Positions 1 to 64,000 of a stretch of 64,000 nucleotides of DNA are shown piece by piece. Position 1 is the first letter of the stretch. Every line of letters starts with the position of its first letter. Source of the stretch: Medicago truncatula (lineage: Eukaryota > Streptophyta > Magnoliopsida > Fabales > Fabaceae); NCBI RefSeq assembly GCF_003473485.1, contig NC_053045.1, positions 45,612,494 to 45,676,493 of the forward strand. Direction: 5' to 3'. Both the position numbers and the translations under genes were made by a program. The notes beneath the pieces were generated by a model. That model did not search any database. It was not told where the DNA came from and saw only the letters and a list, made by a program, of their open reading frames with translations.

Positions 1-3000
1 TTAACTGAGCATCCACTGGACTGAAAACTGCAGAATGAAGATTACCATCTTCTAGCCACTTTACGTGGTTCTCCCTAAATTCAAGATGTTGCATCCTAGC
101 TGCCAAACTTATTTCCTCTGTGTAAGGACCTATCTTAACCATTGTCAGTAATACCCTGCAATATCGTGAACTAAGGATCTGCTCAGAAGAAGAAATCAGC
201 TTAAAACATGGATGCTCCGGGAAATGATTATGTGGAGACTCTTCTTCTCTCAATACAGGATAGAAAAACACAAGTCTTCCCCCAATACAAGCATCTTGGC
301 AGCAAGATCAAGCAAATCATGTACACACTCAACTAAACTGTAAGGTGCAGTCGATGGTATGTGGTCTGTTCTTTTGTCGTCCGGAACAATGTAAGGCTCC
401 ACAGCCCCTTTTAGTAGCTTCCTACCACCAGATTTGCGTCCTCCGGCTCGCACTCCATAAGGAGGGTCACATATTATCGCATCAAATACCTTGTAAAAAA
501 CAAAGTTATTAATAATTTTTTTTTTAAAAATAGTTCAAAAATAATGAATAAAATTTCATCCATTCAAGTTATTTTTGCACTTCAAAGCTCGAACACAAAT
601 TTTTGCTTATGAACAAGATTAGGGATAATGCCCCAAGGTATATTCCCAAATCCAGTACATATCAACGGTGGCAAAATTTGCCGGCAACTAAAAATTTCTA
701 CCATTATATATAATAACAACCAGTTGTGTCTTTTCCAAATATTAGTCCTACTCACCTCATAGCTCATACTAATGCCCCCTCCCCTCAAATCTTTAAGGGT
801 GTGTTTGGATTGAGGGTTTAGGAGGGGAAGGGAAGGGAGGGGAGGGTTTGTTTTTCTTTTTTAAATTACGGACTATATAACATGTTTCTCTAAAATAAAT
901 TAAGTGTGATTGAAGTATTATATGATCATTTATCATGTTAATATTTTATAGTGTCCGTAATTTAAAAATGAAATCTAAACCCTCCCCTCCCTTCCCCTCC
1001 TAAACCCTCCATCCAAACACACCCTAAAAGGATTTGTCATTAAATCCGATGCCTATACAATCAGCTAATGACTTGAGTAATAGAAAATTATAAACAAAAG
1101 GATTTGGTATAATGCATATGTTCTATGTCCATTGGAGCTTATGTCTGTTCTAATTTGCAACTAGTGAGATATGGGAATAAGGCTTGGTTGTTGTCGTTAA
1201 ACAGTCTCCTTAGACGGGATTCAGCACTCAAATACTATGCACCGAACAAAAGCGGATGCTTATAGAGTGCCAGGACAAGATAAAAGGTAGGGTTGGACTT
1301 GGTAGCATAGCCAGTCCATGATAAAGTCTATTGCCTAACTGTAAAATTACCAGGTGTTACCAATATTATTATCAGTAATGCCAATCTAACCCTTCCGCAA
1401 TTAACTTGTAAATGACAGAAAGCCAGAGTCAGCAACACAATTACCGAAAGGGAGGTAATAAACCACAAAACATGTTGATTATATTCAGTCACTTTTCAGT
1501 TAGATAAAAGGCAAAACCAATTGCTGAGATTGGAAAAATTCTTAATTTGTGTGTCAAGACACAGCACATAGATGCTCTCCTTTCTGATCAGACGAAAAAA
1601 TTACGAAGCAATGTACAAGAACATGAATCTTTTTTCAAAAATTTACCTCTTTCAGCCCCGGACGCCAGGGAGGAAGGTTGTTGTCAGCCCTTAAAAGACC
1701 AACTGGCATTTCCAATCCATACTGCAAAATATACAGCCAAATAAATTTATCAGAAAGATATAGACATCATATTGTGTGCTTTATTTCAAGCAAATTCAGT
1801 CTACATCATATAAGTGGTGCTAAATTCAAACTAAACAAACACATTTTTTACTAGCCATAAAACAAGTGTAAGAACATTTGCTACAGTTACCTGCTTAAAA
1901 TTACTCCAAACATTACGGTCAGGACCACGTCCATCACGTACTACCCTAATGTCAATGTCAGCACCCTGAACAATTTAGATCAAGTATCGTTAAAGAAAAT
2001 AATCCACGTGCATATTGACATGAATTTTCCTAAACAGAACCCATTGCAAAAGATTGTGAAAGGATAAGTTGGAAAGAAAGAGAGAGCAAAAAAAAAGAAA
2101 AAGAGAAGAATGAAGAAGGAGAAGCAGACCATGGTCATTGCTCCAAAATGAGCTGCTGCAACAAGAATACTTCCGGTTCCAACAAAAGGGTCATAAACTA
2201 GTTTCCCCGGAGTAGCCAGTGCTTGGTTGGCCATTAGAAAAGCTATCTCCGCATCCATAGCTGTTGGCCCAAGATAAGTACGGCTTTTCAACTCGTATGT
2301 CGGTAAAAGCTTCCTATCAGCAGCACCAACTTCACGACCAAAGAAGATTCTCTTTTGTTCAACTGGAGGAAGACCATTATTACCTTCACAATTATCGATT
2401 TCTATCAGCCAGAAGTTGTGCTCTGGTTTTCTCAAATTTACTTTTCCCTGCAAACAAAGTGACCAAACAATGATGGATAAAAGAAATATTATTATCGGTG
2501 TATGAGTTTTTTCAAAAAGGCATCATAATAAATAATGAGAAATTTCATTCATTGTAATGCATCTGACTTCAAAATGGCCATCTCAAATGAAAACATATGG
2601 GGAAGAAAAAAATAGTAAAACAGTGCTCAATAAAATAGAAGCTTCAAAAGGCGTGATGAAAATTAACCTGCAAAATCCTGGATACTAACAAAAAAATCCA
2701 ATCAAACAAAGGGATGGAAAACACATAACTCCGGCAACTCTCAATAGAAGCTATAGCTTCTGTTAAGCAAGACAAAATTTTGAGCTTATAGCATATAGAT
2801 TATAGCTTATAAGCTCATACAAGAAAAATAGAACTGGTTACAATTTTTTTCACGAGCTTATAGTTTTTTCTCACAAGCTTATAGCGTTTATCGATAAGTT
2901 AATTCAAATAGCTTATAGCTTATCATTTTTTTCTCTCAATTTTACCCCTGTGATCTTAATTGAAAAAAATAGATATTAATCAAATGTATATTTTTTGTCA

Positions 3001-4368
3001 TTTCATATTTATAAGCTAGTTCCGCAACTAATTTTACCCAACATTACAAATTCAATTTTACCCCTGTGATCTTAATTGAAAAAAATAGATATTAATCAAA
3101 TGTATATTTTTTATGTCATTTCATATTTATAAGCTAGTTCCGCAACTAATTTTACCCAACATTACAAATTCAATTTGCTAGCTTACTCACTATCATTTAC
3201 AAGGTCGTCCGCTATAAGCTAGTATATCGACTATCTGCTGTTTTTATTACCAAACAGAACCATAATGTAGTTTTAATCATGCCAAACCCAAATCAGATGA
3301 TATAGTTTCCAATGAAATGACAGGGAATAGAAATGACTCAAACTGCATTTTAAGTAACTACACTTAACCTACAAATCTACAAAATCCAAAACACAAAAAA
3401 AGGTCCCTTAGCACGCATAACATCAAAAGTAAGCATAGAGTCAACAGTTTCCTGCACTCAAGGAAGAATCTAAAATTTCACAACATTTTCCCAATCTATC
3501 AATTGGTATTTACATAGGACTGAAGTGACAGTATCCTCATGATCATAATTTTCCATGCAGAGAGCACCAATGCAATAAATAAATCAAATTAAAGGACACA
3601 CAACCTTGAAAGGGATATACGTGAACCCTTGAATGAGTTCCTTATGCTCCTGGAGACTTATAACCTTCCCAAAGGTATCAACAGTAATCCTGAAAGTGCT
3701 GTTAGATTCCAAGTATGGCAACTTTCTCTCATCTGGATAACTCAATATAGAATCCTTCAACTCCTCATAGCTACCCCCTTCACCCCATAGCTCATACATT
3801 CCCTTCACAAGTATACCTACATAATTGCCACCCCACATAAAAAAAATTGAAATTTTTAACAAACCCAATATAAAAAATTAAAAATTTCTACAAACCCATA
3901 AAAAAGATTAAAATTTATACAAACCCACTACAAAAAGTTATAAACTTAAACAAATCCATAATGAAAAATTGAAACTTTAAACAAACCCACTATAAATAGT
4001 TAATAATTTAAACAAACCCACTAAATAAAAATGAAAAATAATTAAAGGGCTAAGCTAAAATAATTGTTCCTTCAAAAAAAAAAAAAAGCTAAAATAATTG
4101 TAGCCATAATCAGAGATTCAGAATGAAGAAAAGGAGAAATTGAAAACTAACTTCGATTAGCAATGTTACGAGCAATTTCTTCTGAAGGGAGATTAACCAA
4201 ATGGAAAGGAGAATCTGGGTGGTGATGAAGAGGGAGCTTCCATTGCAATTGGGGATGAACGTCGTCGTTTTGGTTGTCATCAAAAGCTCCAAACAATTTG
4301 GCTAAAGATTCAACTTCGGGTTTTCTGTAATCCAATAACCTGTGAAAGAAAACACATAGATACCACAT
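1..4368 (-). CDS. TRM11: tRNA (guanine(10)-N2)-methyltransferase, TRM11-type (3' end outside window)
   Basis: Catalytic subunit that methylates G10 of cytosolic tRNAs, acting with a TRM112 partner (family knowledge). Coding exons, all with GT..AG borders and matching phase: 4368-4152, 3816-3605, 2447-2130, 1965-1891, 1721-1647 and 489 to the window edge. About 460 codons are visible, close to the usual family length. The N-terminal exons carry the THUMP-like region (KGMYELWGEG near residue 75). Exon 3 has the SAM-binding motif DPFVGTGS, and exon 6 begins with the catalytic CDPPYG motif. The start is the ATG at 4368, the first Met before a region resembling the family N-terminus. Odd point: in the last exon the family-like frame is lost at a run of five G (complement of 280-284), after LAAKMLVLG; the family-like reading (GRLVFFYPVL, FPEHPCFKL, WLEDGNLHS) continues in a shifted frame to position 1. 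This is either a one-base assembly error or a real truncation. Introns hold a Tourist MITE and a 116-bp tandem duplication. Confidence 0.9.
797..1024. mobile_element. Tourist-like (PIF/Harbinger) MITE
   Basis: A 228-bp element with terminal inverted repeats of about 48 bp starting GGGTGTGTTTGGAT and ending ATCCAAACACACCC, purine-rich on the left and pyrimidine-rich on the right. It is flanked by a TAA duplication at 794-796 and 1025-1027, as PIF/Harbinger elements make. It lies in intron 5 of TRM11. Relatives lie at 46232, 51159 and 32937. Confidence 0.9.
2937..3170. repeat. Tandem duplication of a ~116-bp block in TRM11 intron 2
   Basis: Two direct copies, 2937-3052 and 3053-3170, differ almost only by a 2-bp insertion in the second, so the duplication is recent. 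The surrounding 2750-3260 stretch is rich in the word AGCTTATA on both strands and ends near a phrase reading ACCAAACAGAACC. It looks like a decayed hAT-type MITE, but I could not fix ends or a target-site duplication. Confidence 0.7.
4052..4101 (+). repeat. Micro poly(A) insertion with 16-bp direct repeats
   Basis: The word AAGCTAAAATAATTGT occurs at 4052-4067 and 4086-4101. Between them is an 18-bp insert, TCCTTC followed by twelve A. See the finding on micro-insertions. Confidence 0.75.
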
Positions 4369-4673
4369 GGTTTTGTTGTCTCTTCAGAAATCGAAGAAAC
4401 AAGGTTGAAGTTTGAAGAGCAGAGACAAAAAAAATGGTTTTGGTGGTGCTCCTAAACCCTGTTTCAAAACCCTCGCCGGAACTGGACTTCGGTTTTCTTT
4501 TCCCTCTATCATAGTCTTCAAATTAACCTTCTAGCCGTTGGATTTACATGTTAGAAAAATATGGATGGTATGGATTGAGAGTTTGGCTGGGATTAAGCTT
4601 TCAGAGAAATAAATTTTAAGTGTCCTCTTTGCATATTTTCTACATTAAAAATGTAACCAAAAAATTATTTTCT

Positions 4674-4713
4674 ACATTAAAATACTTTTTTTTTTTTGAC
4701 AAAACATTAAAAT
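4674..4713 (-). repeat. Micro poly(T) insertion with 10-bp direct repeats
   Basis: ACATTAAAAT at 4674-4683 and 4704-4713 flanks a 20-bp insert that on the minus strand reads TTTGTC followed by twelve A and GT. Confidence 0.6.
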
Positions 4714-4891
4714 TCATATTTATCTATTTTTTTGTAACTATTAAAATTTAAATGTATCTTTGTAAAAGAAAAAATATATCTAAATGAGTCATTTTTTTTT
4801 AACATCCGAAAGAATATATATAATCAAACAAGAACTCGTGAGAAAAAAAAATCAAACAAAAACTTTCCAATAAAATAAAAGTCATGCTAAC

Positions 4892-5677
4892 CGGTGGCGT
4901 TGCCAGGATCCCGAGTAAGCGGGTTTAAACTTTTGAACTTTAATTATCAATTGAAATAATATCATAAAAAAAATATATATATACTAAACTCAATTGTATA
5001 TATATATACTTTGCAATTGTCATTTACCCAATTACATGTTCTGAAATCGTTGAACAATCAACTTATTATCAATATTGTCTAACATGTCTCTCAATATAAT
5101 GCACAAGATAATCATTCGTCTATTCATCTTCATTTGATTACATAAATTAGTTTTCCCAACCTTCATAACATAAAAGGGCTATTCGACAATTGTTGTGGTT
5201 ATGAGCAAAATCATTGTTAAGTTCAAAAGTTGATAAACTAATGGATAAATAATACTCCCTTCGTTCCATATTAAGTGACACAGTTGATTCTGTCGTACAT
5301 ACCAATGTATATTTTTTATCTTTAATATCTTAAATCATCTATTAAAAATAATTATGAAAATTTTGCATACTTTTCTAAGAAAAAAGTTATGAATTACACT
5401 TTTCTTTTAGAAGAGTAATGGATGAATTACATTTACTATTAAGTAATATGTATATAGCATTTGTAGTTAACAGATGATCAATTAATAATAAGCAAAGTCG
5501 TCCAAACATGTTACTGCACCCGCACCGCTCGATCCTATGGTTCTATCTTTGAGTTAGGTGGTGCAGATCTCAAATATGAGGGGATTCATAATCACATAAG
5601 ATAGAAAACTTGGTGCAAATCTCACAATTTCAGGGGATGCAGCTGCATCCTCTCAGCTATATGTGGCTCCGCCACTG
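4892..5677. mobile_element. Non-autonomous hAT-type transposon
   Basis: A 786-bp element flanked by a perfect 8-bp target duplication ATGCTAAC (4884-4891 and 5678-5685), the hAT hallmark. The left end reads CGGTGGCGTTGCCAGG; the right end complement reads CAGTGGCGGAGCCACAT, so the short inverted termini match imperfectly. It has no transposase reading frame. Inside, at about 5253, is a half-MITE with a Stowaway-like ACTCCCTTCGTTCC end and no partner end. A truncated relative is at 36891. Confidence 0.85.
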
Positions 5678-5685
5678 ATGCTAAC

Positions 5686-6400
5686 GATCGTCTTTATGAT
5701 ACTTGTTAAAAATCAAATATGACGGTGTTGCATTGAAAATTGTCTGGTCAAATTCTCAAAAGTTTAAAAAATCATCGAAAGTTGTGTGGTCAATTTTTCA
5801 CTGGGACAATCCGAAGTTATAGTTCGAGGGATAATATTATAGAGCATTTGATGTGGTAACCAAAGTCAATCATCTGGCATGTGGCAAAGAGATTCTCAAG
5901 CATCTCATTTCCCATATTGGATATCCAGAACATCCTTCTTTAGATATGTTTTTTATTTGATAGAGATGTCAGGGTGACTTTGATCCAAGTGGAATCTCTG
6001 TACAAGTTTCCTTTGCTCGGATTTAACTTCTCGACTAGCTGTGTTGATTTTGGGGTAATCCTCTTCAGTTCTTCTTTGATCTATTGCTGCCTCGCTACTG
6101 GAAAGGTTGTTATTCTCGACTTGTTGTCTCTCTTGTACGATATGAGTGTCCTTCTTTCTCCCTCCGAATATTACACAAATTTGCTTGAAGGCATATTTTC
6201 ACGGTTGTAACATTTTGTATTTGAGCAAGGCCATTGGCAGCGATGTCGTTTTTACTCTTGAAACCCACGAAGTTCCTCAAAATGTCTCCTATTTGAAGGG
6301 TCAGTTATTTGTAAACTTTGGGAGGCAGACACCATAAGAGAAGACCAAATCCAATATAGTACGACTTATAAGGCCTCTACTGCATCCAAGTCTGTGGGAT
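5686..6400. other. Intergenic, no recognised feature
   Basis: Short open frames only; none has recognisable motifs or gene-like structure. Probably old transposon debris. Confidence 0.4.
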
Positions 6401-7140
6401 TTCCCTTTGGATCAATTTACCTATTCGATGCAAATCTTCTTCAAAAGACATGTGTGTTAGCGATCAATATTGGAAGGTTAAGTGAATGTTGGAACAATCG
6501 AGTGAGGGAACGTGATTCTTTCTTGAGCCCACCAGTTGAGTATGTGGGTGGTAACGATATCATATTGGGTTAAGACAAATCGGGACTATATAATGATGCT
6601 CAAAACCCACGTTTAATGTTTTTGGCGCTACTATCACAAAGAGGAATGAAGCGCGATCATAGTGGATTTGTGTACCAAGGACCATATCAATGAATCATGC
6701 CATGAAAGATGAGACTGACATACGAATATGGGGCTCCGCGATCCCCCTAATAATGGAAACTCGCTCACTGCCCATGAAAATAGTCGTAAAGGCTTCACAC
6801 TATTGGCCATGCCGTTTGGCCAATAAGAATAGTTTTTGCTATAAATACTTAGCTTACACGTTGTAATTAGAATCATCTAGCTGGTCAAACAAACTTATTT
6901 TTCGTTTTATCCGTTTTATCGTTTTGATTATATTTATATTTTATGCATTTCTTAATTGTTTAAAAAAACTAAAAAAAATCGTACTTAACACTCTACTGAA
7001 GAAGTCAAAGAACCCACATCTAAGGGACAAAAGTTCTCTCCTCGACGTCAATCTCTTGAAGAGAATAGAATCACCATTGAGGACATCAGCTTAACCTCAA
7101 CTAAATTCTTGCTCCATCAACAATACCTTAGAGAAGAAAC
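6400..7140 (+). mobile_element. LTR-retroelement fossil (LTR part plus start of internal region)
   Basis: The stretch around 6795-7000 (a GCCATGCCGTTTGGCCA phrase, a TATA-like GCTATAAATACT, then TCGTACTTAACACTCTA) closely parallels 49590-49790, which marks both as copies of one LTR family. Decayed, with no coding capacity; old. Superfamily not determined. Confidence 0.45.
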
Positions 7141-7289
7141 AATTATTCGAAATGCAGTAGCATCTACGACTACCTATTCTTCTTCTTTTTCTTCTTTGCC
7201 TAACCTCTTATGTTTGTTTAACACATGCCCTTGCTGACATGATTGCTCAATTTCATTTTCAATTTCTCAAGTAAGTTAATGCATACTTT

Positions 7290-8500
7290 ACACTTACTTT
7301 GAAGAATCAATATGCCTCCTTTTATTATTTTTAATTATTTGTCAAGGAAATAGGACAACTCACCTAGAATAGGCATCTCAAGTTCTTTCGTCATTTTCAT
7401 CTTGAACTTTCTGATTTTAGCATAATACTACCAATAAGGAGTAAATCATCAACTTATAGTCAAACTAGCTAAAGTTCATAGCACTGATTCATGCGTCATG
7501 TACTTCCATGCTTACAAGTGCATTTCAAGAAACCAATTTGAATGATAAACCCAATAATTTCTTTGTTCTTGTCCCTATGTTCATGCTTTAAAACCATACA
7601 CAAACTTTTCCATCTTGTATACCTTTGACTCTTGAAACCATACAAAGATTTTTGACTTTACATCTTGTATACCTTTGGATCTTGCTTGTTGCCTTCAAAA
7701 CTAGGAAGCTTAATTACACACACATTTTCTTTTCTAGTGGTCCATTTCATAAATCAAATTTGACATCCATTTGATGTATTGACTAGTTAGTAAGTGCCAT
7801 CACCATTATGAAAATCTTTATCCTTGCAATTGGAGAAAACGCCTTGTCATAACCCATTTTCTCCATTTGGAAACATCATCTTACCCCGATCTAAGGTTGT
7901 TCTTTGTAACTTCTCTCCTCAGACTAAGCTTTACTTTGTTTATCCATTTAGCATCAACAAGCTACTTGTGCGATGACAATGGATTAACCCCCAAGATTCA
8001 TTATTTTATATGGACTTATATTTTTCTTTCACCGCATCTATCCACTTTAGTTCCTGCACTCTCTCCTCAACTTTCACAATTATCGACTTAAAGAACATTG
8101 GTAGGTGTACTAGACCACCATATACATTAACTAATGAATTTGTTATCTTCTCGTAATCATTTGGTCTCACGGGAGGTCGTTTAACTCTGATTGATATTCT
8201 TGATTCACCGGTTGTAGGCTCTTTTTTACTAATGCTTAGATCAAATCACACACTAGTAAGTTTTTCTTCCTTGTGCCAATTTCAACTGAGCTCAACAAGA
8301 ATCATCTGTATGTTAATTATAACTTGTATTAGTCACTATATTGAACAGTTTTGTAGCCTCATGTATCATGATATCAAACTATATGTTTATTTGCTTTTCC
8401 TTATCATCAAACTTCTTCCTGAGTTGATCAAGAACATGTCTATAGCAAGTAGAGCCAAACATAATAAGAGAACTCACACTTGCCGCTAACCAAGCTTATT
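7290..8500 (-). mobile_element. Ty1/copia pol fossil (integrase C-terminal to reverse transcriptase part)
   Basis: Read on the minus strand, disconnected stretches resemble the copia integrase C-terminal region (around 8390-8490), the linker before the reverse transcriptase (around 8150-8220) and the start of the reverse transcriptase with its W..A...E pattern (around 7900-8080). Many breaks; an old fossil with no LTR seen at its ends. Confidence 0.55.
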
Positions 8501-8654
8501 TTGGTGGGAACCTTTTTAATATTTTAGTAAGGCGTCTATTTAACAAATAAGCCGTAGTTAAAATAACTTGTACCTAATATGGAATGCATGTGGCAGAAAT
8601 AGAAAAAAGGAGTTAGCATTCCGCAGCGCACTAACAATAAAAAAATAGTACATA

Positions 8655-8791
8655 TTCCCGTGAGCTTAACTCAGTTGTTAGGGATATCGCATTTTATATG
8701 CAGGGGTCGAAGTTCGAACTCCGAACACTCCACTTCTCCACAAGTAAATTGTGTGAGCTCTAGCCACTAGGCTACTTGACAAAAAAAAAAT
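8655..8791 (+). mobile_element. tRNA-derived SINE, family 1
   Basis: About 137 bp with a pol III box A (GAGCTTAACTCAGTTGTTAG), box B (AGTTCGAACTCC), the tail phrase GCTACTTGAC and an A run. Flanked by a 9-bp target duplication TAGTACATA (8646-8654 and 8792-8800). Same family as 18529, 25480, 28866, 15304(-), 26406(-) and probably 60853. Confidence 0.85.
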
Positions 8792-9058
8792 TAGTACATA
8801 AAAAGAAAAAGTTAATCAAGACATACTTTTAGATTTAATAGACATGCAAGATCTAATAACAAACATTACGAATAAATAAAGTCGAACATAAATAATGTAT
8901 GGTGAATTGGTGTGTCTATATTAGTGGATGAATTTACATTTACATTATTTATAAATTTTGTACAACTAATATACTATGAGTGAGTATTTTTAACAAAAAA
9001 TTTGTACCAAAAAAAAGGAGATCTGAAAATAAAATTAAAATAAAAAAAAAGTATTTGA

Positions 9059-9064
9059 CACGTG
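9059..9064. promoter_or_regulatory. G-box / ABRE-like CACGTG upstream of the RZ-1A-like gene
   Basis: GACACGTGG core lies about 60 bp before the presumed transcribed leader. Such boxes bind bZIP/bHLH factors. RZ-1A is cold-responsive in Arabidopsis, so a stress role is plausible but not shown here. Confidence 0.4.
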
Positions 9065-9119
9065 GAATTGGTAGCGTGACCTAATAAAAGAAGAATAAAC
9101 AAAGGCTTGTTTCAATTTT

Positions 9120-9189
9120 CAATTCAGTCTTGACCTAGAGAGAGAGAGAGAGAGCAGAGCAGGTTATCCAAGTTCCGCCCTAACTCACG
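9120..9189 (+). other. RZ1A: Probable non-coding first exon (5' leader) of the RZ-1A-like gene
   Basis: A GA-repeat stretch (9138-9155) is followed by a likely donor at 9190 (ACG then GTACTC). The matching acceptor TTCTTGCAG ends at 10079, six bases before the ATG. A leader intron of this kind is common in plant glycine-rich RNA-binding genes. The exact start and donor are inferred; a second donor candidate lies near 9161. Confidence 0.5.
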
Positions 9190-9823
9190 GTACTCTTCCA
9201 AATTCTTCCACTTTTTTCTTCATTCTTCATATATTCTATGCAATTGTTTCCATAATTAACCTGTTCCTGATTTAAATCCTATTTTTAATTGTCACAATTC
9301 GCTCAGGAACATTGGGTTTTTGTACAATTCGTGTTTAGGAAACATCATTGGGTTTACTTCAATTTAGGATCAGGATTGGTTTATGTTCTTGTGTTTTGTG
9401 TGTATTGAGGAAGCATAAGTATTTTATTTATATTGATTTAGGATAATTTTGAATTTCTCAATCCCATGTAGATCATCTTCTATATGTGATAGCTGTGAAG
9501 TTTGGAATTTGATTTTTAGTTGTGAAACATATGTTTATTTGTAATCGTTGTTATCATTGTAGGTTCATATCTCCTCTAATGTGTATTATTATTTGTGTTA
9601 TGCCTTTGTAGAGATTTGGAGAGGTTTTACCTCATAAGTTTGAATTTTTGACATGATGTATGTTATGTCCCAACCAAATTGCTCTCAGAATTTTGTATGA
9701 ATTAAGTTTGATTGTCTAAAAATAGTTGCACATTAGCACAAAGTTTGATGGTTTTCTCCCTTTAGTTATTTTCTATCATAACATCGTACGTGCTGCCTTT
9801 TGGTTTACAAAGAATATTATTCT

Positions 9824-9946
9824 TTTTGTTTGAAGAAGCTAAATTAGCCCACCTAAATTGATCCCTGGGAGAATCGAACCTGGGACCTTGAGGAGGGGCA
9901 CACTCCCAGGTCCCAAGCCAATAACACCAGGCCAACCCAAGTGGGT
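9824..9946 (-). mobile_element. tRNA-derived SINE, family 2, in the leader intron of the RZ-1A-like gene
   Basis: On the minus strand it reads from CCACTTGGGTTGGCCTGG (box A region) to GGTCCCAGGTTCGATTCTCC (box B). A 20-bp target duplication with one mismatch (TTTACAAARAATATTATTCT) lies at 9804-9823 and 9947-9966. A 123-bp insertion. Confidence 0.85.
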
Positions 9947-10085
9947 TTTACAAAAAATATTATTCTATTAGCTTATTGTTTGAGGTTATGCGTGTTAATT
10001 ACCTTGGACCGACTAGTTCAACACCGTGTAGTTGGACTGACTAATTCAACACCATGTACTAATGCTTATGTTCTTGCAGTTTAAA

Positions 10086-11015
10086 ATGTCAGACGAGGAT
10101 GAGTATCGTTGTTTTGTTGGTGGCCTTGCTTGGTCAACATCCGATAGAAAGTTAAGGGATACATTTGAAAAGTTTGGCAAGCTTACAGAGGCCAAGGTGA
10201 TCAATATCAAATTAATGTTTTCATTATCTTATTTCATGTTTGTTCCTAGAAGTTGGTTTATGCTGCACTTTTAGCGTACACCTAGACAACAAACTTTATC
10301 TTTTGTTCTTTTTTATTTGAGGAGGAAATTTGCAATATATACTGAACCTTTTTATTAGTAAATCAAGTAAACAAGATAAAAAGAAATCAATGTAATATGA
10401 TAAAAAAATGGGTAACTGTTTTCTGAACATTATATTTGATTTGGAGAATGGAGATTGTTAATGTTCTCTTTCATTTTATTTTGTGAAAAGGTGGTTGTTG
10501 ACAAATTCTCTGGACGCTCCCGTGGTTTTGGATTTGTCACATATGATGAAAAGAAAGCAATGGAAGATGCTATTGATGCTATGAATGGGATCGATTTAGA
10601 TGGCCGAACTATTACTGTTGATAGAGCTCAGCCTCAACAAGGATCCGCTAGAGATGATGGTGATCGCTACCGAGAGCGTGGTCGCGACCGTGATCGTGAT
10701 TACCGAGGTGGTCGAGGATCTAATGATGGAGGATGCTTCAATTGTGGTAAACCTGGTCATTTTGCTAGGGAGTGCCCTAGTGGTGAAGGGGGAAGAGGGG
10801 GAGGGGGAAGGTATGGTGGTAGAGAAAGTAGATATGGTGGAAGTGGTGGTGGTGGTGGTGGTCACTATGGTCCAGATAGAAATGGAGATCGTTCTTCTGG
10901 CGGTCGCAGCAGGGATGGTGGTAGTCGTGGAGATTCTGGAAGTGATCGATACTATCGTGATCGTGATCGTGCTGGACCATATGAACGACGTGGATCTGGA
11001 GGCGGCTATCGTTGA
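10086..11015 (+). CDS. RZ1A: Glycine-rich RNA-binding protein with RRM and CCHC zinc knuckle, RZ-1A-like
   Basis: Two coding exons, 10086-10196 and 10491-11015, in phase, giving 211 residues. The start is [14 protein letters not shown], six bases after a leader-intron acceptor; an upstream in-frame Met at 10062 lies inside that intron. The RRM spans residues about 7-85 with RNP2 (CFVGGL) and RNP1 (RGFGFVTY). A CCHC knuckle ([14 protein letters not shown]) sits near residue 120, and the rest is Gly/Arg/Asp/Ser-rich with RD/RG repeats. This is the layout of plant RZ-1A: nuclear RNA-binding proteins linked to cold tolerance, splicing and RNA chaperoning (family knowledge). The Arabidopsis protein is slightly longer. 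A likely 3'-UTR intron runs from about 11035 (GTATTTAATG) to 11152 (TTTTGCAG). Divergently oriented to TRM11 across 4.7 kb of transposon debris. Confidence 0.93.
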
Positions 11016-11350
11016 TATACCTTTCTCATCGAGGTATTTAATGTGTATTTTTTTATTTTATTTTGGACGAATGGTATTTAGTGTGTATCGATCTAGCCTC
11101 TCTACACTTTGTTTTCTTGATTCTAATGAAATTGTAATTTTGATATTTTGCAGCTTTGAAATCAAATGGGTCGCTGTTGATGCTTAAGCTTTCTTTTTCG
11201 TTCACAATGTTCTTCTTGGATTGTTGTTTGGATGGCCAATGATACTAGTGTTTTGATATGCAATACTTGGCACCTTGTTAGACTAATTAACGTTCCTATG
11301 CTGGTCTTTTGGTTTGTTGAAATCTAATGACATATCGTTGAATTCAATGT
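11016..11350 (+). other. RZ1A: 3' untranslated region of the RZ-1A-like gene, with probable 3'-UTR intron
   Basis: After the TGA, CATCGAG then GTATTT offers a donor near 11034 and GATATTTTGCAG an acceptor at 11152; the text resumes as CTTTGAAATCAAATGGG. The poly(A) site is not clear. Confidence 0.45.
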
Positions 11351-11381
11351 TCTAATGTTCTGCTCTATGCTATCAATAATT

Positions 11382-11470
11382 GCTGCTGGTTATCTTGTGA
11401 TTTGTGACTTTCATGCATGTCGAGTGCTGCTTGGTTATCTTGTGAATTCTGACTTTCATGCATGTCGAGT
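11382..11470 (+). repeat. Tandem duplication, 44-45 bp x 2
   Basis: Copies 11382-11425 and 11426-11470 share GACTTTCATGCATGTCGAGT. A second small tandem pair (24 bp, TCTTTGGGAAAGTAGTCAAG) follows at 11658-11705. Function unknown. Confidence 0.8.
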
Positions 11471-11719
11471 TGCATGGCGTATTTTCCGCGGGATTACCTT
11501 GGTTCTATTTAAAGAGGAATTGGAATGTTTTGTGGCTTTGGATGTTTGGGTTTTTACATGTACCAAGATGGAGGTCCAAATGTAGAGTTTTGCTTCTTCT
11601 CATTGGAAGAACGAGGTTTTAAAAGTATAATGCCGATTTGGCTATCCTGTTTCTGGATCTTTGGGAAAGTAGTCAAGCGGGTCTTTGGGAAAGTAGTCAA
11701 GCCGGTAAATTATTAAATA

Positions 11720-12600
11720 TTCATACTATATGCATACTTCACCATCACTAGAGTTAGGTTTTAGTCTTTGTTTTATTGATGTTATTGAGCTTTTGGCAGG
11801 ATTCTTGGCTAAATGTGGTCATTTTGGATTCATCAATGGGTCCCTTTATTGCTAACTGGACATGCCCGGTTTTTTAAACTAAAACACAAAAATCTTTTCA
11901 GCTGCAAGAGGCAATCTGCATTTGCACTCAATATGCATACCGCTCTTGTTTTCTTCACGGGGAATATATGAAGGGGGTTCCGTTTTCTATGATTCTGGCA
12001 CATTATGTGGAAGATCTTGATGAGTTGAGCAACTGCTACCATTGTTTTTATGCGTTATTGTTCTATTTGGGGAAAGATTGCTCTTATCGAACCTTTTAAC
12101 TGCCGCATGTGATGTTTTGTTTGTTGAGATCCAGTTTGTTGCGCTATAAAACGGTAGTCAAACCTGAGCCTGGTCCGAAACTTCCATTCTCTTCCACTAC
12201 ATGGTTGAGTTCACTAGTATTGGATTTGAGATTGCAGCGTTACTAGTTAGCACTATTTGTCTATCATGGTCTCTGTTTTAATACTTTTATGTTGTCATCA
12301 TGATATGCGCTAAAGCTCCTTTCAAATTGTATTTTTATTTTTATTTTGTTTATCATGCCCAGTGTTAGATTTGATCACTTCCAATTTTTGTATTTTCTTT
12401 AATAAATCAATGTTTGATTTGTTTTAAATCTTTTACTTTTAGAGCATAGAATAAACCACATTTCTATGTGCCGGGAGTTCGTGTGTCAGAGCTTGCAGGA
12501 AAATTCTCACTATTTAATCTCTTCATCATATATATACACAAACTCATGCTTGAGTTTTTTTGTATCATTTTCGTATTTCATACATATTTCAGTTTCTTTT
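11720..12600. other. Intergenic, nothing recognised
   Basis: No ORF with motifs, no terminal repeats and no tandem structure seen. Confidence 0.4.
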
Positions 12601-12639
12601 GTGAAATAAGGTCCTTACAGTAAGTAAGCAGCAAGGCAT

Positions 12640-12870
12640 TATTCTGTGAGACATCCCAACCAGCTTTTACAACAAGTAGTTTTTGACAAACAGACAAGAC
12701 TATGAGCTACTTCATTACATTCTCTTCTAACACTACCAACATAAACATTAACAAGTCTAGACAAATAATCCATAATGTCTACCATATCAAGTTCTATCTT
12801 ACTATCATAGGCGCTCTATGCACTTGACCACACATTCAACATCAGATTCAATGCAGACATTTGAATCTCA
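12640..12870 (-). mobile_element. LINE remnant: RNase H-like (RVT_3) C-terminal fragment
   Basis: On the minus strand the translation includes the phrase RRECNEVAHSLVCLS followed by SWLGCL. This is diagnostic of the RNase H-like domain at the end of plant LINE ORF2 and of related host proteins. No start, no poly(A) and one internal stop, so a remnant. Confidence 0.6.
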
Positions 12871-13299
12871 ATCCTGTTCTTCCGTATAAAAAATACCCCG
12901 CAACAAAGGAAAAGAAGGGTTCACACTTCTGCTATAATGCTGGTAAATAAGGTTAAATCTTGTTTGCACAAGTGACAGGTTGTGTACTGTGCACAACATT
13001 TTTCCACCACTAGATAAATAATTCCACCATATTTGATGCTACATCCTCGACGAGATTGTCAAAGGAAGTAGGAATCAAGCATTAGAGTTTGTTTAATACT
13101 CTCATGTCTTCCGCTGTAGTAGTAGTTAGTTACCACTACCCTACTTGATGATGATACGAAGAGAAATTAGAATGTGTAAAATGTCGTGATGAAAACATAA
13201 TAAAATTTGTAGAAAATTACAAATCTATCTACTTACAATATATGATAGTAAGTTACTACCAAAAATACTTAATTATCCATGCCTAAATTTTCACCATTT

Positions 13300-13700
13300 T
13301 ATTTTCTTCACAACTGTGTTTTTATTCTCTCTATTCTTCTTTCTTTCTCTATTCTTTTTATCAATAAGAAGAGTGGAAAAGTGGTTGTCTCAAAAGTTGT
13401 TCAAAATGAGTTGTACAAATATCACTACGGTAATAAAAATCACTTTTTACCTCAATGATGTCATCAAACCTGTTATACATTGGGTAACGCGCTACACCCT
13501 ATTATACAATTTTGTATCCAACTATCATTTCACTTTCTCTACAACTTTTCACCATTTCAAATTCACTCATTCAAAATTTCTTACTCTTCTCTTTCATTAT
13601 ATTCATCTTTCTATCTCATTTTATCTTTTGTTCTTTACTTATTTCTCTTGCTTCTCATCTTTGCTCTTTCTCATATATGTCCGTTAAAATAAATTAAATT
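13300..13700. other. Pyrimidine-rich low-complexity stretch with part of a MITE end
   Basis: The phrase GTTGTACAAATATCACTACGG near 13412 matches the end of the MITE family found whole at 16545 and 21622; the remainder is CTTT-rich. The overlapping open frames here are compositional, not genes. Confidence 0.4.
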
Positions 13701-14094
13701 TAAAATAATGTTCGTTAAAAAAATGTATAAAATAACTACTATTTTCCCCTAAAAAAACATATATCAAAGTATATATATTTTTCTCAAAAATAAAAAATCT
13801 ACGTATATATCATATTTTACGGGAATATGTCAATACATTTTTTTGTGAACAATGTATGTATATCTTTATTTATGAAATTTAATGTGAACTATATATTATT
13901 AAAATATATTTGAGTATACATTTTTTTACGAGAATATGTGTGTGTACGTATATTTATAAAATTTAATATGATATATATATATATATATTAATAAAATATA
14001 TAGTTTTAAAAAAAAAAGTATATGTGTGTGTATGAACTATATATTAATAAAAATATATTTAAGTATATATATTTTTCTCAAAAAAAAAATCTAG

Positions 14095-14466
14095 GCTTAA
14101 TTGCATGTATGATCTCTTATGTTTATTTTAGTTTTTAAATTGGTCCTTCATGATTTAAAAGTTTCAAGTTGGTCCCTTACATTTTAAAATTTTCAAATTG
14201 GTCCAAAACGTTACTCATGTTGGAATAAGTTAGTCTCTTCCGTCACTTAAATTTAAAGATCCAGGTTGACAATATGGATGATGGAACTTAACTTATTTAA
14301 AAAATCAATTTTAAAACATTTTTTTTATTAAACTCAATATCATGTCATGGAAGAGACTAACTTATTCCAACGTGAGTAACGTTTTGGACCAACTTGAAAC
14401 TTTTAAAACCTAAGGGATCAACTTAAAAACTAAAATAAACATAAGAGATCAAACATGCAATTAAGC
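14095..14466. mobile_element. MITE with long terminal inverted repeats (Mutator-like type)
   Basis: The left arm begins GGCTTAATTGCATG and the right arm ends CATGCAATTAAGC. Arms of about 140 bp pair imperfectly around a short centre. Flanks AAAATCTA and AAAATTTA could be a decayed target duplication. No coding content. Confidence 0.65.
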
Positions 14467-14505
14467 ATAAAATTTAAGTATATACTATTTTTTACGGGAA
14501 TATGT

Positions 14506-14515
<10 letters not shown>

Positions 14516-14560
<45 letters not shown>

Positions 14561-14684
14561 TGTAAACAATGTAGATCTTTATTTATGAAATTTAACGTGA
14601 AGTATATATTATTAAAATATCTTTGAGTATACATTTTTTTTTTACATAAATATGTTTGTATAAGTATATTTTTAAATTTTAATA

Positions 14685-14757
<73 letters not shown>
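14516..14757. repeat. (TA)n microsatellites
   Basis: Two long TA runs, about 14517-14557 and 14687-14757, separated by AT-rich sequence. Part of a 2.5-kb AT-rich tract (13700-16290) made of repeated ACTATATATTAATAAAA-type modules. Confidence 0.85.
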
Positions 14758-14760
<3 letters not shown>

Positions 14761-14974
14761 GTGTGTGTATATATTTGCGTGTGTATGAACTATATATTAA
14801 TAAAAATATATCTAAGTATATATATTTTTCTCAAAAATAAAAAATCTAAGTATATATATTTTTGTCTCTCAATCTCACTCTCCTCTCTTATATTTTTTTT
14901 ACCAACTTTCTTCATTTTCATTTTCTCTCATCATTTTCAACTTCATTTTCTCTATTAATTTTCAATTTGATTTT

Positions 14975-15011
14975 ACTAACAAGTTTTTTTTTTTAGAGGA
15001 AACTAACAAGT
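14975..15011 (-). repeat. Micro poly(T) insertion with 10-bp direct repeats
   Basis: ACTAACAAGT at 14975-14984 and 15002-15011 flanks a 17-bp insert that on the minus strand reads TTCCTCT followed by ten A. Confidence 0.6.
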
Positions 15012-15239
15012 GTTGCTGTTATAGCATAATATGATTTTGTATTTTACGATAACACTATTATATAATACATTAATTATGATTTTTCACGGGACATATATTA
15101 ATATTTTTCACACTCAAACATATTAGTAAATAAAATTTATGATTATTTTTATTTATTAGCTTTTTTAATATTGTCAATACTGAAACAAGAACAATATTAT
15201 AATATACTATGATTAATTATACTTCAACTTTTTACGTTT

Positions 15240-15690
15240 TTTTTTTTAAATGTATCACTAAAAAACCCGTTGGAGTGTACAATTGTAACATGTGATCCAT
15301 TTTTTTTGGTAGTGGTCGGGGTTTAAACCCCGAACCTTGCATATTTTATACATTGTCCCAACAAACTGAGCTAAGCTCACGAGGACCACGGGATTCATTT
15401 TAGCAACTACAACGAGCGATCAATTTTAATTAGTATTTTTTTAATATTTATATTTAAACACCGCGACTGCTTAAGTTTTATTAATATTAAAACAAGAACA
15501 ATATCATAATATACTATGACTAATCATACTTCAATTTTTTCCTTTGTTTTTTTTTTTTGAAAATGTATCACTGAAAAATCCGTTGAAGTGTAAAATTGCA
15601 ACAAGGGATCCATTTTAATAACTACAACGAGTGATCAGTTTTAATTAGTATTTTTTTTTTAATATCTCTATTTAAACACAGCGACTGCCT
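15240..15690. repeat. Duplicated ~150-bp block; one copy split by a SINE
   Basis: Block 1 (about 15245-15303 plus 15390-15475) and block 2 (about 15560-15690) share phrases from TGTATCACT through GATCCATTTT to ACTACAACGAG and AAACAC.GCGACTGC. Block 1 contains the SINE at 15304; block 2 shows the empty site. Confidence 0.75.
15304..15389 (-). mobile_element. tRNA-derived SINE, family 1, minus strand
   Basis: The minus strand reads CGTGAGCTTAGCTCAGTTTG (box A) and GGGTTTAAACCCC (box B). Target duplication of about 12 bp, GTGATCCATTTT / GGGATTCATTTT, at 15292-15303 and 15390-15401; the uninterrupted paralogous site at about 15607 confirms the insertion point. Confidence 0.75.
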
Positions 15691-16188
15691 AAATTTTATT
15701 AATATATTAATAAAATATATGTGGGTGTATGGACTATATATTAAAACAATATATATGAGTATATGTTTGTTTAAAGGGAATATATTAGCATATTCTTATT
15801 TATGAAATCTAATGGGAACTATATATTGATAAAATATATATGAGTGTATGGACTATATATTAACAAAAATATATCTCACTCTATTTTTTTTGTGGAAATA
15901 TGTTAGTATATGTTTATTTATGAAATATATTTTACGATAACAATATTATATAATACATTAATTATGATTTTTCATGTAATGCATATTAGTATTTTTCACA
16001 CTAAAACATATTAGTAAATAAAATATGATTATTTTTATTTATTAGCTTTTATAATATTGTCGATATTAAAATTTAATATATATTTGTTCATATTAAAATT
16101 AATTATTTTGTCATTTTTTATTACTACCGATCAATATATACATTATTATAATTTAAATACTTTACATAATTTCATTATGGACAAAAGA

Positions 16189-16293
16189 AATCACTATGCC
16201 AAGCGCAGCCAAGACTCGACACGCGGCGAAGCCGCGGCCATACAGTGTGGCAAAGCCACGCCCCCCGTGTTGTAGCACGGGTATCTCGACTAG
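16189..16293 (+). mobile_element. Helitron 3' terminus
   Basis: Ends with a GC-rich hairpin CCCGTGTTGTAGCACGGG followed by TATCTCGACTAG and then T. This is the Helitron pattern: subterminal hairpin, about 12 nt, CTAG end, insertion before T. A second small palindrome (GCGGCGAAGCCGC) lies 55 bp upstream. The body is probably the AT-rich tract to the left; the 5' TC end was not located. Confidence 0.75.
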
Positions 16294-16544
16294 TTCTAGA
16301 ACAAAATTAGTAACACCTGTGGCCTAATGATCAACAAGCTCAAATCCTTCAAAAGTTGAACCCCTTCCCTCTCGTTCTTGCGAACCCAAAAATTTTCACT
16401 CAATTGCAATGCAAGTTACATCGAAGGATGATAGTTGGTTCCGAGGAAGATGGGAAGATATTTGGTGGAGGGTGTATTATTATATTTGCGAATTATGTAT
16501 CAAGTGGTGAAAAAATGGTGGTTTTCGTGTGCATTATTCAAGGA

Positions 16545-16713
16545 GTAGTGTTATTTGAACAACCAAACGAGACAACTTAAGTGATAACTTTTTTCCTCTC
16601 TTTTTATTGATCAACAACAATGGAGAAGGAAAAAGGAAGAGAGAGATTAAAAGTATAATGTGAGTATGAGAGAGCAAATTATCAAAAAATTGATTGTACA
16701 AATATCATTTCTC
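16545..16713. mobile_element. MITE (Mutator-like, 8-9 bp TSD), family 'ATATTTGTACAA'
   Basis: A 169-bp element: left GTAGTGTTATTTGAACAACC, right complement GAGAAATGATATTTGTACAA. Flanked by TTCAAGGA (16537-16544 and 16714-16721). Same family as 21622. Confidence 0.8.
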
Positions 16714-17044
16714 TTCAAGGATGATAGTGGTGTATTTTTTTATTTGTTGATATTCGTTAAGATATTCACCCCCTATTTGTGGTGAATTTCATTCACGGTT
16801 ATTCCAAATTCTCTTTATATATTTCTGAGAATAAAAATATAGAAATCTGCATTTCAATGTTTGTTATAAGTTCATTAAATTTTATTTTTGAATATAAAAA
16901 ATTTCTCGGAAAGTAAAACATTCACATGAAAAAGGGTGGTGATAAAAGTTCGCACAAAGATGAGATAAATTCATGTTTAATTACTCGTTAACCTCCCTAT
17001 AAAATAGTTCCAATAAATGTTAACCAAACATTTCTTTTTTAAAT

Positions 17045-17086
17045 GTCAAGGAATATCTGTTTAAAAAAAAAAAAGTCAAGGAATAT
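17045..17086 (+). repeat. Micro poly(A) insertion with 12-bp direct repeats
   Basis: GTCAAGGAATAT at 17045-17056 and 17075-17086 flanks an 18-bp insert, CTGTTT followed by twelve A. Confidence 0.65.
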
Positions 17087-17294
17087 AACTCTCCTCGTAA
17101 TTAAAATATAAAATTTGTTTATATTTAGAAACGGAGGGATTAGTAAATATAAAACAAACGCATCCATAATTTTATACCTTAACTTTGTCCACCATTTTCT
17201 TTAATATATTGTTAAATAGAATAATAATATTATTCTTGGACTCATTCTCATTTTACAATTTTAAACTTTATACAATTTAGAGCAATAAAATTAA

Positions 17295-18263
17295 GATTAA
17301 AGTGTATTTTTCTCCTCTTAACTTTTAAAAAGTTGTAATTTTGGCTCTTATATACAAAAACTACAATTTTAACCCCTTAAGATTTAGTCTCTTTGTATCT
17401 TTGGTCATTTTAGTCAATTTTGACCAAATCAACGCATGTGTTGCATGCCACATGTGTAAATAATTAATTAAAAAAATAAAAAATGCTTCATAATCATTTT
17501 ATAAATTAAAAAATTAAAAAAGATATTAAAAATTAAAAAAATCAGAAAAAAAATTAAAAATAAAATACAAAACAATAAATGTTCATTCTGAAAAACGTGG
17601 AGTATGATGCTCTGAGGATTGTTTTCAACAGATTTCAATCTGTTGTACAATTTCTACCAACAGTGTCAACAACTTTTATCCCCTGAGGTACTTTCATCTA
17701 TTAAACAATTTTTAATATTGCCTATTGCAATGAAGTTTTGTCCAGGTCCCCTAACATGAAATATTTTCAAGTTTCTACGTTTGGTGTTGCTTTTTATGAA
17801 GAAAGCCATGAAAACTTATTTTGCAATATCAGGCTCTGATGTTGTGCTTTTTGCCTGTTTCAATGGTGTGATGTAATGCAATTTTCATGTAGATTGTTGA
17901 AAGAGAGGCTGAAGCTGGAGGAAGTCTCGGTGAACTGGATTCGTATGAACTTGCGCCGGAAGAGATGAAGAATGATGAACATTTGTTTTGGGTTTTATTT
18001 TTAATTTATTTTTGATTTTTTAATTTTTAATATCTTTTTTAATTTTTTTAAATTTATAAATTGATTATGAGGCATTTTTTATTTTTTTAATTAATTATTT
18101 ACGGACATGACATGCCACACATGCGTTGACTTGGTCAAAATTGACTAAAAGGATCAAAGATGCAAAGAAGCTAAATCTTAAAGGGTCAAAATTGTAGTTT
18201 TTGTACATAGGAGGCCAAAATTGCAACTTTTTAAAAGTTAGGAGGAAAAAATGCACTTTAACC
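17295..18263. mobile_element. Pack-MULE-like element carrying ATP synthase gamma-subunit gene fragments
   Basis: A 969-bp element with terminal inverted repeats of nearly 290 bp (17295 to about 17588, and about 17972-18263) starting GATTAAAGTG / GGTTAAAGTG. It is flanked by a perfect 9-bp duplication TAAAATTAA (17286-17294 and 18264-18272), as Mutator-like elements make. The unique centre holds foreign gene sequence (next entry). There is no transposase, so it is non-autonomous. Confidence 0.85.
17588..17973 (+). pseudogene. Captured fragment of a mitochondrial F1-ATP synthase gamma-subunit gene
   Basis: Two exon pieces keep the gene's own intron between them. Exon piece 1 (17588 to about 17688) translates LKNVEYDALRIVFNRF then QFLPTVSTT and has a one-base offset just before its SPE end. 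The intron runs from GTACTTTC at about 17689 to TTTCATGTAG at 17892. Exon piece 2 (17893 to about 17973) reads IVEREAEAGGSLGELDSYEL. These match, from memory, the region ILKNVEFDALRIV through GELDSYE of the plant mitochondrial gamma subunit. Retention of the intron means capture from genomic DNA, not from mRNA. Not a functional gene. Confidence 0.8.
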
Positions 18264-18528
18264 TAAAATTAAAAATCACAAGCGCAATGTTAAAAAAAAA
18301 AGAGTAAATAAAAAATGGGGAGAACGTAGCTGGTGCGCGGGGACTGTGCAAATAAGCAAAGATGAAAACCGTAAAAGCCAATTAAGAGAGAATCAAGTAA
18401 AAAAAAAAGCAAAGAAATAGTATTCCAAAAAACAGAATAAATAATTTCATGAAATAAAGTTTTGTCAGTTAGTGTAATTAATTATTGATTAGTGATTACT
18501 AATCACATTTAATAAAGAGAGAATCATG

Positions 18529-18660
18529 CTGTCCCTGTGAGCATAGTTCAGTTGGTAGGGATATGCATTATTATATGCAGGGGTCGAGGTTCGAACTCCG
18601 GACACTCCACAAAGGTGAATTCTAACCACTAGACTACCTGACAAAAAAAAAAAACAAAAA
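18529..18660 (+). mobile_element. tRNA-derived SINE, family 1
   Basis: Box A GAGCATAGTTCAGTTGGTAG, box B GGTTCGAACTCC, tail GACTACCTGAC plus an A run. An 11-bp target duplication AGAGAATCATG (18518-18528 and 18661-18671) is perfect, so this is a fairly young copy. Confidence 0.88.
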
Positions 18661-18671
18661 AGAGAATCATG

Positions 18672-19630
18672 TTCTTCCTTTTTCATTATTTTTTTCCTTC
18701 CAAATAAATGATACTTGTGATCTATAAGTATCCTTGTTTTGAGACTAAAAAGCAAGGAGGATTTGGTGAGAAAAACACGTTTACAAAATTGAGAGAAGTA
18801 GAAGTTCAAAAGTAAAAGGAAAAAAGTGGTGTTTTGTTTTTTTAACATTTCATAAAAAGTGGTGTTTTTTCTCTCAAAAAAAATAAAAAGTGGTGTTTTT
18901 TTTAACTCCAAATCGATAGAGGTAAGCTTTTACCCGTTTTATGGCTTTCTTTGTTATGGCTTTCTTAACCATGCTTCTTGTTTGTCCTGATCTGGTAATA
19001 ATGTTCTTTGTGTAATATGTGTATTCATTTTGTAAATCGTGTCAATCAAATATCCTAGTTTAGTATTTCTTTTAAAAAAATGTTATTCCATTTGGGACTT
19101 TGGAGGTGTTGATGGTCGATCCTTGATCACGGCGTTCAATCAAACAATTTCGACATTATTCTGTCAATTAAATTAGGATTTACGGATTTTTGAAGATTTA
19201 GATTAATCACTAATTATTATTTTGGCAAAGCTACTGATTTTTATTTAAAAACGTTATTTTGAAATAAAATAAAATAAATAGTTCACCAAAAGGGACTCTT
19301 ACTCTATCAATTTATATTCATATTAGTCATTCATATTTTTCATATATATTTTTTTTCTTTTTTTCTTTTCTTTTTCAACAATATGAAAATATGTTGATGA
19401 CTAAATTAATAACATGTGATAAATATAGAGACCATATTGTTTATTTTTTTTGAAAGAAGAGACCATATTGTTAGTAGGTAGCTAAAATACAGTGAACTAA
19501 TTTATACAAAGTGGGCTGCACCAATTTTCTTTTTTGTTGATAATAAGTGTTTTTCTCTTTATGAAATTGATAATAATCAGTTAAATATCCTCGTTATCCA
19601 TTAATAACTTTTATCTTCTCCATAGAAAAT
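18672..19630. other. Intergenic, upstream of the NHL pseudogene; small repeats only
   Basis: Holds a triple of the 15-mer AAAAAGTGGTGTTTT at 18821, 18854 and 18885, spaced 31-33 bp with A/T-run spacers, and the micro-insertion at 19427. No gene seen. Confidence 0.5.
19427..19472 (-). repeat. Micro poly(T) insertion with 15-bp direct repeats
   Basis: AGAGACCATATTGTT at 19427-19441 and 19458-19472 flanks a 16-bp insert whose minus strand reads TCTTTC followed by eight A and TA. Confidence 0.7.
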
Positions 19631-20015
19631 AATGGCAGATAATCAACTCAACAATGCTTACTATGGCCCTTCCATCCCCTCGCCCTCGAAATCTGACCGC
19701 CGACGCCACAACAATAATGGTTGCGGCTTCTGCGGTTGCTTCAAAGGATGTGGTTGTTGCATTTCAGCTTAATATGCAAAATCATTACCACGATCATTGT
19801 CATAGTAGCAATCATTGGTTTCCTCTTTTAGGTTATTGTGCGCCCGGACGTCCTCAAATTCAGCGTTAGGGAAGCATCCCTTACTCTATTCAATTTCACA
19901 AACAACAACACATTTAACTATGATCTTTCTGTCAACATCTCGGTTCAAAACCCTAATCAAAGAGTTGGTATCGATTATGAAGACATAAAAATGTTTGCGT
20001 TTTATAAAGATCTTA

Positions 20016-20220
20016 GAGCATCTATAATGCTAGAACCAAAATTTTGTTCTTCAATCATTTTTTGTGGACCCATGGATGACACATAAGATTTAAGAACCAT
20101 CACTCATTTATACTCCAATACAAGAACCATATTTGTGTTCTTATATTAGTTTTTAGGGTTCCACAATAGACCCCACATATTTCTATTTATTTATTTTTTA
20201 ATATATATCTCTTATTTTTG

Positions 20221-20254
<34 letters not shown>

Positions 20255-20284
20255 CAGAAATATTACAAATTTAATTTATTAAAT

Positions 20285-20323
<39 letters not shown>

Positions 20324-20366
20324 TTTCAATTTTTAGTAATATAAATGTTTTCTTTTATAATAAAAA

Positions 20367-20451
<85 letters not shown>

Positions 20452-21016
20452 CCTCCGTCCCAAATTGTATGACGTTTTGGGCATTTCACATATATTAAGA
20501 AATGCAATTAATATTGTGTGGAAAAGAGATATTATAAGTTGTTTTACAAAATTGTCCTTAATAAATAATATAGGAAAGATAAATGAAAGAATTGGAAGAA
20601 GAGAGACTAATAAATAGTTAAGGTTATAATAGGAAAAATAACATTAAAGTTGCATTGGTACTGTAAAGCGACATATAATTTGAGACAAATATTTTTCGTT
20701 AAAGCGACATACAATTTGGGACGGAGGGAGTAATATATAATAAGTTTTTGCATGTGTGCTTTGAGCTTTGACTTTAAAGTAGCTATCTATAATTATAATA
20801 GTAATATATATGGCTTTATTTTGCATTTGCGCTTTGGCATTTTCCAAGTTCTGCTGTCCGTCTATAAAAAGCAGCTTTTGGTTATGTAGAACCGGTTCTT
20901 GTGGTGCAACTGTTCTCCACCTTGGATGACAAGTGGATGTTCTCCGATACTAAAAAATAACAAGAACAATTTTTGGGTGTGTAGAACATAGTGTAGAACA
21001 TACACTGAAGTTGCTG
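20016..21016. mobile_element. Non-autonomous PIF/Harbinger-like insertion inside the NHL gene
   Basis: Flanked by TTA at 20013-20015 and 21017-21019. Left end GAGCATCTATAATGC, right complement CAGCAACTTCAGTGT, a weak inverted match. No transposase. It contains two (TAA)n runs (about 20288-20319 and 20364-20448) and a Stowaway MITE. The boundary is set mainly by the host reading frame rejoining across it. Confidence 0.65.
20449..20730. mobile_element. Stowaway-like (Tc1/mariner) MITE
   Basis: A 282-bp element starting CTTCCTCCGTCCCAAATTGT and ending GGGACGGAGGGAG, flanked by TA (20447-20448 and 20731-20732). Nested in the element at 20016. Confidence 0.9.
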
Positions 21017-21621
21017 TTAGGTTTGGTTCTCAATCCCTGGGAAAATTCTTTCAACCCCATAAGAATACAAGCGTTTTGAGTGCTGCTTTTAAGGGTAAGC
21101 AAGGGATTCATTTAAGTTCAGGTCAAAAGTCAGAGTTCAATATGGAGAAAAATGACGGTATTTATGAAATTGATTTGAAGGTTTTTCTAAATTTGAGGTG
21201 TACATTGGGCTTGTTTAAGTCTGGGAAAGTGAAGCCTAAACTTCATTGCGATATGAGGATTCCGTTGATATCACACAATGTAACTTCTTCTTCGTTGGAT
21301 AATGGATTTGAAGCCACAAATTGTGATTGGATTTACAAATGGAGGTTGTTCCATTAGATCTCATATTTTCAAAATGGTAGTTGTTCATTGGAGTGGTAAT
21401 TTAGGAATTAAATTAATTGTTTATTTTTCTTTCATTTTACCATTTTTTTTAAAGGATTGTACCATTGTCACTCTGCATTTTATGTTAGGAAGTATTTATT
21501 TTGATATTAATATTAGTATTGTTGCTCCAATGATTTTTGAGCTGAATTTTTGAGCTGACTATACATATCAAATTCAGCGAAGATTTTTTTTTAAAACTAT
21601 TTTTAACCATCTTAAGAAAAG

Positions 21622-21708
21622 GAGAAATGATATTTGTACAATCATTTTGGTACAACTTTCTCTCTCATACTCACATTATGTTTTTATTCTCTCTTCCTCA
21701 ATTCCTCC

Positions 21709-21752
<44 letters not shown>

Positions 21753-21828
21753 TTTGACCAATAAAAAGAGAGAACAATAAAGTTGTTTCAAAGATTGTAC
21801 CGAAATGGTTGTTAAAATATCACTACTC
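21622..21828. mobile_element. MITE (Mutator-like, 9-bp TSD), family 'ATATTTGTACAA'
   Basis: A 207-bp element: left GAGAAATGATATTTGTACAA, right complement GAGTAGTGATATTTTAACAA. Perfect 9-bp duplication TAAGAAAAG (21613-21621 and 21829-21837). A CT then TA microsatellite lies inside (21709-21750). Confidence 0.88.
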
Positions 21829-21992
21829 TAAGAAAAGTGTTTAGTATGACTCATGCTCACTAATAAGTGATCAGACACTGAAGAACAATGAAAGAGCATT
21901 TCCTTTGGACAATTTGGACGGTTGAGGGAAAATCCCCCTAGTACGAGTTAATGGTAAACTTTTAGCCTCAACCTTAAGCATTGAATAATAAA

Positions 21993-22159
21993 GACTTAAA
22001 TAGGTCTTTCATCCCTGCAAATATATGTCATTTGAATTTTCGTTTTTGAAGTTACTAATCCTTCTAATCCTTCCAATCTAAACACTTTTCTTATTAGTAA
22101 CTTCAGGAACGAAAATTCAAATAACCTATATTTACAGGGACGTAAAACCTATTTAAGCC
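21993..22159. mobile_element. MITE (Mutator-like, 9-bp TSD)
   Basis: A 167-bp near-palindrome with arms of about 65 bp (GACTTAAATAGG ... CCTATTTAAGCC) and a 9-bp duplication AATAATAAA (21984-21992 and 22160-22168). Confidence 0.85.
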
Positions 22160-22337
22160 AATAATAAAAAGAAACTAGAAGTCTACAACAACTTCTCAGT
22201 TATAGAAAAATATAAACACAATTGATTGAACTCCATGAGCAATCATTGTGTTTATATATGTGTTTCATAATATGCTTGCTTTCTTTAGATATAAGTTTCC
22301 TGTTCTAACAAAAATAAAGGTTTTCTTTCGGTTTTCG

Positions 22338-22636
22338 TCATTTATTTTCACTTACTCACGAAATCAGTTCCATTATTTTAAAATTACATAATTTTGATCC
22401 TTTTGTCATATTTTTCAACTTAGAATTGGTCAATGTGAAATATTTTAAATGAGCCGTCATACGATCCAATGATGTAGAATTATCACCAATTATAAGATTG
22501 ACCAAAAATCCCTTAAAAACTTCGATTTAAATATAATATATCACCAATTTTAAGTTCGAAAATATGAAAGAGAAACCAAAACTACGTTATCTTAAAATGG
22601 AGGAACCAGTTCCACGAACGAGTAAAAATAGATGAG
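22338..22636. mobile_element. MITE with ~90-bp terminal inverted repeats
   Basis: The left arm starts CATTTATTTTCACTTACTC; the right arm complement starts CATCTATTTTTACTCGTTC. Arms pair imperfectly. Target duplication not resolved. Confidence 0.6.
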
Positions 22637-22742
22637 ATTTAAGCACTATTTTTGTGTAATCAAAACATTTGAATTATTCATAAAAAGTAGCACATCCTTA
22701 AAAAATAAAATAAAATAGTAGCACAGTACTACATAACCACAT

Positions 22743-23384
22743 TCAAAGTGAACTATAGCCAACGAATTTGGTTAAGCCAAAGGTAATAGCCATAGCCATC
22801 CAACCTCCAACCACCACTCTAACACAAGACATTTTCACTGATGTTTTACCAAGTATTGCTCCTACACCACCAAACACCAACAATGCAAAACTAGCCATAC
22901 CAACAACAACAAACAACCTTATCTTATAGTCCCTTACCAATGCTGCTCCTAACAATGGAACAGTAGCACCAAATGAAAATGCAATTGCTGATGCAATAGC
23001 AGCTTGAAAAGGATTTGGTAGTAGCTGCTTTTCCTCTTCAACAAAAGTGCTGTTGATTTTGTTCTCTCTTTTCATTTGAGCTACCATTATGTCAAACTGA
23101 GTGTACACTGATACAAACTCTCCAATTCCCATACTACATGCTCCTGCAATTAGTCCTGCAAATCCAGCTAGAAGCATTGTTTTGATGTCTTCATGCACAG
23201 CTCCAACACCTAATATCAATGATGTTATTGATACCAAACCATCATTGGCTCCTAACAAAGCAGCTCTTAGCCATTGTGCTCTTTTGGAATAGTCAATGTT
23301 GTTTTCTTCAGTGTCTTGAGTTTGGTTTTGCTTTGCTTCTATGTCATTAACTTCATTGTTATTATGGTTACCAAGAGAAGCCAT
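22743..23384 (-). CDS. VTL: Vacuolar iron transporter-like protein (VTL / nodulin-21-like), divergent copy 1
   Basis: Single-exon gene, 213 residues from MASLGNHNNN. An upstream in-frame Met at 23462 sits a few bases from the TATA box (23467-23475, TATATAATA on the minus strand), so it is probably not transcribed and the Met at 23384 is preferred. CCC1/VIT1 family: five membrane segments, TM1 with GANDGLVS, TM2 leading to GEFVSVYTQ, TM3 after LPNPFQAA, TM4 with GGVGAILGKT and TM5 with GGWMAMAITFG. The cytosolic metal-binding loop between TM2 and TM3 is short, as in VTL proteins rather than VIT1. Predicted role: iron (possibly manganese) efflux from cytosol into a vacuole or symbiosome-like compartment. 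First of five family members in the window. Confidence 0.92.
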   Translation of the reverse strand: MASLGNHNNNEVNDIEAKQNQTQDTEENNIDYSKRAQWLRAALLGANDGLVSITSLILGVGAVHEDIKTMLLAGFAGLIAGACSMGIGEFVSVYTQFDIMVAQMKRENKINSTFVEEEKQLLPNPFQAAIASAIAFSFGATVPLLGAALVRDYKIRLFVVVGMASFALLVFGGVGAILGKTSVKMSCVRVVVGGWMAMAITFGLTKFVGYSSL

Positions 23385-23582
23385 GAAGTACAAAAATCTT
23401 AAGATACCAAGATTAAAGGAAAATGAGGAAAGGGTTGCATGTAGAAAACACAGTCTCTTCATGGATTATTATATAGAAGTATGATCAAAGTTAGGTAATG
23501 TTGATGATAGTGTTGAGAGCACTTTGAAGTTGGCCACCTCTGAATAATACCTGAAAAATTCAATCCACAATGAATTAACTTC

Positions 23583-23840
23583 TTTGAGCACGTTTCGATA
23601 AACAACTTAATTAAGCGCTTGTCAAATAAGTACTTATTTATAAGCTATTTCTATAGCAAGAGATACAATAAAGTCAAATTCTTTTCATAAAAGGTATACA
23701 TTATTTCATAAGCTATCCTAGACAACTTGTGAAAATAATCTAAAAAAATCGTATAAATATATCATAAGCTATTTCCATAAACTCTCCAAAACAATTTCAC
23801 AAATGTTTACATCAGTAGATAAACTCAAATACGTCAATCC
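23583..23840. repeat. Possible decayed MITE upstream of VTL copy 1
   Basis: Begins CACGTTTCGATAAACAACTT and is rich in ATAAGCTATTT; resembles a common legume MITE with GTTTGGATAAACA ends, but the right end and target duplication are not evident. Confidence 0.3.
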
Positions 23841-24374
23841 GATCGGTGTCAATTTGTTTAGTGTGGTTTACCTCGTTATCTAAGTATAGAATGGTAGCTG
23901 TTGTGATAAACTAGTTTGCTCTTTCTCATTTCTGGTGGTGAAAGTAGGTGCTGCATTCTAGCTAGTTTCTTAGTGTGCTATAACTCTCTGTTTAGTTAAC
24001 ATGAAATTAATCATAATCCTAGAGAAATGAGATGCAAAGGAAATCGGATGAAAATAAATAAACTCTCTTGATTATAAAATAGCACCTCACAAAAAAAAAA
24101 CCAATAAAAATTCCCTATAAAAAAGCTAATAATAAAAAGAGAGAATATAAATATAAATATGTCACTTGCATAGAGAGAATATTATCGGACCGTTTCATTT
24201 TTTATGAGCCATTCAAATAAAAAGTTTGTTTGACTTGGCTTGTGAGAACTATAAGGATCAAAATATAGTTCTCACCGATTTACGCCCCAATTTCCAGTCA
24301 CTTTGTTGATAGTGACAAATGATAATTCTTCTTAGTTCTTACTCCTCCAATAAGAAAACCAAAGGTTACATGAA

Positions 24375-25265
24375 TAAATTAAAGAGTAAACCACATTCTC
24401 CTCCTCTCAAAGATGCTTGAATTACACGTCTCCCTCTTATGTTATAATATACACCTCCTTCCTTAAAAAGTAAAATTTATACTCCCCTCTTCTATAAGAT
24501 GCTTGAATTACGAACTCTCCCTTAATAATTAAATATGGACTACACTTTAATCTATTTTAATATAAATAAATATTTTTATATTATATATTAATTTTGAATC
24601 ACCAGTTAAAAAATATTCATTCATTTCTTTTGACAGTTCAAAACAATATTGCACACACAACCAATCAAAACATTCTGAATTGCCACATTTGGCCCACATA
24701 AATTAAAATCATTAATTGATGTGTCAATTCAGAATGTTTTGATTGTTTGTTTGTGAAAAACTGTTTTGGACTGTCAACCCACCACTATTAAACTCATAAT
24801 CTAAATGTCAATGACAATTAAATTTAAATATTTTGTTATTAATTTTATAATTTAGAGTATAAAATTCAATTTTTAATAACCATACTTAGTCGACTTTAGT
24901 AATTTTTCACATATTTTAATTTTATTCTGGTTGTTTCATATTTTATAATTGAGTTTAAAACTATATGTTAATGAAATTGTGAATAAAAAATAGACAATGA
25001 TATGTATTCAAAATTTGAAGTATGTTATATTATTTTTTTGCTAGATTATTAGGAAAAAAAAACTATCGAGGGACTAAAGCGTAGATTTTAACATAAGAGA
25101 TGAGGAGAATGTAATTCTAACTTCTCTCAAGGGAAGGGAGTGAAATATTTTCTAATATGTTTTGAATAAGAGAAGAGAGAAGTGTATATTTTAATATAAG
25201 AGGAGATGAGAATATAATTCAAGCATCTTTGAAGAGAGGAGAATGTAATTAGCTCTAAATTTAAC
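24375..25265. mobile_element. Long-TIR element (MULE-like), non-autonomous
   Basis: Terminal stretches pair over about 80 bp or more: left CCACATTCTCCTCCTCTCAA, right complement TTACATTCTCCTCTCTTCAA, both followed by GATGCTTGAATTA. No coding content. An inner 59-bp inverted repeat lies at 24630-24777. Ends approximate. Confidence 0.6.
24630..24777. repeat. Inner inverted repeat (59-bp arms)
   Basis: 24630-24688 pairs with 24719-24777 (cores CAAAACATTCTGAATTG and CAATTCAGAATGTTTTG). Probably a small MITE nested in the element at 24375. Confidence 0.75.
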
Positions 25266-25479
25266 CATTGTTTACAAAGGGTGATTGTTTTTTATTTTAT
25301 TTTATTACTGTTTCACATTATAATATGTAAATCTTATTCAATTATTTCTCTTGTGCACATTAATTATTGCATCATTTCTTTCTTTAATCCTCTCTTCCTC
25401 TATGTTAGCTATTTTATTTTTATTTACTATTTTTGCATTATTATTTTCTTTTGTTGTTTATGCAAACTGTCATCTTCAT

Positions 25480-25562
25480 GTCCTCGTGAGCTTAACTCGT
25501 TGACGAGGACAATGCATAATATATGTAAGGTCTGAGGTTCAAACCTCGACCACAAAAAAAAA
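25480..25562 (+). mobile_element. tRNA-derived SINE, family 1 (internally short)
   Basis: Starts GTCCTCGTGAGCTTAACTCG, box B GAGGTTCAAACCTC, A-run end. A 16-bp perfect target duplication AAACTGTCATCTTCAT at 25464-25479 and 25563-25578. The usual 3' half (GCCACTAG..CTTGAC) is missing. Confidence 0.85.
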
Positions 25563-25595
25563 AAACTGTCATCTTCATTTTACTAATAGTTTAAA

Positions 25596-26120
25596 GGGTT
25601 AAATAAATTTTTGATCCCGATAAATACCTTAAGTTTCAATTTTAATCATTCTAAAAATTTTCGGCAAGTTTTTAGTCCCTACATGTTTTCCGTCACGACT
25701 TTTGGTCTTTGTTTTTAAGTCATCTCACATGTAATTTTCACATTTTTTTAATGATTTTTTTTAGAAATGTTTATAATATAATAACAATCCTCCCACAAAT
25801 GTTTTGATTTTTTTTTAACAAAATATGAATTAAATTTGAATTTACATGTGCCAAAAGTTTGAAAATTCATATTTAATCAAATTCATATTTAATCATCTCT
25901 TGTTAAAACAATTAAACTTTTGCAAGAAAGATTTTTATAATATACTAAACACGATTGTTACAAAATAATTCATAATTTTAAAGAATATACATGAGTATAC
26001 CTAAAAGCAAGAACCGAAAGTCGTGATGAAAATCATTTAAAAACAAAAACTTGTTGAAAAATATTAGAAGGATTAAAAATTAAATTTGAGATATTTACTA
26101 GGACGAAAAGTTATTTATAT
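25596..26120. mobile_element. Long-TIR MITE, decayed (legume GGGTTAAAT type)
   Basis: Left GGGTTAAATAAATTTTTGAT; the right part complement resembles it (CTAGTAAATATCTCAAATTT) over about 130 bp, including the shared phrase TCACGACTTTTGGT / TCACGACTTTCGGT. It starts directly after the SINE at 25480. Confidence 0.5.
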
Positions 26121-26293
26121 ATAAGAATTGTTTAAACAATATTTTTTATATATAAGTATTGTATCTTCAATCATGTTAAAGAAAGTGCTAATAACACTAT
26201 TTTTTAACACTTTCTTTTACACTTATTTTTTTAATGTATGAAATAATTGTGGAGGTCACACTTTTGAAATATATATACTACATAAAGCTATGA

Positions 26294-26337
26294 GATACAC
26301 ATCCATCTTTTTTTTGGTTACTGATACACATCCATCT
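26294..26337 (-). repeat. Micro poly(T) insertion with 15-bp direct repeats
   Basis: GATACACATCCATCT at 26294-26308 and 26323-26337 flanks a 14-bp insert, minus strand AGTAACC plus seven A. Confidence 0.7.
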
Positions 26338-26405
26338 AATAAAAGCTTAAAGGGGTATCAAAAAGTGAGTGTTATTTCTTATGTGTTAAATTCTCATCCG
26401 AGTTT

Positions 26406-26536
26406 TTATTGGTCAAGTAGCTTAATTACTAGAAAATCATCTTTTAAAATGAATTAAAGAGGTGTTCGAAATTCAAACCCATAATTAAACATATTATGCA
26501 ATGCTCCTGCAAACTAAACTAAACTAAGGTCACAAA
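26406..26536 (-). mobile_element. Decayed tRNA-derived SINE, family 1
   Basis: The minus strand shows a box-A-like TTAGTTTAGTTTGCAGG, a GCATAATATG centre, a box-B-like GGTTTGAATTTC and the tail AGCTACTTGACC. No clear target duplication. Confidence 0.5.
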
Positions 26537-26939
26537 AACTACATGCGTTAATAGTAACCGATTAAAATGACTGGTTAAAAAGAATAATCATATCATAATT
26601 TAACACCACTTCGAAGTTCATGACATCAATTCACCGGATTGTCAAAAGTTCGGTGTCCTTCCCCTAATTATATTGTTTTTTTTATAATATAAACCATGCT
26701 TTGCATTAATAAGAAGGCAAATCAGTGACGTAATACAACAATTTATGGTGCAATTCCTTTAATAAAAACATTTTACGGTGCAATTTTTTTATTTTAAAAT
26801 TAGAAGTATAATAGTTTTTTTTTTCCAAAAAAAAAAAATGGTTACGAGTTTTTTGCAATTTAGAAATATTTAGAATTTATTCCAAATTAAAAAAATGGGG
26901 ATATCATTAACGATGTTATTCATTAAGAAATATTTTATT

Positions 26940-27119
26940 TTTTCTGTCGCCGAATTAAACTCTGTCACATCTTTAATGAATATCATCAATAAAAATGACC
27001 CGTTCGATGTCTCAAATCATTTTACTCAGTTCATTTTTGGTGGCGGTGGACCTCAGTTGCGGCACACTTTGTTAAACGTCATTTGGTTTGCTACTTATTT
27101 GGGAAACCATCTTCTCTAG
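26940..27119 (+). mobile_element. LINE ORF2 C-terminal remnant
   Basis: The frame ends with FDVSNHFTQF and LLNVIWFATYLGNHLL, like the last part of plant L1-type ORF2 (IWFATVWEIWKERN region). Confidence 0.45.
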
Positions 27120-27394
27120 GTAATGTTGCTATCTCATACACTATTCCCGTGTTATTGATAAAAGTTCTCATACAAAATTAAATGCTACTACAAAAGCAAC
27201 AAAGCAGTGTCATATATAGCAAGAAGGCGAGGAAGGCGAAGGGTCATGATCATGACAATTTACTGGAAGAGTTGGGCAAAAGATAGTTGGCAGATGTGAC
27301 AATTTCTGATGGGGATCCGATGGACCCGTGTGAAGGTGAATTGAAGAGGAGGAAAAAGGGGGAGGAGTGGTAGCACAAATTGAGGGGGTGTTGG

Positions 27395-27535
27395 ATGCCT
27401 AACACCTCCTAAAACAATGAAAATTCTAAGTTGGAATTGTAGGGAGTTTGGAAACTCTCGAGCAATTAGGGCCTTGTTGAAGCTCATTTGTATTGAAAAT
27501 CTCCACCTGATATTTCTCATGAAAACTGAAAACTA
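27395..27535 (+). mobile_element. LINE ORF2 N-terminal remnant (endonuclease start)
   Basis: Translates KTMKILSWNCRE then LGNSRAIRALLKLI, then LIFLM. This is the typical first segment of plant L1 ORF2 (SWNCRGLGN.RAVR.L). It lies just after the C-terminal remnant at 26940, so two LINE copies may sit head to tail. Confidence 0.65.
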
Positions 27536-27539
27536 GGTT

Positions 27540-28500
27540 ACAATCATATGAGATGGCTTGCAACGCAACCTTAACACACAAATTGTAAATCTTTGAATTT
27601 CTTGGATGCTCATCTCCATATGTTTTCCGTCATTGTGATGGAGTTTTGGTTTTAAGTGCGGCTATAGCTATCACCCAACCAAAAGACTTGCTCATGTCTT
27701 GAAATGTCCCGGTTGAGCATCAACATTACTAATTTCTTCAACATCTCCACATCCTCTCTATAAGCAATCATACATCCCACGTTTGACTTAATGGGAAATG
27801 CTCTTCCTTATGGAAATAGATAGCGAAGAAACACATGAATAAACTATGGCCGTAGATTACCATAGTTAGCGGCCCATGAATTAAACATAATTTTCAAGGT
27901 GAATTGAATAAACTACCTTAAACATACTTTTACACGTGATTAACCAAGTGTTGCGGACCTATAAAAAAGTAGGTCTCCATGAAACATTTTTGAATAATAC
28001 ATAATGTCTATCATTTTCCACAATTTTGGTAGAAAAAAGAGAAATTCAATGAGTTCGACTAGGAAAGTTTTACCGTGGATAACCTAAATGCAAACAAATA
28101 CTTGAAAAATTACTCAAAATATTCATGACGTCTGATGACACCCTCTAGAAATAGAAGCTGCCGATTCTATTCACCCTCACAATTTGGACATTGTGTTGTT
28201 TGGCAAATACAAATACGATTGAAGTTTTGAGCTACACATATCTATTTTCGCTTTTGTCAAACTGACACGGACCATATCACGTCTCAGACATTATAACAAG
28301 AAATACCATAAACTCCTACTTCCACACACCATTCATAATTGTAGTTTCAATAACCTATAAACTAATATAAGGAAACAATTATTTGTGATACACGACAAGT
28401 AAATTTGTATATTGAATAGTGCACAAATTAAAGTTTCCGAGAAAGCATAAATTAGGTCACCTTGAGGGAATTTTTTAACTGAATTGTATAGTGCTATGTT
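27540..28500. other. Intergenic, possibly further LINE debris
   Basis: No clear ORF. Minor reading-frame similarity to LINE sequence may continue after 27540, but I cannot support a boundary. Confidence 0.3.
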
Positions 28501-28511
28501 GCGTTTCCTAG

Positions 28512-28690
28512 ATGAAAGTGCGCAAACCCGTGGCCTTCGTGTGGATACCACACTCCCTTCAATTTTATAATACTCACTTTGGGTGCCACTATCATGTGGC
28601 GTGCACACTCCATCAAATATTATATGCATGCACAGTACTCTTTCTCTCATTAGTTGACTCTATATTATCAAATGCCAAATGCCTCATGTA
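28512..28690 (+). repeat. VTL segmental duplication: distal upstream block, copy A
   Basis: Contains TTCGTGTGGATACCACACTC, a CTTCAATTTAT stretch and GTGGCGTGCACACTC. The same block recurs before VTL copy B (37366-37540) and inverted before copy C (43925-44105). Confidence 0.8.
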
Positions 28691-28865
28691 CTCTCTGATG
28701 TATTCCCACTATCTGGCATTCCTTTTAAAACCTGCTATATCTTACGATTTCTTTTTTCATATTTATCTTTCAACTTTAAATTTGTTACTGTGAATATTTA
28801 CTTGACATAACATTAATTGTTCATTAAAAATGTAATTGGTCTATCGGTCAAATTTTATTTATAGT

Positions 28866-28929
28866 CGAACTCCAGACACCCCACTTATAAGGTGAATTCT
28901 AGCCACTAGACTACCTGACAAAAAAAAAA
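28866..28929 (+). mobile_element. 5'-truncated SINE, family 1
   Basis: Only the 3' half (TCGAACTCCAGACACCCCAC to CTACCTGAC plus nine A) is present. Confidence 0.65.
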
Positions 28930-29159
28930 TGTATGATTCTTAAAAAGATCATTATATCCATTGATTTTCAAGATGAAATATTTTTTCTTGGACTAAAACA
29001 CAATTACTTTAGTAGAAGATATGTCTAAGACTAAATAATAGTAGTATATGATAGTATGATGTTTCATATTGCATGTAGTGTCATTCTACTGCTTTATCAT
29101 GCCATCAGATCAGCAGCGAAATTTTTTACAAGACTACAAGTCTACAACTATTTATCAGT

Positions 29160-31270
29160 GAAAAATCTACTACACTCAGCATATTTTTTTGTGTCGAATG
29201 TTTTTTAAAAAACAAACAGAATGATAGATATTTAGCAAGTGTATTAAAAACTATCGAAGTAATACAATTAAGTTCGTTTCCACGAGGACCGTGTTAATCT
29301 CAAGTAAACAATAGCGATATGAAATAGGATGTGTAAAGTTTATTTTAGTGCCTGAGGCAGTAGGTTCTTTGCGCATAAAAAGTAAGTAGCAGAAAATAAA
29401 GTTGTTTAGAAAAGATAGAGGGAGAGACTAGGTCTTTCGAATCATCAGAGTTCCTCTAATTGGTACACTGCACCTATGTCTTATGAATATTTCTCTAGTT
29501 TCACGATGGTTAGCTAAAATAGCCCTAATCAATCCCTTGACTTAGGACCCTCTTATCAGATTACTGTCCCTAATTCCTTAGGTGATCTAATAATCTTTGA
29601 AGGTTTTACAAACATTAACCTAATAATATCACAAATAAACGATTATCCATTCATAGATTAACCCAGTTTATTTGAAAAATTCGATTAGGTCTAAGTTGAA
29701 AGCTATGGTTAGTAGTCATTCATTCTCACGAAATCATGTTTATATTTGATTAGAATATAAAAAGCATTAACAACAATTGAATTGAATAAAACTAGATTAA
29801 TATTCACAATAATAGAGTTTCACAACAACATGATTCAATTAGAGTTACAACAGAATCATTTCAGACCTAATCACTAAGAGATTTAGCTAGACATGATACT
29901 GTTGTATTTGTCTTCAAATTTGTGAAGAAAGGAAAACTTGGAATCGTGACACGATTTCTGAAGCGTGTCACGATTTTGCAACGTCGAGAACTGTTTTGTA
30001 GGGTGCCCAATCGTAACACGATTTTGGGAAAACGTGACATGATTTTCGGCTTGCAGGGCAAGTTTTCAGGATAAGGTTGGTCGTACCTTGGGTCGTACAC
30101 ACCAAATGTGTCACGATTTGGGAAAACGTGACACGATTTTGACAGCTGAAGACTGCTATATAAGTGTTCTTTGCAGATTTTGAAGGAGAGCATGAAGAGA
30201 GAGAAACTTGGGAAATCAAAGGAGGTAAGTTTAGGGTTGAGGGTCTTTGATTAGAGTTCTCTTGGGTTGGGAAACATTGTAAACACCTTGGGTGAGTGAA
30301 AATCATTGAGTGTCTTGTTCATTAGTGAGATTGGGAAAATGGGTAGAAATTAGGGTTGTTCTTTGTGAACTTGTTGAAGCTAATTTCTTGTAACCCATTT
30401 GTATCTCTTTGTAAGAACTCATTGATAGTGGATTGGAGAGATCAATCTCTCCCCCAGATTAGGTCAAGTTGGACCGAACTGAGTCAACAATCTTTAGTGT
30501 GTTTGTTCCTCTCTTCTCTCCCTTTATCTTTTGCTTGTGGTTTTGTGCTTTTCACTTTGATTCCTACATTAGATCTAGGTGCTGTTATTGTTGATTATTG
30601 ATTCTGTTCACTTTGATATTGATTACTACTTTCCTGTGCTCCACACATCATAGTTTGTATTGGTGTGAGTTTTGAGTCCGAATTTACAACAGTAACTAAA
30701 AACAAGATATAAAAGATAAAAACATACCCTAGAAAATAAGGGAGAAGATAGATTCTCTCCCAAAGCTCCAAAGTAGCCTTCCCTCTTGAACTGCTTCAGT
30801 TTTGAACGAGAAATCTGAATGAGAAAGGCTGGTATTTATAGTGTGAGTTTCTACCTGGGTTTGGGCTAAAAGTTCGGGCTTTACCCAAAATAATAACAGG
30901 AAAACACAAATGTGCCCCGAGTTAGGCACATTGTTCATGTGCCAGGCACATTGTTAGGCACATTGTTCATGTGCTTGACACATTTTTCATGTGCTAGGCG
31001 CATGAGGTCTTTCCGGGGCTCAAATTCTCCGATTTTTCGTCGTTTTAGGTCTTCGTCTTCAAATAACTTGCCTCAGGACTAGGGAACAAAATTCCTCCCT
31101 GTTGTAAGTCTTCTAAGGCCTCTTGAATCTTCATTCTTGTCTTCCCAAGGTCTTGACAATTCTTCAGTTTTTCTTGTTTTTCTTGCTGTTTAAGCTTGCT
31201 TGTGAACTCCAAATATCATGAATTTACATTTAAAAATTACGTAACGACAAGATTTCATCACATAACATCA
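29160..31270. mobile_element. Repeat nest in the upstream region of VTL copy A, with a solo-LTR-like insert
   Basis: Absent at the matching place in copies B and C, so it inserted after the triplication. Outer sequence (29160-29908 and 30697-31270) looks like one non-coding retroelement fragment; an LTR-like unit lies inside it. Around 30915-31005 is a short cluster of GGCACATTGTTCATGTGC words. Old, no coding capacity. Confidence 0.45.
29909..30696 (+). mobile_element. Solo-LTR-like fossil
   Basis: Begins TGTTGTATTTG and ends TTTACAACA, the inverted TG..CA termini of an LTR. It has a TATA-like CTATATAAG at 30152 and several CGTGACACGATTTT words in the upstream part. A diverged relative lies inverted at 44467-44960. 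Flanking duplication not clear, so old. Confidence 0.6.
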
Positions 31271-31680
31271 AACCAGTGATGATACTTTAATTGAAAGTTC
31301 AATGATTTAACCGTGATCAACTTTGGATTGAATCGGTTGGTCCTGTCTATTTTTCATAATCATGTTTATATCCCTCTTCCTAATATTCAAAATGCACACA
31401 GAAACTATACAATGTACATTTCTGAACTAAACCAAAAAAAAAGTTGAATGATATATATGTAACATTAATTAAGGTGGAATATCTGAGACCTAGATTCACT
31501 GTTAGGTATTGAATTTTTAATTGCGTGCCAAAATCATTACTTTAATTAAGAAAATTGTCACCAACTTGTAGATGGTGCCCTCCTCACTACCTCCTCCCCT
31601 TTATCAATATGAATTTATGTGACCATATACATCAGTCACTAAACCTAAAGTTGAATAATCATACCCCCTCGATCTCTAGC

Positions 31681-31688
31681 TATAAATA
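31681..31688 (+). promoter_or_regulatory. TATA box of VTL copy A
   Basis: TATAAATA, 112 bp before the ATG. Equivalent boxes: copy B 38750-38757, copy C 42428-42435 (-), copy 5 48194-48201 (-). The sequence around them (CTAGCTATAAATA) is shared. Confidence 0.7.
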
Positions 31689-31792
31689 CACTTGATTAGA
31701 AGCATGAGTTCTCCACAAGCTCTTAATATCATATTCCAATTTCCTCTTATATTTCAACACTTGATTTATAATTGTACCCTAATTTGTCCTTC

Positions 31793-32467
31793 ATGGCCTC
31801 ACAACTTGGACCAAAAACTATTGGAACCTCACCAAACAATTTCGTGGTTGAGATCCCTATCCATGCTAATAGTTCTCTCAAAGTTGAAAAAGAGAGCAAC
31901 AACATTGATTACTTTCAAAGGGCACAATGGCTTAGAGCAGCCATGTTAGGAGCCAATGATGGACTAATCACCGTTGCATCGTTGATGATTGGTGTTGGAG
32001 CTATAAAAGAAGACATCAAAGTAATGCTCCTAGCTGGTTTCGCTGGTTTAGTAGCGGGTGCTTGTAGCATGGCAATTGGTGAGTTTGTTTCTGTTTATAC
32101 TCAATATGACATTGAGATAGCTCAGATAAAAAGAGAAAGAGAAGCTAATAATAATAACAATGATGATGAAAGTAGTGAAAGGGAGAAATTGCCAAATCCA
32201 TTTCAAGCAGCCCTAGCATCAGCACTTGCATTTTCTATTGGTGCAGTGATGCCATTGCTAGCAGCTGCATTTATAAAGAATCACAAAACCAGAATGGGTG
32301 TTGTTGCTGCTGTGGTTAGCTTTGCATTGTTGGTGTTTGGAGGAGTTGGTGCATTGGTTGGAAAAACTCCTTTGATGAGGTCTTGTGTTAGAGTTCTTAT
32401 TGGAGGTTGGATGGCTATGGCCATTACTTTTGGTTTCACTAAATTGATTGGCAATACTGGACTTTGA
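31793..32467 (+). CDS. VTL: Vacuolar iron transporter-like protein, near-identical copy A
   Basis: Single exon, 224 residues, start MASQLGPKTIG; the seven codons upstream of it in frame begin with TTG, not ATG. CCC1/VIT1 fold with five membrane segments: RAQWLRAAMLGANDGLITVA (TM1), GEFVSVYTQYDIEIAQIKRE after TM2, a short acidic/Asn-rich loop (NNNNNDDESSERE), NPFQAALASALAFSIGAV (TM3), FALLVFGGVGALVGKT (TM4) and GGWMAMAITFGFTKL (TM5). The conserved Asp of GANDG and Glu of GEFVS are present. Predicted to load iron into a vacuole-type or symbiosome compartment. A nucleotide-level copy of B (38862) and C (42316, inverted) from about codon 21 onward; the first 20 codons differ. An overlapping upstream frame beginning MSSPQALN at 31704 is shared with B. 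Confidence 0.93.
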   Translation: MASQLGPKTIGTSPNNFVVEIPIHANSSLKVEKESNNIDYFQRAQWLRAAMLGANDGLITVASLMIGVGAIKEDIKVMLLAGFAGLVAGACSMAIGEFVSVYTQYDIEIAQIKREREANNNNNDDESSEREKLPNPFQAALASALAFSIGAVMPLLAAAFIKNHKTRMGVVAAVVSFALLVFGGVGALVGKTPLMRSCVRVLIGGWMAMAITFGFTKLIGNTGL

Positions 32468-32936
32468 TCACTTTAATAATGTTATCGTTTTATTTCGTGA
32501 TAAATGAACTTATATGATAATCATGCTTTTTTTTTGTTGAAGAAGTCCATCAAATAAATGTAAAATCTAAAGGATGTCATGTATTATCCGTCAATTATAT
32601 ATAGATATAGAAAATGATTACATATTAAATTGTTTGGCAATAACAAGATCTAAAATGTTATTTGTCATGACGATCTGAACTAAAATGCGAGATTGTTAAT
32701 AGCTCTCCTAGGCAAAATTACGTATGCTCCATTTAAGTTTTACCCATTTCTCGGATTGGTTTTAATTTTTGCAGATTGGTTAGGTATCATTACATGCACA
32801 AAGTTACTCTTTTTTGAATTATAGTTACAAAAATACACATGCATGTGGCTTTTACGGGTCACACGTGGATTAAATGATGCTGGTGGTATTTGTAAATGTA
32901 TACTAGAGTATATGTTTTGTGTTTTTTCCCCTTTTA

Positions 32937-33158
32937 GGATAAGTTTGGATGGAGAATTGTGGAAGTGAAGGAACACTTATTTTATTTTTTTAAAGTATAA
33001 ACACTATAAAATGTGTTTTTGAATGAATTAATTGTAATTGAAGTATATTATATAATCATTTATCTTATTAATCTTTCAAATTTTTGAAAATATAAAATGT
33101 ATTTGAAAATAAACTTTAGCCCTCCAAACTCTAAAAAATTCAACTCTCAAACATACCC
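32937..33158. mobile_element. Tourist-like MITE, decayed
   Basis: Left GGATAAGTTTGGATGGAG, right complement GGGTATGTTTGAGAG, flanked by TTA at 32934-32936 and 33159-33161. Same family as 797 and 51159 but more diverged. Confidence 0.65.
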
Positions 33159-33170
33159 TTACATTAAGCT

Positions 33171-33440
33171 ATGGCTAGAGATAATGTCATCAAGCTAAAC
33201 ATATCATTAAAGGGGCTTCTTGCAAAGGATTTAGGCCAAATCACCTATTTGCAAGTACTGTACGTTCATTTTTTTCTTATCATATTCGATTCAATTTTTA
33301 TAATTACCATATGTTTTGGTTTTGAGATATCATGTTTGATGCTAATTTGAGGTTATTGTGTTTGTAGAAGTTTGCATGCGAACAATCTAATTGGAATAAT
33401 ACCTAAAGAATTGTGTTGAAATCTCACAAGGTGTTGGATT
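33171..33440 (+). pseudogene. Relic of an LRR receptor-like kinase ectodomain (At1g63430/At5g41180-like)
   Basis: Two exon pieces around an intron. 33171-33260 reads NVIKLNISLKGLLAKDLG then QITYLQ; after an acceptor (TTTGTAG at about 33366) comes SLHANNLIGIIPKELC and a stop. Both match consecutive LRRs of that kinase subfamily (HV.KINIS..KG.LAPELGQITYLQ / LHGN.LIGTIPKE). Three residues are missing between LNIS and LKG. No kinase domain follows. Confidence 0.6.
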
Positions 33441-34131
33441 TGGGAATGAATCAGTTAATTTCAATTTCAGAAAAAAAGTTCGTAATTAGGATTTGCTGAG
33501 ATGTTGGTAACTTGTTTTTGTTTCGGATCCTATATATGTTGAAGGTCTTGGGCTGTAACACTATTATGATGTATTTTATTTTTAAGCTTTTTTGTTGACT
33601 TGAACTATGATAATCTCATTTGGTAAACATGAACTAATTCCACTTGTTTACTTCTTGAAAGATTGTGTCACAATTTTTAGAAAACTTAAAAAATAACCGA
33701 TCAAGTTAATTTATTTTATGGAATTGTTGAACATATTTGTCACGCTGTTAAAATTTTACAAAAATGGTCAAACATGCCAATTGCCAACTATGTGGAAAAC
33801 ACATAACGTAAGGATGAACTCTTTGTGGCTTAATTTGTGGAAACTCTTACGAGTGAGTGTTGTTCTGTTTGAACAAGAGTTTAACACGATCCTTGTTGTT
33901 CTGTTCAGCTCAACAGAGATGTTTGATTTGATCATGCTTTTCCTTTTTAGCTGGTTTCTATATTTGATCATAATTTGTGTAGCTTGTATGGTCTGTTGTG
34001 TGGTTATTGTGATTCTAGCTGTTTTTTCGCTTGGGGCCTGGTAGGATTGATTTTACTTTCATGGAATATAACAATGTGAGATCCTTCCTCTCTTCAGAAA
34101 GTAGCAACACTTAAATCAATTGGATTTTGTT

Positions 34132-34494
34132 TCTTGCTTCATCTTTAGTAAAGGTAAATTCTGCACCATCTTTGTATCTCAATTTTTTTAGTGATTGTTG
34201 GATTGGGTTCAATCATTTATACCTCAAATTTACTTTTATTTTGTTTTTGTTCTCACATTCCTTCTAAATACTTGCACCTAGAAGACTTTTGTTGTTTCAA
34301 GAGAAGCTATGAAAGATGGTGTTGCGATCCAAAAAGATTTTTGTTGCATTAGCTTGCTTAGATCCCCTCATGGCTAATGTTTTTTATTTTATTTTAAATT
34401 TTGGTGGAAAAAGTGATTATTACTAGGTTTAGTTGGGATATCTTATTTCGATTTGTAATGTTATCCAAAATCGTTGATCTAAATCTTGATTTAG
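34132..34494 (+). repeat. VTL segmental duplication: downstream block, copy A
   Basis: About 85-90% similar by eye to 40042-40379 downstream of copy B, including the phrase GAAGCTATGAAAGATGGTGT. It shows the duplication reaches well past the genes. No ORF recognised. Confidence 0.8.
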
Positions 34495-34717
34495 TAACAA
34501 TTTTCAAGTGTTGCTAGCATGGCCGTTCCTACGAATTCGAAGGCTCGACTCTATAATTGAAAAGAGGCCCGTATTAAAATAAAAACGTATTTTTTTTTTT
34601 TAAAACAACAATATGTTCTATTTAAATTTTTTTAAAAGATAAATATAAGGTGTCGCATATATGCGATACATCCAAAGGTGAAAATCACTACCGTATACTT
34701 GAGGAACCTCAAACCAC

Positions 34718-36525
34718 CACTACAAGAAACATTGCATTTTGCCAGGGATTTTTACAGGGGCATAAAACCCCTGACAAATTTCCCAGGGCCTAAGCCAAGG
34801 AAACCCCTGGCAAATTGTCATTGGTAAAAGCCGGACCCACTTACCATAACACAGGGGTATTCCCTCGCATATTGACATAATTCCCTGTCTTTAATTTACC
34901 CGCGAAATTGAAAATAAAAAAGCCTGCACCGGTCAGCTTTTAGCAGCCATAACCGAGGGCTTTTCCCACAAGCAGCCCCTCACATATGCTAAACTGCAGG
35001 GAATCTCTGCAATTTCCCAATTGACTTGACATGAGCCTGAAAAGTTTATGCAAAAGCTGTCATGCCAGGGGTTAAACCCCTGGGATATTGCTCAAGGCCC
35101 TGGTTTTTTCCCTACCATTCTGCAGCTACACACAGCTAGGATTACAGCTAAGATTTGACTACATTTTGCCAGGGGCACACCCTCGGATGACCCCTGACAT
35201 TATTTCCCTCTATATAACTCCAACGTAACCTTGTGCCACAGACTTAGAAAAATTTATACAACTCTTCAATATTCTTCATACACTTCTACTCACTTCTACA
35301 CTCTACTCTTATTCAACATCAAGAAACTTTTTTAATTTGGTAAAAATCTATTATTTTATTTTATTTTATTTGTGTTGAAATTTATATATAGTTGAATTTT
35401 TTGAGTTTTCAAGTAGTTTGAAATATATAATGTTTGTTTTTTTTAGATATATTTGATGATTTAATTTTTGCATGATTTGTTATTATTTTGTTAATATATA
35501 TTTCAATTTTTTTTTTTAATTAAACTGTTAAGGAAAAATTGTTCAAAAAACAGTTAAGGAAAATAAATTAGACAAAAACGTTTTTTTACTTTTTATTTAT
35601 TCAAAATTTAAATAAATAAATGTAATAATGATATATATATTGATGATGTTGGATGTTAGTTACATGCTATTTGCAATTATTTATGGAATTACATGACGTG
35701 GGTATAGTTATAGTTATACTAGAATGAATCCTAATTAAGTTTATACTATATAGTATTTTTTATTTAATTTAGAATTGATATAAATTGTAAAAAAATATAG
35801 CATATTTTTTAATTAATAAAAAAAACTGTTTATTTAAATAAACTGTTTTTTAAAACTTTCTTTTTTAATTTATGGAAAATCGTTTTTTAAACTTGGTAGT
35901 AAAATATCTGATATATTTTAAAATAAAAATTGTTTGTGTAATCTTTTTTTAAAAATATATTATTTTTATAATTTGAAAAGCTGGTTTTTATATAAAACAA
36001 TTCATAAAAAATAATTTAATTTATTAAAATGAATTTTAATACAAATAATTGTATTTCAAAAACAACTTTTTTAAAAATTAGAGTTTTTAATTAATTTAAA
36101 TACATTTTATTAATTAAAATTAATTTATTAATTAATTAAAAATTCGTTTTTATAAATAAAACATTTTTTAAAAAAATATAATATGGACGTTTGCCAGGGG
36201 TTAAACCCCTCGCATGTCCTTGGTTTTTTGCTGATTTGACTTGCCTTTCCGTCAGTTAGTCACGTCAGCACAGTCGCAGTCAGAGTCTGCAAAGTTGCAG
36301 ACGTAAGCGAGTGAATATGCCAGGGGTTATGCCAGGGAAAAAGCCTGACAATATACCAGGGGTTTAGCCCCTCGTTTTTCTTCCAGGGGGCAAAATGTTT
36401 GCGACGAGCGCTTTTGCCATTGCTTCTGCCCCTGGCAAATTCCCTCACAAACGTCCCTTTTCCTAGGGACTCTGTCCTTTTGACAGGGATTTTGCCCCTG
36501 GCAAAAGGTAATGTTTCTTGTAGTG
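34718..36525. mobile_element. Non-autonomous CACTA (En/Spm) transposon
   Basis: A 1,808-bp element with CACTACAAGAAACATT at the left and its complement at the right end, flanked by a 3-bp duplication CAC (34715-34717 and 36526-36528). Subterminal regions are full of CCAGGGG / CCCCTGG words in both orientations, several fused as palindromes around GGGGTTAAACCCC; these are the likely transposase-binding repeats. The middle (35340-36180) is very AT-rich. A promoter-like TCTATATAACTCC at about 35210 is followed by a C/T-rich leader-like stretch but no ORF. Confidence 0.92.
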
Positions 36526-36890
36526 CACCCTCCCAAAAAAACGCCCACCTAACACCAAAAGCAAGATGACCCAATTCTAATAGGCCTAAAACAAGACAAC
36601 AGAAGAGGAAAAAGAAATCAAATCGGGAAGAAGAAAAGGAAAGTCCGATGGAGTGATGGTGATGGTATGCGTGGTATCAGAGAGAAAGATAATAAGAAAT
36701 TTGTTTTTAGTGGGGTAGTACTTAGGGGAAGCCCAACTCCATTAAATTTCTTACACACCCCAATGTCCGGCTCTGGTTGCTAGATGTCAATTATGTTGTA
36801 GTATACAAGTAAAACTACATCCACATATTAGGACTTAGTACAAGTGAAACTACACCCACATTAAAACATTAGAGAATCCTACAATCCACC

Positions 36891-37000
36891 AAGTGGCGTT
36901 GCGAGTATCGGAGTAGGGGTTCAGACTTTTAAATTTTAATTAATAATTATAATAATATGTAATTAAAAAAATATTGCACTCACAAGTTTATCTATTCACG
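36891..37000. mobile_element. Truncated hAT element, left end only
   Basis: AGTGGCGTTGCGAGTATCGG followed by GGGGTTCAGACTTTTAAA parallels the left end of the element at 4892. No right end found. Confidence 0.5.
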
Positions 37001-37365
37001 AGGAAAAAGTGATAATAAAGGAAAATTGACATAGTACAATTTTCAGCTATTTCAAAAAAAGGGAAAAGTGAATGAAGGGTAAGAATGTGGTTGTAGGCTT
37101 GTAGCAATAGCACTACACATACACTGAGAGTGAAAATATTTAAAAAAAAAAACTAAAATAAATGAAGGTATTTTAAAGATATAAATTATCATTAAGTAGA
37201 AGAGAAGTTGTCAAAATTTGCATATTTTTCATTCTAAAAAATATGTACATACTTTTGTTTATATTTGGTTATGGATAGAGGTACTAAGTAGTGCACTAAA
37301 AGTTTTAGTAGGTCATTTTGAAGGGTGATTTTACAAATTGTAAAGTGCTAAGTTTTGGCTGTCTT

Positions 37366-37540
37366 CCCTCTGTGGCTTTCGTGTGGATACCACACTCCCT
37401 TCAATTTATTAATATCAACTTTAATTTGGTTGCCACTAGCCTGTGGCGTGCACACTCTCAAATATTTTTATCCATTCTCTCAACATTTTTCCAAATATAT
37501 TTGACTCTGTTCCAAAAAAAAAAAAAATGCCAAATGCCTC
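37366..37540 (+). repeat. VTL segmental duplication: distal upstream block, copy B
   Basis: Shares TTCGTGTGGATACCACACTC and GTGGCGTGCACACTC with 28512 and (inverted) 43925. Confidence 0.8.
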
Positions 37541-38149
37541 ATGAGTCATTATTTCATCTGTGTACTATACTCCCACTATCTCGCATTCGTTTACTTTTAT
37601 AGTGCTACCTCGGATTACTTTCTTCATATTAATCTTTTTTCTTGTTTGTTCATTAAAAAAAGTGTACTTTGTCGATAGGGTCGAATTTTATTTATGGTTA
37701 AAGGTAATGCGTGAGTCTTAAGAATATTATTAATTACATTCATATTTTAGAGATAAAAATTAGAGTATTTTTTTTTATCCCTTTTTATTTTTAATATGAG
37801 ACGAGGAATATGGAAATCCGAATTCGAACCGGAAATTTTCATAAAATGTCTTCACAAACAAACCACGTACGGTAGCAATGGGCACAATATAAAACACGCT
37901 CGTACTGAAGCAAGAGTAATATCTAAAGACTAAATAATCTAGGGCAAGTTGAGTGCTTAGGAGTTCTACCATCATTCTGCTGTTTTATCACATGCACAGA
38001 TTTGGTTTGAGTTTATTTGGAAGCTTATACAACCAATTTCATAATGTTTTTGTCCTTCTTCCAATATTTATCAAATATGCACGGAAACTATAAAACGTAC
38101 GCTGAACATAAAAAGTTGATTTGTATGGCAAATTCTACATTACACTCAA

Positions 38150-38520
38150 CATATTTGAGTGTACTGGTACATCAATCCTTTAATTTTATAGGTAAATGAA
38201 TTGTTTTTTTGAAGAAAAATATTATTTTTTTATCATTTATAATTATAATGATTAAATCTTATTCATCAAAAGTGTAAACGAAATAATTTTTTTTTTAATT
38301 TTTATCGCTCATAATAGAGAATTTTGATTATTTTATACGATAATATGTAAAAAAATTACTATGATTCTTATAAACAATGAATGATGCGTTTTTCTTCTGA
38401 AATCACATTTTTTAAAATATAAATGCCGACAAATAACTATTTATTTCATAAAATTGATCGTTAGTTTATAGATTTATGAAACAAGAGTACCAGTATACCT
38501 CAATGTACCAGTGTACCGTA
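38150..38520. repeat. Possible MITE upstream of VTL copy B
   Basis: TGAGTGTACTGGTACATCAA on the left and, on the complement of the right side, GTACACTGGTACATTGAGG. Interrupts the region shared with copy A. Ends not resolved. Confidence 0.35.
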
Positions 38521-38861
38521 GAAGTTCCCGACTTGTATAGATTACATTATGGTGGAATATATGAGATTTGGATAAACTTTTGGGTTATGAATTTTTAAAT
38601 GAAAAACAAGAACTATTAATTAAAAAATTGTCACCAACTTGTAGAGCTAGTGCCATCCGCACTACCTCCTTTCTCCTTTATCAATAATAATTTATTTATG
38701 TGACAATATACACTATATCTAAAGTTAATTAATCATATCCCTCTCTAGCTATAAATATAGTTCATTAGAAGCATGAGTTCTCCACAAGCTCTTAATATCA
38801 TATTCCAATTTCCTCTTATATTTCAACACTTGATTTATAATTGTACCCTAATTTGTCCTTC

Positions 38862-39536
38862 ATGGCCTCACAAATTGGAGCAAGAACTAATGGGATCTCA
38901 CCAAACAATTTCGAGGTTGAGATCCCTATCCATGCTAATAGTTCTCTCAAAGTTGAAAAAGAGAGCAACAACATTGATTACTTTCAAAGGGCACAATGGC
39001 TTAGAGCAGCCATGTTAGGAGCCAATGATGGACTAATCACCGTTGCATCGTTGATGATTGGTGTTGGAGCTATAAAAGAAGACATCAAAGTAATGCTCCT
39101 AGCTGGTTTCGCTGGTTTAGTAGCTGGTGCTTGTAGCATGGCAATTGGTGAGTTTGTTTCTGTTTATACTCAATATGACATTGAGATAGCTCAGATAAAA
39201 AGAGAAAGAGAAGCTAATAATAATAACAATGATGATGAAAGTAGTGAAAGGGAGAAATTGCCAAATCCATTTCAAGCAGCCCTAGCATCAGCACTTGCAT
39301 TTTCTATTGGTGCAGTGATGCCATTGCTAGCAGCTGCATTTATAAAGAATCACAAAACCAGAATGGGTGTTGTTGCTGCTGTGGTTAGCTTTGCATTGTT
39401 GGTGTTTGGAGGAGTTGGTGCATTGGTTGGAAAAACTCCTTTGATGAGGTCTTGTGTTAGAGTTCTTATTGGAGGTTGGATGGCTATGGCCATTACTTTT
39501 GGTTTCACTAAATTGATTGGCAATACTGGACTTTGA
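38862..39536 (+). CDS. VTL: Vacuolar iron transporter-like protein, near-identical copy B
   Basis: Single exon, 224 residues, start MASQIGARTNGIS. From residue 21 (EVEIPIHANSS) to the stop the protein is identical to copy A, and the DNA differs at very few positions (for example a GCT versus GCG Ala codon before GACSMAIGEF). The first 20 codons differ from copy A at about seven residues. Membrane layout and predicted iron-transport role as for copy A. The TATA box is at 38750-38757. An overlapping upstream frame (MSSPQALN, 38773) is kept open across the CDS start as in copy A, but its ATG is so near the TATA box that it may not be transcribed. Confidence 0.93.
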   Translation: MASQIGARTNGISPNNFEVEIPIHANSSLKVEKESNNIDYFQRAQWLRAAMLGANDGLITVASLMIGVGAIKEDIKVMLLAGFAGLVAGACSMAIGEFVSVYTQYDIEIAQIKREREANNNNNDDESSEREKLPNPFQAALASALAFSIGAVMPLLAAAFIKNHKTRMGVVAAVVSFALLVFGGVGALVGKTPLMRSCVRVLIGGWMAMAITFGFTKLIGNTGL

Positions 39537-40041
39537 CTTTAATTAATTAATGTTCTCATTTTACTACTTTTGTTTTGAAGTTATATGATCATTCTGTTTC
39601 AGGCATATATGTTATCGCAGCATAAAAATTGTGCTATGTCAGTTGTAGATATTAAAAAATGATTAAGGATTATAATTTTTATGAAAATAAATTGAGCTCT
39701 CAAAAGATAATATTTACCATTTTCCTAATCTCTTGTCAAGAACAAGAGATTTATAAAAGTGACCAAAAAATTGTTCTTAATTGCTCACCAAAAACAATCC
39801 TAAATATGTCTCATTTCCTCTCTTCACCTCACTCCATAAGAGAAATTTTAACCATTGTATTTTTAACAAACATATTGACAGAAATTTTCTCAAGTTCATT
39901 ATCTGTCACAAGAAAAGTTTTAAGCAACACCAAGATTGAAGAGATTCCACTTGTAACAGTTTTACTTCACGCTCATTATATCAGGAAATTTAACAATATG
40001 TCCTTCCGCAACACTTAAATTAATAGGATCGATTTAGTTAC
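39537..40041. other. Unshared sequence downstream of VTL copy B
   Basis: Not similar to the matching part of copy A. It holds an open frame of 119 codons (39659-40018) without motifs, homologues I recognise or gene-like signals; probably chance. Confidence 0.4.
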
Positions 40042-40379
40042 TTGCTTCATCTTTACTAAAGGTAAATTCTGCTCCATCTTTATATCTCAATTTTTTAGTG
40101 ATTGTTGGATTTGATTCAATTATTTATACCTCAAATTTACTTTTATTTTGTTTTTGTTCTCACATTCCTTCTAAATACTTGCAACTAGAAGACTTTTGTT
40201 GTTTCCAGAGAAGCTATGAAAGATGGTGTTACAAGCCAAGAAGATTTTTGTTGCATTAGCTTGCTTAGACCCCATCATGGCTAATGTTTTTTTTTTGTTG
40301 GAAAAAATGATTATTACTAGGTTTAGTTAGGATATCTTATTTCGATTTGTAATGTTATCCAAAATCGTTGATCTAAATG
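40042..40379 (+). repeat. VTL segmental duplication: downstream block, copy B
   Basis: Partner of 34132-34494. Confidence 0.8.
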
Positions 40380-40489
40380 TAGTATTTTGAATTGTTTGGA
40401 TCATGTAAAAACACTTATGTAATCTTTAGATTCAATGTGGTGGATTGAGTACAAAAACTCCTATAGATAATCCACTTTTTTCTAATCTA

Positions 40490-40808
40490 TTTCAATTATA
40501 ATTAGTAACATTTTTTGGTAGATTTACAATTTTTTAGTCTATACAATTTTGCGATACTTTTTACAACTTCTCAAAAATTATAAATGTAATATTTTTTGAG
40601 TGCCGGTGATACAAAAAGTGTTACAATAATGTAACATTTGCGACATTTTTTGAATGTATAGATAATACTATAAAATGTAACTAAAGCTTCTTAGTAACAT
40701 TGGCTTTATCTAACAATTGCGCAAATGTTACTGATTTTAATTAGTAACATTTTTTTGATTTAGTGACAATTTTCATATGTTACTGGATGTCAATTATGTT
40801 GTAGTGAT
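40490..40808. mobile_element. CACTA-type right-end fragment
   Basis: Ends ATTATGTTGTAGTG (complement CACTACAACATAAT). Upstream are repeated AGTAACATTTTTT / AAATGTTACT words in both orientations, as in subterminal arrays. No left end found. A piece of the same end (GATGTCAATTATGTTGTAGT) is at 36784. Confidence 0.55.
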
Positions 40809-41057
40809 TGAAGAAACCTTGCTGTTGAAAAGTTGATGGCAGGGCGTGTTGGCCTGTTTTGTCACTCTACTTCTTGTATGGGAAGAAACTCCATGCAGAT
40901 ACATCATATTATGGCATATAAAGCTCAATTTCGACAGCAAAGAATCTTTATCAACATTCATATATGTTGAAAATAATTTCAAGCATTCATACATGAAAGA
41001 CAAAATCTAATTCTTATTCACAAACACTACTTTTTTTACTTGATAAATACCACTCTT

Positions 41058-41058
41058 T

Positions 41059-41122
<64 letters not shown>
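41058..41122. repeat. (AC)n(TA)n compound microsatellite
   Basis: About 12 AC units then about 19 TA units. The rest of 41125-41640 is AT-rich intergenic with a possible decayed SINE at 41505-41590 (box-B-like GTCACGAGTTCAATTTTC). Confidence 0.85.
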
Positions 41123-41124
<2 letters not shown>

Positions 41125-41641
41125 TTTTGTTTATGAAACTAATTGTATACCACGAACTAAAATATTGTTAATTAAAGAGTGCATTTTTTTTTTTAATCAG
41201 CAAATTTTATTAAAATTCAGATCTCTATTCAAGATGAATAGAGATCGGTGAAATAGAAAATACAAACGAAAGACGCTCTATAAAATAATACATTTCTTTA
41301 TAGTTACGTTTTACTAGGAACATGAAGGAGATAAGGTATAAACAAACAAAGATGAAGAGATAAAGATAACATAAAAATCTTCTTCAAATAAAAAAGATAA
41401 CATAAAAACCTTGGATATAATATTGCACAAAGTAGCCACGACAAACACAAATTAAATTCAGTAAAGAAAAACAAAGACAGTTCTGATCAATAATATTACA
41501 GGGGTCGGAGTAATAACGTCATATGGTGGTTTGAAGGAGTAACATGATAAGAAGGTCACGAGTTCAATTTTCCCACAAACAAAAATAACAACTAAGGACT
41601 AACATTTATCATGAAATAAAACGATAACACTATTAAAGTGA

Positions 41642-42316
41642 TCAAAGTCCAGTGGTGCCAATCAATTTGGTGAAACCAAAAGTAATGGCCATAGCCATCC
41701 AACCTCCAATAAGAACTCTAACACAAGACCTCATCAAAGGAGTTTTTCCAACCAATGCACCAACTCCTCCAAACACCAACAATGCAAAGCTAACCACAGC
41801 AGCAACAACACCCATTCTGGTTTTGTGATTCTTTATAAATGCAGCTGCTAGCAATGGCATCACTGCACCAATAGAAAATGCAAGTGCTGATGCTAGGGCT
41901 GCTTGAAATGGATTTGGCAATTTCTCCCTTTCACTACTTTCATCATCATTGTTATTATTATTAGCTTCTCTTTCTCTTTTTATCTGAGCTATCTCAATGT
42001 CATATTGAGTATAAACAGAAACAAACTCACCAATTGCCATGCTACAAGCACCCGCTACTAAACCAGCGAAACCAGCTAGGAGCATTACTTTGATGTCTTC
42101 TTTTATAGCTCCAACACCAATCATCAACGACGCAACGGTGATTAGTCCATCATTGGCTCCTAACATGGCTGCTCTAAGCCATTGTGCCCTTTGAAAGTAA
42201 TCAATGTTGTTGCTCTCTTTTTCAACTTTGAGAGAACTATTAGCATGGATAGGGATCTCAACCTCGAAATTGTTTGGTGAGCTTCCAATAGTTTTTGTTC
42301 CAAGTTGTGAGGCCAT
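41642..42316 (-). CDS. VTL: Vacuolar iron transporter-like protein, near-identical copy C (inverted)
   Basis: Single exon, 224 residues, start MASQLGTKTIGSS. Same protein as copies A and B from residue 21 on, except GTTGL instead of GNTGL at the C-terminus. The N-terminus and the 3' flank (CACTTTAATA.TGTTATCGTT) are closer to copy A, so A and C form the most recent pair, now in opposite orientation. TATA box at 42428-42435. The upstream ATG present in A and B (AGCATGAGTTCTCC) is ATA here. Function as for copy A. Confidence 0.93.
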   Translation of the reverse strand: MASQLGTKTIGSSPNNFEVEIPIHANSSLKVEKESNNIDYFQRAQWLRAAMLGANDGLITVASLMIGVGAIKEDIKVMLLAGFAGLVAGACSMAIGEFVSVYTQYDIEIAQIKREREANNNNNDDESSEREKLPNPFQAALASALAFSIGAVMPLLAAAFIKNHKTRMGVVAAVVSFALLVFGGVGALVGKTPLMRSCVRVLIGGWMAMAITFGFTKLIGTTGL

Positions 42317-42639
42317 GAAGGACAAATTAGGGTACAATTATAAATCACAAGTGTTGAAATAGAAAGAAAGAGGAAATTGGAATATGATATTAAGAGCTTG
42401 TGGAGAACTTATGCTTCTAATGAAGGGTATTTATAGCCAGAGAGGGGATATGATATTATGATTAATCAACTTTGGTTATAGTTTATATTAATTGTCACTT
42501 AAATTAATATTGATAGAAAGGAGAGGAGGTGGTGAAGAGAGCACTATCTACTAGTTGGTGGCAATTTTCTTAATTAATAACTTTGGTTCACCGGTTAAAA
42601 ATTCGTAACCTAAAAGTGGATCCAAATCTCATATGTTCC

Positions 42640-43900
42640 TCTTAATGGAGTATATTCTATATCATCTAACTTTTTATAGTTTCTACTTTCTGTACATATT
42701 TGAATCATGGACAAAAACATAATTATGAAAATTAATGAGCACAAATAAGTTAAATCCCTAAAAAAAAGTTCGCAAAATGATTGTTAATGTTACCTTAAGT
42801 AATACTCCCTTTAGTGGAGACTAGCTAGCTCCTATCGTTAGATTCAACCTTTGTTGGTTAAAAAAAAGATTGGTTTGAAGGAATACAAGATGCTTACATC
42901 GAAAAATAAGTGAATTCTTGTGTGCTTTTAGATTAGAAAAAATGTGAAACTCGGTTTAATCTAAGTAAAGATCCTCTCTGTTACATAAAATGGAAATCAT
43001 TATTATTATTGTTTTGGTGTATAAATATTCGATTAATGTCATCAATTCTCGAAATGCATGCATTTATACCCTTACTTTACTTTTAAACTATAGTAATTGA
43101 TATTTCATTTCTGGTAGGAAATAGATAGAAAAGGAGTGGATCTCAACACGTTTAAGCCCGCCATAATATCAACAAAGATTTTAATGGATTAAAATGGCTA
43201 GGTCTAACACAAACTAAACAAAATAATAAACGGGAGCTTCTAGGGTGCAGTCATGAAACCGTTGTACTCGTAGGCATTTATTTTGTTACTTTAGAATCAG
43301 ATCGACTTGCTATATTGTACAATCTTCATTTAATGATGTGCAGCATGAAGTGGTAAACATTTGAGTGGTGGTATGGCAGCAGCACTGAGGTTCGTGAGAG
43401 ATCCAGTGACATCTATATACGTTGGATAGTGGCAGTACGGTGTTTTGGTTTCTTCCATGACATGACAAGAGGGGTGTCCTGAAATGTTTTGAAACTTCGA
43501 TCACAGCATGAATGTAATGTGAATAGAATCAAAACTTGGCATAAAGCAGTTGAGTGATTCTCCATACTGTATAAGAAATTGACACTTAGGAAGTAGGAAC
43601 TCCTAGCTCCTAAGCATACAACATCCTTTATTATTTAGTCTTATTACGTAATTCCTCCTACAATAAGTGTGTTTATTAGTAGAAAAAAATAAAATAACGT
43701 TTTATCTTGAAAATGATTGTATTGTAACCAACGGTTGTTGTTTGGACACATGAATTACCTTGAAGGCTTGAACCATAAATAAAATTAGTCTGACCAAGTA
43801 CATTTTTTTATAACAATTAATGTTTTTCTAAATTAAATTTTCACACAGTAACAAATCAAAAATTGAAAGATAAATATGACAAAAGAAATCATGTAGATGA
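42640..43900. other. Intergenic between VTL copy C and its distal upstream block
   Basis: No gene, MITE or tandem repeat recognised. Confidence 0.4.
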
Positions 43901-43924
43901 CTATGCAAGATAGTGGAAGAATAT

Positions 43925-44105
43925 CCTAATCCAAGTACAAACATGAGGCATTTGGCATTTGATAATCAAGTTAAATTAATTATTTAAAAAAATGTTGAGA
44001 ACCAAAGTGAGCACGCCACATGCTAGCTAGTGGGAACTAAAGTGAGTATTAGTAAATTGAAGGGAGTGTGGTATACACACGAAAGCCACGGGTTGCGCAC
44101 TTTCA
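43925..44105 (-). repeat. VTL segmental duplication: distal upstream block, copy C (inverted)
   Basis: The complement reads GTGCGCAACCCGTGGCTTTC then TATACCACACTCCCTTCAAT; closest to the block at 28512. Confidence 0.8.
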
Positions 44106-44466
44106 TTAAGCAAATAAAACCAAAGCTCAGCACTTATGTCTTTTTACAATTTTGTTAAATCTCTTTCCAATTGACCTAATTATTGCTTTCTCCAAAACTT
44201 TTAAAGTATGTTTGGATGGAGTAATGTTTTGAGAAAATTTAATTAATTTTAGGTGAATTATATGGTTTAGATGATAATTTATTATTTAATAATTTTGTTG
44301 AAATTTAAAGTTAGGAGAGGTATGAACCAATACCTTTCAACAGTGATTTCTTTCTACGAGCGATTATGCCGAGGAAGAAACTTTGTTACAAAAATAGAGG
44401 AAATATGTCCAATGAAAAAGACGATTTCCCATGAAATTCTTGATTCTAACAAATCTTCATTAAGAT

Positions 44467-44960
44467 TGTCGTGAATTCATACTCAAAATCAAACCAATAA
44501 ACTTAGATGTGTGGAGCAAAAGAGAATTATTAACCAATATCAAATTAACCTCAAGCAACAACAACAGACCTAGATCTAATCTAGGGATCAAGTATAAAGC
44601 CCAAAACCACAAACATAAGATAAAGAGAGAAGAAAAACAAACACACTAAGAAATATTTATCCAGTTTAGTCTAACAATTACCTACTATGGGGGAGAGATT
44701 GATCTCTTCAAACCATTATCAATGAGTTTTTTAGAAAGAGATAAAAAAAGGTTACAAGAAATTATCTTCACCAAATTCTCTAAGAACAAGAGACTCAATA
44801 TATAATTTCACTCACCTAAGGTGTTTACAAATATTTCATAATCCAAGAGAACCTCTCACCAAAGACTCTCAATCCTAAAGTTACCTCCTTTGATTTTCCA
44901 AGTTTCTCTCTCTTGAAACTCATCTCAAAACATGAAGAATGAAGCTATCTAAAAATAAAA
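44467..44960 (-). mobile_element. LTR fossil, relative of 29909-30696
   Basis: The complement follows the same order of phrases (GAGAGAGAAACTTGG, AATCAAAGGAGGTAA, GATCAATCTCTCCCCCA, GCTCCACACATC). Its position relative to the VTL unit differs from copy A, so it is an independent insertion. Truncated at its upstream end. Confidence 0.6.
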
Positions 44961-45117
44961 ATAAATAGGTAAACCGTCAATAGTTTTTTATTTTTTTGCT
45001 TTTGCTATGGTTTTGTAATTAGTTGTTTTATTTTACAAACTAAAATGATATATAAACAACTGTGATTTACCCCACACAAGGCGTACAAAAGGCAAACCAA
45101 CCAAAAGTATTTACAAT

Positions 45118-45174
45118 AGTTATGATAACTGTTTTTTTTTTTTTTTTGGTCAGGAGTTATGATAACTGTTTTTT
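45118..45174 (-). repeat. Micro poly(T) insertion with 14-20 bp direct repeats
   Basis: AGTTATGATAACTG plus T run at 45118 and 45155. The insert on the minus strand reads CCTGACC then about 16 A, closely resembling the last bases of SINE family 1 (CTACCTGAC plus A run). Confidence 0.75.
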
Positions 45175-45689
45175 AAAAAGGAGCACCACCAAAACAGAAA
45201 AAAGATTACAAGTGGGCACCCGTACAAAGGAGCGGATGTTTGCACCAGTCATGATAACTGCTTTCTATCTTTGCACTTCTTGCATTGGGGTAAGATTTTT
45301 TTCGATTTTAATATTATATTATTTTGGCCTAAAAAAAATCTTTAAAAAACTATCAATAGTTATAGATCACATGATAGTTTTACTTTTCATATATTCTCAA
45401 TAATAATAATAATAATAATAGTAATAAATAATAATCTCATTGTACTATTAAGTCGGTTTATTGATGTTTCCATCTATTTAGAAGTCGGAAAATGTTTAGC
45501 ATGCACTCATTAAGTGTATACACCTTGAGGGAGAAACAAATAAAAAAGAATGATATAATAAATGTGATAGGTTAATGATGTGATAGCAAGATAAATATAA
45601 ATGAAAAATAGTGTTGAATGAATATAGGAAAAGATGAGGTGTACAAATATTATTGTTGTTAGAAGTCTAACAAAGTTTTTTTTTTAACA

Positions 45690-46110
45690 AGTCAAAATGA
45701 ATTTTATATACCACCAAAATAGCTACCCCAACACAAGGAGTGCAAGAGAAGAAAGAATCCAGAGAACATCAAGTGTTTTACAATAGAAATAACGAAGAAA
45801 AAAAAACTACTCAATAGTTTAACTCACCATCAAGAAAGGATTAACCCATCAATGATGAAAATCAAAAGCTAGACATTGGTGCTTAGATTTCAACCACCAG
45901 AACCATAATAATTTAACTTTGTTAAGCAAGTGACAAAGTGACTCTTCCTTCGACTTAAAACAACATTTATTTCTCTCTTTTCAAATTACCCATACACAAG
46001 CAAGCCACACCACATGAAAATAGTTCCTTGATGATTTTGAAAACTCGCTCAATGCACTGAAATGAATGCAATGATCAATCAAACTTGGAGGATTCACTAA
46101 CATAATACTC
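45690..46110 (-). mobile_element. LINE 3' remnant (ORF2 C-terminus)
   Basis: Minus-strand frames resemble the end of plant L1 ORF2 (W..VWVIWKERN region near 45990, W.WL region near 45890); a T run lies at 45678-45687. Broken. Confidence 0.5.
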
Positions 46111-46231
46111 ATCCATTAATTGACCTTGCTCCTTATCCACATTTCATTTTTTGAAATAATGGACACTTCTCACTCTTTCCGATCATTGGCTGCCACAGTC
46201 CACAGAGGGCCTACGAGATTAATTTGTCTAA

Positions 46232-46605
46232 GGCTTTGTTTGGAAGTTTGGAGGGGAAGGGAGGGGAGGGCTTTGGGGTGGTGGTTGGAAATATATACAA
46301 AAATGGACAAAAAATTCAATTTTTTTGAAAGAACAGTTCTTTAGAGAATGATAAACTAATACTTATGATTAATATACTTTTAATTTTAAGAATATTATAA
46401 CAACATAGATTGAATTTGAAAAATTCATATAAACCTCCCGAAACCCTCCTCCAACACAATTTTTGAGTTCCCCCAAATGAGGGGGATTTTTTATTATGAG
46501 TAAAAAATTAACCTCCAAAGCCCTCTCCTCCCAATGTCTTCTATTTCTTCCACTTGCTCCTTCCTTTTTTCCAAAATCCTCCCATCCAAACTCTCAAACA
46601 AAGCC
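46232..46605. mobile_element. Tourist-like MITE
   Basis: A 374-bp element: left GGCTTTGTTTGGAAGTTTGG, right complement GGCTTTGTTTGAGAGTTTGG, flanked by TAA (46229-46231 and 46606-46608). Purine-rich left arm as in the copy at 797. Confidence 0.88.
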
Positions 46606-47054
46606 TAAGAGTTCTAAATAGTTAACTTCACAATTGTATATTGATAGACAAATGTTAGTTATGATGTTAGTATTTTACTCTTCTGTTAGAGTTTGAACTT
46701 TAGTTCTTTCATTTCTTAACTCATTTAACCTTTAGTTGAAACGAATTGAACTACTTAACCCCTCATCTAGCTTCGCAAATATCAATTACTTGAACTTTAC
46801 TTGGATAGCAAGTTGCTTCTATGGATACCTGTTCTTCTATATACTATTTCATTTTTCAAATTTTATGAAATGTGAGGCCCATAAATGAAAATAATAGTAG
46901 GCGGATTCCTTGGAAAATAAATTGGAATAATTGCAAATGACTTTATTTTTATTGGTCCAACATGAATCAAATGACAAATTAGTTCATCCTAGCGTTTGCC
47001 CGCCAAAGCTCACAATGAACATAAATGAGTAGTTATTCGAATGATATAAGGCAA

Positions 47055-47324
47055 GAGTAAAGATTTAAATTGGTCTTTGAGAGAAAAAAAAAGACCCATT
47101 TCTCATATGGGAAATGAAAAACATCAATTTGATCATCAAAAAGTTTCAAATGATAGTCAAATTAATGATTAATTAAGACAATGTTTAACAACATTTTAAT
47201 CTCAATCAAAACTAATTTAACCGACATTTAATATATTTGAGGATCAAATTAATACTTTTCATTTCTAAAAAAATAAATAGGTCTTTGTATTTTTTTTCTC
47301 AATGACCCTTTTAGACTTTTACTC
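47055..47324. mobile_element. MITE with ~80-bp terminal inverted repeats
   Basis: Left GAGTAAAGATTTAAATTGG, right complement GAGTAAAAGTCTAAAAGGG; both continue to ATCAATTTGATC / ATTAATTTGATC. Target duplication not clear. It ends 34 bp from the stop codon of the next gene. Confidence 0.6.
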
Positions 47325-47357
47325 AGAAAACAATTAACTAAAAATGAGGGACAACAT

Positions 47358-48065
47358 TCAAATTTCCAAATCCAAACCACTACAATGTGCAAGTAATTTG
47401 GTTAACCCAAAAGTGATAGCCATAGCCATCCATCCACCAAGAAGGAACCTAATAGAAGATTTTACCTTTGGTGTTTTACCAAGCATAGCACCAACACCTC
47501 CAAACACAACCAAAGCCAAACTAGCTATTGCCATAATCGCAATAATCCTAATCTTATAAACTCTTATAAATGAACCACTAAGTAAAGGAACCAAACCACC
47601 AATAGAAAATGAGAATGCAGAAGCTGCAGCAGCTTGCAATGGATTAGGCAATGATCTTCTTTTCTCCAACTCAATCTCCAATTCTTTCTCTTTTCTATCA
47701 CTTGTTCCTAAATCTCTCATCATTTGACCAATTTCAACTTCATATTGTGTGTACACAGAAACAAATTCTCCTATTGCCATACCACATGCTCCTGCAATTA
47801 ATCCCGCAAAACCCGCGACTAACATTGTTGCACTGTCTGTTTTAACAGCTCCTACACCCATCATTAGTGAAGCAACAGAAACTAATCCATCATTAGCTCC
47901 TAATACGGCTGCGCGAAGCCATTGAGCCCTTTGCCAATAATCAATATCTGAAGTTTTACAATTTTCTTTGATTTTTATTTGCTTTTCTTCCATTTCCTTT
48001 GTAGGATTTGGAATTGTGATTACTTTGTTTAGTGACTCAGAATCACATATTGTACCAACGGCCAT
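47358..48065 (-). CDS. VTL: Vacuolar iron transporter-like protein, divergent copy 5
   Basis: Single exon, 235 residues, start MAVGTICDSESLN; a TATA box (TATAAATAA) lies about 130 bp upstream. Same five-segment CCC1/VIT1 layout: RAQWLRAAVLGANDGLVSVA, GEFVSVYTQYEVEIGQMM, a charged loop (SDRKEKELEIELEKRRSLP), NPLQAAAASAFSFSIGGL, GGVGAMLGKT, GGWMAMAITFGLTKLL and a short extra tail (HCSGLDLEI). More divergent than copies A-C, with a longer N-terminus and a charged loop likely to form a helix. Predicted iron transport into an intracellular compartment. It closes the VTL cluster on the right. Confidence 0.92.
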   Translation of the reverse strand: MAVGTICDSESLNKVITIPNPTKEMEEKQIKIKENCKTSDIDYWQRAQWLRAAVLGANDGLVSVASLMMGVGAVKTDSATMLVAGFAGLIAGACGMAIGEFVSVYTQYEVEIGQMMRDLGTSDRKEKELEIELEKRRSLPNPLQAAAASAFSFSIGGLVPLLSGSFIRVYKIRIIAIMAIASLALVVFGGVGAMLGKTPKVKSSIRFLLGGWMAMAITFGLTKLLAHCSGLDLEI

Positions 48066-48209
48066 TGGTACTAAAAAAAATAAATTAAGAAAACAAGGTA
48101 AAGCTCGAAAAAAAAGAGAGAGTAAAAGTAGCTTCTTAATAAGAAAAAATTGGAGATCTTAGGGATAAATCATGAATGTGTGATTGGTCTGTTTATTTAT
48201 ACAAATAAT

Positions 48210-49100
48210 GCATTTGGTAAAAATGAAAATATATGGTTTGGATATTTCGAAGGGGCAAAGGAAAAAAATTAATAACCTGGCGTCACGTATAAAATGGCAA
48301 TCACTAGATACATTTTTTTGTATCATGGGATATTTTTTTATTAAGTATATTTAATGCGACCTTAATAAAAATGTATTCAATAATAAAATGTAAGAGTATT
48401 TTAAAAAATTATAGATTAATCTTCATATAGTATACTTCAAGGACAAATTAAATCCCAGGTAGTACAATCTGTAAATAAAAGAAAATAAACAATTTCGTCA
48501 ATGACCTTTCATGATAGTTAAAATATTTATACAGTATACATAGGCCAACGTGAATGGGCAAAAAAGATGGTAAACTATGTAATATTTATTTTTCGAGGGG
48601 GTAAACTATGTAGTTGTGGAGTATGGAATTGTGAATGGGCCAAAAAAAGTTTAATTTGTGCAGCTTAATTAATTAGATTTATTTATACACAAGGCATCAT
48701 GTATTTTAGATTAGAATATTATATTCTGCAAATCATTGGAGTTGGACTTAGATCTCAACGAAATGTCCTAATTGAAGGGTTCGTAAAGGTTCAAAAGATC
48801 AATTTCAGTTGGTTTATGCGGTCGCACCGAGGATTAGTCTCAAGTCAAAAGAGACGAAAGTGTGAGTATATCCCAAAGGAGGGCAGAAAGTCCAGCTTAC
48901 TATATGTTCGTTTTTCCTCAAAAAGAAAATAGCGGGTTTCCAACTAATTGAAAAAAAGCACACCACTCCATTTCACATTTTTTTTAAACGGTCAATATTA
49001 GTAATTAATTGTTATATATTTTATATATAAAAATAATTATTATATTAGTTGAAATCGGCAAATATGCAATTTAAGAATAAAAGATATTTTTTTCGGACGA
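48210..49100. other. Intergenic, upstream of VTL copy 5
   Basis: AT-rich; no gene. Holds the micro-insertion at 48569. Confidence 0.4.
48569..48612 (-). repeat. Micro insertion with 13-bp direct repeats
   Basis: GGTAAACTATGTA at 48569-48581 and 48600-48612 flanks an 18-bp insert; minus strand CCCTCG then an A-rich run. Confidence 0.6.
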
Positions 49101-49118
49101 TAGAATGTTAGGGGAGCA

Positions 49119-49259
49119 GTCTCATAAGTCATAGCTCAACTGGCAAAAATGCTGAAATTGTTAGACCGGACGTCATGATCGGGGGTTCGAACCTCGATTC
49201 CTCCACTTTGTGTGTGTGAGTTTATGATGGCTTTGTCATCTCTTCTATCTACAAAAAAA
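49119..49259 (+). mobile_element. tRNA-derived SINE, family 3
   Basis: Box A CATAGCTCAACTGGC, box B GGGTTCGAACCTCG, A-run end. A 15-bp perfect target duplication AATGTTAGGGGAGCA (49104-49118 and 49260-49274). Different body from the SINE at 8655. Confidence 0.88.
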
Positions 49260-49289
49260 AATGTTAGGGGAGCATTATTGCAACCGGAC

Positions 49290-50010
49290 AAGGGTTAATC
49301 AATTCTTTCTCGAGTCTACGGAAGAGTATTTCAGTCTTAAAGATATCAGACTTAGTCAAAGTTCAGTAGAACTGGACAATGATGCATTTAACTCATGATT
49401 CGTGGTTTCAACACAACTAACTCTTTAAGGAGTAATTGACATGAACACGTGTTTCAAGAGAGGACGTGTACATTGGACTTTGTCAACGAATTATGATGTG
49501 AAGTGGAAAGTTGTCGGATGAACGTGGGTCGCTATGCATCCCTCAATGAGGGAATATTTATGCACTACATGCGCAAATAGCCGAGTAAGACTAAATGCTA
49601 TATGCCATGTCGTTTGGCAAGGAAGAATAATTTTTCCCATAAATACTAATCATGTACAATGCAATTAACGCATACATGCAATCAAATTCAAGTTATTTAC
49701 ACAATTTTATTGGTTTAGCCTCCCGCCTTTATCTTTAGTTTAGTAGCTAAAATCCAAATATTCGTACTTATCACTCTAATGGAATAGTTAATGAAATCAA
49801 AGTTGAGGGGAAAAAATTTCTTCCTCCATATAATTGTTTGAAAAAAGGGAATCATTGTTGAGGACTATCAGCCAATAGCTTGGCTGAATCTCTAGTTCAA
49901 CAACAAATTTGGTATGTCTAGTGGGACAATGAGCTCTTTACCACTGAAAAATCAGATTCTCTAGGTCAGAGTATATTTGATGTATGAACCTCAGATCTTA
50001 AAAGAGTCAT
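49290..50010 (+). mobile_element. LTR-retroelement fossil (LTR 3' part and start of internal region)
   Basis: Shares the stretch ATGTCGTTTGGC ... CATAAATACT ... TCGTACTTATCACTCTA with 6795-7000. A primer-site-like TTTGGTATGTCTAGTGGGAC lies near 49908. No usable coding region; old. Confidence 0.5.
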
Positions 50011-50629
50011 GACAATGATATGGATAAACCGTCATCGTCAATATCAAGATGGTCAGACCAACAAAGATAGAATGTACCTTCACAAATGTTATGAATGTCA
50101 TTATGCGTGGCTCCTCCTTGTGTACCTAAAGCATCGTCGGTTGATCCACCTACGACTTTTGTAGTAATGACAATGCTTTTCATAAAACATCAAATTAACA
50201 TAGGAACACATGACATCATGTATCAAATCTCACAACAATCAATTGACATTGAAGAAGAATAAACTTTTGACCCTAAAATAGTTAAATGCACAACCTTTTA
50301 ACACAAAATTTATATTATAAGCTTCTTAACATGTGTCCTTAGAACACATTTTAGCAACTTAAGAAGTACTTCATAGTGTACAATTATTAATTTCTTGATA
50401 AAATGAACATTAATTAGCAGCTTAAAATTATTTTGTTTTAATAACCAAAAGTATTAAGAAAAGAACTCACATAAATGCATACTTAAATCAACAATCCTAA
50501 ATCCAATTTGTCGATCACATACATAACGATCTAAATCAAATTCTTGGATTACTAATTAAACAGAAAAGCAACAAATTTGTCTATTTGAAGTATACTATCC
50601 CTCTCTTTGAAAAAGAAAAAAAAAAAACT

Positions 50630-53600
50630 CTAGGCCTCAATCTTTGTTTCTTCTGTTTTTGGCTTCTCTTCTTGACCCTTTACTTCCTCAGTCTTAGGTT
50701 CTTCTTCCTTAGGTTCAGCCTTCACTTCCTCAGCGTCAGCCTTGCCTTCTTCTGGCTTCTTTGCCTCCTCCACATTCTACAATATAGAAGTGGTATTATT
50801 AGGAGAATGCGATGGTTTATGGGAATTATTGAAATTAGACAAGCCAAACACGAAGAAAATAAAATAAAGGAAATGCTAACAAATTTCTTTAGAATACTTA
50901 TTAAGACAATTAAAGTGACAATGTTATCTTAAAATTGACATGTTCAATACATTGAAACTTTAAAATGTAATTTTTTTTATCAAACTTATCAACTATTTTC
51001 TTTTAAATCATTATCAAGTACTTTTAAGACATTTGTTAACATGATCTATAATATAAATAAGGATATTTTCTGTTATTTATTTATAAGAGAAATTTTTTAA
51101 GTTCATAACAAAAATTGAGGGTGGCCCAAACATAAGGCATGTCAAGCCCTTACTTTAAGGGTGTGTTTGGATTGAGAGTTTAGGAGGAGAAAGGAGGGTA
51201 GAGTTCACTTTTAATTTTTAAATTACGAACAACATAAAATATTTTTTAGAATAAATTAAGTGTTTTTGAAGTGTTATATAATCATTTATCATGTTGTTAA
51301 TTCAATTTTCTAAAAATCATTTCATAATGTCCATAATTTAAAAAAGAAAAGGAAGCCCTCCCCTCCCTTCCCCTTTTAAATCCTCCATCCAAACACACCC
51401 TAAGAAAATTGTTCTTTTCCCTTTCAAAATTGCTCATTCCCTTGATACAACGGAAGTTAACTCACGTTCAACATTTTTCAGCGGTAGTTAACTCACATTG
51501 ACATTTTTTAGATCAGTTCAATCGCATTTTAAGTTGGGTCAACCATTCTTAAAAGTGTCAGCGTGAGTTAGCTACTGCTGAAAAATGTCGTGAGTTAACT
51601 TCCGTGGTCGCAAAATTTAGTGACGGAATTAGAGAGGGATTTCACGTTTTCCCTCACTAAATTTTCCTCATTATTTTTTGATTTTTTAGTAGTGCATGTA
51701 CAAGGTGTACCAGGAAAGAACCAGAGTCACAGACATATGTACAAAGAAAAATAGTAAAACCGAAACAAGGTACACAGAGAAAGAAACATTAACCGATGCC
51801 CAACATAGTGAACGGACTAAGCCACCAAGCAATTATTTATTTCAATCAAAAATAATTATACATACTATAAAATAAAAATACAAAAAATAAATATCAATTT
51901 ATGAAAAGATGAATGTACAATAAAATTCATGTCTCTTTTTGTTAATATGTTTTATTTTCTAAAAGTAACAAATTTTAATTACAGTACATATTCCTTCCTT
52001 AAAAAAAAGTACATATATAATCGATACATTTTTAACTTTCTTACCAAAAAAATGCTTAGTTTATTTTTGTATAATATAATTTTTATGGCATTATTTCTTA
52101 CATTTTTTTCTTGAAAAAGGACACATCCGCTTTGTTAGACCTCGTTTTAATGTTCGGTTTAGACTTACATTGTGTTGGGTCGGCTATACTAAAACTACAG
52201 GATTTTGTCAAGCTAGTTCTATATGTTTTCAATGTTATAAAATAATCCTAATGTTATTTATAACAAATCTTAAACCATATGTTAATAAAGTCTGCGGTTT
52301 GTGATATCTACTTATCGTTTTAGCAAGGATAAACTATCTTTCAAATGAGTGACTTCATAAGTTTACCATAAGATTATGTTATCAACTCTCCCAATACTAA
52401 TACCAGTATGTTATTTGTGTTTTCATTTTTAGGAAATATTTGTATATTACTTGTTATTAACTAAAGAGCATTGCTATTTATCTAAAGAGTTTTCATCAAG
52501 AATTTATCAAGAAAATGCCACACAACCAATTAAATTTGTTATTTGACGAAAGTCAAAGGAAATAATGATGTGTAATTAAGGAAAAGTGTTAACAAATACA
52601 TTGTCTTGAAATTTTTTTGATAAATTTTGTCACTCTATCTATCATTTCCTTTAATTAAATTAAATACAATACATGCGTTACATTATTTACTAATTGTTAT
52701 TAAACTCATCATAAATTGTATAGAAAAGGTTTATAAATTTTACCAAATGACAAATTATTTAAGAGAACCCGAATTTGATTCATCACAAATACCAACAAAT
52801 GAATAGGAGGGTTAAAAAAAAAAAAACTCATCACAAATACCAACGGATCAACCTAACTATCATTTATTTTTTTAGATAACAAAAACCTAACCATTAGTAC
52901 CATTTTACAATTTCGATGATCATTTTACAAAAACCTAATCATCACAAATACCAAGAGGTGGATCAACCTAACTATCATTTGTTTTTTTAGATAACAAAAA
53001 CCTAACCATTAGTACCATTTTACAATTTCCGTGATCATTTTACAAAAACCTAATCATCACAAATACCAACAGGTGGATCAACCTAACTATCATTTGTTTT
53101 TTTAGATAACAAAAACCTAACCATTAGTACCATTTTACAATTTCCGTGATCATTTTACAAAAACCTAATCATCACAAATACCAACAGGTGGATCAACCTA
53201 ACTATCATTTGTTTTTTTAGATAACAAAAACCTAACCATTAGTACCATTTTACAATTGCCGTGATCATTTTATGATGTATTATGGGGGAGTTGAGATCCT
53301 CTCCATTTAAGCCCTCTCAATTTTTTCTATTTAAAAAGATAGAGACATAGAGAAATTGAAAAGATTCTCACTCACTATAGGGAGCTAAACTCATTAGGTT
53401 CAACAATTTTAAAGATAAAATTAAACATTTACACTTTTTAAAACAATAAACTATTTCAAACTAATTAATTTTCAAAGAAAAAATATTACCTCATTGAGCA
53501 AGGTGTTTAGAGATTTGTTATCTTCAACAGGGGTCTCCTCTGTTGCACCAACCTTAACCTCCTCAGTTATAGGTACAGGCGCCGGCTCAGGCACAGACAC

Positions 53601-53648
53601 TGGTTCAGGTCCTTCATTAGTCTTGGGGTTGCTGCCACAGTTTCCCAT
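50630..53648 (-). CDS. Small acidic Glu/Lys/Pro-rich protein with MGNC lipidation signal (101 aa)
   Basis: Two exons, 53648-53490 and 50776-50630, with clean donor (GAG then GTAATA) and acceptor (TTGTAG) and phase 0, give 101 residues. Exon 1 begins MGNCGSNPKTNEGPEPVSVP: Gly2 and Cys4 fit N-myristoylation plus palmitoylation, so plasma-membrane anchoring is likely. A short non-charged patch (NKSLNTLLNE) ends exon 1. Exon 2 is a run of EE/K/P repeats (VKAEPKEEEPKTEEVKG) with no fold expected. The TATA box (TTTATAAAC, minus strand) is near 53804, about 155 bp before the ATG. I do not recognise a named family; similar short MGNC acidic proteins exist in legumes, but I cannot assign a function. 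The 2.7-kb intron carries a Tourist MITE and a four-unit tandem repeat. Confidence 0.8.
51159..51400. mobile_element. Tourist-like MITE in the intron of the MGNC gene
   Basis: A 242-bp element with GGGTGTGTTTGGATTGAGAG at the left and the matching inverted right end, TAA duplication at 51156-51158 and 51401-51403. Very similar to the copy at 797. Confidence 0.92.
52780..52844 (+). repeat. Small A-run insertion with 17-bp direct repeats
   Basis: TCATCACAAATACCAAC at 52780-52796 and 52828-52844 flanks 31 bp ending in a thirteen-A run. The right repeat is also the start of the tandem array that follows. Confidence 0.55.
52831..53275. repeat. Tandem repeat, four units of 111-115 bp
   Basis: Unit starts at about 52831, 52942, 53057 and 53172, each beginning TCACAAATACCAA and containing AGATAACAAAAACCTAACC and GTGATCATTTTA. 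Units 2-4 are nearly identical, so recent expansion. Inside the intron of the MGNC gene. Confidence 0.92.
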
Positions 53649-53829
53649 GTTGAATATGGATTAATATTGAAAAAAAATTAAGAAGTTAAAGAAATAAGAA
53701 CCGTCCTTCCTCTAAGTTAACAAAGAGAAAGAACGAAAAATAAAAAGGCAAAGAAAGAAGGCTCAAGAGAGAAAATGGTATGTTAGTTAATTGTTGAAAG
53801 GGTTTATAAAGAGTCGTTACAAGTTTGTA

Positions 53830-54600
53830 TTTGGATACTATTAAAAAAGACAGTTTGATTTTGGATTATTGTGTTCCTAAATCTTAATGGCTAACAAAAT
53901 TTTGAGGAGGCCAAAAGTTGATATTACCGTAAAAAATCATTGCTTAATTTAGCAATGGATTATAAACCATTTTTTTATTGTATGGAAATTTTTTACAGGC
54001 TCTGATTGGAGTCAATAAACCGATCTTTTGTTTTTTAAGGATTAAAATAAAATAAAATAACCACATGTTGTTTTTATTAATATATAGTAATAGACAAAAA
54101 CAGATTCTATGCTTTTTGTGTCCTCTTTTGCTTTTTGTGTGTTCTGTAGTAATTAATCAAAAATATATTAATGTACTAGTTATTACTAATATTTTTGCAA
54201 TTAAATACACATGAAGTCACTTGCACGCAAGTAACACGGGCTTTTTGTTTTGCACAAGGGGCAAAATTCTTATCGAACTTCTGGTGCATTGCAAAGCTAA
54301 TTTAACCCCATCCCCATGTGGTAACATTACGATACTTAAAATTAATTTGTTAACTTAAATATATTCTACAAGAATTAAAATACTTCTTATAGTAAACCCT
54401 GATGGCTAATTAAGTACTTCATGAGAATTAGCATACAGAGATATTTTTGTTACAAAGTAAAAACATATCACTCATTGAGATTTGACCCTTTTTTCCTTTT
54501 TGTTGAGTATGAGATTTGACCCTTTGTAAAACAATAAATTTTCTTCATTGATTACTTGTTATTAAAACAGAATAATGTTTGTATACTTTTGTTTTAAGGA
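53830..54600. other. Intergenic, upstream of the MGNC gene
   Basis: AT-rich; no gene or mobile element recognised. Confidence 0.4.
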
Positions 54601-54619
54601 TAATGATTACAAACCGATA

Positions 54620-56800
54620 ATGTGACTTGATAATTTGGGAGTGAACATCAACTATGTAGAGACCTATATCGACGGTTCAATACAAAGAGGTCCACTAACC
54701 TATAATCCTCCGCGCTCGGAGCAACATAAGACACCACATCCATGCTTAACCACACATGAGCGCTCCTCATCATATTAGACCGTTACAACGACCCATCTAT
54801 GTAAGCGTGGCTCTATATCACACACAATATACAATCACACTTTACCATATTTTCACACACCTTTCTTCTATCAGTCTCATGTTGACTTGATCGTGGAGTG
54901 CTATCATCTTTTGCAAGTTCCTTCTCTTCAACCACCGCAAACGAGAACGATATACTCTCTCTCTCTCTCTCTCTCTCTCGTTTATCCTCTTCGATACATT
55001 GGCAACGTATACATGAACAATTTATCGTGTATCTCAGTTTTCTTCAAATACACCACTGTAATTGTTTTCGGTTCTGCCGTAACTATCTTATGTTACGTCC
55101 TTAACAATCGATTTCCATCCTTCTTGTGCCAAGAAAAACATTGTGGACAACTTCAGCGCCCTCGTGTATCTTCAATATGTGATCCAAGCTCTCCATAATT
55201 GCGTTGACATCATTCTCTATCCCGTCGTCAAAAACAATTTCAACACTATTGCTCCCTGTTGGACACACAAGGAATGTGTCACATCAATCGTCGTTCTCTC
55301 CCATATACTCATGATAACGCCTCTCCTTCTCCCATTCGAAAGGAGAATCCTTAGGTTTCAACAGATGATGAACTACAAGTACGACCAATGGAAACTTTTA
55401 AGTCGAAAGTTTCGCCACCGCTCCTTCAAAGAAACGAGTCGTCTCATGTTCATCCACCTTTCCTTCCTATGTTGTTCGTTCTCATTGACGTCGAGGATCA
55501 TTTGCAAAGAGAATTGCTGACTGCACCATGCCGAAATCTTTGGAGAAGCCCTTAAAATTGGAGTCTTATGATGGCATCAGGGATCCGGCCGTACACATCG
55601 AACATGTGGACACCATCAACCTCTCGCGGGGGGGGGGGGGGGGTGTTAAATGTAAGTTATTTGTCCTTGCTTTGAAGATTGCGATGATGACCTGGTTCAC
55701 GGGCCTCAAGGATAAATCCATCAATTTATGGAAGACAATGTGTGAAGAGTTCACTTCGCACTTTACCACCCGAGAGTCAACCAAACACTAAGGTTGCCTA
55801 TAATAGACGTTATCAGATGCATCGACATAGATTAAGAAGACAACAAAGGAGAACAAGAAAAGGGAAATCTCTCATACACCAGGAATGCTTTATGTGGATC
55901 TGAGCAGGAAACCCACACAAGGCCATAAACCTAGACCTTCCCTTTGGTAGTCATGGCTAATCATGACATCTTAAGGATTTTAATAGATGAATCAAGCTCT
56001 TGTCACATCAAGTATGAGGAACGACTTACAAAGTTAGGATTGAGGAAATATAACTTAAACATCATATACATGAACAAACTTGCAATGATTCAACAGTTTC
56101 ACAACCCATCCCTAGGGTTCATTGATCTTCTGGTCGTGTTTGGCGAAGAAACTAAAGTGAGGACTATGAGCATCTAATTCTTAGTCTTCCTATGCAAATC
56201 CTTTTCTACAACTGTATTTTTAAGAGACCTACTTTGTTGTCCTTAGGAGCAGAACCTTTTACTGTTCATCTCAAAATGAAGTATCATAATGCTAAGGAAG
56301 AAGTGGTAACGCTATGTGCAGACTTTATGGGAGAAAGGAGGTACCACAAACAAGTGCAAAGAAACTTGGATGCTGCGACCATCTAGAGGAAGGGAACTTC
56401 AAAGGGGAAAGCTCCTTGGCCCACAAACCAATGAACGTCAACATGAGGAACCTTGACGCTCCTCCAGTTAAAAATGAGTATGACGAAGAGAAAAGCCTTG
56501 GCAAGGCCACTGAATTCAAAACAAAATTGAAGCCTCAAAGGCCAATGCATTTCCTTCATAATTCTCTTGTTTGAGTCTACAAAGAGAAAAACCCAGAAAA
56601 GGCCACCGCGTTTAAAACAAAAATGAAGGCGACCTTGGGAAAGGCCACTGCATTCAAAACGAAAATGAAGCCTCAAAGGTCATTGCATTCAACGTGAGAG
56701 TTTTCCTTCATAATTGTCTTGTTTGAGTATAATGAAGAGAAAATCCTAGAAAAGACCACTGCATTCAAAACAAAAATGAAGTCCACTTACTGCGTCAAGT
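54620..56800 (+). mobile_element. Ty3/gypsy retrotransposon fossil (LTR part, gag, protease region)
   Basis: 54620-54960 looks like the end of an LTR (GTTGACTTGATCGTGGAGTG, then TTTTGCAAGTTC). A gag region follows, best around 55530-55790 (PLKLESYDG, CKLFVLALK, WFTGLKD, EFTSHFTTRE), and a post-gag/protease region around 55950-56300 (ILIDESSS, FYNCIFKRPTL). A degenerate array of ACTGCATTCAAAACAAAAATG-type units fills 56475-56790. Broken in several places; no reverse transcriptase or second LTR seen. Confidence 0.8.
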
Positions 56801-56881
56801 CAAGTCTTTAATTTTTCTCCACTTTAAAATGTGTAATAATGCGAAATGTAATACCGTCGTAAACATATATATTGAATAGTA

Positions 56882-57142
56882 CTCTTTCTGTTTCAAAATA
56901 CATGTCACAATCAACCACTTCCAACATATCAATGCATAACTTAGACTTTTAATATGTTTAATTCTCTAAAGTAAAAAATTATAAAAAAAATTAATATTTT
57001 GAAAATATTTGTCGAGACAAATCAAACAATATCTTACATTCTAACATTTGTATTTATATATACGTTAAAAAGTATAGTCAAAGTAAGTCACGTAAATAGT
57101 GCATATTTCAAAATTGCGACATTCATTTTAAAACGGAGGGAG
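56882..57142. mobile_element. Stowaway-like MITE
   Basis: A 261-bp element from CTCTTTCTGTTTCAAAATAC to TTTTAAAACGGAGGGAG, flanked by TA (56880-56881 and 57143-57144). Confidence 0.85.
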
Positions 57143-57383
57143 TATATAGTTCTCTAAAATGGAATTTATCATGTTGTTGTACATCACAATAACCATGTGT
57201 AGTAAGAGTGAGAGTCATGCGTACATAATAGCTGGAGAAATCAGTACTTCAAATGGACATTGTATCATACATTTATACATTCATTCATACATACACAATC
57301 TAAATTTCTCGATTCTTAGAGTGAAAATTTACAATTTTAAATGAGCATCGATACTCATTTTTACTATTTTAAATGAGCACGAC

Positions 57384-59373
57384 TCATGGACTCAACAATG
57401 GCCTTGCAGCTTCGGAATCACCAATGATTTCTGAGGGCTCTAATTCAATCTTCTTATGTGTTTCTCTACCTTTACCCCATAGCACCGCGTATAGGCCACA
57501 AACAATCAACACTCCTCCTAGTATACTATACACACACACAAAAAAAAAAAAAAAACTATATTAAATCAAATTATGAATACAAAGGCTAGCAAAACAAAAA
57601 GAAAAACATCATAAATTTGCATATTCATCACGACCAGACCAGACCAACTATATATCATCAGATCCAATAACAACATTCAAATTGGTTCAATCTCTGCAAA
57701 GGATCCATGCATACTCATTTAAATGAACTTAGATTTAGTATATAATATATACCTTCCGAGGTTTAACTTCTCATCCAAGAGCATGGATGCGACGAAAGCT
57801 ACAATCAAAAGCATTAGAGGGTTGAAAGCAGACGCATATAAAGGTCCTTTCTTCTGTACGACCCATGCCATGACAAAAATCATTATTCCAGATGCAAAAA
57901 CTCCCTTCAAATAATTAACACATTAAACAAAACATCAAATCCTTTATGATTCATCAATTTCACAAATCATATGATATGACCATAGTTCTAGCAATGAATT
58001 AACATTAACATGAAGCATACCGAAAAAACAACGGTGAGGAGCCTGATATCCCAACCAAGTTTCCATTGGTTCAAATCCCTCTCAACAATAAAACCGAAAA
58101 TAACACATTGTATTGTTCCTATTACAGACATCAAAGCTATGCTTGATTGAGGGCATGGATATACTTCACTGATCTTAGCCTATGCCATGTAAATTAAAAC
58201 AATAAATAGACAATAATTAATTAAGTTGATCATAATAATGTTGTGTTTAGTAACTAATTAATTACCTGAATGATGAGCCAGATTGAGAAACAGAAGCAAC
58301 TGAGTAAGACACATAGAACACCTAACAATTCAGTGGTAGTATCAGTGACATGTTCCGTGTGGTCGTTCTTTGGATCCAAAATATTGATTGCAAAAGGCCA
58401 AATATCAAATTCTACTCCTTTGTAAAATGTCAACACCAATGCCCCAGCAAATCCAAGTATAGTTCCTACAACCTTTGCCTTTCCCGTTACTGCTCCCCAA
58501 TTTAATTCCTCGAAACTACATAGACGATCACGAAAATATAAATGTGTTGTAGTGTGAAAAAATTATACAGTAAACTAAAGTAATTAAACATACCCGAAAG
58601 ATACGGCCAAAACAAAAGTGACGGAGGGAATAAGGTTGTAGATAGCTGATACAAGAGTTGCTGACGTCAAAACAAGAGCTCCGTAGAATAGGTTTTGAAA
58701 TAAAAGTCCGCTGTTGCATTGCATTGCATTCACATATATATATATAGGCATTTTCATCACTTTTATTAATTAATGAATCAAAATGTAACATTTATAGAAT
58801 GAGTTATTAATTAAGAATGATACGATACATACGCAAATAATCCACTTAGAAGTGAAAGGTAAAACACTCTCCAAGTCATCTTCGGTCTCTTCCTGTATAG
58901 TAAGAAAAAAAAAATACAAAACATATTCAAGTTAATCTATTGTATATATATGTACGTAAGTCATTATCAGTTGTGGATAGTTGGAATTTGAATCGAGAAA
59001 GTATAGTGTGTGTTTCTTTATATAGTTTGATTTTTTTTGCAAGAAAATTTATATGATGAGAGGAAATTCAATATAAAGAATATGCTGTGCAACATATATG
59101 AGCTTTTTAAATTACGTTTAAGTAAAAAAATGTCAAGATATTCCTATTGTTTCAAATTAATTAAGGTGCAAAATGAGCACTTAATTACCTTTCGAAAATA
59201 AGAGCAAGAGGAATAGTAGTAACAGCTGCAAAGGCGAGACGATAGGCTGCAATGACTATGATATTCATTCCATCATAAATGGCAAGCTTGTAGATAATAT
59301 TGCAAGCAGAAAATACCATCTGCACCCCAACCATTAGCAAGGCTGGTTTCAATGAATTCGACATGCTTCCCAT
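57384..59373 (-). CDS. WAT1-related protein (nodulin MtN21 / EamA-type, UMAMIT family transporter)
   Basis: Seven exons with matching phase: 59373-59189, 58892-58833, 58710-58594, 58515-58266, 58179-58021, 57904-57753 and 57525-57384, giving 354 residues (family about 350-390). Start MGSMSNSLKPALLMVGVQMV; an in-frame Met 54 bases upstream is less family-like. Ten membrane segments in two EamA halves are expected. Recognisable marks are YKLAIYDGMN and YRLAFAAVTTIPLA in exon 1, RPKMTWRVFYLSLLSGLFAG across exons 2-3, TSATLVSAIYNLIPSVTFVL in exon 3, YPCPQSSIALMSVIGTIQC in exon 5, GPLYASAFNPLMLLIVAF in exon 6, and GGVLIVCGLYAVLWGKGRE in exon 7. The family exports amino acids or auxin-related compounds across plasma or vacuolar membranes; the substrate of this member cannot be read from sequence. 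The C-terminus ends ARPLLSP. The gene looks intact. Confidence 0.93.
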
Positions 59374-59399
59374 CTTCAAGATCAGGCTGCAATAAGCTT

Positions 59400-60430
59400 T
59401 TGAGATTGAAGGACTATATATACACATTTATGGGAGGGAAGTTAGGTTCAAACTCTTCACATGATAGTTGTGTTCATAATTGTTTTCATAATGAAAATGA
59501 AAATCTAAGGGAAATAAAATTCCCATTAATCTAGAGTGAATGAATCTTGGTTTGGCTCGTAATAAGTTGATGCATATCCCACAAGCGTAAGTTCGACTCC
59601 ACTGTCAATGATGCTGTGATATTTGGTGAATGATTTATAAGTGCTAACAATGATCATTATAAATCATTCACCAAATAGAGTAGTGCTATTCATCTAGAGG
59701 AATTCTATCCCGAACCGTTCCGAAAAGCAATTGTCCAATAAAATAAGTTGTTGAGCGGAAAACATGGGAGGGTAATGGGTGTAATTTATGAAATATATTG
59801 AGTAAATAGGCTCTTGTGATTCTGTCGTGATGCATTCTTTCGGGACAAATAACAATTTCCTAACCAAAAATGGGTCTAAGCGATGGAATTTGAGTGAAAA
59901 ATTGGATTTTTAACTAAAAACTGCTAACAATGACTTAAAATAAAAGGACGAGAGTTAGGGAGATTAATATGGTCATTAAATTGACTATTCATGTTACAAA
60001 CATACTCAAAATTTATGTTGATACCGTTTCAAATTATATAATCTGAATTGCTTTTCCCTTGAATAAGGGTGTTTAGATTCTATAATCCGAAAGAAAAAAA
60101 AAACGTGCCTTATTTTTATGGGTATTCGGATTATAAAATCTTAATTGATGAAAAAACTCATTTTTCCACCCTAAAATAAAGGAAAAACTCAATTCAGATT
60201 ATAAAATCTAAAAATTATTATCTATAGTGATGAGATTAATAAAACCATTCTACAAATGCTGCAAAAGAGATTTGAACAATATTCTTCAAAGTTATAGTGT
60301 TAAGTTTTTACCATCAAACTAACATTTTATAAACATGATTTACATTACTAGTGTAAAGATTGTCCTCAATTAATATCTGCAAGACAATTAAAAATATAGG
60401 TCATGCTATAGTGCGCTGGTTAAAAAGGTA
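59400..60430. other. Intergenic, upstream of the WAT1-related gene
   Basis: Holds the perfect hairpin at 59620-59677 and several copies of the word GATTATAAAATC / GATTATATAATC on either strand (60000-60210). No gene. Confidence 0.45.
59620..59677. repeat. Perfect 21-bp inverted repeat (hairpin, 16-nt loop)
   Basis: 59620-59640 (TATTTGGTGAATGATTTATA plus A) is the exact complement of 59657-59677. Not T-tailed; role unknown. Confidence 0.8.
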
Positions 60431-60449
60431 AAAAATAGAAATTGTTATT

Positions 60450-60631
60450 TTTTTTATTTTTTTTTTGGTGTACAAGCCTAAAGCAAAACAGAAAAAAAGA
60501 GAAAAGAAAAAAGCGAGCTATTCTCTCAAAAAGAAAATTCCAACTGCATCACTATGGAGGAGACTTTGGAGGTTTATCGGGGGAGACTCATGTCGAAGGA
60601 ACTCTACATCAGAAGAGGCACCAAGCTTGGC
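60450..60631 (-). mobile_element. 5'-truncated LINE (3' end), minus strand
   Basis: The complement ends GCTTTAGGCTTGTACACC plus a long A-rich tail, a plant L1 3'-UTR phrase. A 16-bp perfect target duplication AATAGAAATTGTTATT (60434-60449 and 60632-60647). About 182 bp. Confidence 0.8.
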
Positions 60632-60852
60632 AATAGAAATTGTTATTGAAAACAACAACTTTTACTTTTAAATAGTTAAATATACCACTTTTCACAATTT
60701 TGTATTAATTTCCTTAATTAATACCACATGGACACTCTTTAGCATTTACTTAAAAATATTTGACACTAATTATAACGTCTAAAATCAAAAAATAATTCAA
60801 AATTTCAATTTATTTTAAAGTAAATATAACGTTTATAAAAGTCATCATAAGT

Positions 60853-60968
60853 TAAACTCACTTGGCAGGAACATTTGTATAATATATTGAAGGATCTGGG
60901 TTCAAACACCTCACATATTTGTCGTATAAAGGTGAATTTCTTGTCATTATGATACTTGACAAAAAAAA
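60853..60968 (+). mobile_element. Decayed SINE, family 1
   Basis: TAAACTCACTTGGCAGGAAC, box-B-like GGGTTCAAACACC and the tail GATACTTGAC plus A run. No clear target duplication. Confidence 0.5.
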
Positions 60969-61264
60969 TTATAGGAAATGTTTTTTTTCATGACAATGAT
61001 TAAAAAAATTATAGGAAATATTACAGAGTGTTCTTAAGACATTGTTTAAAAAAATAGAAATATTGTGTCGAGGAATAGTGAAAAATGATGAATTCTACTT
61101 TTTAAAAGTAAAAAATTGTTTATTCTAATATAAAACTACTACATTTAATTTCCTTAACAAGTATCATAAGGACATTGGTTAGCATAAATAAAAAATTATA
61201 TAGTCTAAAATAAATAACAAGATATTTAATGATTCAATGTCAGGTACCAGTAATTGGATTGGGT

Positions 61265-61521
61265 CCGGCTCTTCGAGGAGTTGTTATCTTTTTCTTTGAC
61301 TTGTTCCTTGGCTGTGTTTTTAGTTGATGCTGTAGTTTTGTTGTATTTATCTTCTCTATTTTCTTGGAGTACCTTCGATACACTGAGCCTGGCGGCGTGT
61401 GTTTGCCCTCAATATCTCTGGTGCTTTGTGTTAAGTGACCTTTTTCTCTGTACTTTTTGGGACTTGGCTCCTCCTTTATGTATATATATATATATTTCTA
61501 CTTTGCCATTAAAAAAAAAAA
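61265..61521 (+). mobile_element. 5'-truncated LINE (3' end)
   Basis: A 257-bp insert ending TTTGCCATT plus twelve A, flanked by a 16-bp duplication with one mismatch (AGTAATTGRATTGGGT, 61249-61264 and 61522-61537). Contains a TA microsatellite (61480-61495). Confidence 0.8.
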
Positions 61522-62052
61522 AGTAATTGAATTGGGTGATGAAGTTCCTTGCTAGTTGATTTGTTGGCAACGATCACAAGTGTTCATATAATAGAAGCTC
61601 TGAAGAAATTAAGGGTGTGGAGATTTAAGAGAAGTTGAAGGATTGTATGGGTAATGTTTTTATAAAGAGAGTAATGAATACTATTTCGGGTATATTATTG
61701 GTGTCTTCTAAAAAAAGTGCATTATTGATGTGATTGAAGGGCTGCCGTTGCCGAAATAGAAATTTTAGAGATATAGTCAGAGGGTGATGGTGTGCAATTG
61801 TAACGTGCTACATGCAGGCATTTAGGACGAAAATGTTCCATCAATAAGTGACGGAAATATCTTTGGTTGGTCCACATAAATGAACTATAAACTATAATTC
61901 ATAAACATAAAATTTATATCTATAATCATCAAGCATAAAGTTGATCCCAAATGTTTGTGACCCTCATTTAAATGGTTTTTAATAAGTGTTAGTAGCTAGT
62001 TCTGTTGTTTGGCAGCTTAATTTCTTTGGTTTAAAAGCAAAGCTTTAACTAG

Positions 62053-62097
62053 ATGTTTATAGTGTTTTTTTTTTTTTTTTGGGAAAATGTTTATAGT
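62053..62097 (-). repeat. Micro poly(T) insertion with 11-bp direct repeats
   Basis: ATGTTTATAGT at 62053-62063 and 62087-62097 flanks a 23-bp insert; minus strand TTTTCCC then fifteen A. Confidence 0.7.
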
Positions 62098-62644
62098 TCC
62101 TTTTCTTTGCTTCTTAGGAATAGTCTTGACTTGCTTTCTCTGGTGTAACATTTATCTGTATAGGGTTCGACCTTCTCATATCTTTATTGTTTTCTTTTGC
62201 CTTTATAAAAAAACAAAAAATAAAGTTGATCATCAAAATAATTAAACTACATTAAAATTTTAAAATAATGATCAATTTTTCTTGGAACTATGTCACATTT
62301 GGATGTAGAAAGGATCTCTTATTCATCTCTTTCACTCTCACAAGGTTTCCGCTTAAAAATAATTATCAATGTTCTTCAAGAAATCTACATAATTGCATAA
62401 GTCAAAAGCAATCTAACAAAAAAAAAACTAAGTCAAATATAAAAGATTCAATTAAGCAAATTCAACGTGAATCTTTTAAAACTACTACATACATAGAAAT
62501 CTTTTATATTTGAATTAAGCCAATTCTGTAGGATTAATCAAGAATATGAAAATATAATTACAATCTTAAAATTCAATATTACTTATTCAATAAGTCAAAC
62601 AAGTATAAATTAAACAAGTATAGAAACAAGTGCAAGAACAGATA

Positions 62645-63099
62645 TCCAGGCGGATGGGGATGTCCACAGCAGTCCCTTCGTGTATGGGGGATCATTTTAA
62701 TCAATTCAATTTCGTTGGTGGAGCCGTTAAGGCTCGCTGATCAATTCTTCAGGTTTTTTGATTTGCAACTGCGTGGAAAATTTGAAAATAAACAAATAAC
62801 AGAATCTTCAAAGGCAAATAATGTACAGTTGTTCAGATGGTTGATAACATTAAGTCGCTCACTTTCTTATGGTTGAAAAAGAAATTTCCTTCTCTTCCCT
62901 TCAATTACCATGGTTGGTGGCTTAGTCCTTTCACCATTTTGGGCATTGGTTAATTGTTATTTGCATTCTTTTGTGTTGCCTTTTATTTTTCGTTGTAAAT
63001 ACTGATGTAACTTTTGGTGTTCTTCATTGGCATTCCTTGTGCTAGGGAGGACCTTTTGCAGTGGTCATATATCTCATTTTAACCTCTTCAAAAAAAAAA
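62645..63099 (+). mobile_element. 5'-truncated LINE (ORF2 C-terminus and 3' UTR)
   Basis: Translates IKSLTFLWLKKKFPSLPF then NYHGWWLSPFTILGIG, the characteristic end of plant L1 ORF2; a 3' UTR and A run follow. A 17-bp duplication with two mismatches (AAGTRCAAGAACAKATA) at 62628-62644 and 63100-63116. Confidence 0.85.
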
Positions 63100-63362
63100 A
63101 AGTACAAGAACATATAGGATAAAACAAACATAAATATAAAAAAGGGTTTCTGAAAGACACATAAAGCGAGAAGATGGAGAACAAAAAACGTGAATCGTAA
63201 AAGAAATTCCATTTGAGTGATAACTAGAGAGTGAGGAAAAACGTTTTAGCGTGCCGTTTTAATGACCCAAATTAATGGGAAGCGTGAATTTTTTTAGATT
63301 GGTAGGAAAGTCAATATTAAATCAGTTAAATGGGGAACTAGTCTAAAACGTAGGATTTGATT

Positions 63363-63752
63363 ACAACAACAACAACCAAACCTTATCCAGTTATCTCATT
63401 AAGCGGGGTCGGCTATATAGATCAAATTATGTCATAGTGTTCTATCATAAACCAAATCTGGATCCAACTCATTGACCTCCAAATCCTTTCTAATGGTTTC
63501 TCTAATAGTTTTCCTAGGTATTCATCTACCTCTTTTAAATTGACTCTCATCCATTTGATCTACTCTACTTACAACGATATTTACGGGTCGTCTATCTACA
63601 TGCCCAAACCATCTAAGCCTATTTTCTACCGACTTTTCTACTATAGGTGCTACCCCTTACTCTCTCTAATGGTATCATTCATAATTCTATCATGTCTAGT
63701 CTTACCACTCATCCAGCGCAACATTCTCATCTCTCCTACACTTACTAGAACT
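63363..63752 (-). mobile_element. RTE-clade LINE, 3' end, minus strand
   Basis: The minus-strand frame has RRMRMLRWMSGKTRHDRI, RLRWFGHVDRRPV and PRKTIRETI, the hallmark end of plant RTE reverse transcriptase; after a stop it ends in a (GTT)n-type tail with the phrase GCCGACCCCGCTTAATGAGA. A 12-bp perfect duplication TAGGATTTGATT (63351-63362 and 63753-63764). Confidence 0.9.
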
Positions 63753-63837
63753 TAGGATTTGATTGTGGTAATTTTTTTTAAAGGTGTCTGTGTGCAATTG
63801 AAGGTGCCTTAAAAAATTATTTGCCAATTTGTAGTAT

Positions 63838-63888
63838 AGTTTAAGGATTTTTTTTCTTTTCTTTTCAATGTAGTAAAGTTTAAGGATT
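63838..63888 (-). repeat. Small T-rich insertion with 12-bp direct repeats
   Basis: AGTTTAAGGATT at 63838-63849 and 63877-63888 flanks a 27-bp T-rich insert. Confidence 0.5.
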
Positions 63889-64000
63889 GGTTTAACTAAT
63901 GTTAGCAATTTTAACAAATTTTAAATGTCTAAAATATCCTTATCACTTAAAAAAACAATAGAAATGATAAATATTACAAGAGAGCTCAACATGAAACATA

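Follow-up and report, generated by a model that had tools for sequence, protein, structure and literature searches.

Results

Poly(A) stubs in the window

The window, a 64-kb stretch of Medicago truncatula DNA, contains a series of very small insertions (stubs) that share one design: a target-site duplication (TSD), a short body, an A run and the same TSD again, with each frame read on its own strand. A sequence-only reading had listed eleven such sites and a related triple, and every one is present in the window where it had been placed. The body length of 6–7 nt claimed for them applies to nine of the eleven sites, but not to 52780–52844, where the body has 17 nt, nor to 63838–63888, where it is TTG.

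Among the nine, those on the plus strand lie at 4052–4101 (TSD AAGCTAAAATAATTGT, 16 bp; body TCCTTC; A14) and 17045–17086 (12-bp TSD, CTGTTT, A12). On the minus strand are 4674–4713 (10-bp TSD, TTTGTC, A12), 14975–15011 (10 bp, TTCCTCT, A11), 19427–19472 (15 bp, TCTTTC, A8), 26294–26337 (15 bp, AGTAACC, A8), 45118–45174 (20 bp, CCTGACC, A16), 48569–48612 (13 bp, CCCTCG) and 62053–62097 (11 bp, TTTCCC, A16 then C). The weakest of the nine is 4674–4713, with its 10-bp repeat and a GT between tail and repeat; it is overlapped by a probable stub on the plus strand (4634–4682; 17-bp TSD, body ATGTAACC, A6). Because the interrupted tail of 48569–48612 has no A run longer than 5, that stub falls outside the counted set.

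The insertion at 52780–52844 (plus strand; 17-bp TSD, A13 then C) borders on a 115-bp tandem array, and the stub listed from 63838 extends over 63830–63888 (minus strand; 20-bp TSD with one mismatch, TTG followed by a mixed A/G tail). The triple, given as 18821–18899, does exist but spans 18821–18901, and we read it as two insertions in opposite orientation: a stub at 18852–18901 (plus strand; 19-bp TSD, CTCTC, A8) and a second insertion at 18821–18868 (minus strand; 15-bp TSD, body ATGAAATGTT, A7 then C). The list was also incomplete, since a similar design occurs in probable stubs at 14810–14863 (plus strand; AT-rich 20-bp TSD, CTC with an interrupted A tail), 51983–52016 (plus strand; 9-bp TSD, body TCCTTCCTT, A8) and 54476–54525 (minus strand; 16-bp TSD, TACTC, then an A-rich tail), and in an insertion at 60962–61019 (minus strand; 18-bp TSD, 13-nt body AATCATTGTCATG, A8 then C). 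Weaker stub-like cases are found at 4822, 35522, 41362 and 62398. Copies of SINE F2 (25464–25578, plus strand, 16-bp TSD) and SINE F3 (49104–49274, plus strand, 15-bp TSD) served as yardsticks, and an Rfam search of the window gave no match at gathering scores.

Frame counts against controls

With repeats of at least 10 bp and bodies of up to 60 nt allowed, the frame occurs in the window at 14 of 171 A-runs, corresponding to 13 places when 61002–61008 (plus strand) and 60981–60988 (minus strand) are taken as one. Its mirror image occurs at 0 of 170, first-order shuffles yield a mean of 0.075 frames (maximum 1 in 40 shuffles), and re-pairing of the flanks yields 0.36. Across 324 kb, with repeats of at least 12 bp, the frame is found at 25 of 718 A-runs and its mirror at 2 of 716, a strand polarity in which the A tail adjoins the second TSD copy; re-paired flanks give 0.28 (maximum 2 in 100), and at least one of the 25 frames (L012, 5305) falls inside a tandem array. 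Exact repeats separate real from mirror frames better than a mismatch-tolerant score, which at a cut-off of 13 returns 71 real and 31 mirror cases. The occurrence of poly(A) stubs between direct repeats is confirmed.

Marks consistent with target-primed reverse transcription

A nick of the form Y|AA is seen at 27 of 33 targeted stubs, against a background of 5.6%, a first-strand preference in which the number of leading A belonging to the target is partly ambiguous with the tail, while the letters of the left copy are the target's own. In the same 33 stubs the TSDs measure 9–25 bp, with a median of 16 (the search required at least 9). A single empty paralogous site accompanies these marks, the filled copy at L004 7049–7110 being 89% identical to the empty one at L004 9265–9427; a search of 40 joined flanks for more empty sites returned two short spans of low identity, neither of them convincing. 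The origin by target-primed reverse transcription proposed in the sequence-only reading is supported: taken together, polarity, nick, TSD length and the empty site fit target priming by L1-type LINE machinery better than filler repair. The stubs fit such products, the link to a LINE enzyme being drawn from the likeness of the marks.

Filler-DNA repair of staggered breaks had been considered the main alternative. We weighed it together with tandem slippage, the A run then being present by chance; literature listings mention such repair in plants. Repair of this kind predicts no strand polarity, but the window shows 14 frames against 0, and the nick preference also speaks against it. Nor do the bodies appear to be templated locally: a 5-mer from the flanks of the same site recurs in 11 of 26, against 10.0 expected when the flanks of other sites are used. 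On these grounds filler repair is strongly disfavoured, and we regard it as extremely improbable.

Length and composition of the bodies

In a curated set of 45 bodies measured by script, 26 have 5–9 nt, 18 have 10–24 nt, one has 0 and none has 1–4; ten further stretches had been excluded by hand, most of them tandem or AT-rich arrays, and the count covers real frames only. Trimming interrupted tails by eye leaves two to three bodies shorter than 5 nt (CTC at 14810, TTG at 63830, CTTC at 41362). In 264 kb, with repeats of at least 13 bp, no bodies have 0–4 nt, eleven have 5–8, six have 9–24 and none has 25–59. Over 26 bodies, the composition is rich in pyrimidines (T 0.43, C 0.30, A 0.18, G 0.09).

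A general correspondence between bodies and the ends of SINEs or LINEs, beyond what chance would give, did not emerge convincingly. Among 31 bodies compared with the listed SINE and LINE-like 3′ ends, only CCTGACC and TGCTTC equal a whole 3′ end, and shuffle tests, in which both the 31 bodies and the reference ends were hand-chosen, gave unconvincing values of 0.064 for 3′ ends and 0.048 for 5′ ends. As a separate observation, TCCCT and CGTGAG are found inside SINE 5′ ends.

SINE F1 stubs

The 3′ end of SINE F1 reads CCTGACC-An, and the string CCTGACC-A12 occurs at 96 places (reversed pattern, 1). Sixty of these loci were fetched: 35 have an F1 tail, 18 are strict stubs and 7 are neither. Under a rule that accepts bodies of 5–9 nt, the strict stubs keep the last 6–8 nt of F1, exactly CCTGACC in 12 of 18. 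The remaining seven comprise three probable stubs by eye (L032, L042, L149), two different or deleted SINEs (L047, L064) and two ambiguous loci (L034, L144). Among the F1-tail loci, 33 of 35 align to F1 back to position 15–36 of 128, approximately the limit of the fetched stretch; L031, L051 and L143 align with a gap or in more than one piece, and L147 was matched from its last 20 nt only. The only copy seen between stub and long is the 26-nt F1 copy in L045.

The match of the body at 45118 to the end of SINE family 1, as first noticed in the window, holds and recurs in 18 of 60 CCTGACC loci. Comparison of the sequences supports descent of the CCTGACC stubs from the F1 3′ end; the same does not apply to most other bodies.

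SINE F3 and a LINE-like end

In 32 loci sampled for F3 no clear stub turned up; inspection by eye recognised 14 F3 copies and the script 12, with L115 and L118 lying below its cut. L121 is doubtful, and L152 is an F3 copy shortened to 30 nt. The contrast between F1 and F3, a comparison chosen post hoc, gives a Fisher p of 0.007 with 14 copies and, by hand calculation, about 0.01 with 12. Because F3 lacks clear stubs, a universal stop is unlikely: on the F3 sample we rejected a 7-nt ruler common to all templates, and also a plain stop at a 3′ hairpin, which predicts 12-nt stubs that F3 did not give. A LINE-like 3′ end, ATTTTARCYTCTTC-An (four loci and one variant, called LINE by eye), had no stub in the sample.

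These lengths bear on the idea, put forward in the sequence-only reading, that any LINE or SINE copy may be cut off at random almost at once. For a human poly(T) insertion, severe truncation of an Alu, an L1 or a pseudogene has been suggested as a possible origin (PMC3219598), and two partial SINE copies, L045 and L152, would accord with such truncation. Random abortion is disfavoured because it predicts a smooth distribution of lengths, and our samples show none: bodies of 0–4 and 25–59 nt are missing from the 264 kb, F1 falls into two peaks with one intermediate, and F3 has no clear stub. As a general process it is very unlikely, and the narrow peak of the stubs at 5–9 nt is not what early stops at random points would look like. 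The earlier reading of the mechanism is thus partly supported.

TCTCTC stubs

TCTCTC-A12 occurs at 486 places (reversed pattern, 49). From 100 matches listed on C1 and C2, 40 loci were hand-picked, and 38 remained once L082 and L083 had been left out. The frame is found in 24 of 38 with bodies of up to 12 nt and in 22 of 38 with bodies of 4–12 nt, the difference being L069 and L100, whose pyrimidines belong to the repeat itself; in 11 of the 24 the body is exactly TCTCTC. In L102 and L084 repeats surround bodies that are unique, 14 nt long in the first and 42 nt in the second, and the remaining 12 loci have no counted repeat frame (L106 has one with a gap, by eye). Beside the word, the 38 loci have no longer body in common; the one exception is a pair of look-alikes that we did not class as stubs.

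Neither TCTCTC nor TCCCT could be traced to a source RNA among the candidates compared. One 7SL copy ends GAACCACCAC-TTTTT, which rejects 7SL for TCTCTC, and one 5S rRNA copy ends GCACCTCT-TTTT, which rejects 5S rRNA for TCCCT.

Discussion

Our analysis makes it reasonably probable that the stubs arose by retroposition, with the plant LINE machinery acting on other polyadenylated RNAs and leaving the template early. The machinery would nick the target at Y|AA and prime on the A tail of the RNA; the reverse transcriptase would start normally on that tail, copy a few nucleotides and come off at a preferred point that is determined by the RNA. The short cDNA would then be joined in the usual way. 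Exit may be caused by RNA structure, or by pyrimidine-rich RNA paired to purine DNA, a hybrid that is weak. A more specific form of this proposal, which we put forward only tentatively, is that early exit of the plant LINE reverse transcriptase depends on sequence and occurs at a fixed point 5–8 nt past the A tail on certain RNAs, in a large share of attempts. Stubs make up roughly a third of the F1 copies with an A12 tail; for F3, none was seen.

Two other accounts place the origin of the short body elsewhere. The template itself might be tiny, if RNA decay or a precise cut left 5–8 nt and the poly(A), which would then be copied to the end. Such a template explains the sharp ends of the CCTGACC and TCTCTC bodies, and why no longer relatives of TCTCTC have been recognised, but would require a cut at one point in F1 RNA and none in F3, and we consider it unlikely. 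Alternatively, the template might be pure poly(A), the enzyme adding untemplated purines to the cDNA, which the top strand would show as pyrimidines. The pyrimidine bias of the 26 bodies agrees with this, as does the near-absence of a shared longer body beside the TCTCTC word. Untemplated addition does not, however, account for a body equal to a SINE end, and the SINE copies in L013, at 25464 and at 49104 start with GTC directly after the TSD, with no extra letters; we hold it to be less probable still.

Several known systems come close to the stubs. In the open-access literature searched for poly(A)-only or hyper-truncated insertions, the closest description seen is a poly(T) insertion in human NF1, of the severely truncated L1/Alu type and attributed to the L1 endonuclease (PMC3219598). 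It resembles the stubs in having an A tail with almost no body; it is, however, one case, whereas the Medicago stubs are frequent, peak at bodies of 5–9 nt and have a fixed end for one SINE. The Sadhu retroposons of Arabidopsis share with the stubs a plant host, poly(A), duplications of 7–16 bp and a thymine before adenines at the nick, and their 5′-truncated copies were called consistent with abortive retrotransposition; those copies can still be aligned with a known element, whereas stubs keep only a few nucleotides (PMC2848041). A third comparison is with the tRNA-type SINEs of plants that carry (A)n tails, for which PMC3747384 lists MT_SINE-1 to -3 of M. truncatula. Stubs agree with them in tail, in duplication and in the LINE partner presumed for both, and CCTGACC is the F1 end, but stubs keep neither promoter nor body. 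The cases known in humans are single ones, whereas in this plant genome stubs are frequent and, for one family, end at a fixed point.

If early exit is true, the genome would contain exit marks in the tens of thousands, by naive extrapolation from 26 curated cases in 324 kb, and these would record the RNAs seized by the machinery in the germ line. If the pattern is general, stubs would form a countable record of retroposition attempts, one expected to escape annotation that relies on element bodies. The two length peaks of F1 would make it possible to study directly at which point a LINE reverse transcriptase releases its template, and for what reason. Stubs would, in addition, continually supply small insertions carrying poly(A).

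Results

Every site listed in the sequence-only reading was inspected, and the window (G000:C4:45612494-45676493 of an assembly of 429.9 Mb in 42 contigs) was scanned for exact direct repeats. All eleven poly(A) stubs, i.e., tiny insertions in which a target repeat, a short body and an A run are followed by the same repeat, were present, as was the triple repeat at 18821; the body length of 6-7 nt ascribed to them held at nine of the eleven and failed at the remaining two. Counting A runs of at least 7 nt with a body of at most 60 nt, an exact repeat of at least 10 bp around body and run, and the run adjoining the second copy, we obtained 14 of 171 runs in the window (13 places, since one counts on both strands), as against none of 170 in the mirror-image frame, where the run lies on the opposite side. 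In the suggested comparison with shuffled sequence, first-order shuffles averaged 0.075 (40 runs, maximum 1), and joining each left flank to a randomly chosen right flank gave an expectation of 0.36 (200 runs). The window also holds a local cluster of five related ORFs of 231-239 aa (22743-23462, 31772-32467, 38841-39536, 41642-42337 and 47358-48065), three of them near identical, which we take to encode nodulin-21/VIT-type transporters (VIT/nodulin-21-like membrane proteins).

In a 324-kb sample, comprising the window and 26 regions of 10 kb (ten each from C1 and C2, two from C3, and one each from C5-C8), a repeat of 12 was reached by 25 of 718 A runs, compared with 2 of 716 for the mirror and 0.28 after re-pairing. 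A looser, mismatch-tolerant score gave 71 real and 31 mirror matches at a threshold of 13; because its mirror matches often fall in AT-rich or repeated stretches, which hold many of them, our claim rests on exact repeats.

If such structures arose by filler repair or slippage, the side on which the A run lies would be a matter of indifference, and bodies matched their own flanks only at chance level (11 of 26; 10.0 expected). Target-site features point to retrotransposition: among 33 stubs found via two body words, the nick was Y|AA in 27 (background, 5.6% of sample positions), with duplications of 9-25 bp (median 16). A similar target pattern is described for Sadhu elements, and cited there for Arabidopsis SINEs too (PMC2848041). 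One stub (7049-7110 of the fetched stretch L004) pairs with an empty paralogous site at 9265-9427 of the same stretch, in which the 19-bp target is single-copy and the 24-nt insert is missing. Comparing 40 joined flanks with the collected sequence for further empty sites yielded two short spans, at 84% and 75% identity, which were not counted.

A lone extra C repeatedly separates the A tail from the second copy of the target (window 62053-62097, 52780-52844 and 60962-61019; L004 7049-7110). Two places (window 4634-4713 and 18821-18901) apparently each took two stub-like insertions, on opposite strands, into one short target, producing triple repeats. A poly(A) insertion with a 17-nt body occupies the left edge of a tandem array of ~115-bp units (window 52780-53255).

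Among repeats of at least 13 in 264 kb, bodies of 0-4 nt were absent, eleven were 5-8 nt, six were 9-24 nt and none were 25-59 nt; the 60-1499-nt class (24 real) is partly chance, because the mirror gives ten. Of 45 hand-curated bodies in 324 kb (ten stretches excluded by hand), 26 were 5-9 nt, 18 were 10-24 nt, one was 0 nt and none were 1-4 nt. The script takes each body as reaching the final uninterrupted A run; when broken tails were instead cut back by eye, some long bodies shrank to 6-7 nt, and a length of 3-4 nt resulted for two or three (14810, 63830, 41362). The base composition of the 26 bodies of 5-9 nt was T 0.43, C 0.30, A 0.18 and G 0.09.

The body at 45118, CCTGACC, was correctly read as a SINE end: it is that of family F1 (reference L013:3217-3388, ending GCCACTAGGCTACCTGACC-An). 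CCTGACC-A12 occurs at 96 genomic places, and its reversed pattern at one. Sixty places, fetched in list order with the window and L013 left out, comprised 35 F1 tails, 18 strict stubs, in which the repeat adjoins the word, and 7 others. Twelve strict stubs had exactly CCTGACC, one CTGACC, and five were one letter longer, while 33 of the 35 F1-tailed loci aligned back to F1 position 15-36 of 128, about the limit of the fetched stretches. Sampled F1 copies are thus either long or about 7 nt, a split that random abort of copying would not predict.

Copies of another SINE family, F3, end TCTATCTAC-An and are predicted to form a hairpin that lies 12 nt from the tail. A count of ATCTAC-A12 gave 140 places, as against 27 for the reversed pattern; the first 32 of the 140 included 14 F3 copies by eye (12 by script) and no clear stub, L121 being doubtful. 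The F1 and F3 stub splits differ (18:34 vs 0:14; Fisher p = 0.007, or ~0.01 by hand with 0:12) in what was a post hoc comparison. This contrast speaks against both a universal stop distance and a plain hairpin stop, and therefore neither accounts for the stubs. Two partial SINE copies were seen, L045 (one of the 35 F1-tailed loci, shortened to 26 nt) and L152 (one of the F3 copies, shortened to 30 nt); judged by eye, both start a short way upstream of where the 3' hairpin is predicted. A separate repeat ending ...GATCGGCCATATCTAC-An was seen at L114, L117, L119 and L159, the last slightly different upstream.

TCTCTC-A12 occurs at 486 places and its reversed pattern at 49. Of 40 loci fetched, 38 were usable; in 24 the repeat ends at or near TCTCTC, 22 of them with bodies of 4-12 nt and 11 with exactly TCTCTC. 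No longer stretch beside the word was common to any two of the 38, the most alike pair (L075 and L109, neither called a stub) agreeing at 15 of 20 letters. A single source RNA for these stubs is doubtful, because the letters preceding the word in longer bodies differ between loci. As sources, 7SL and 5S were each rejected on one genomic copy, whose 3' end differs; 22 of 28 7SL (Plant_SRP) matches lie in a single cluster (G000:C1:16150711-16235207), many ~1.7-1.8 kb apart. The sample holds four instances and one variant of a LINE-like 3' end, ATTTTARCYTCTTC-An (LINE by eye), but no stub with this end.

Discussion

In the open-access literature we found no prior report of such insertions as an abundant class whose body is short and fixed. 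A human NF1 poly(T) insertion has been interpreted as what may be an Alu, L1 or pseudogene in severely truncated form (PMC3219598), and partial Sadhu copies are judged consistent with abortive retrotransposition (PMC2848041).

The sequence-only reading had proposed target-primed reverse transcription halted almost at once. For F1 only, the descent of the bodies shows that copying of a longer RNA halted early; the cause of that halt is a matter of inference. That a tiny template RNA yields the stubs remains a rival account, as does, for the pyrimidine words only, untemplated purine addition as the origin of the bodies. As far as sequence can show, the stubs are products of target-primed reverse transcription, and by analogy the responsible enzyme would be LINE machinery.
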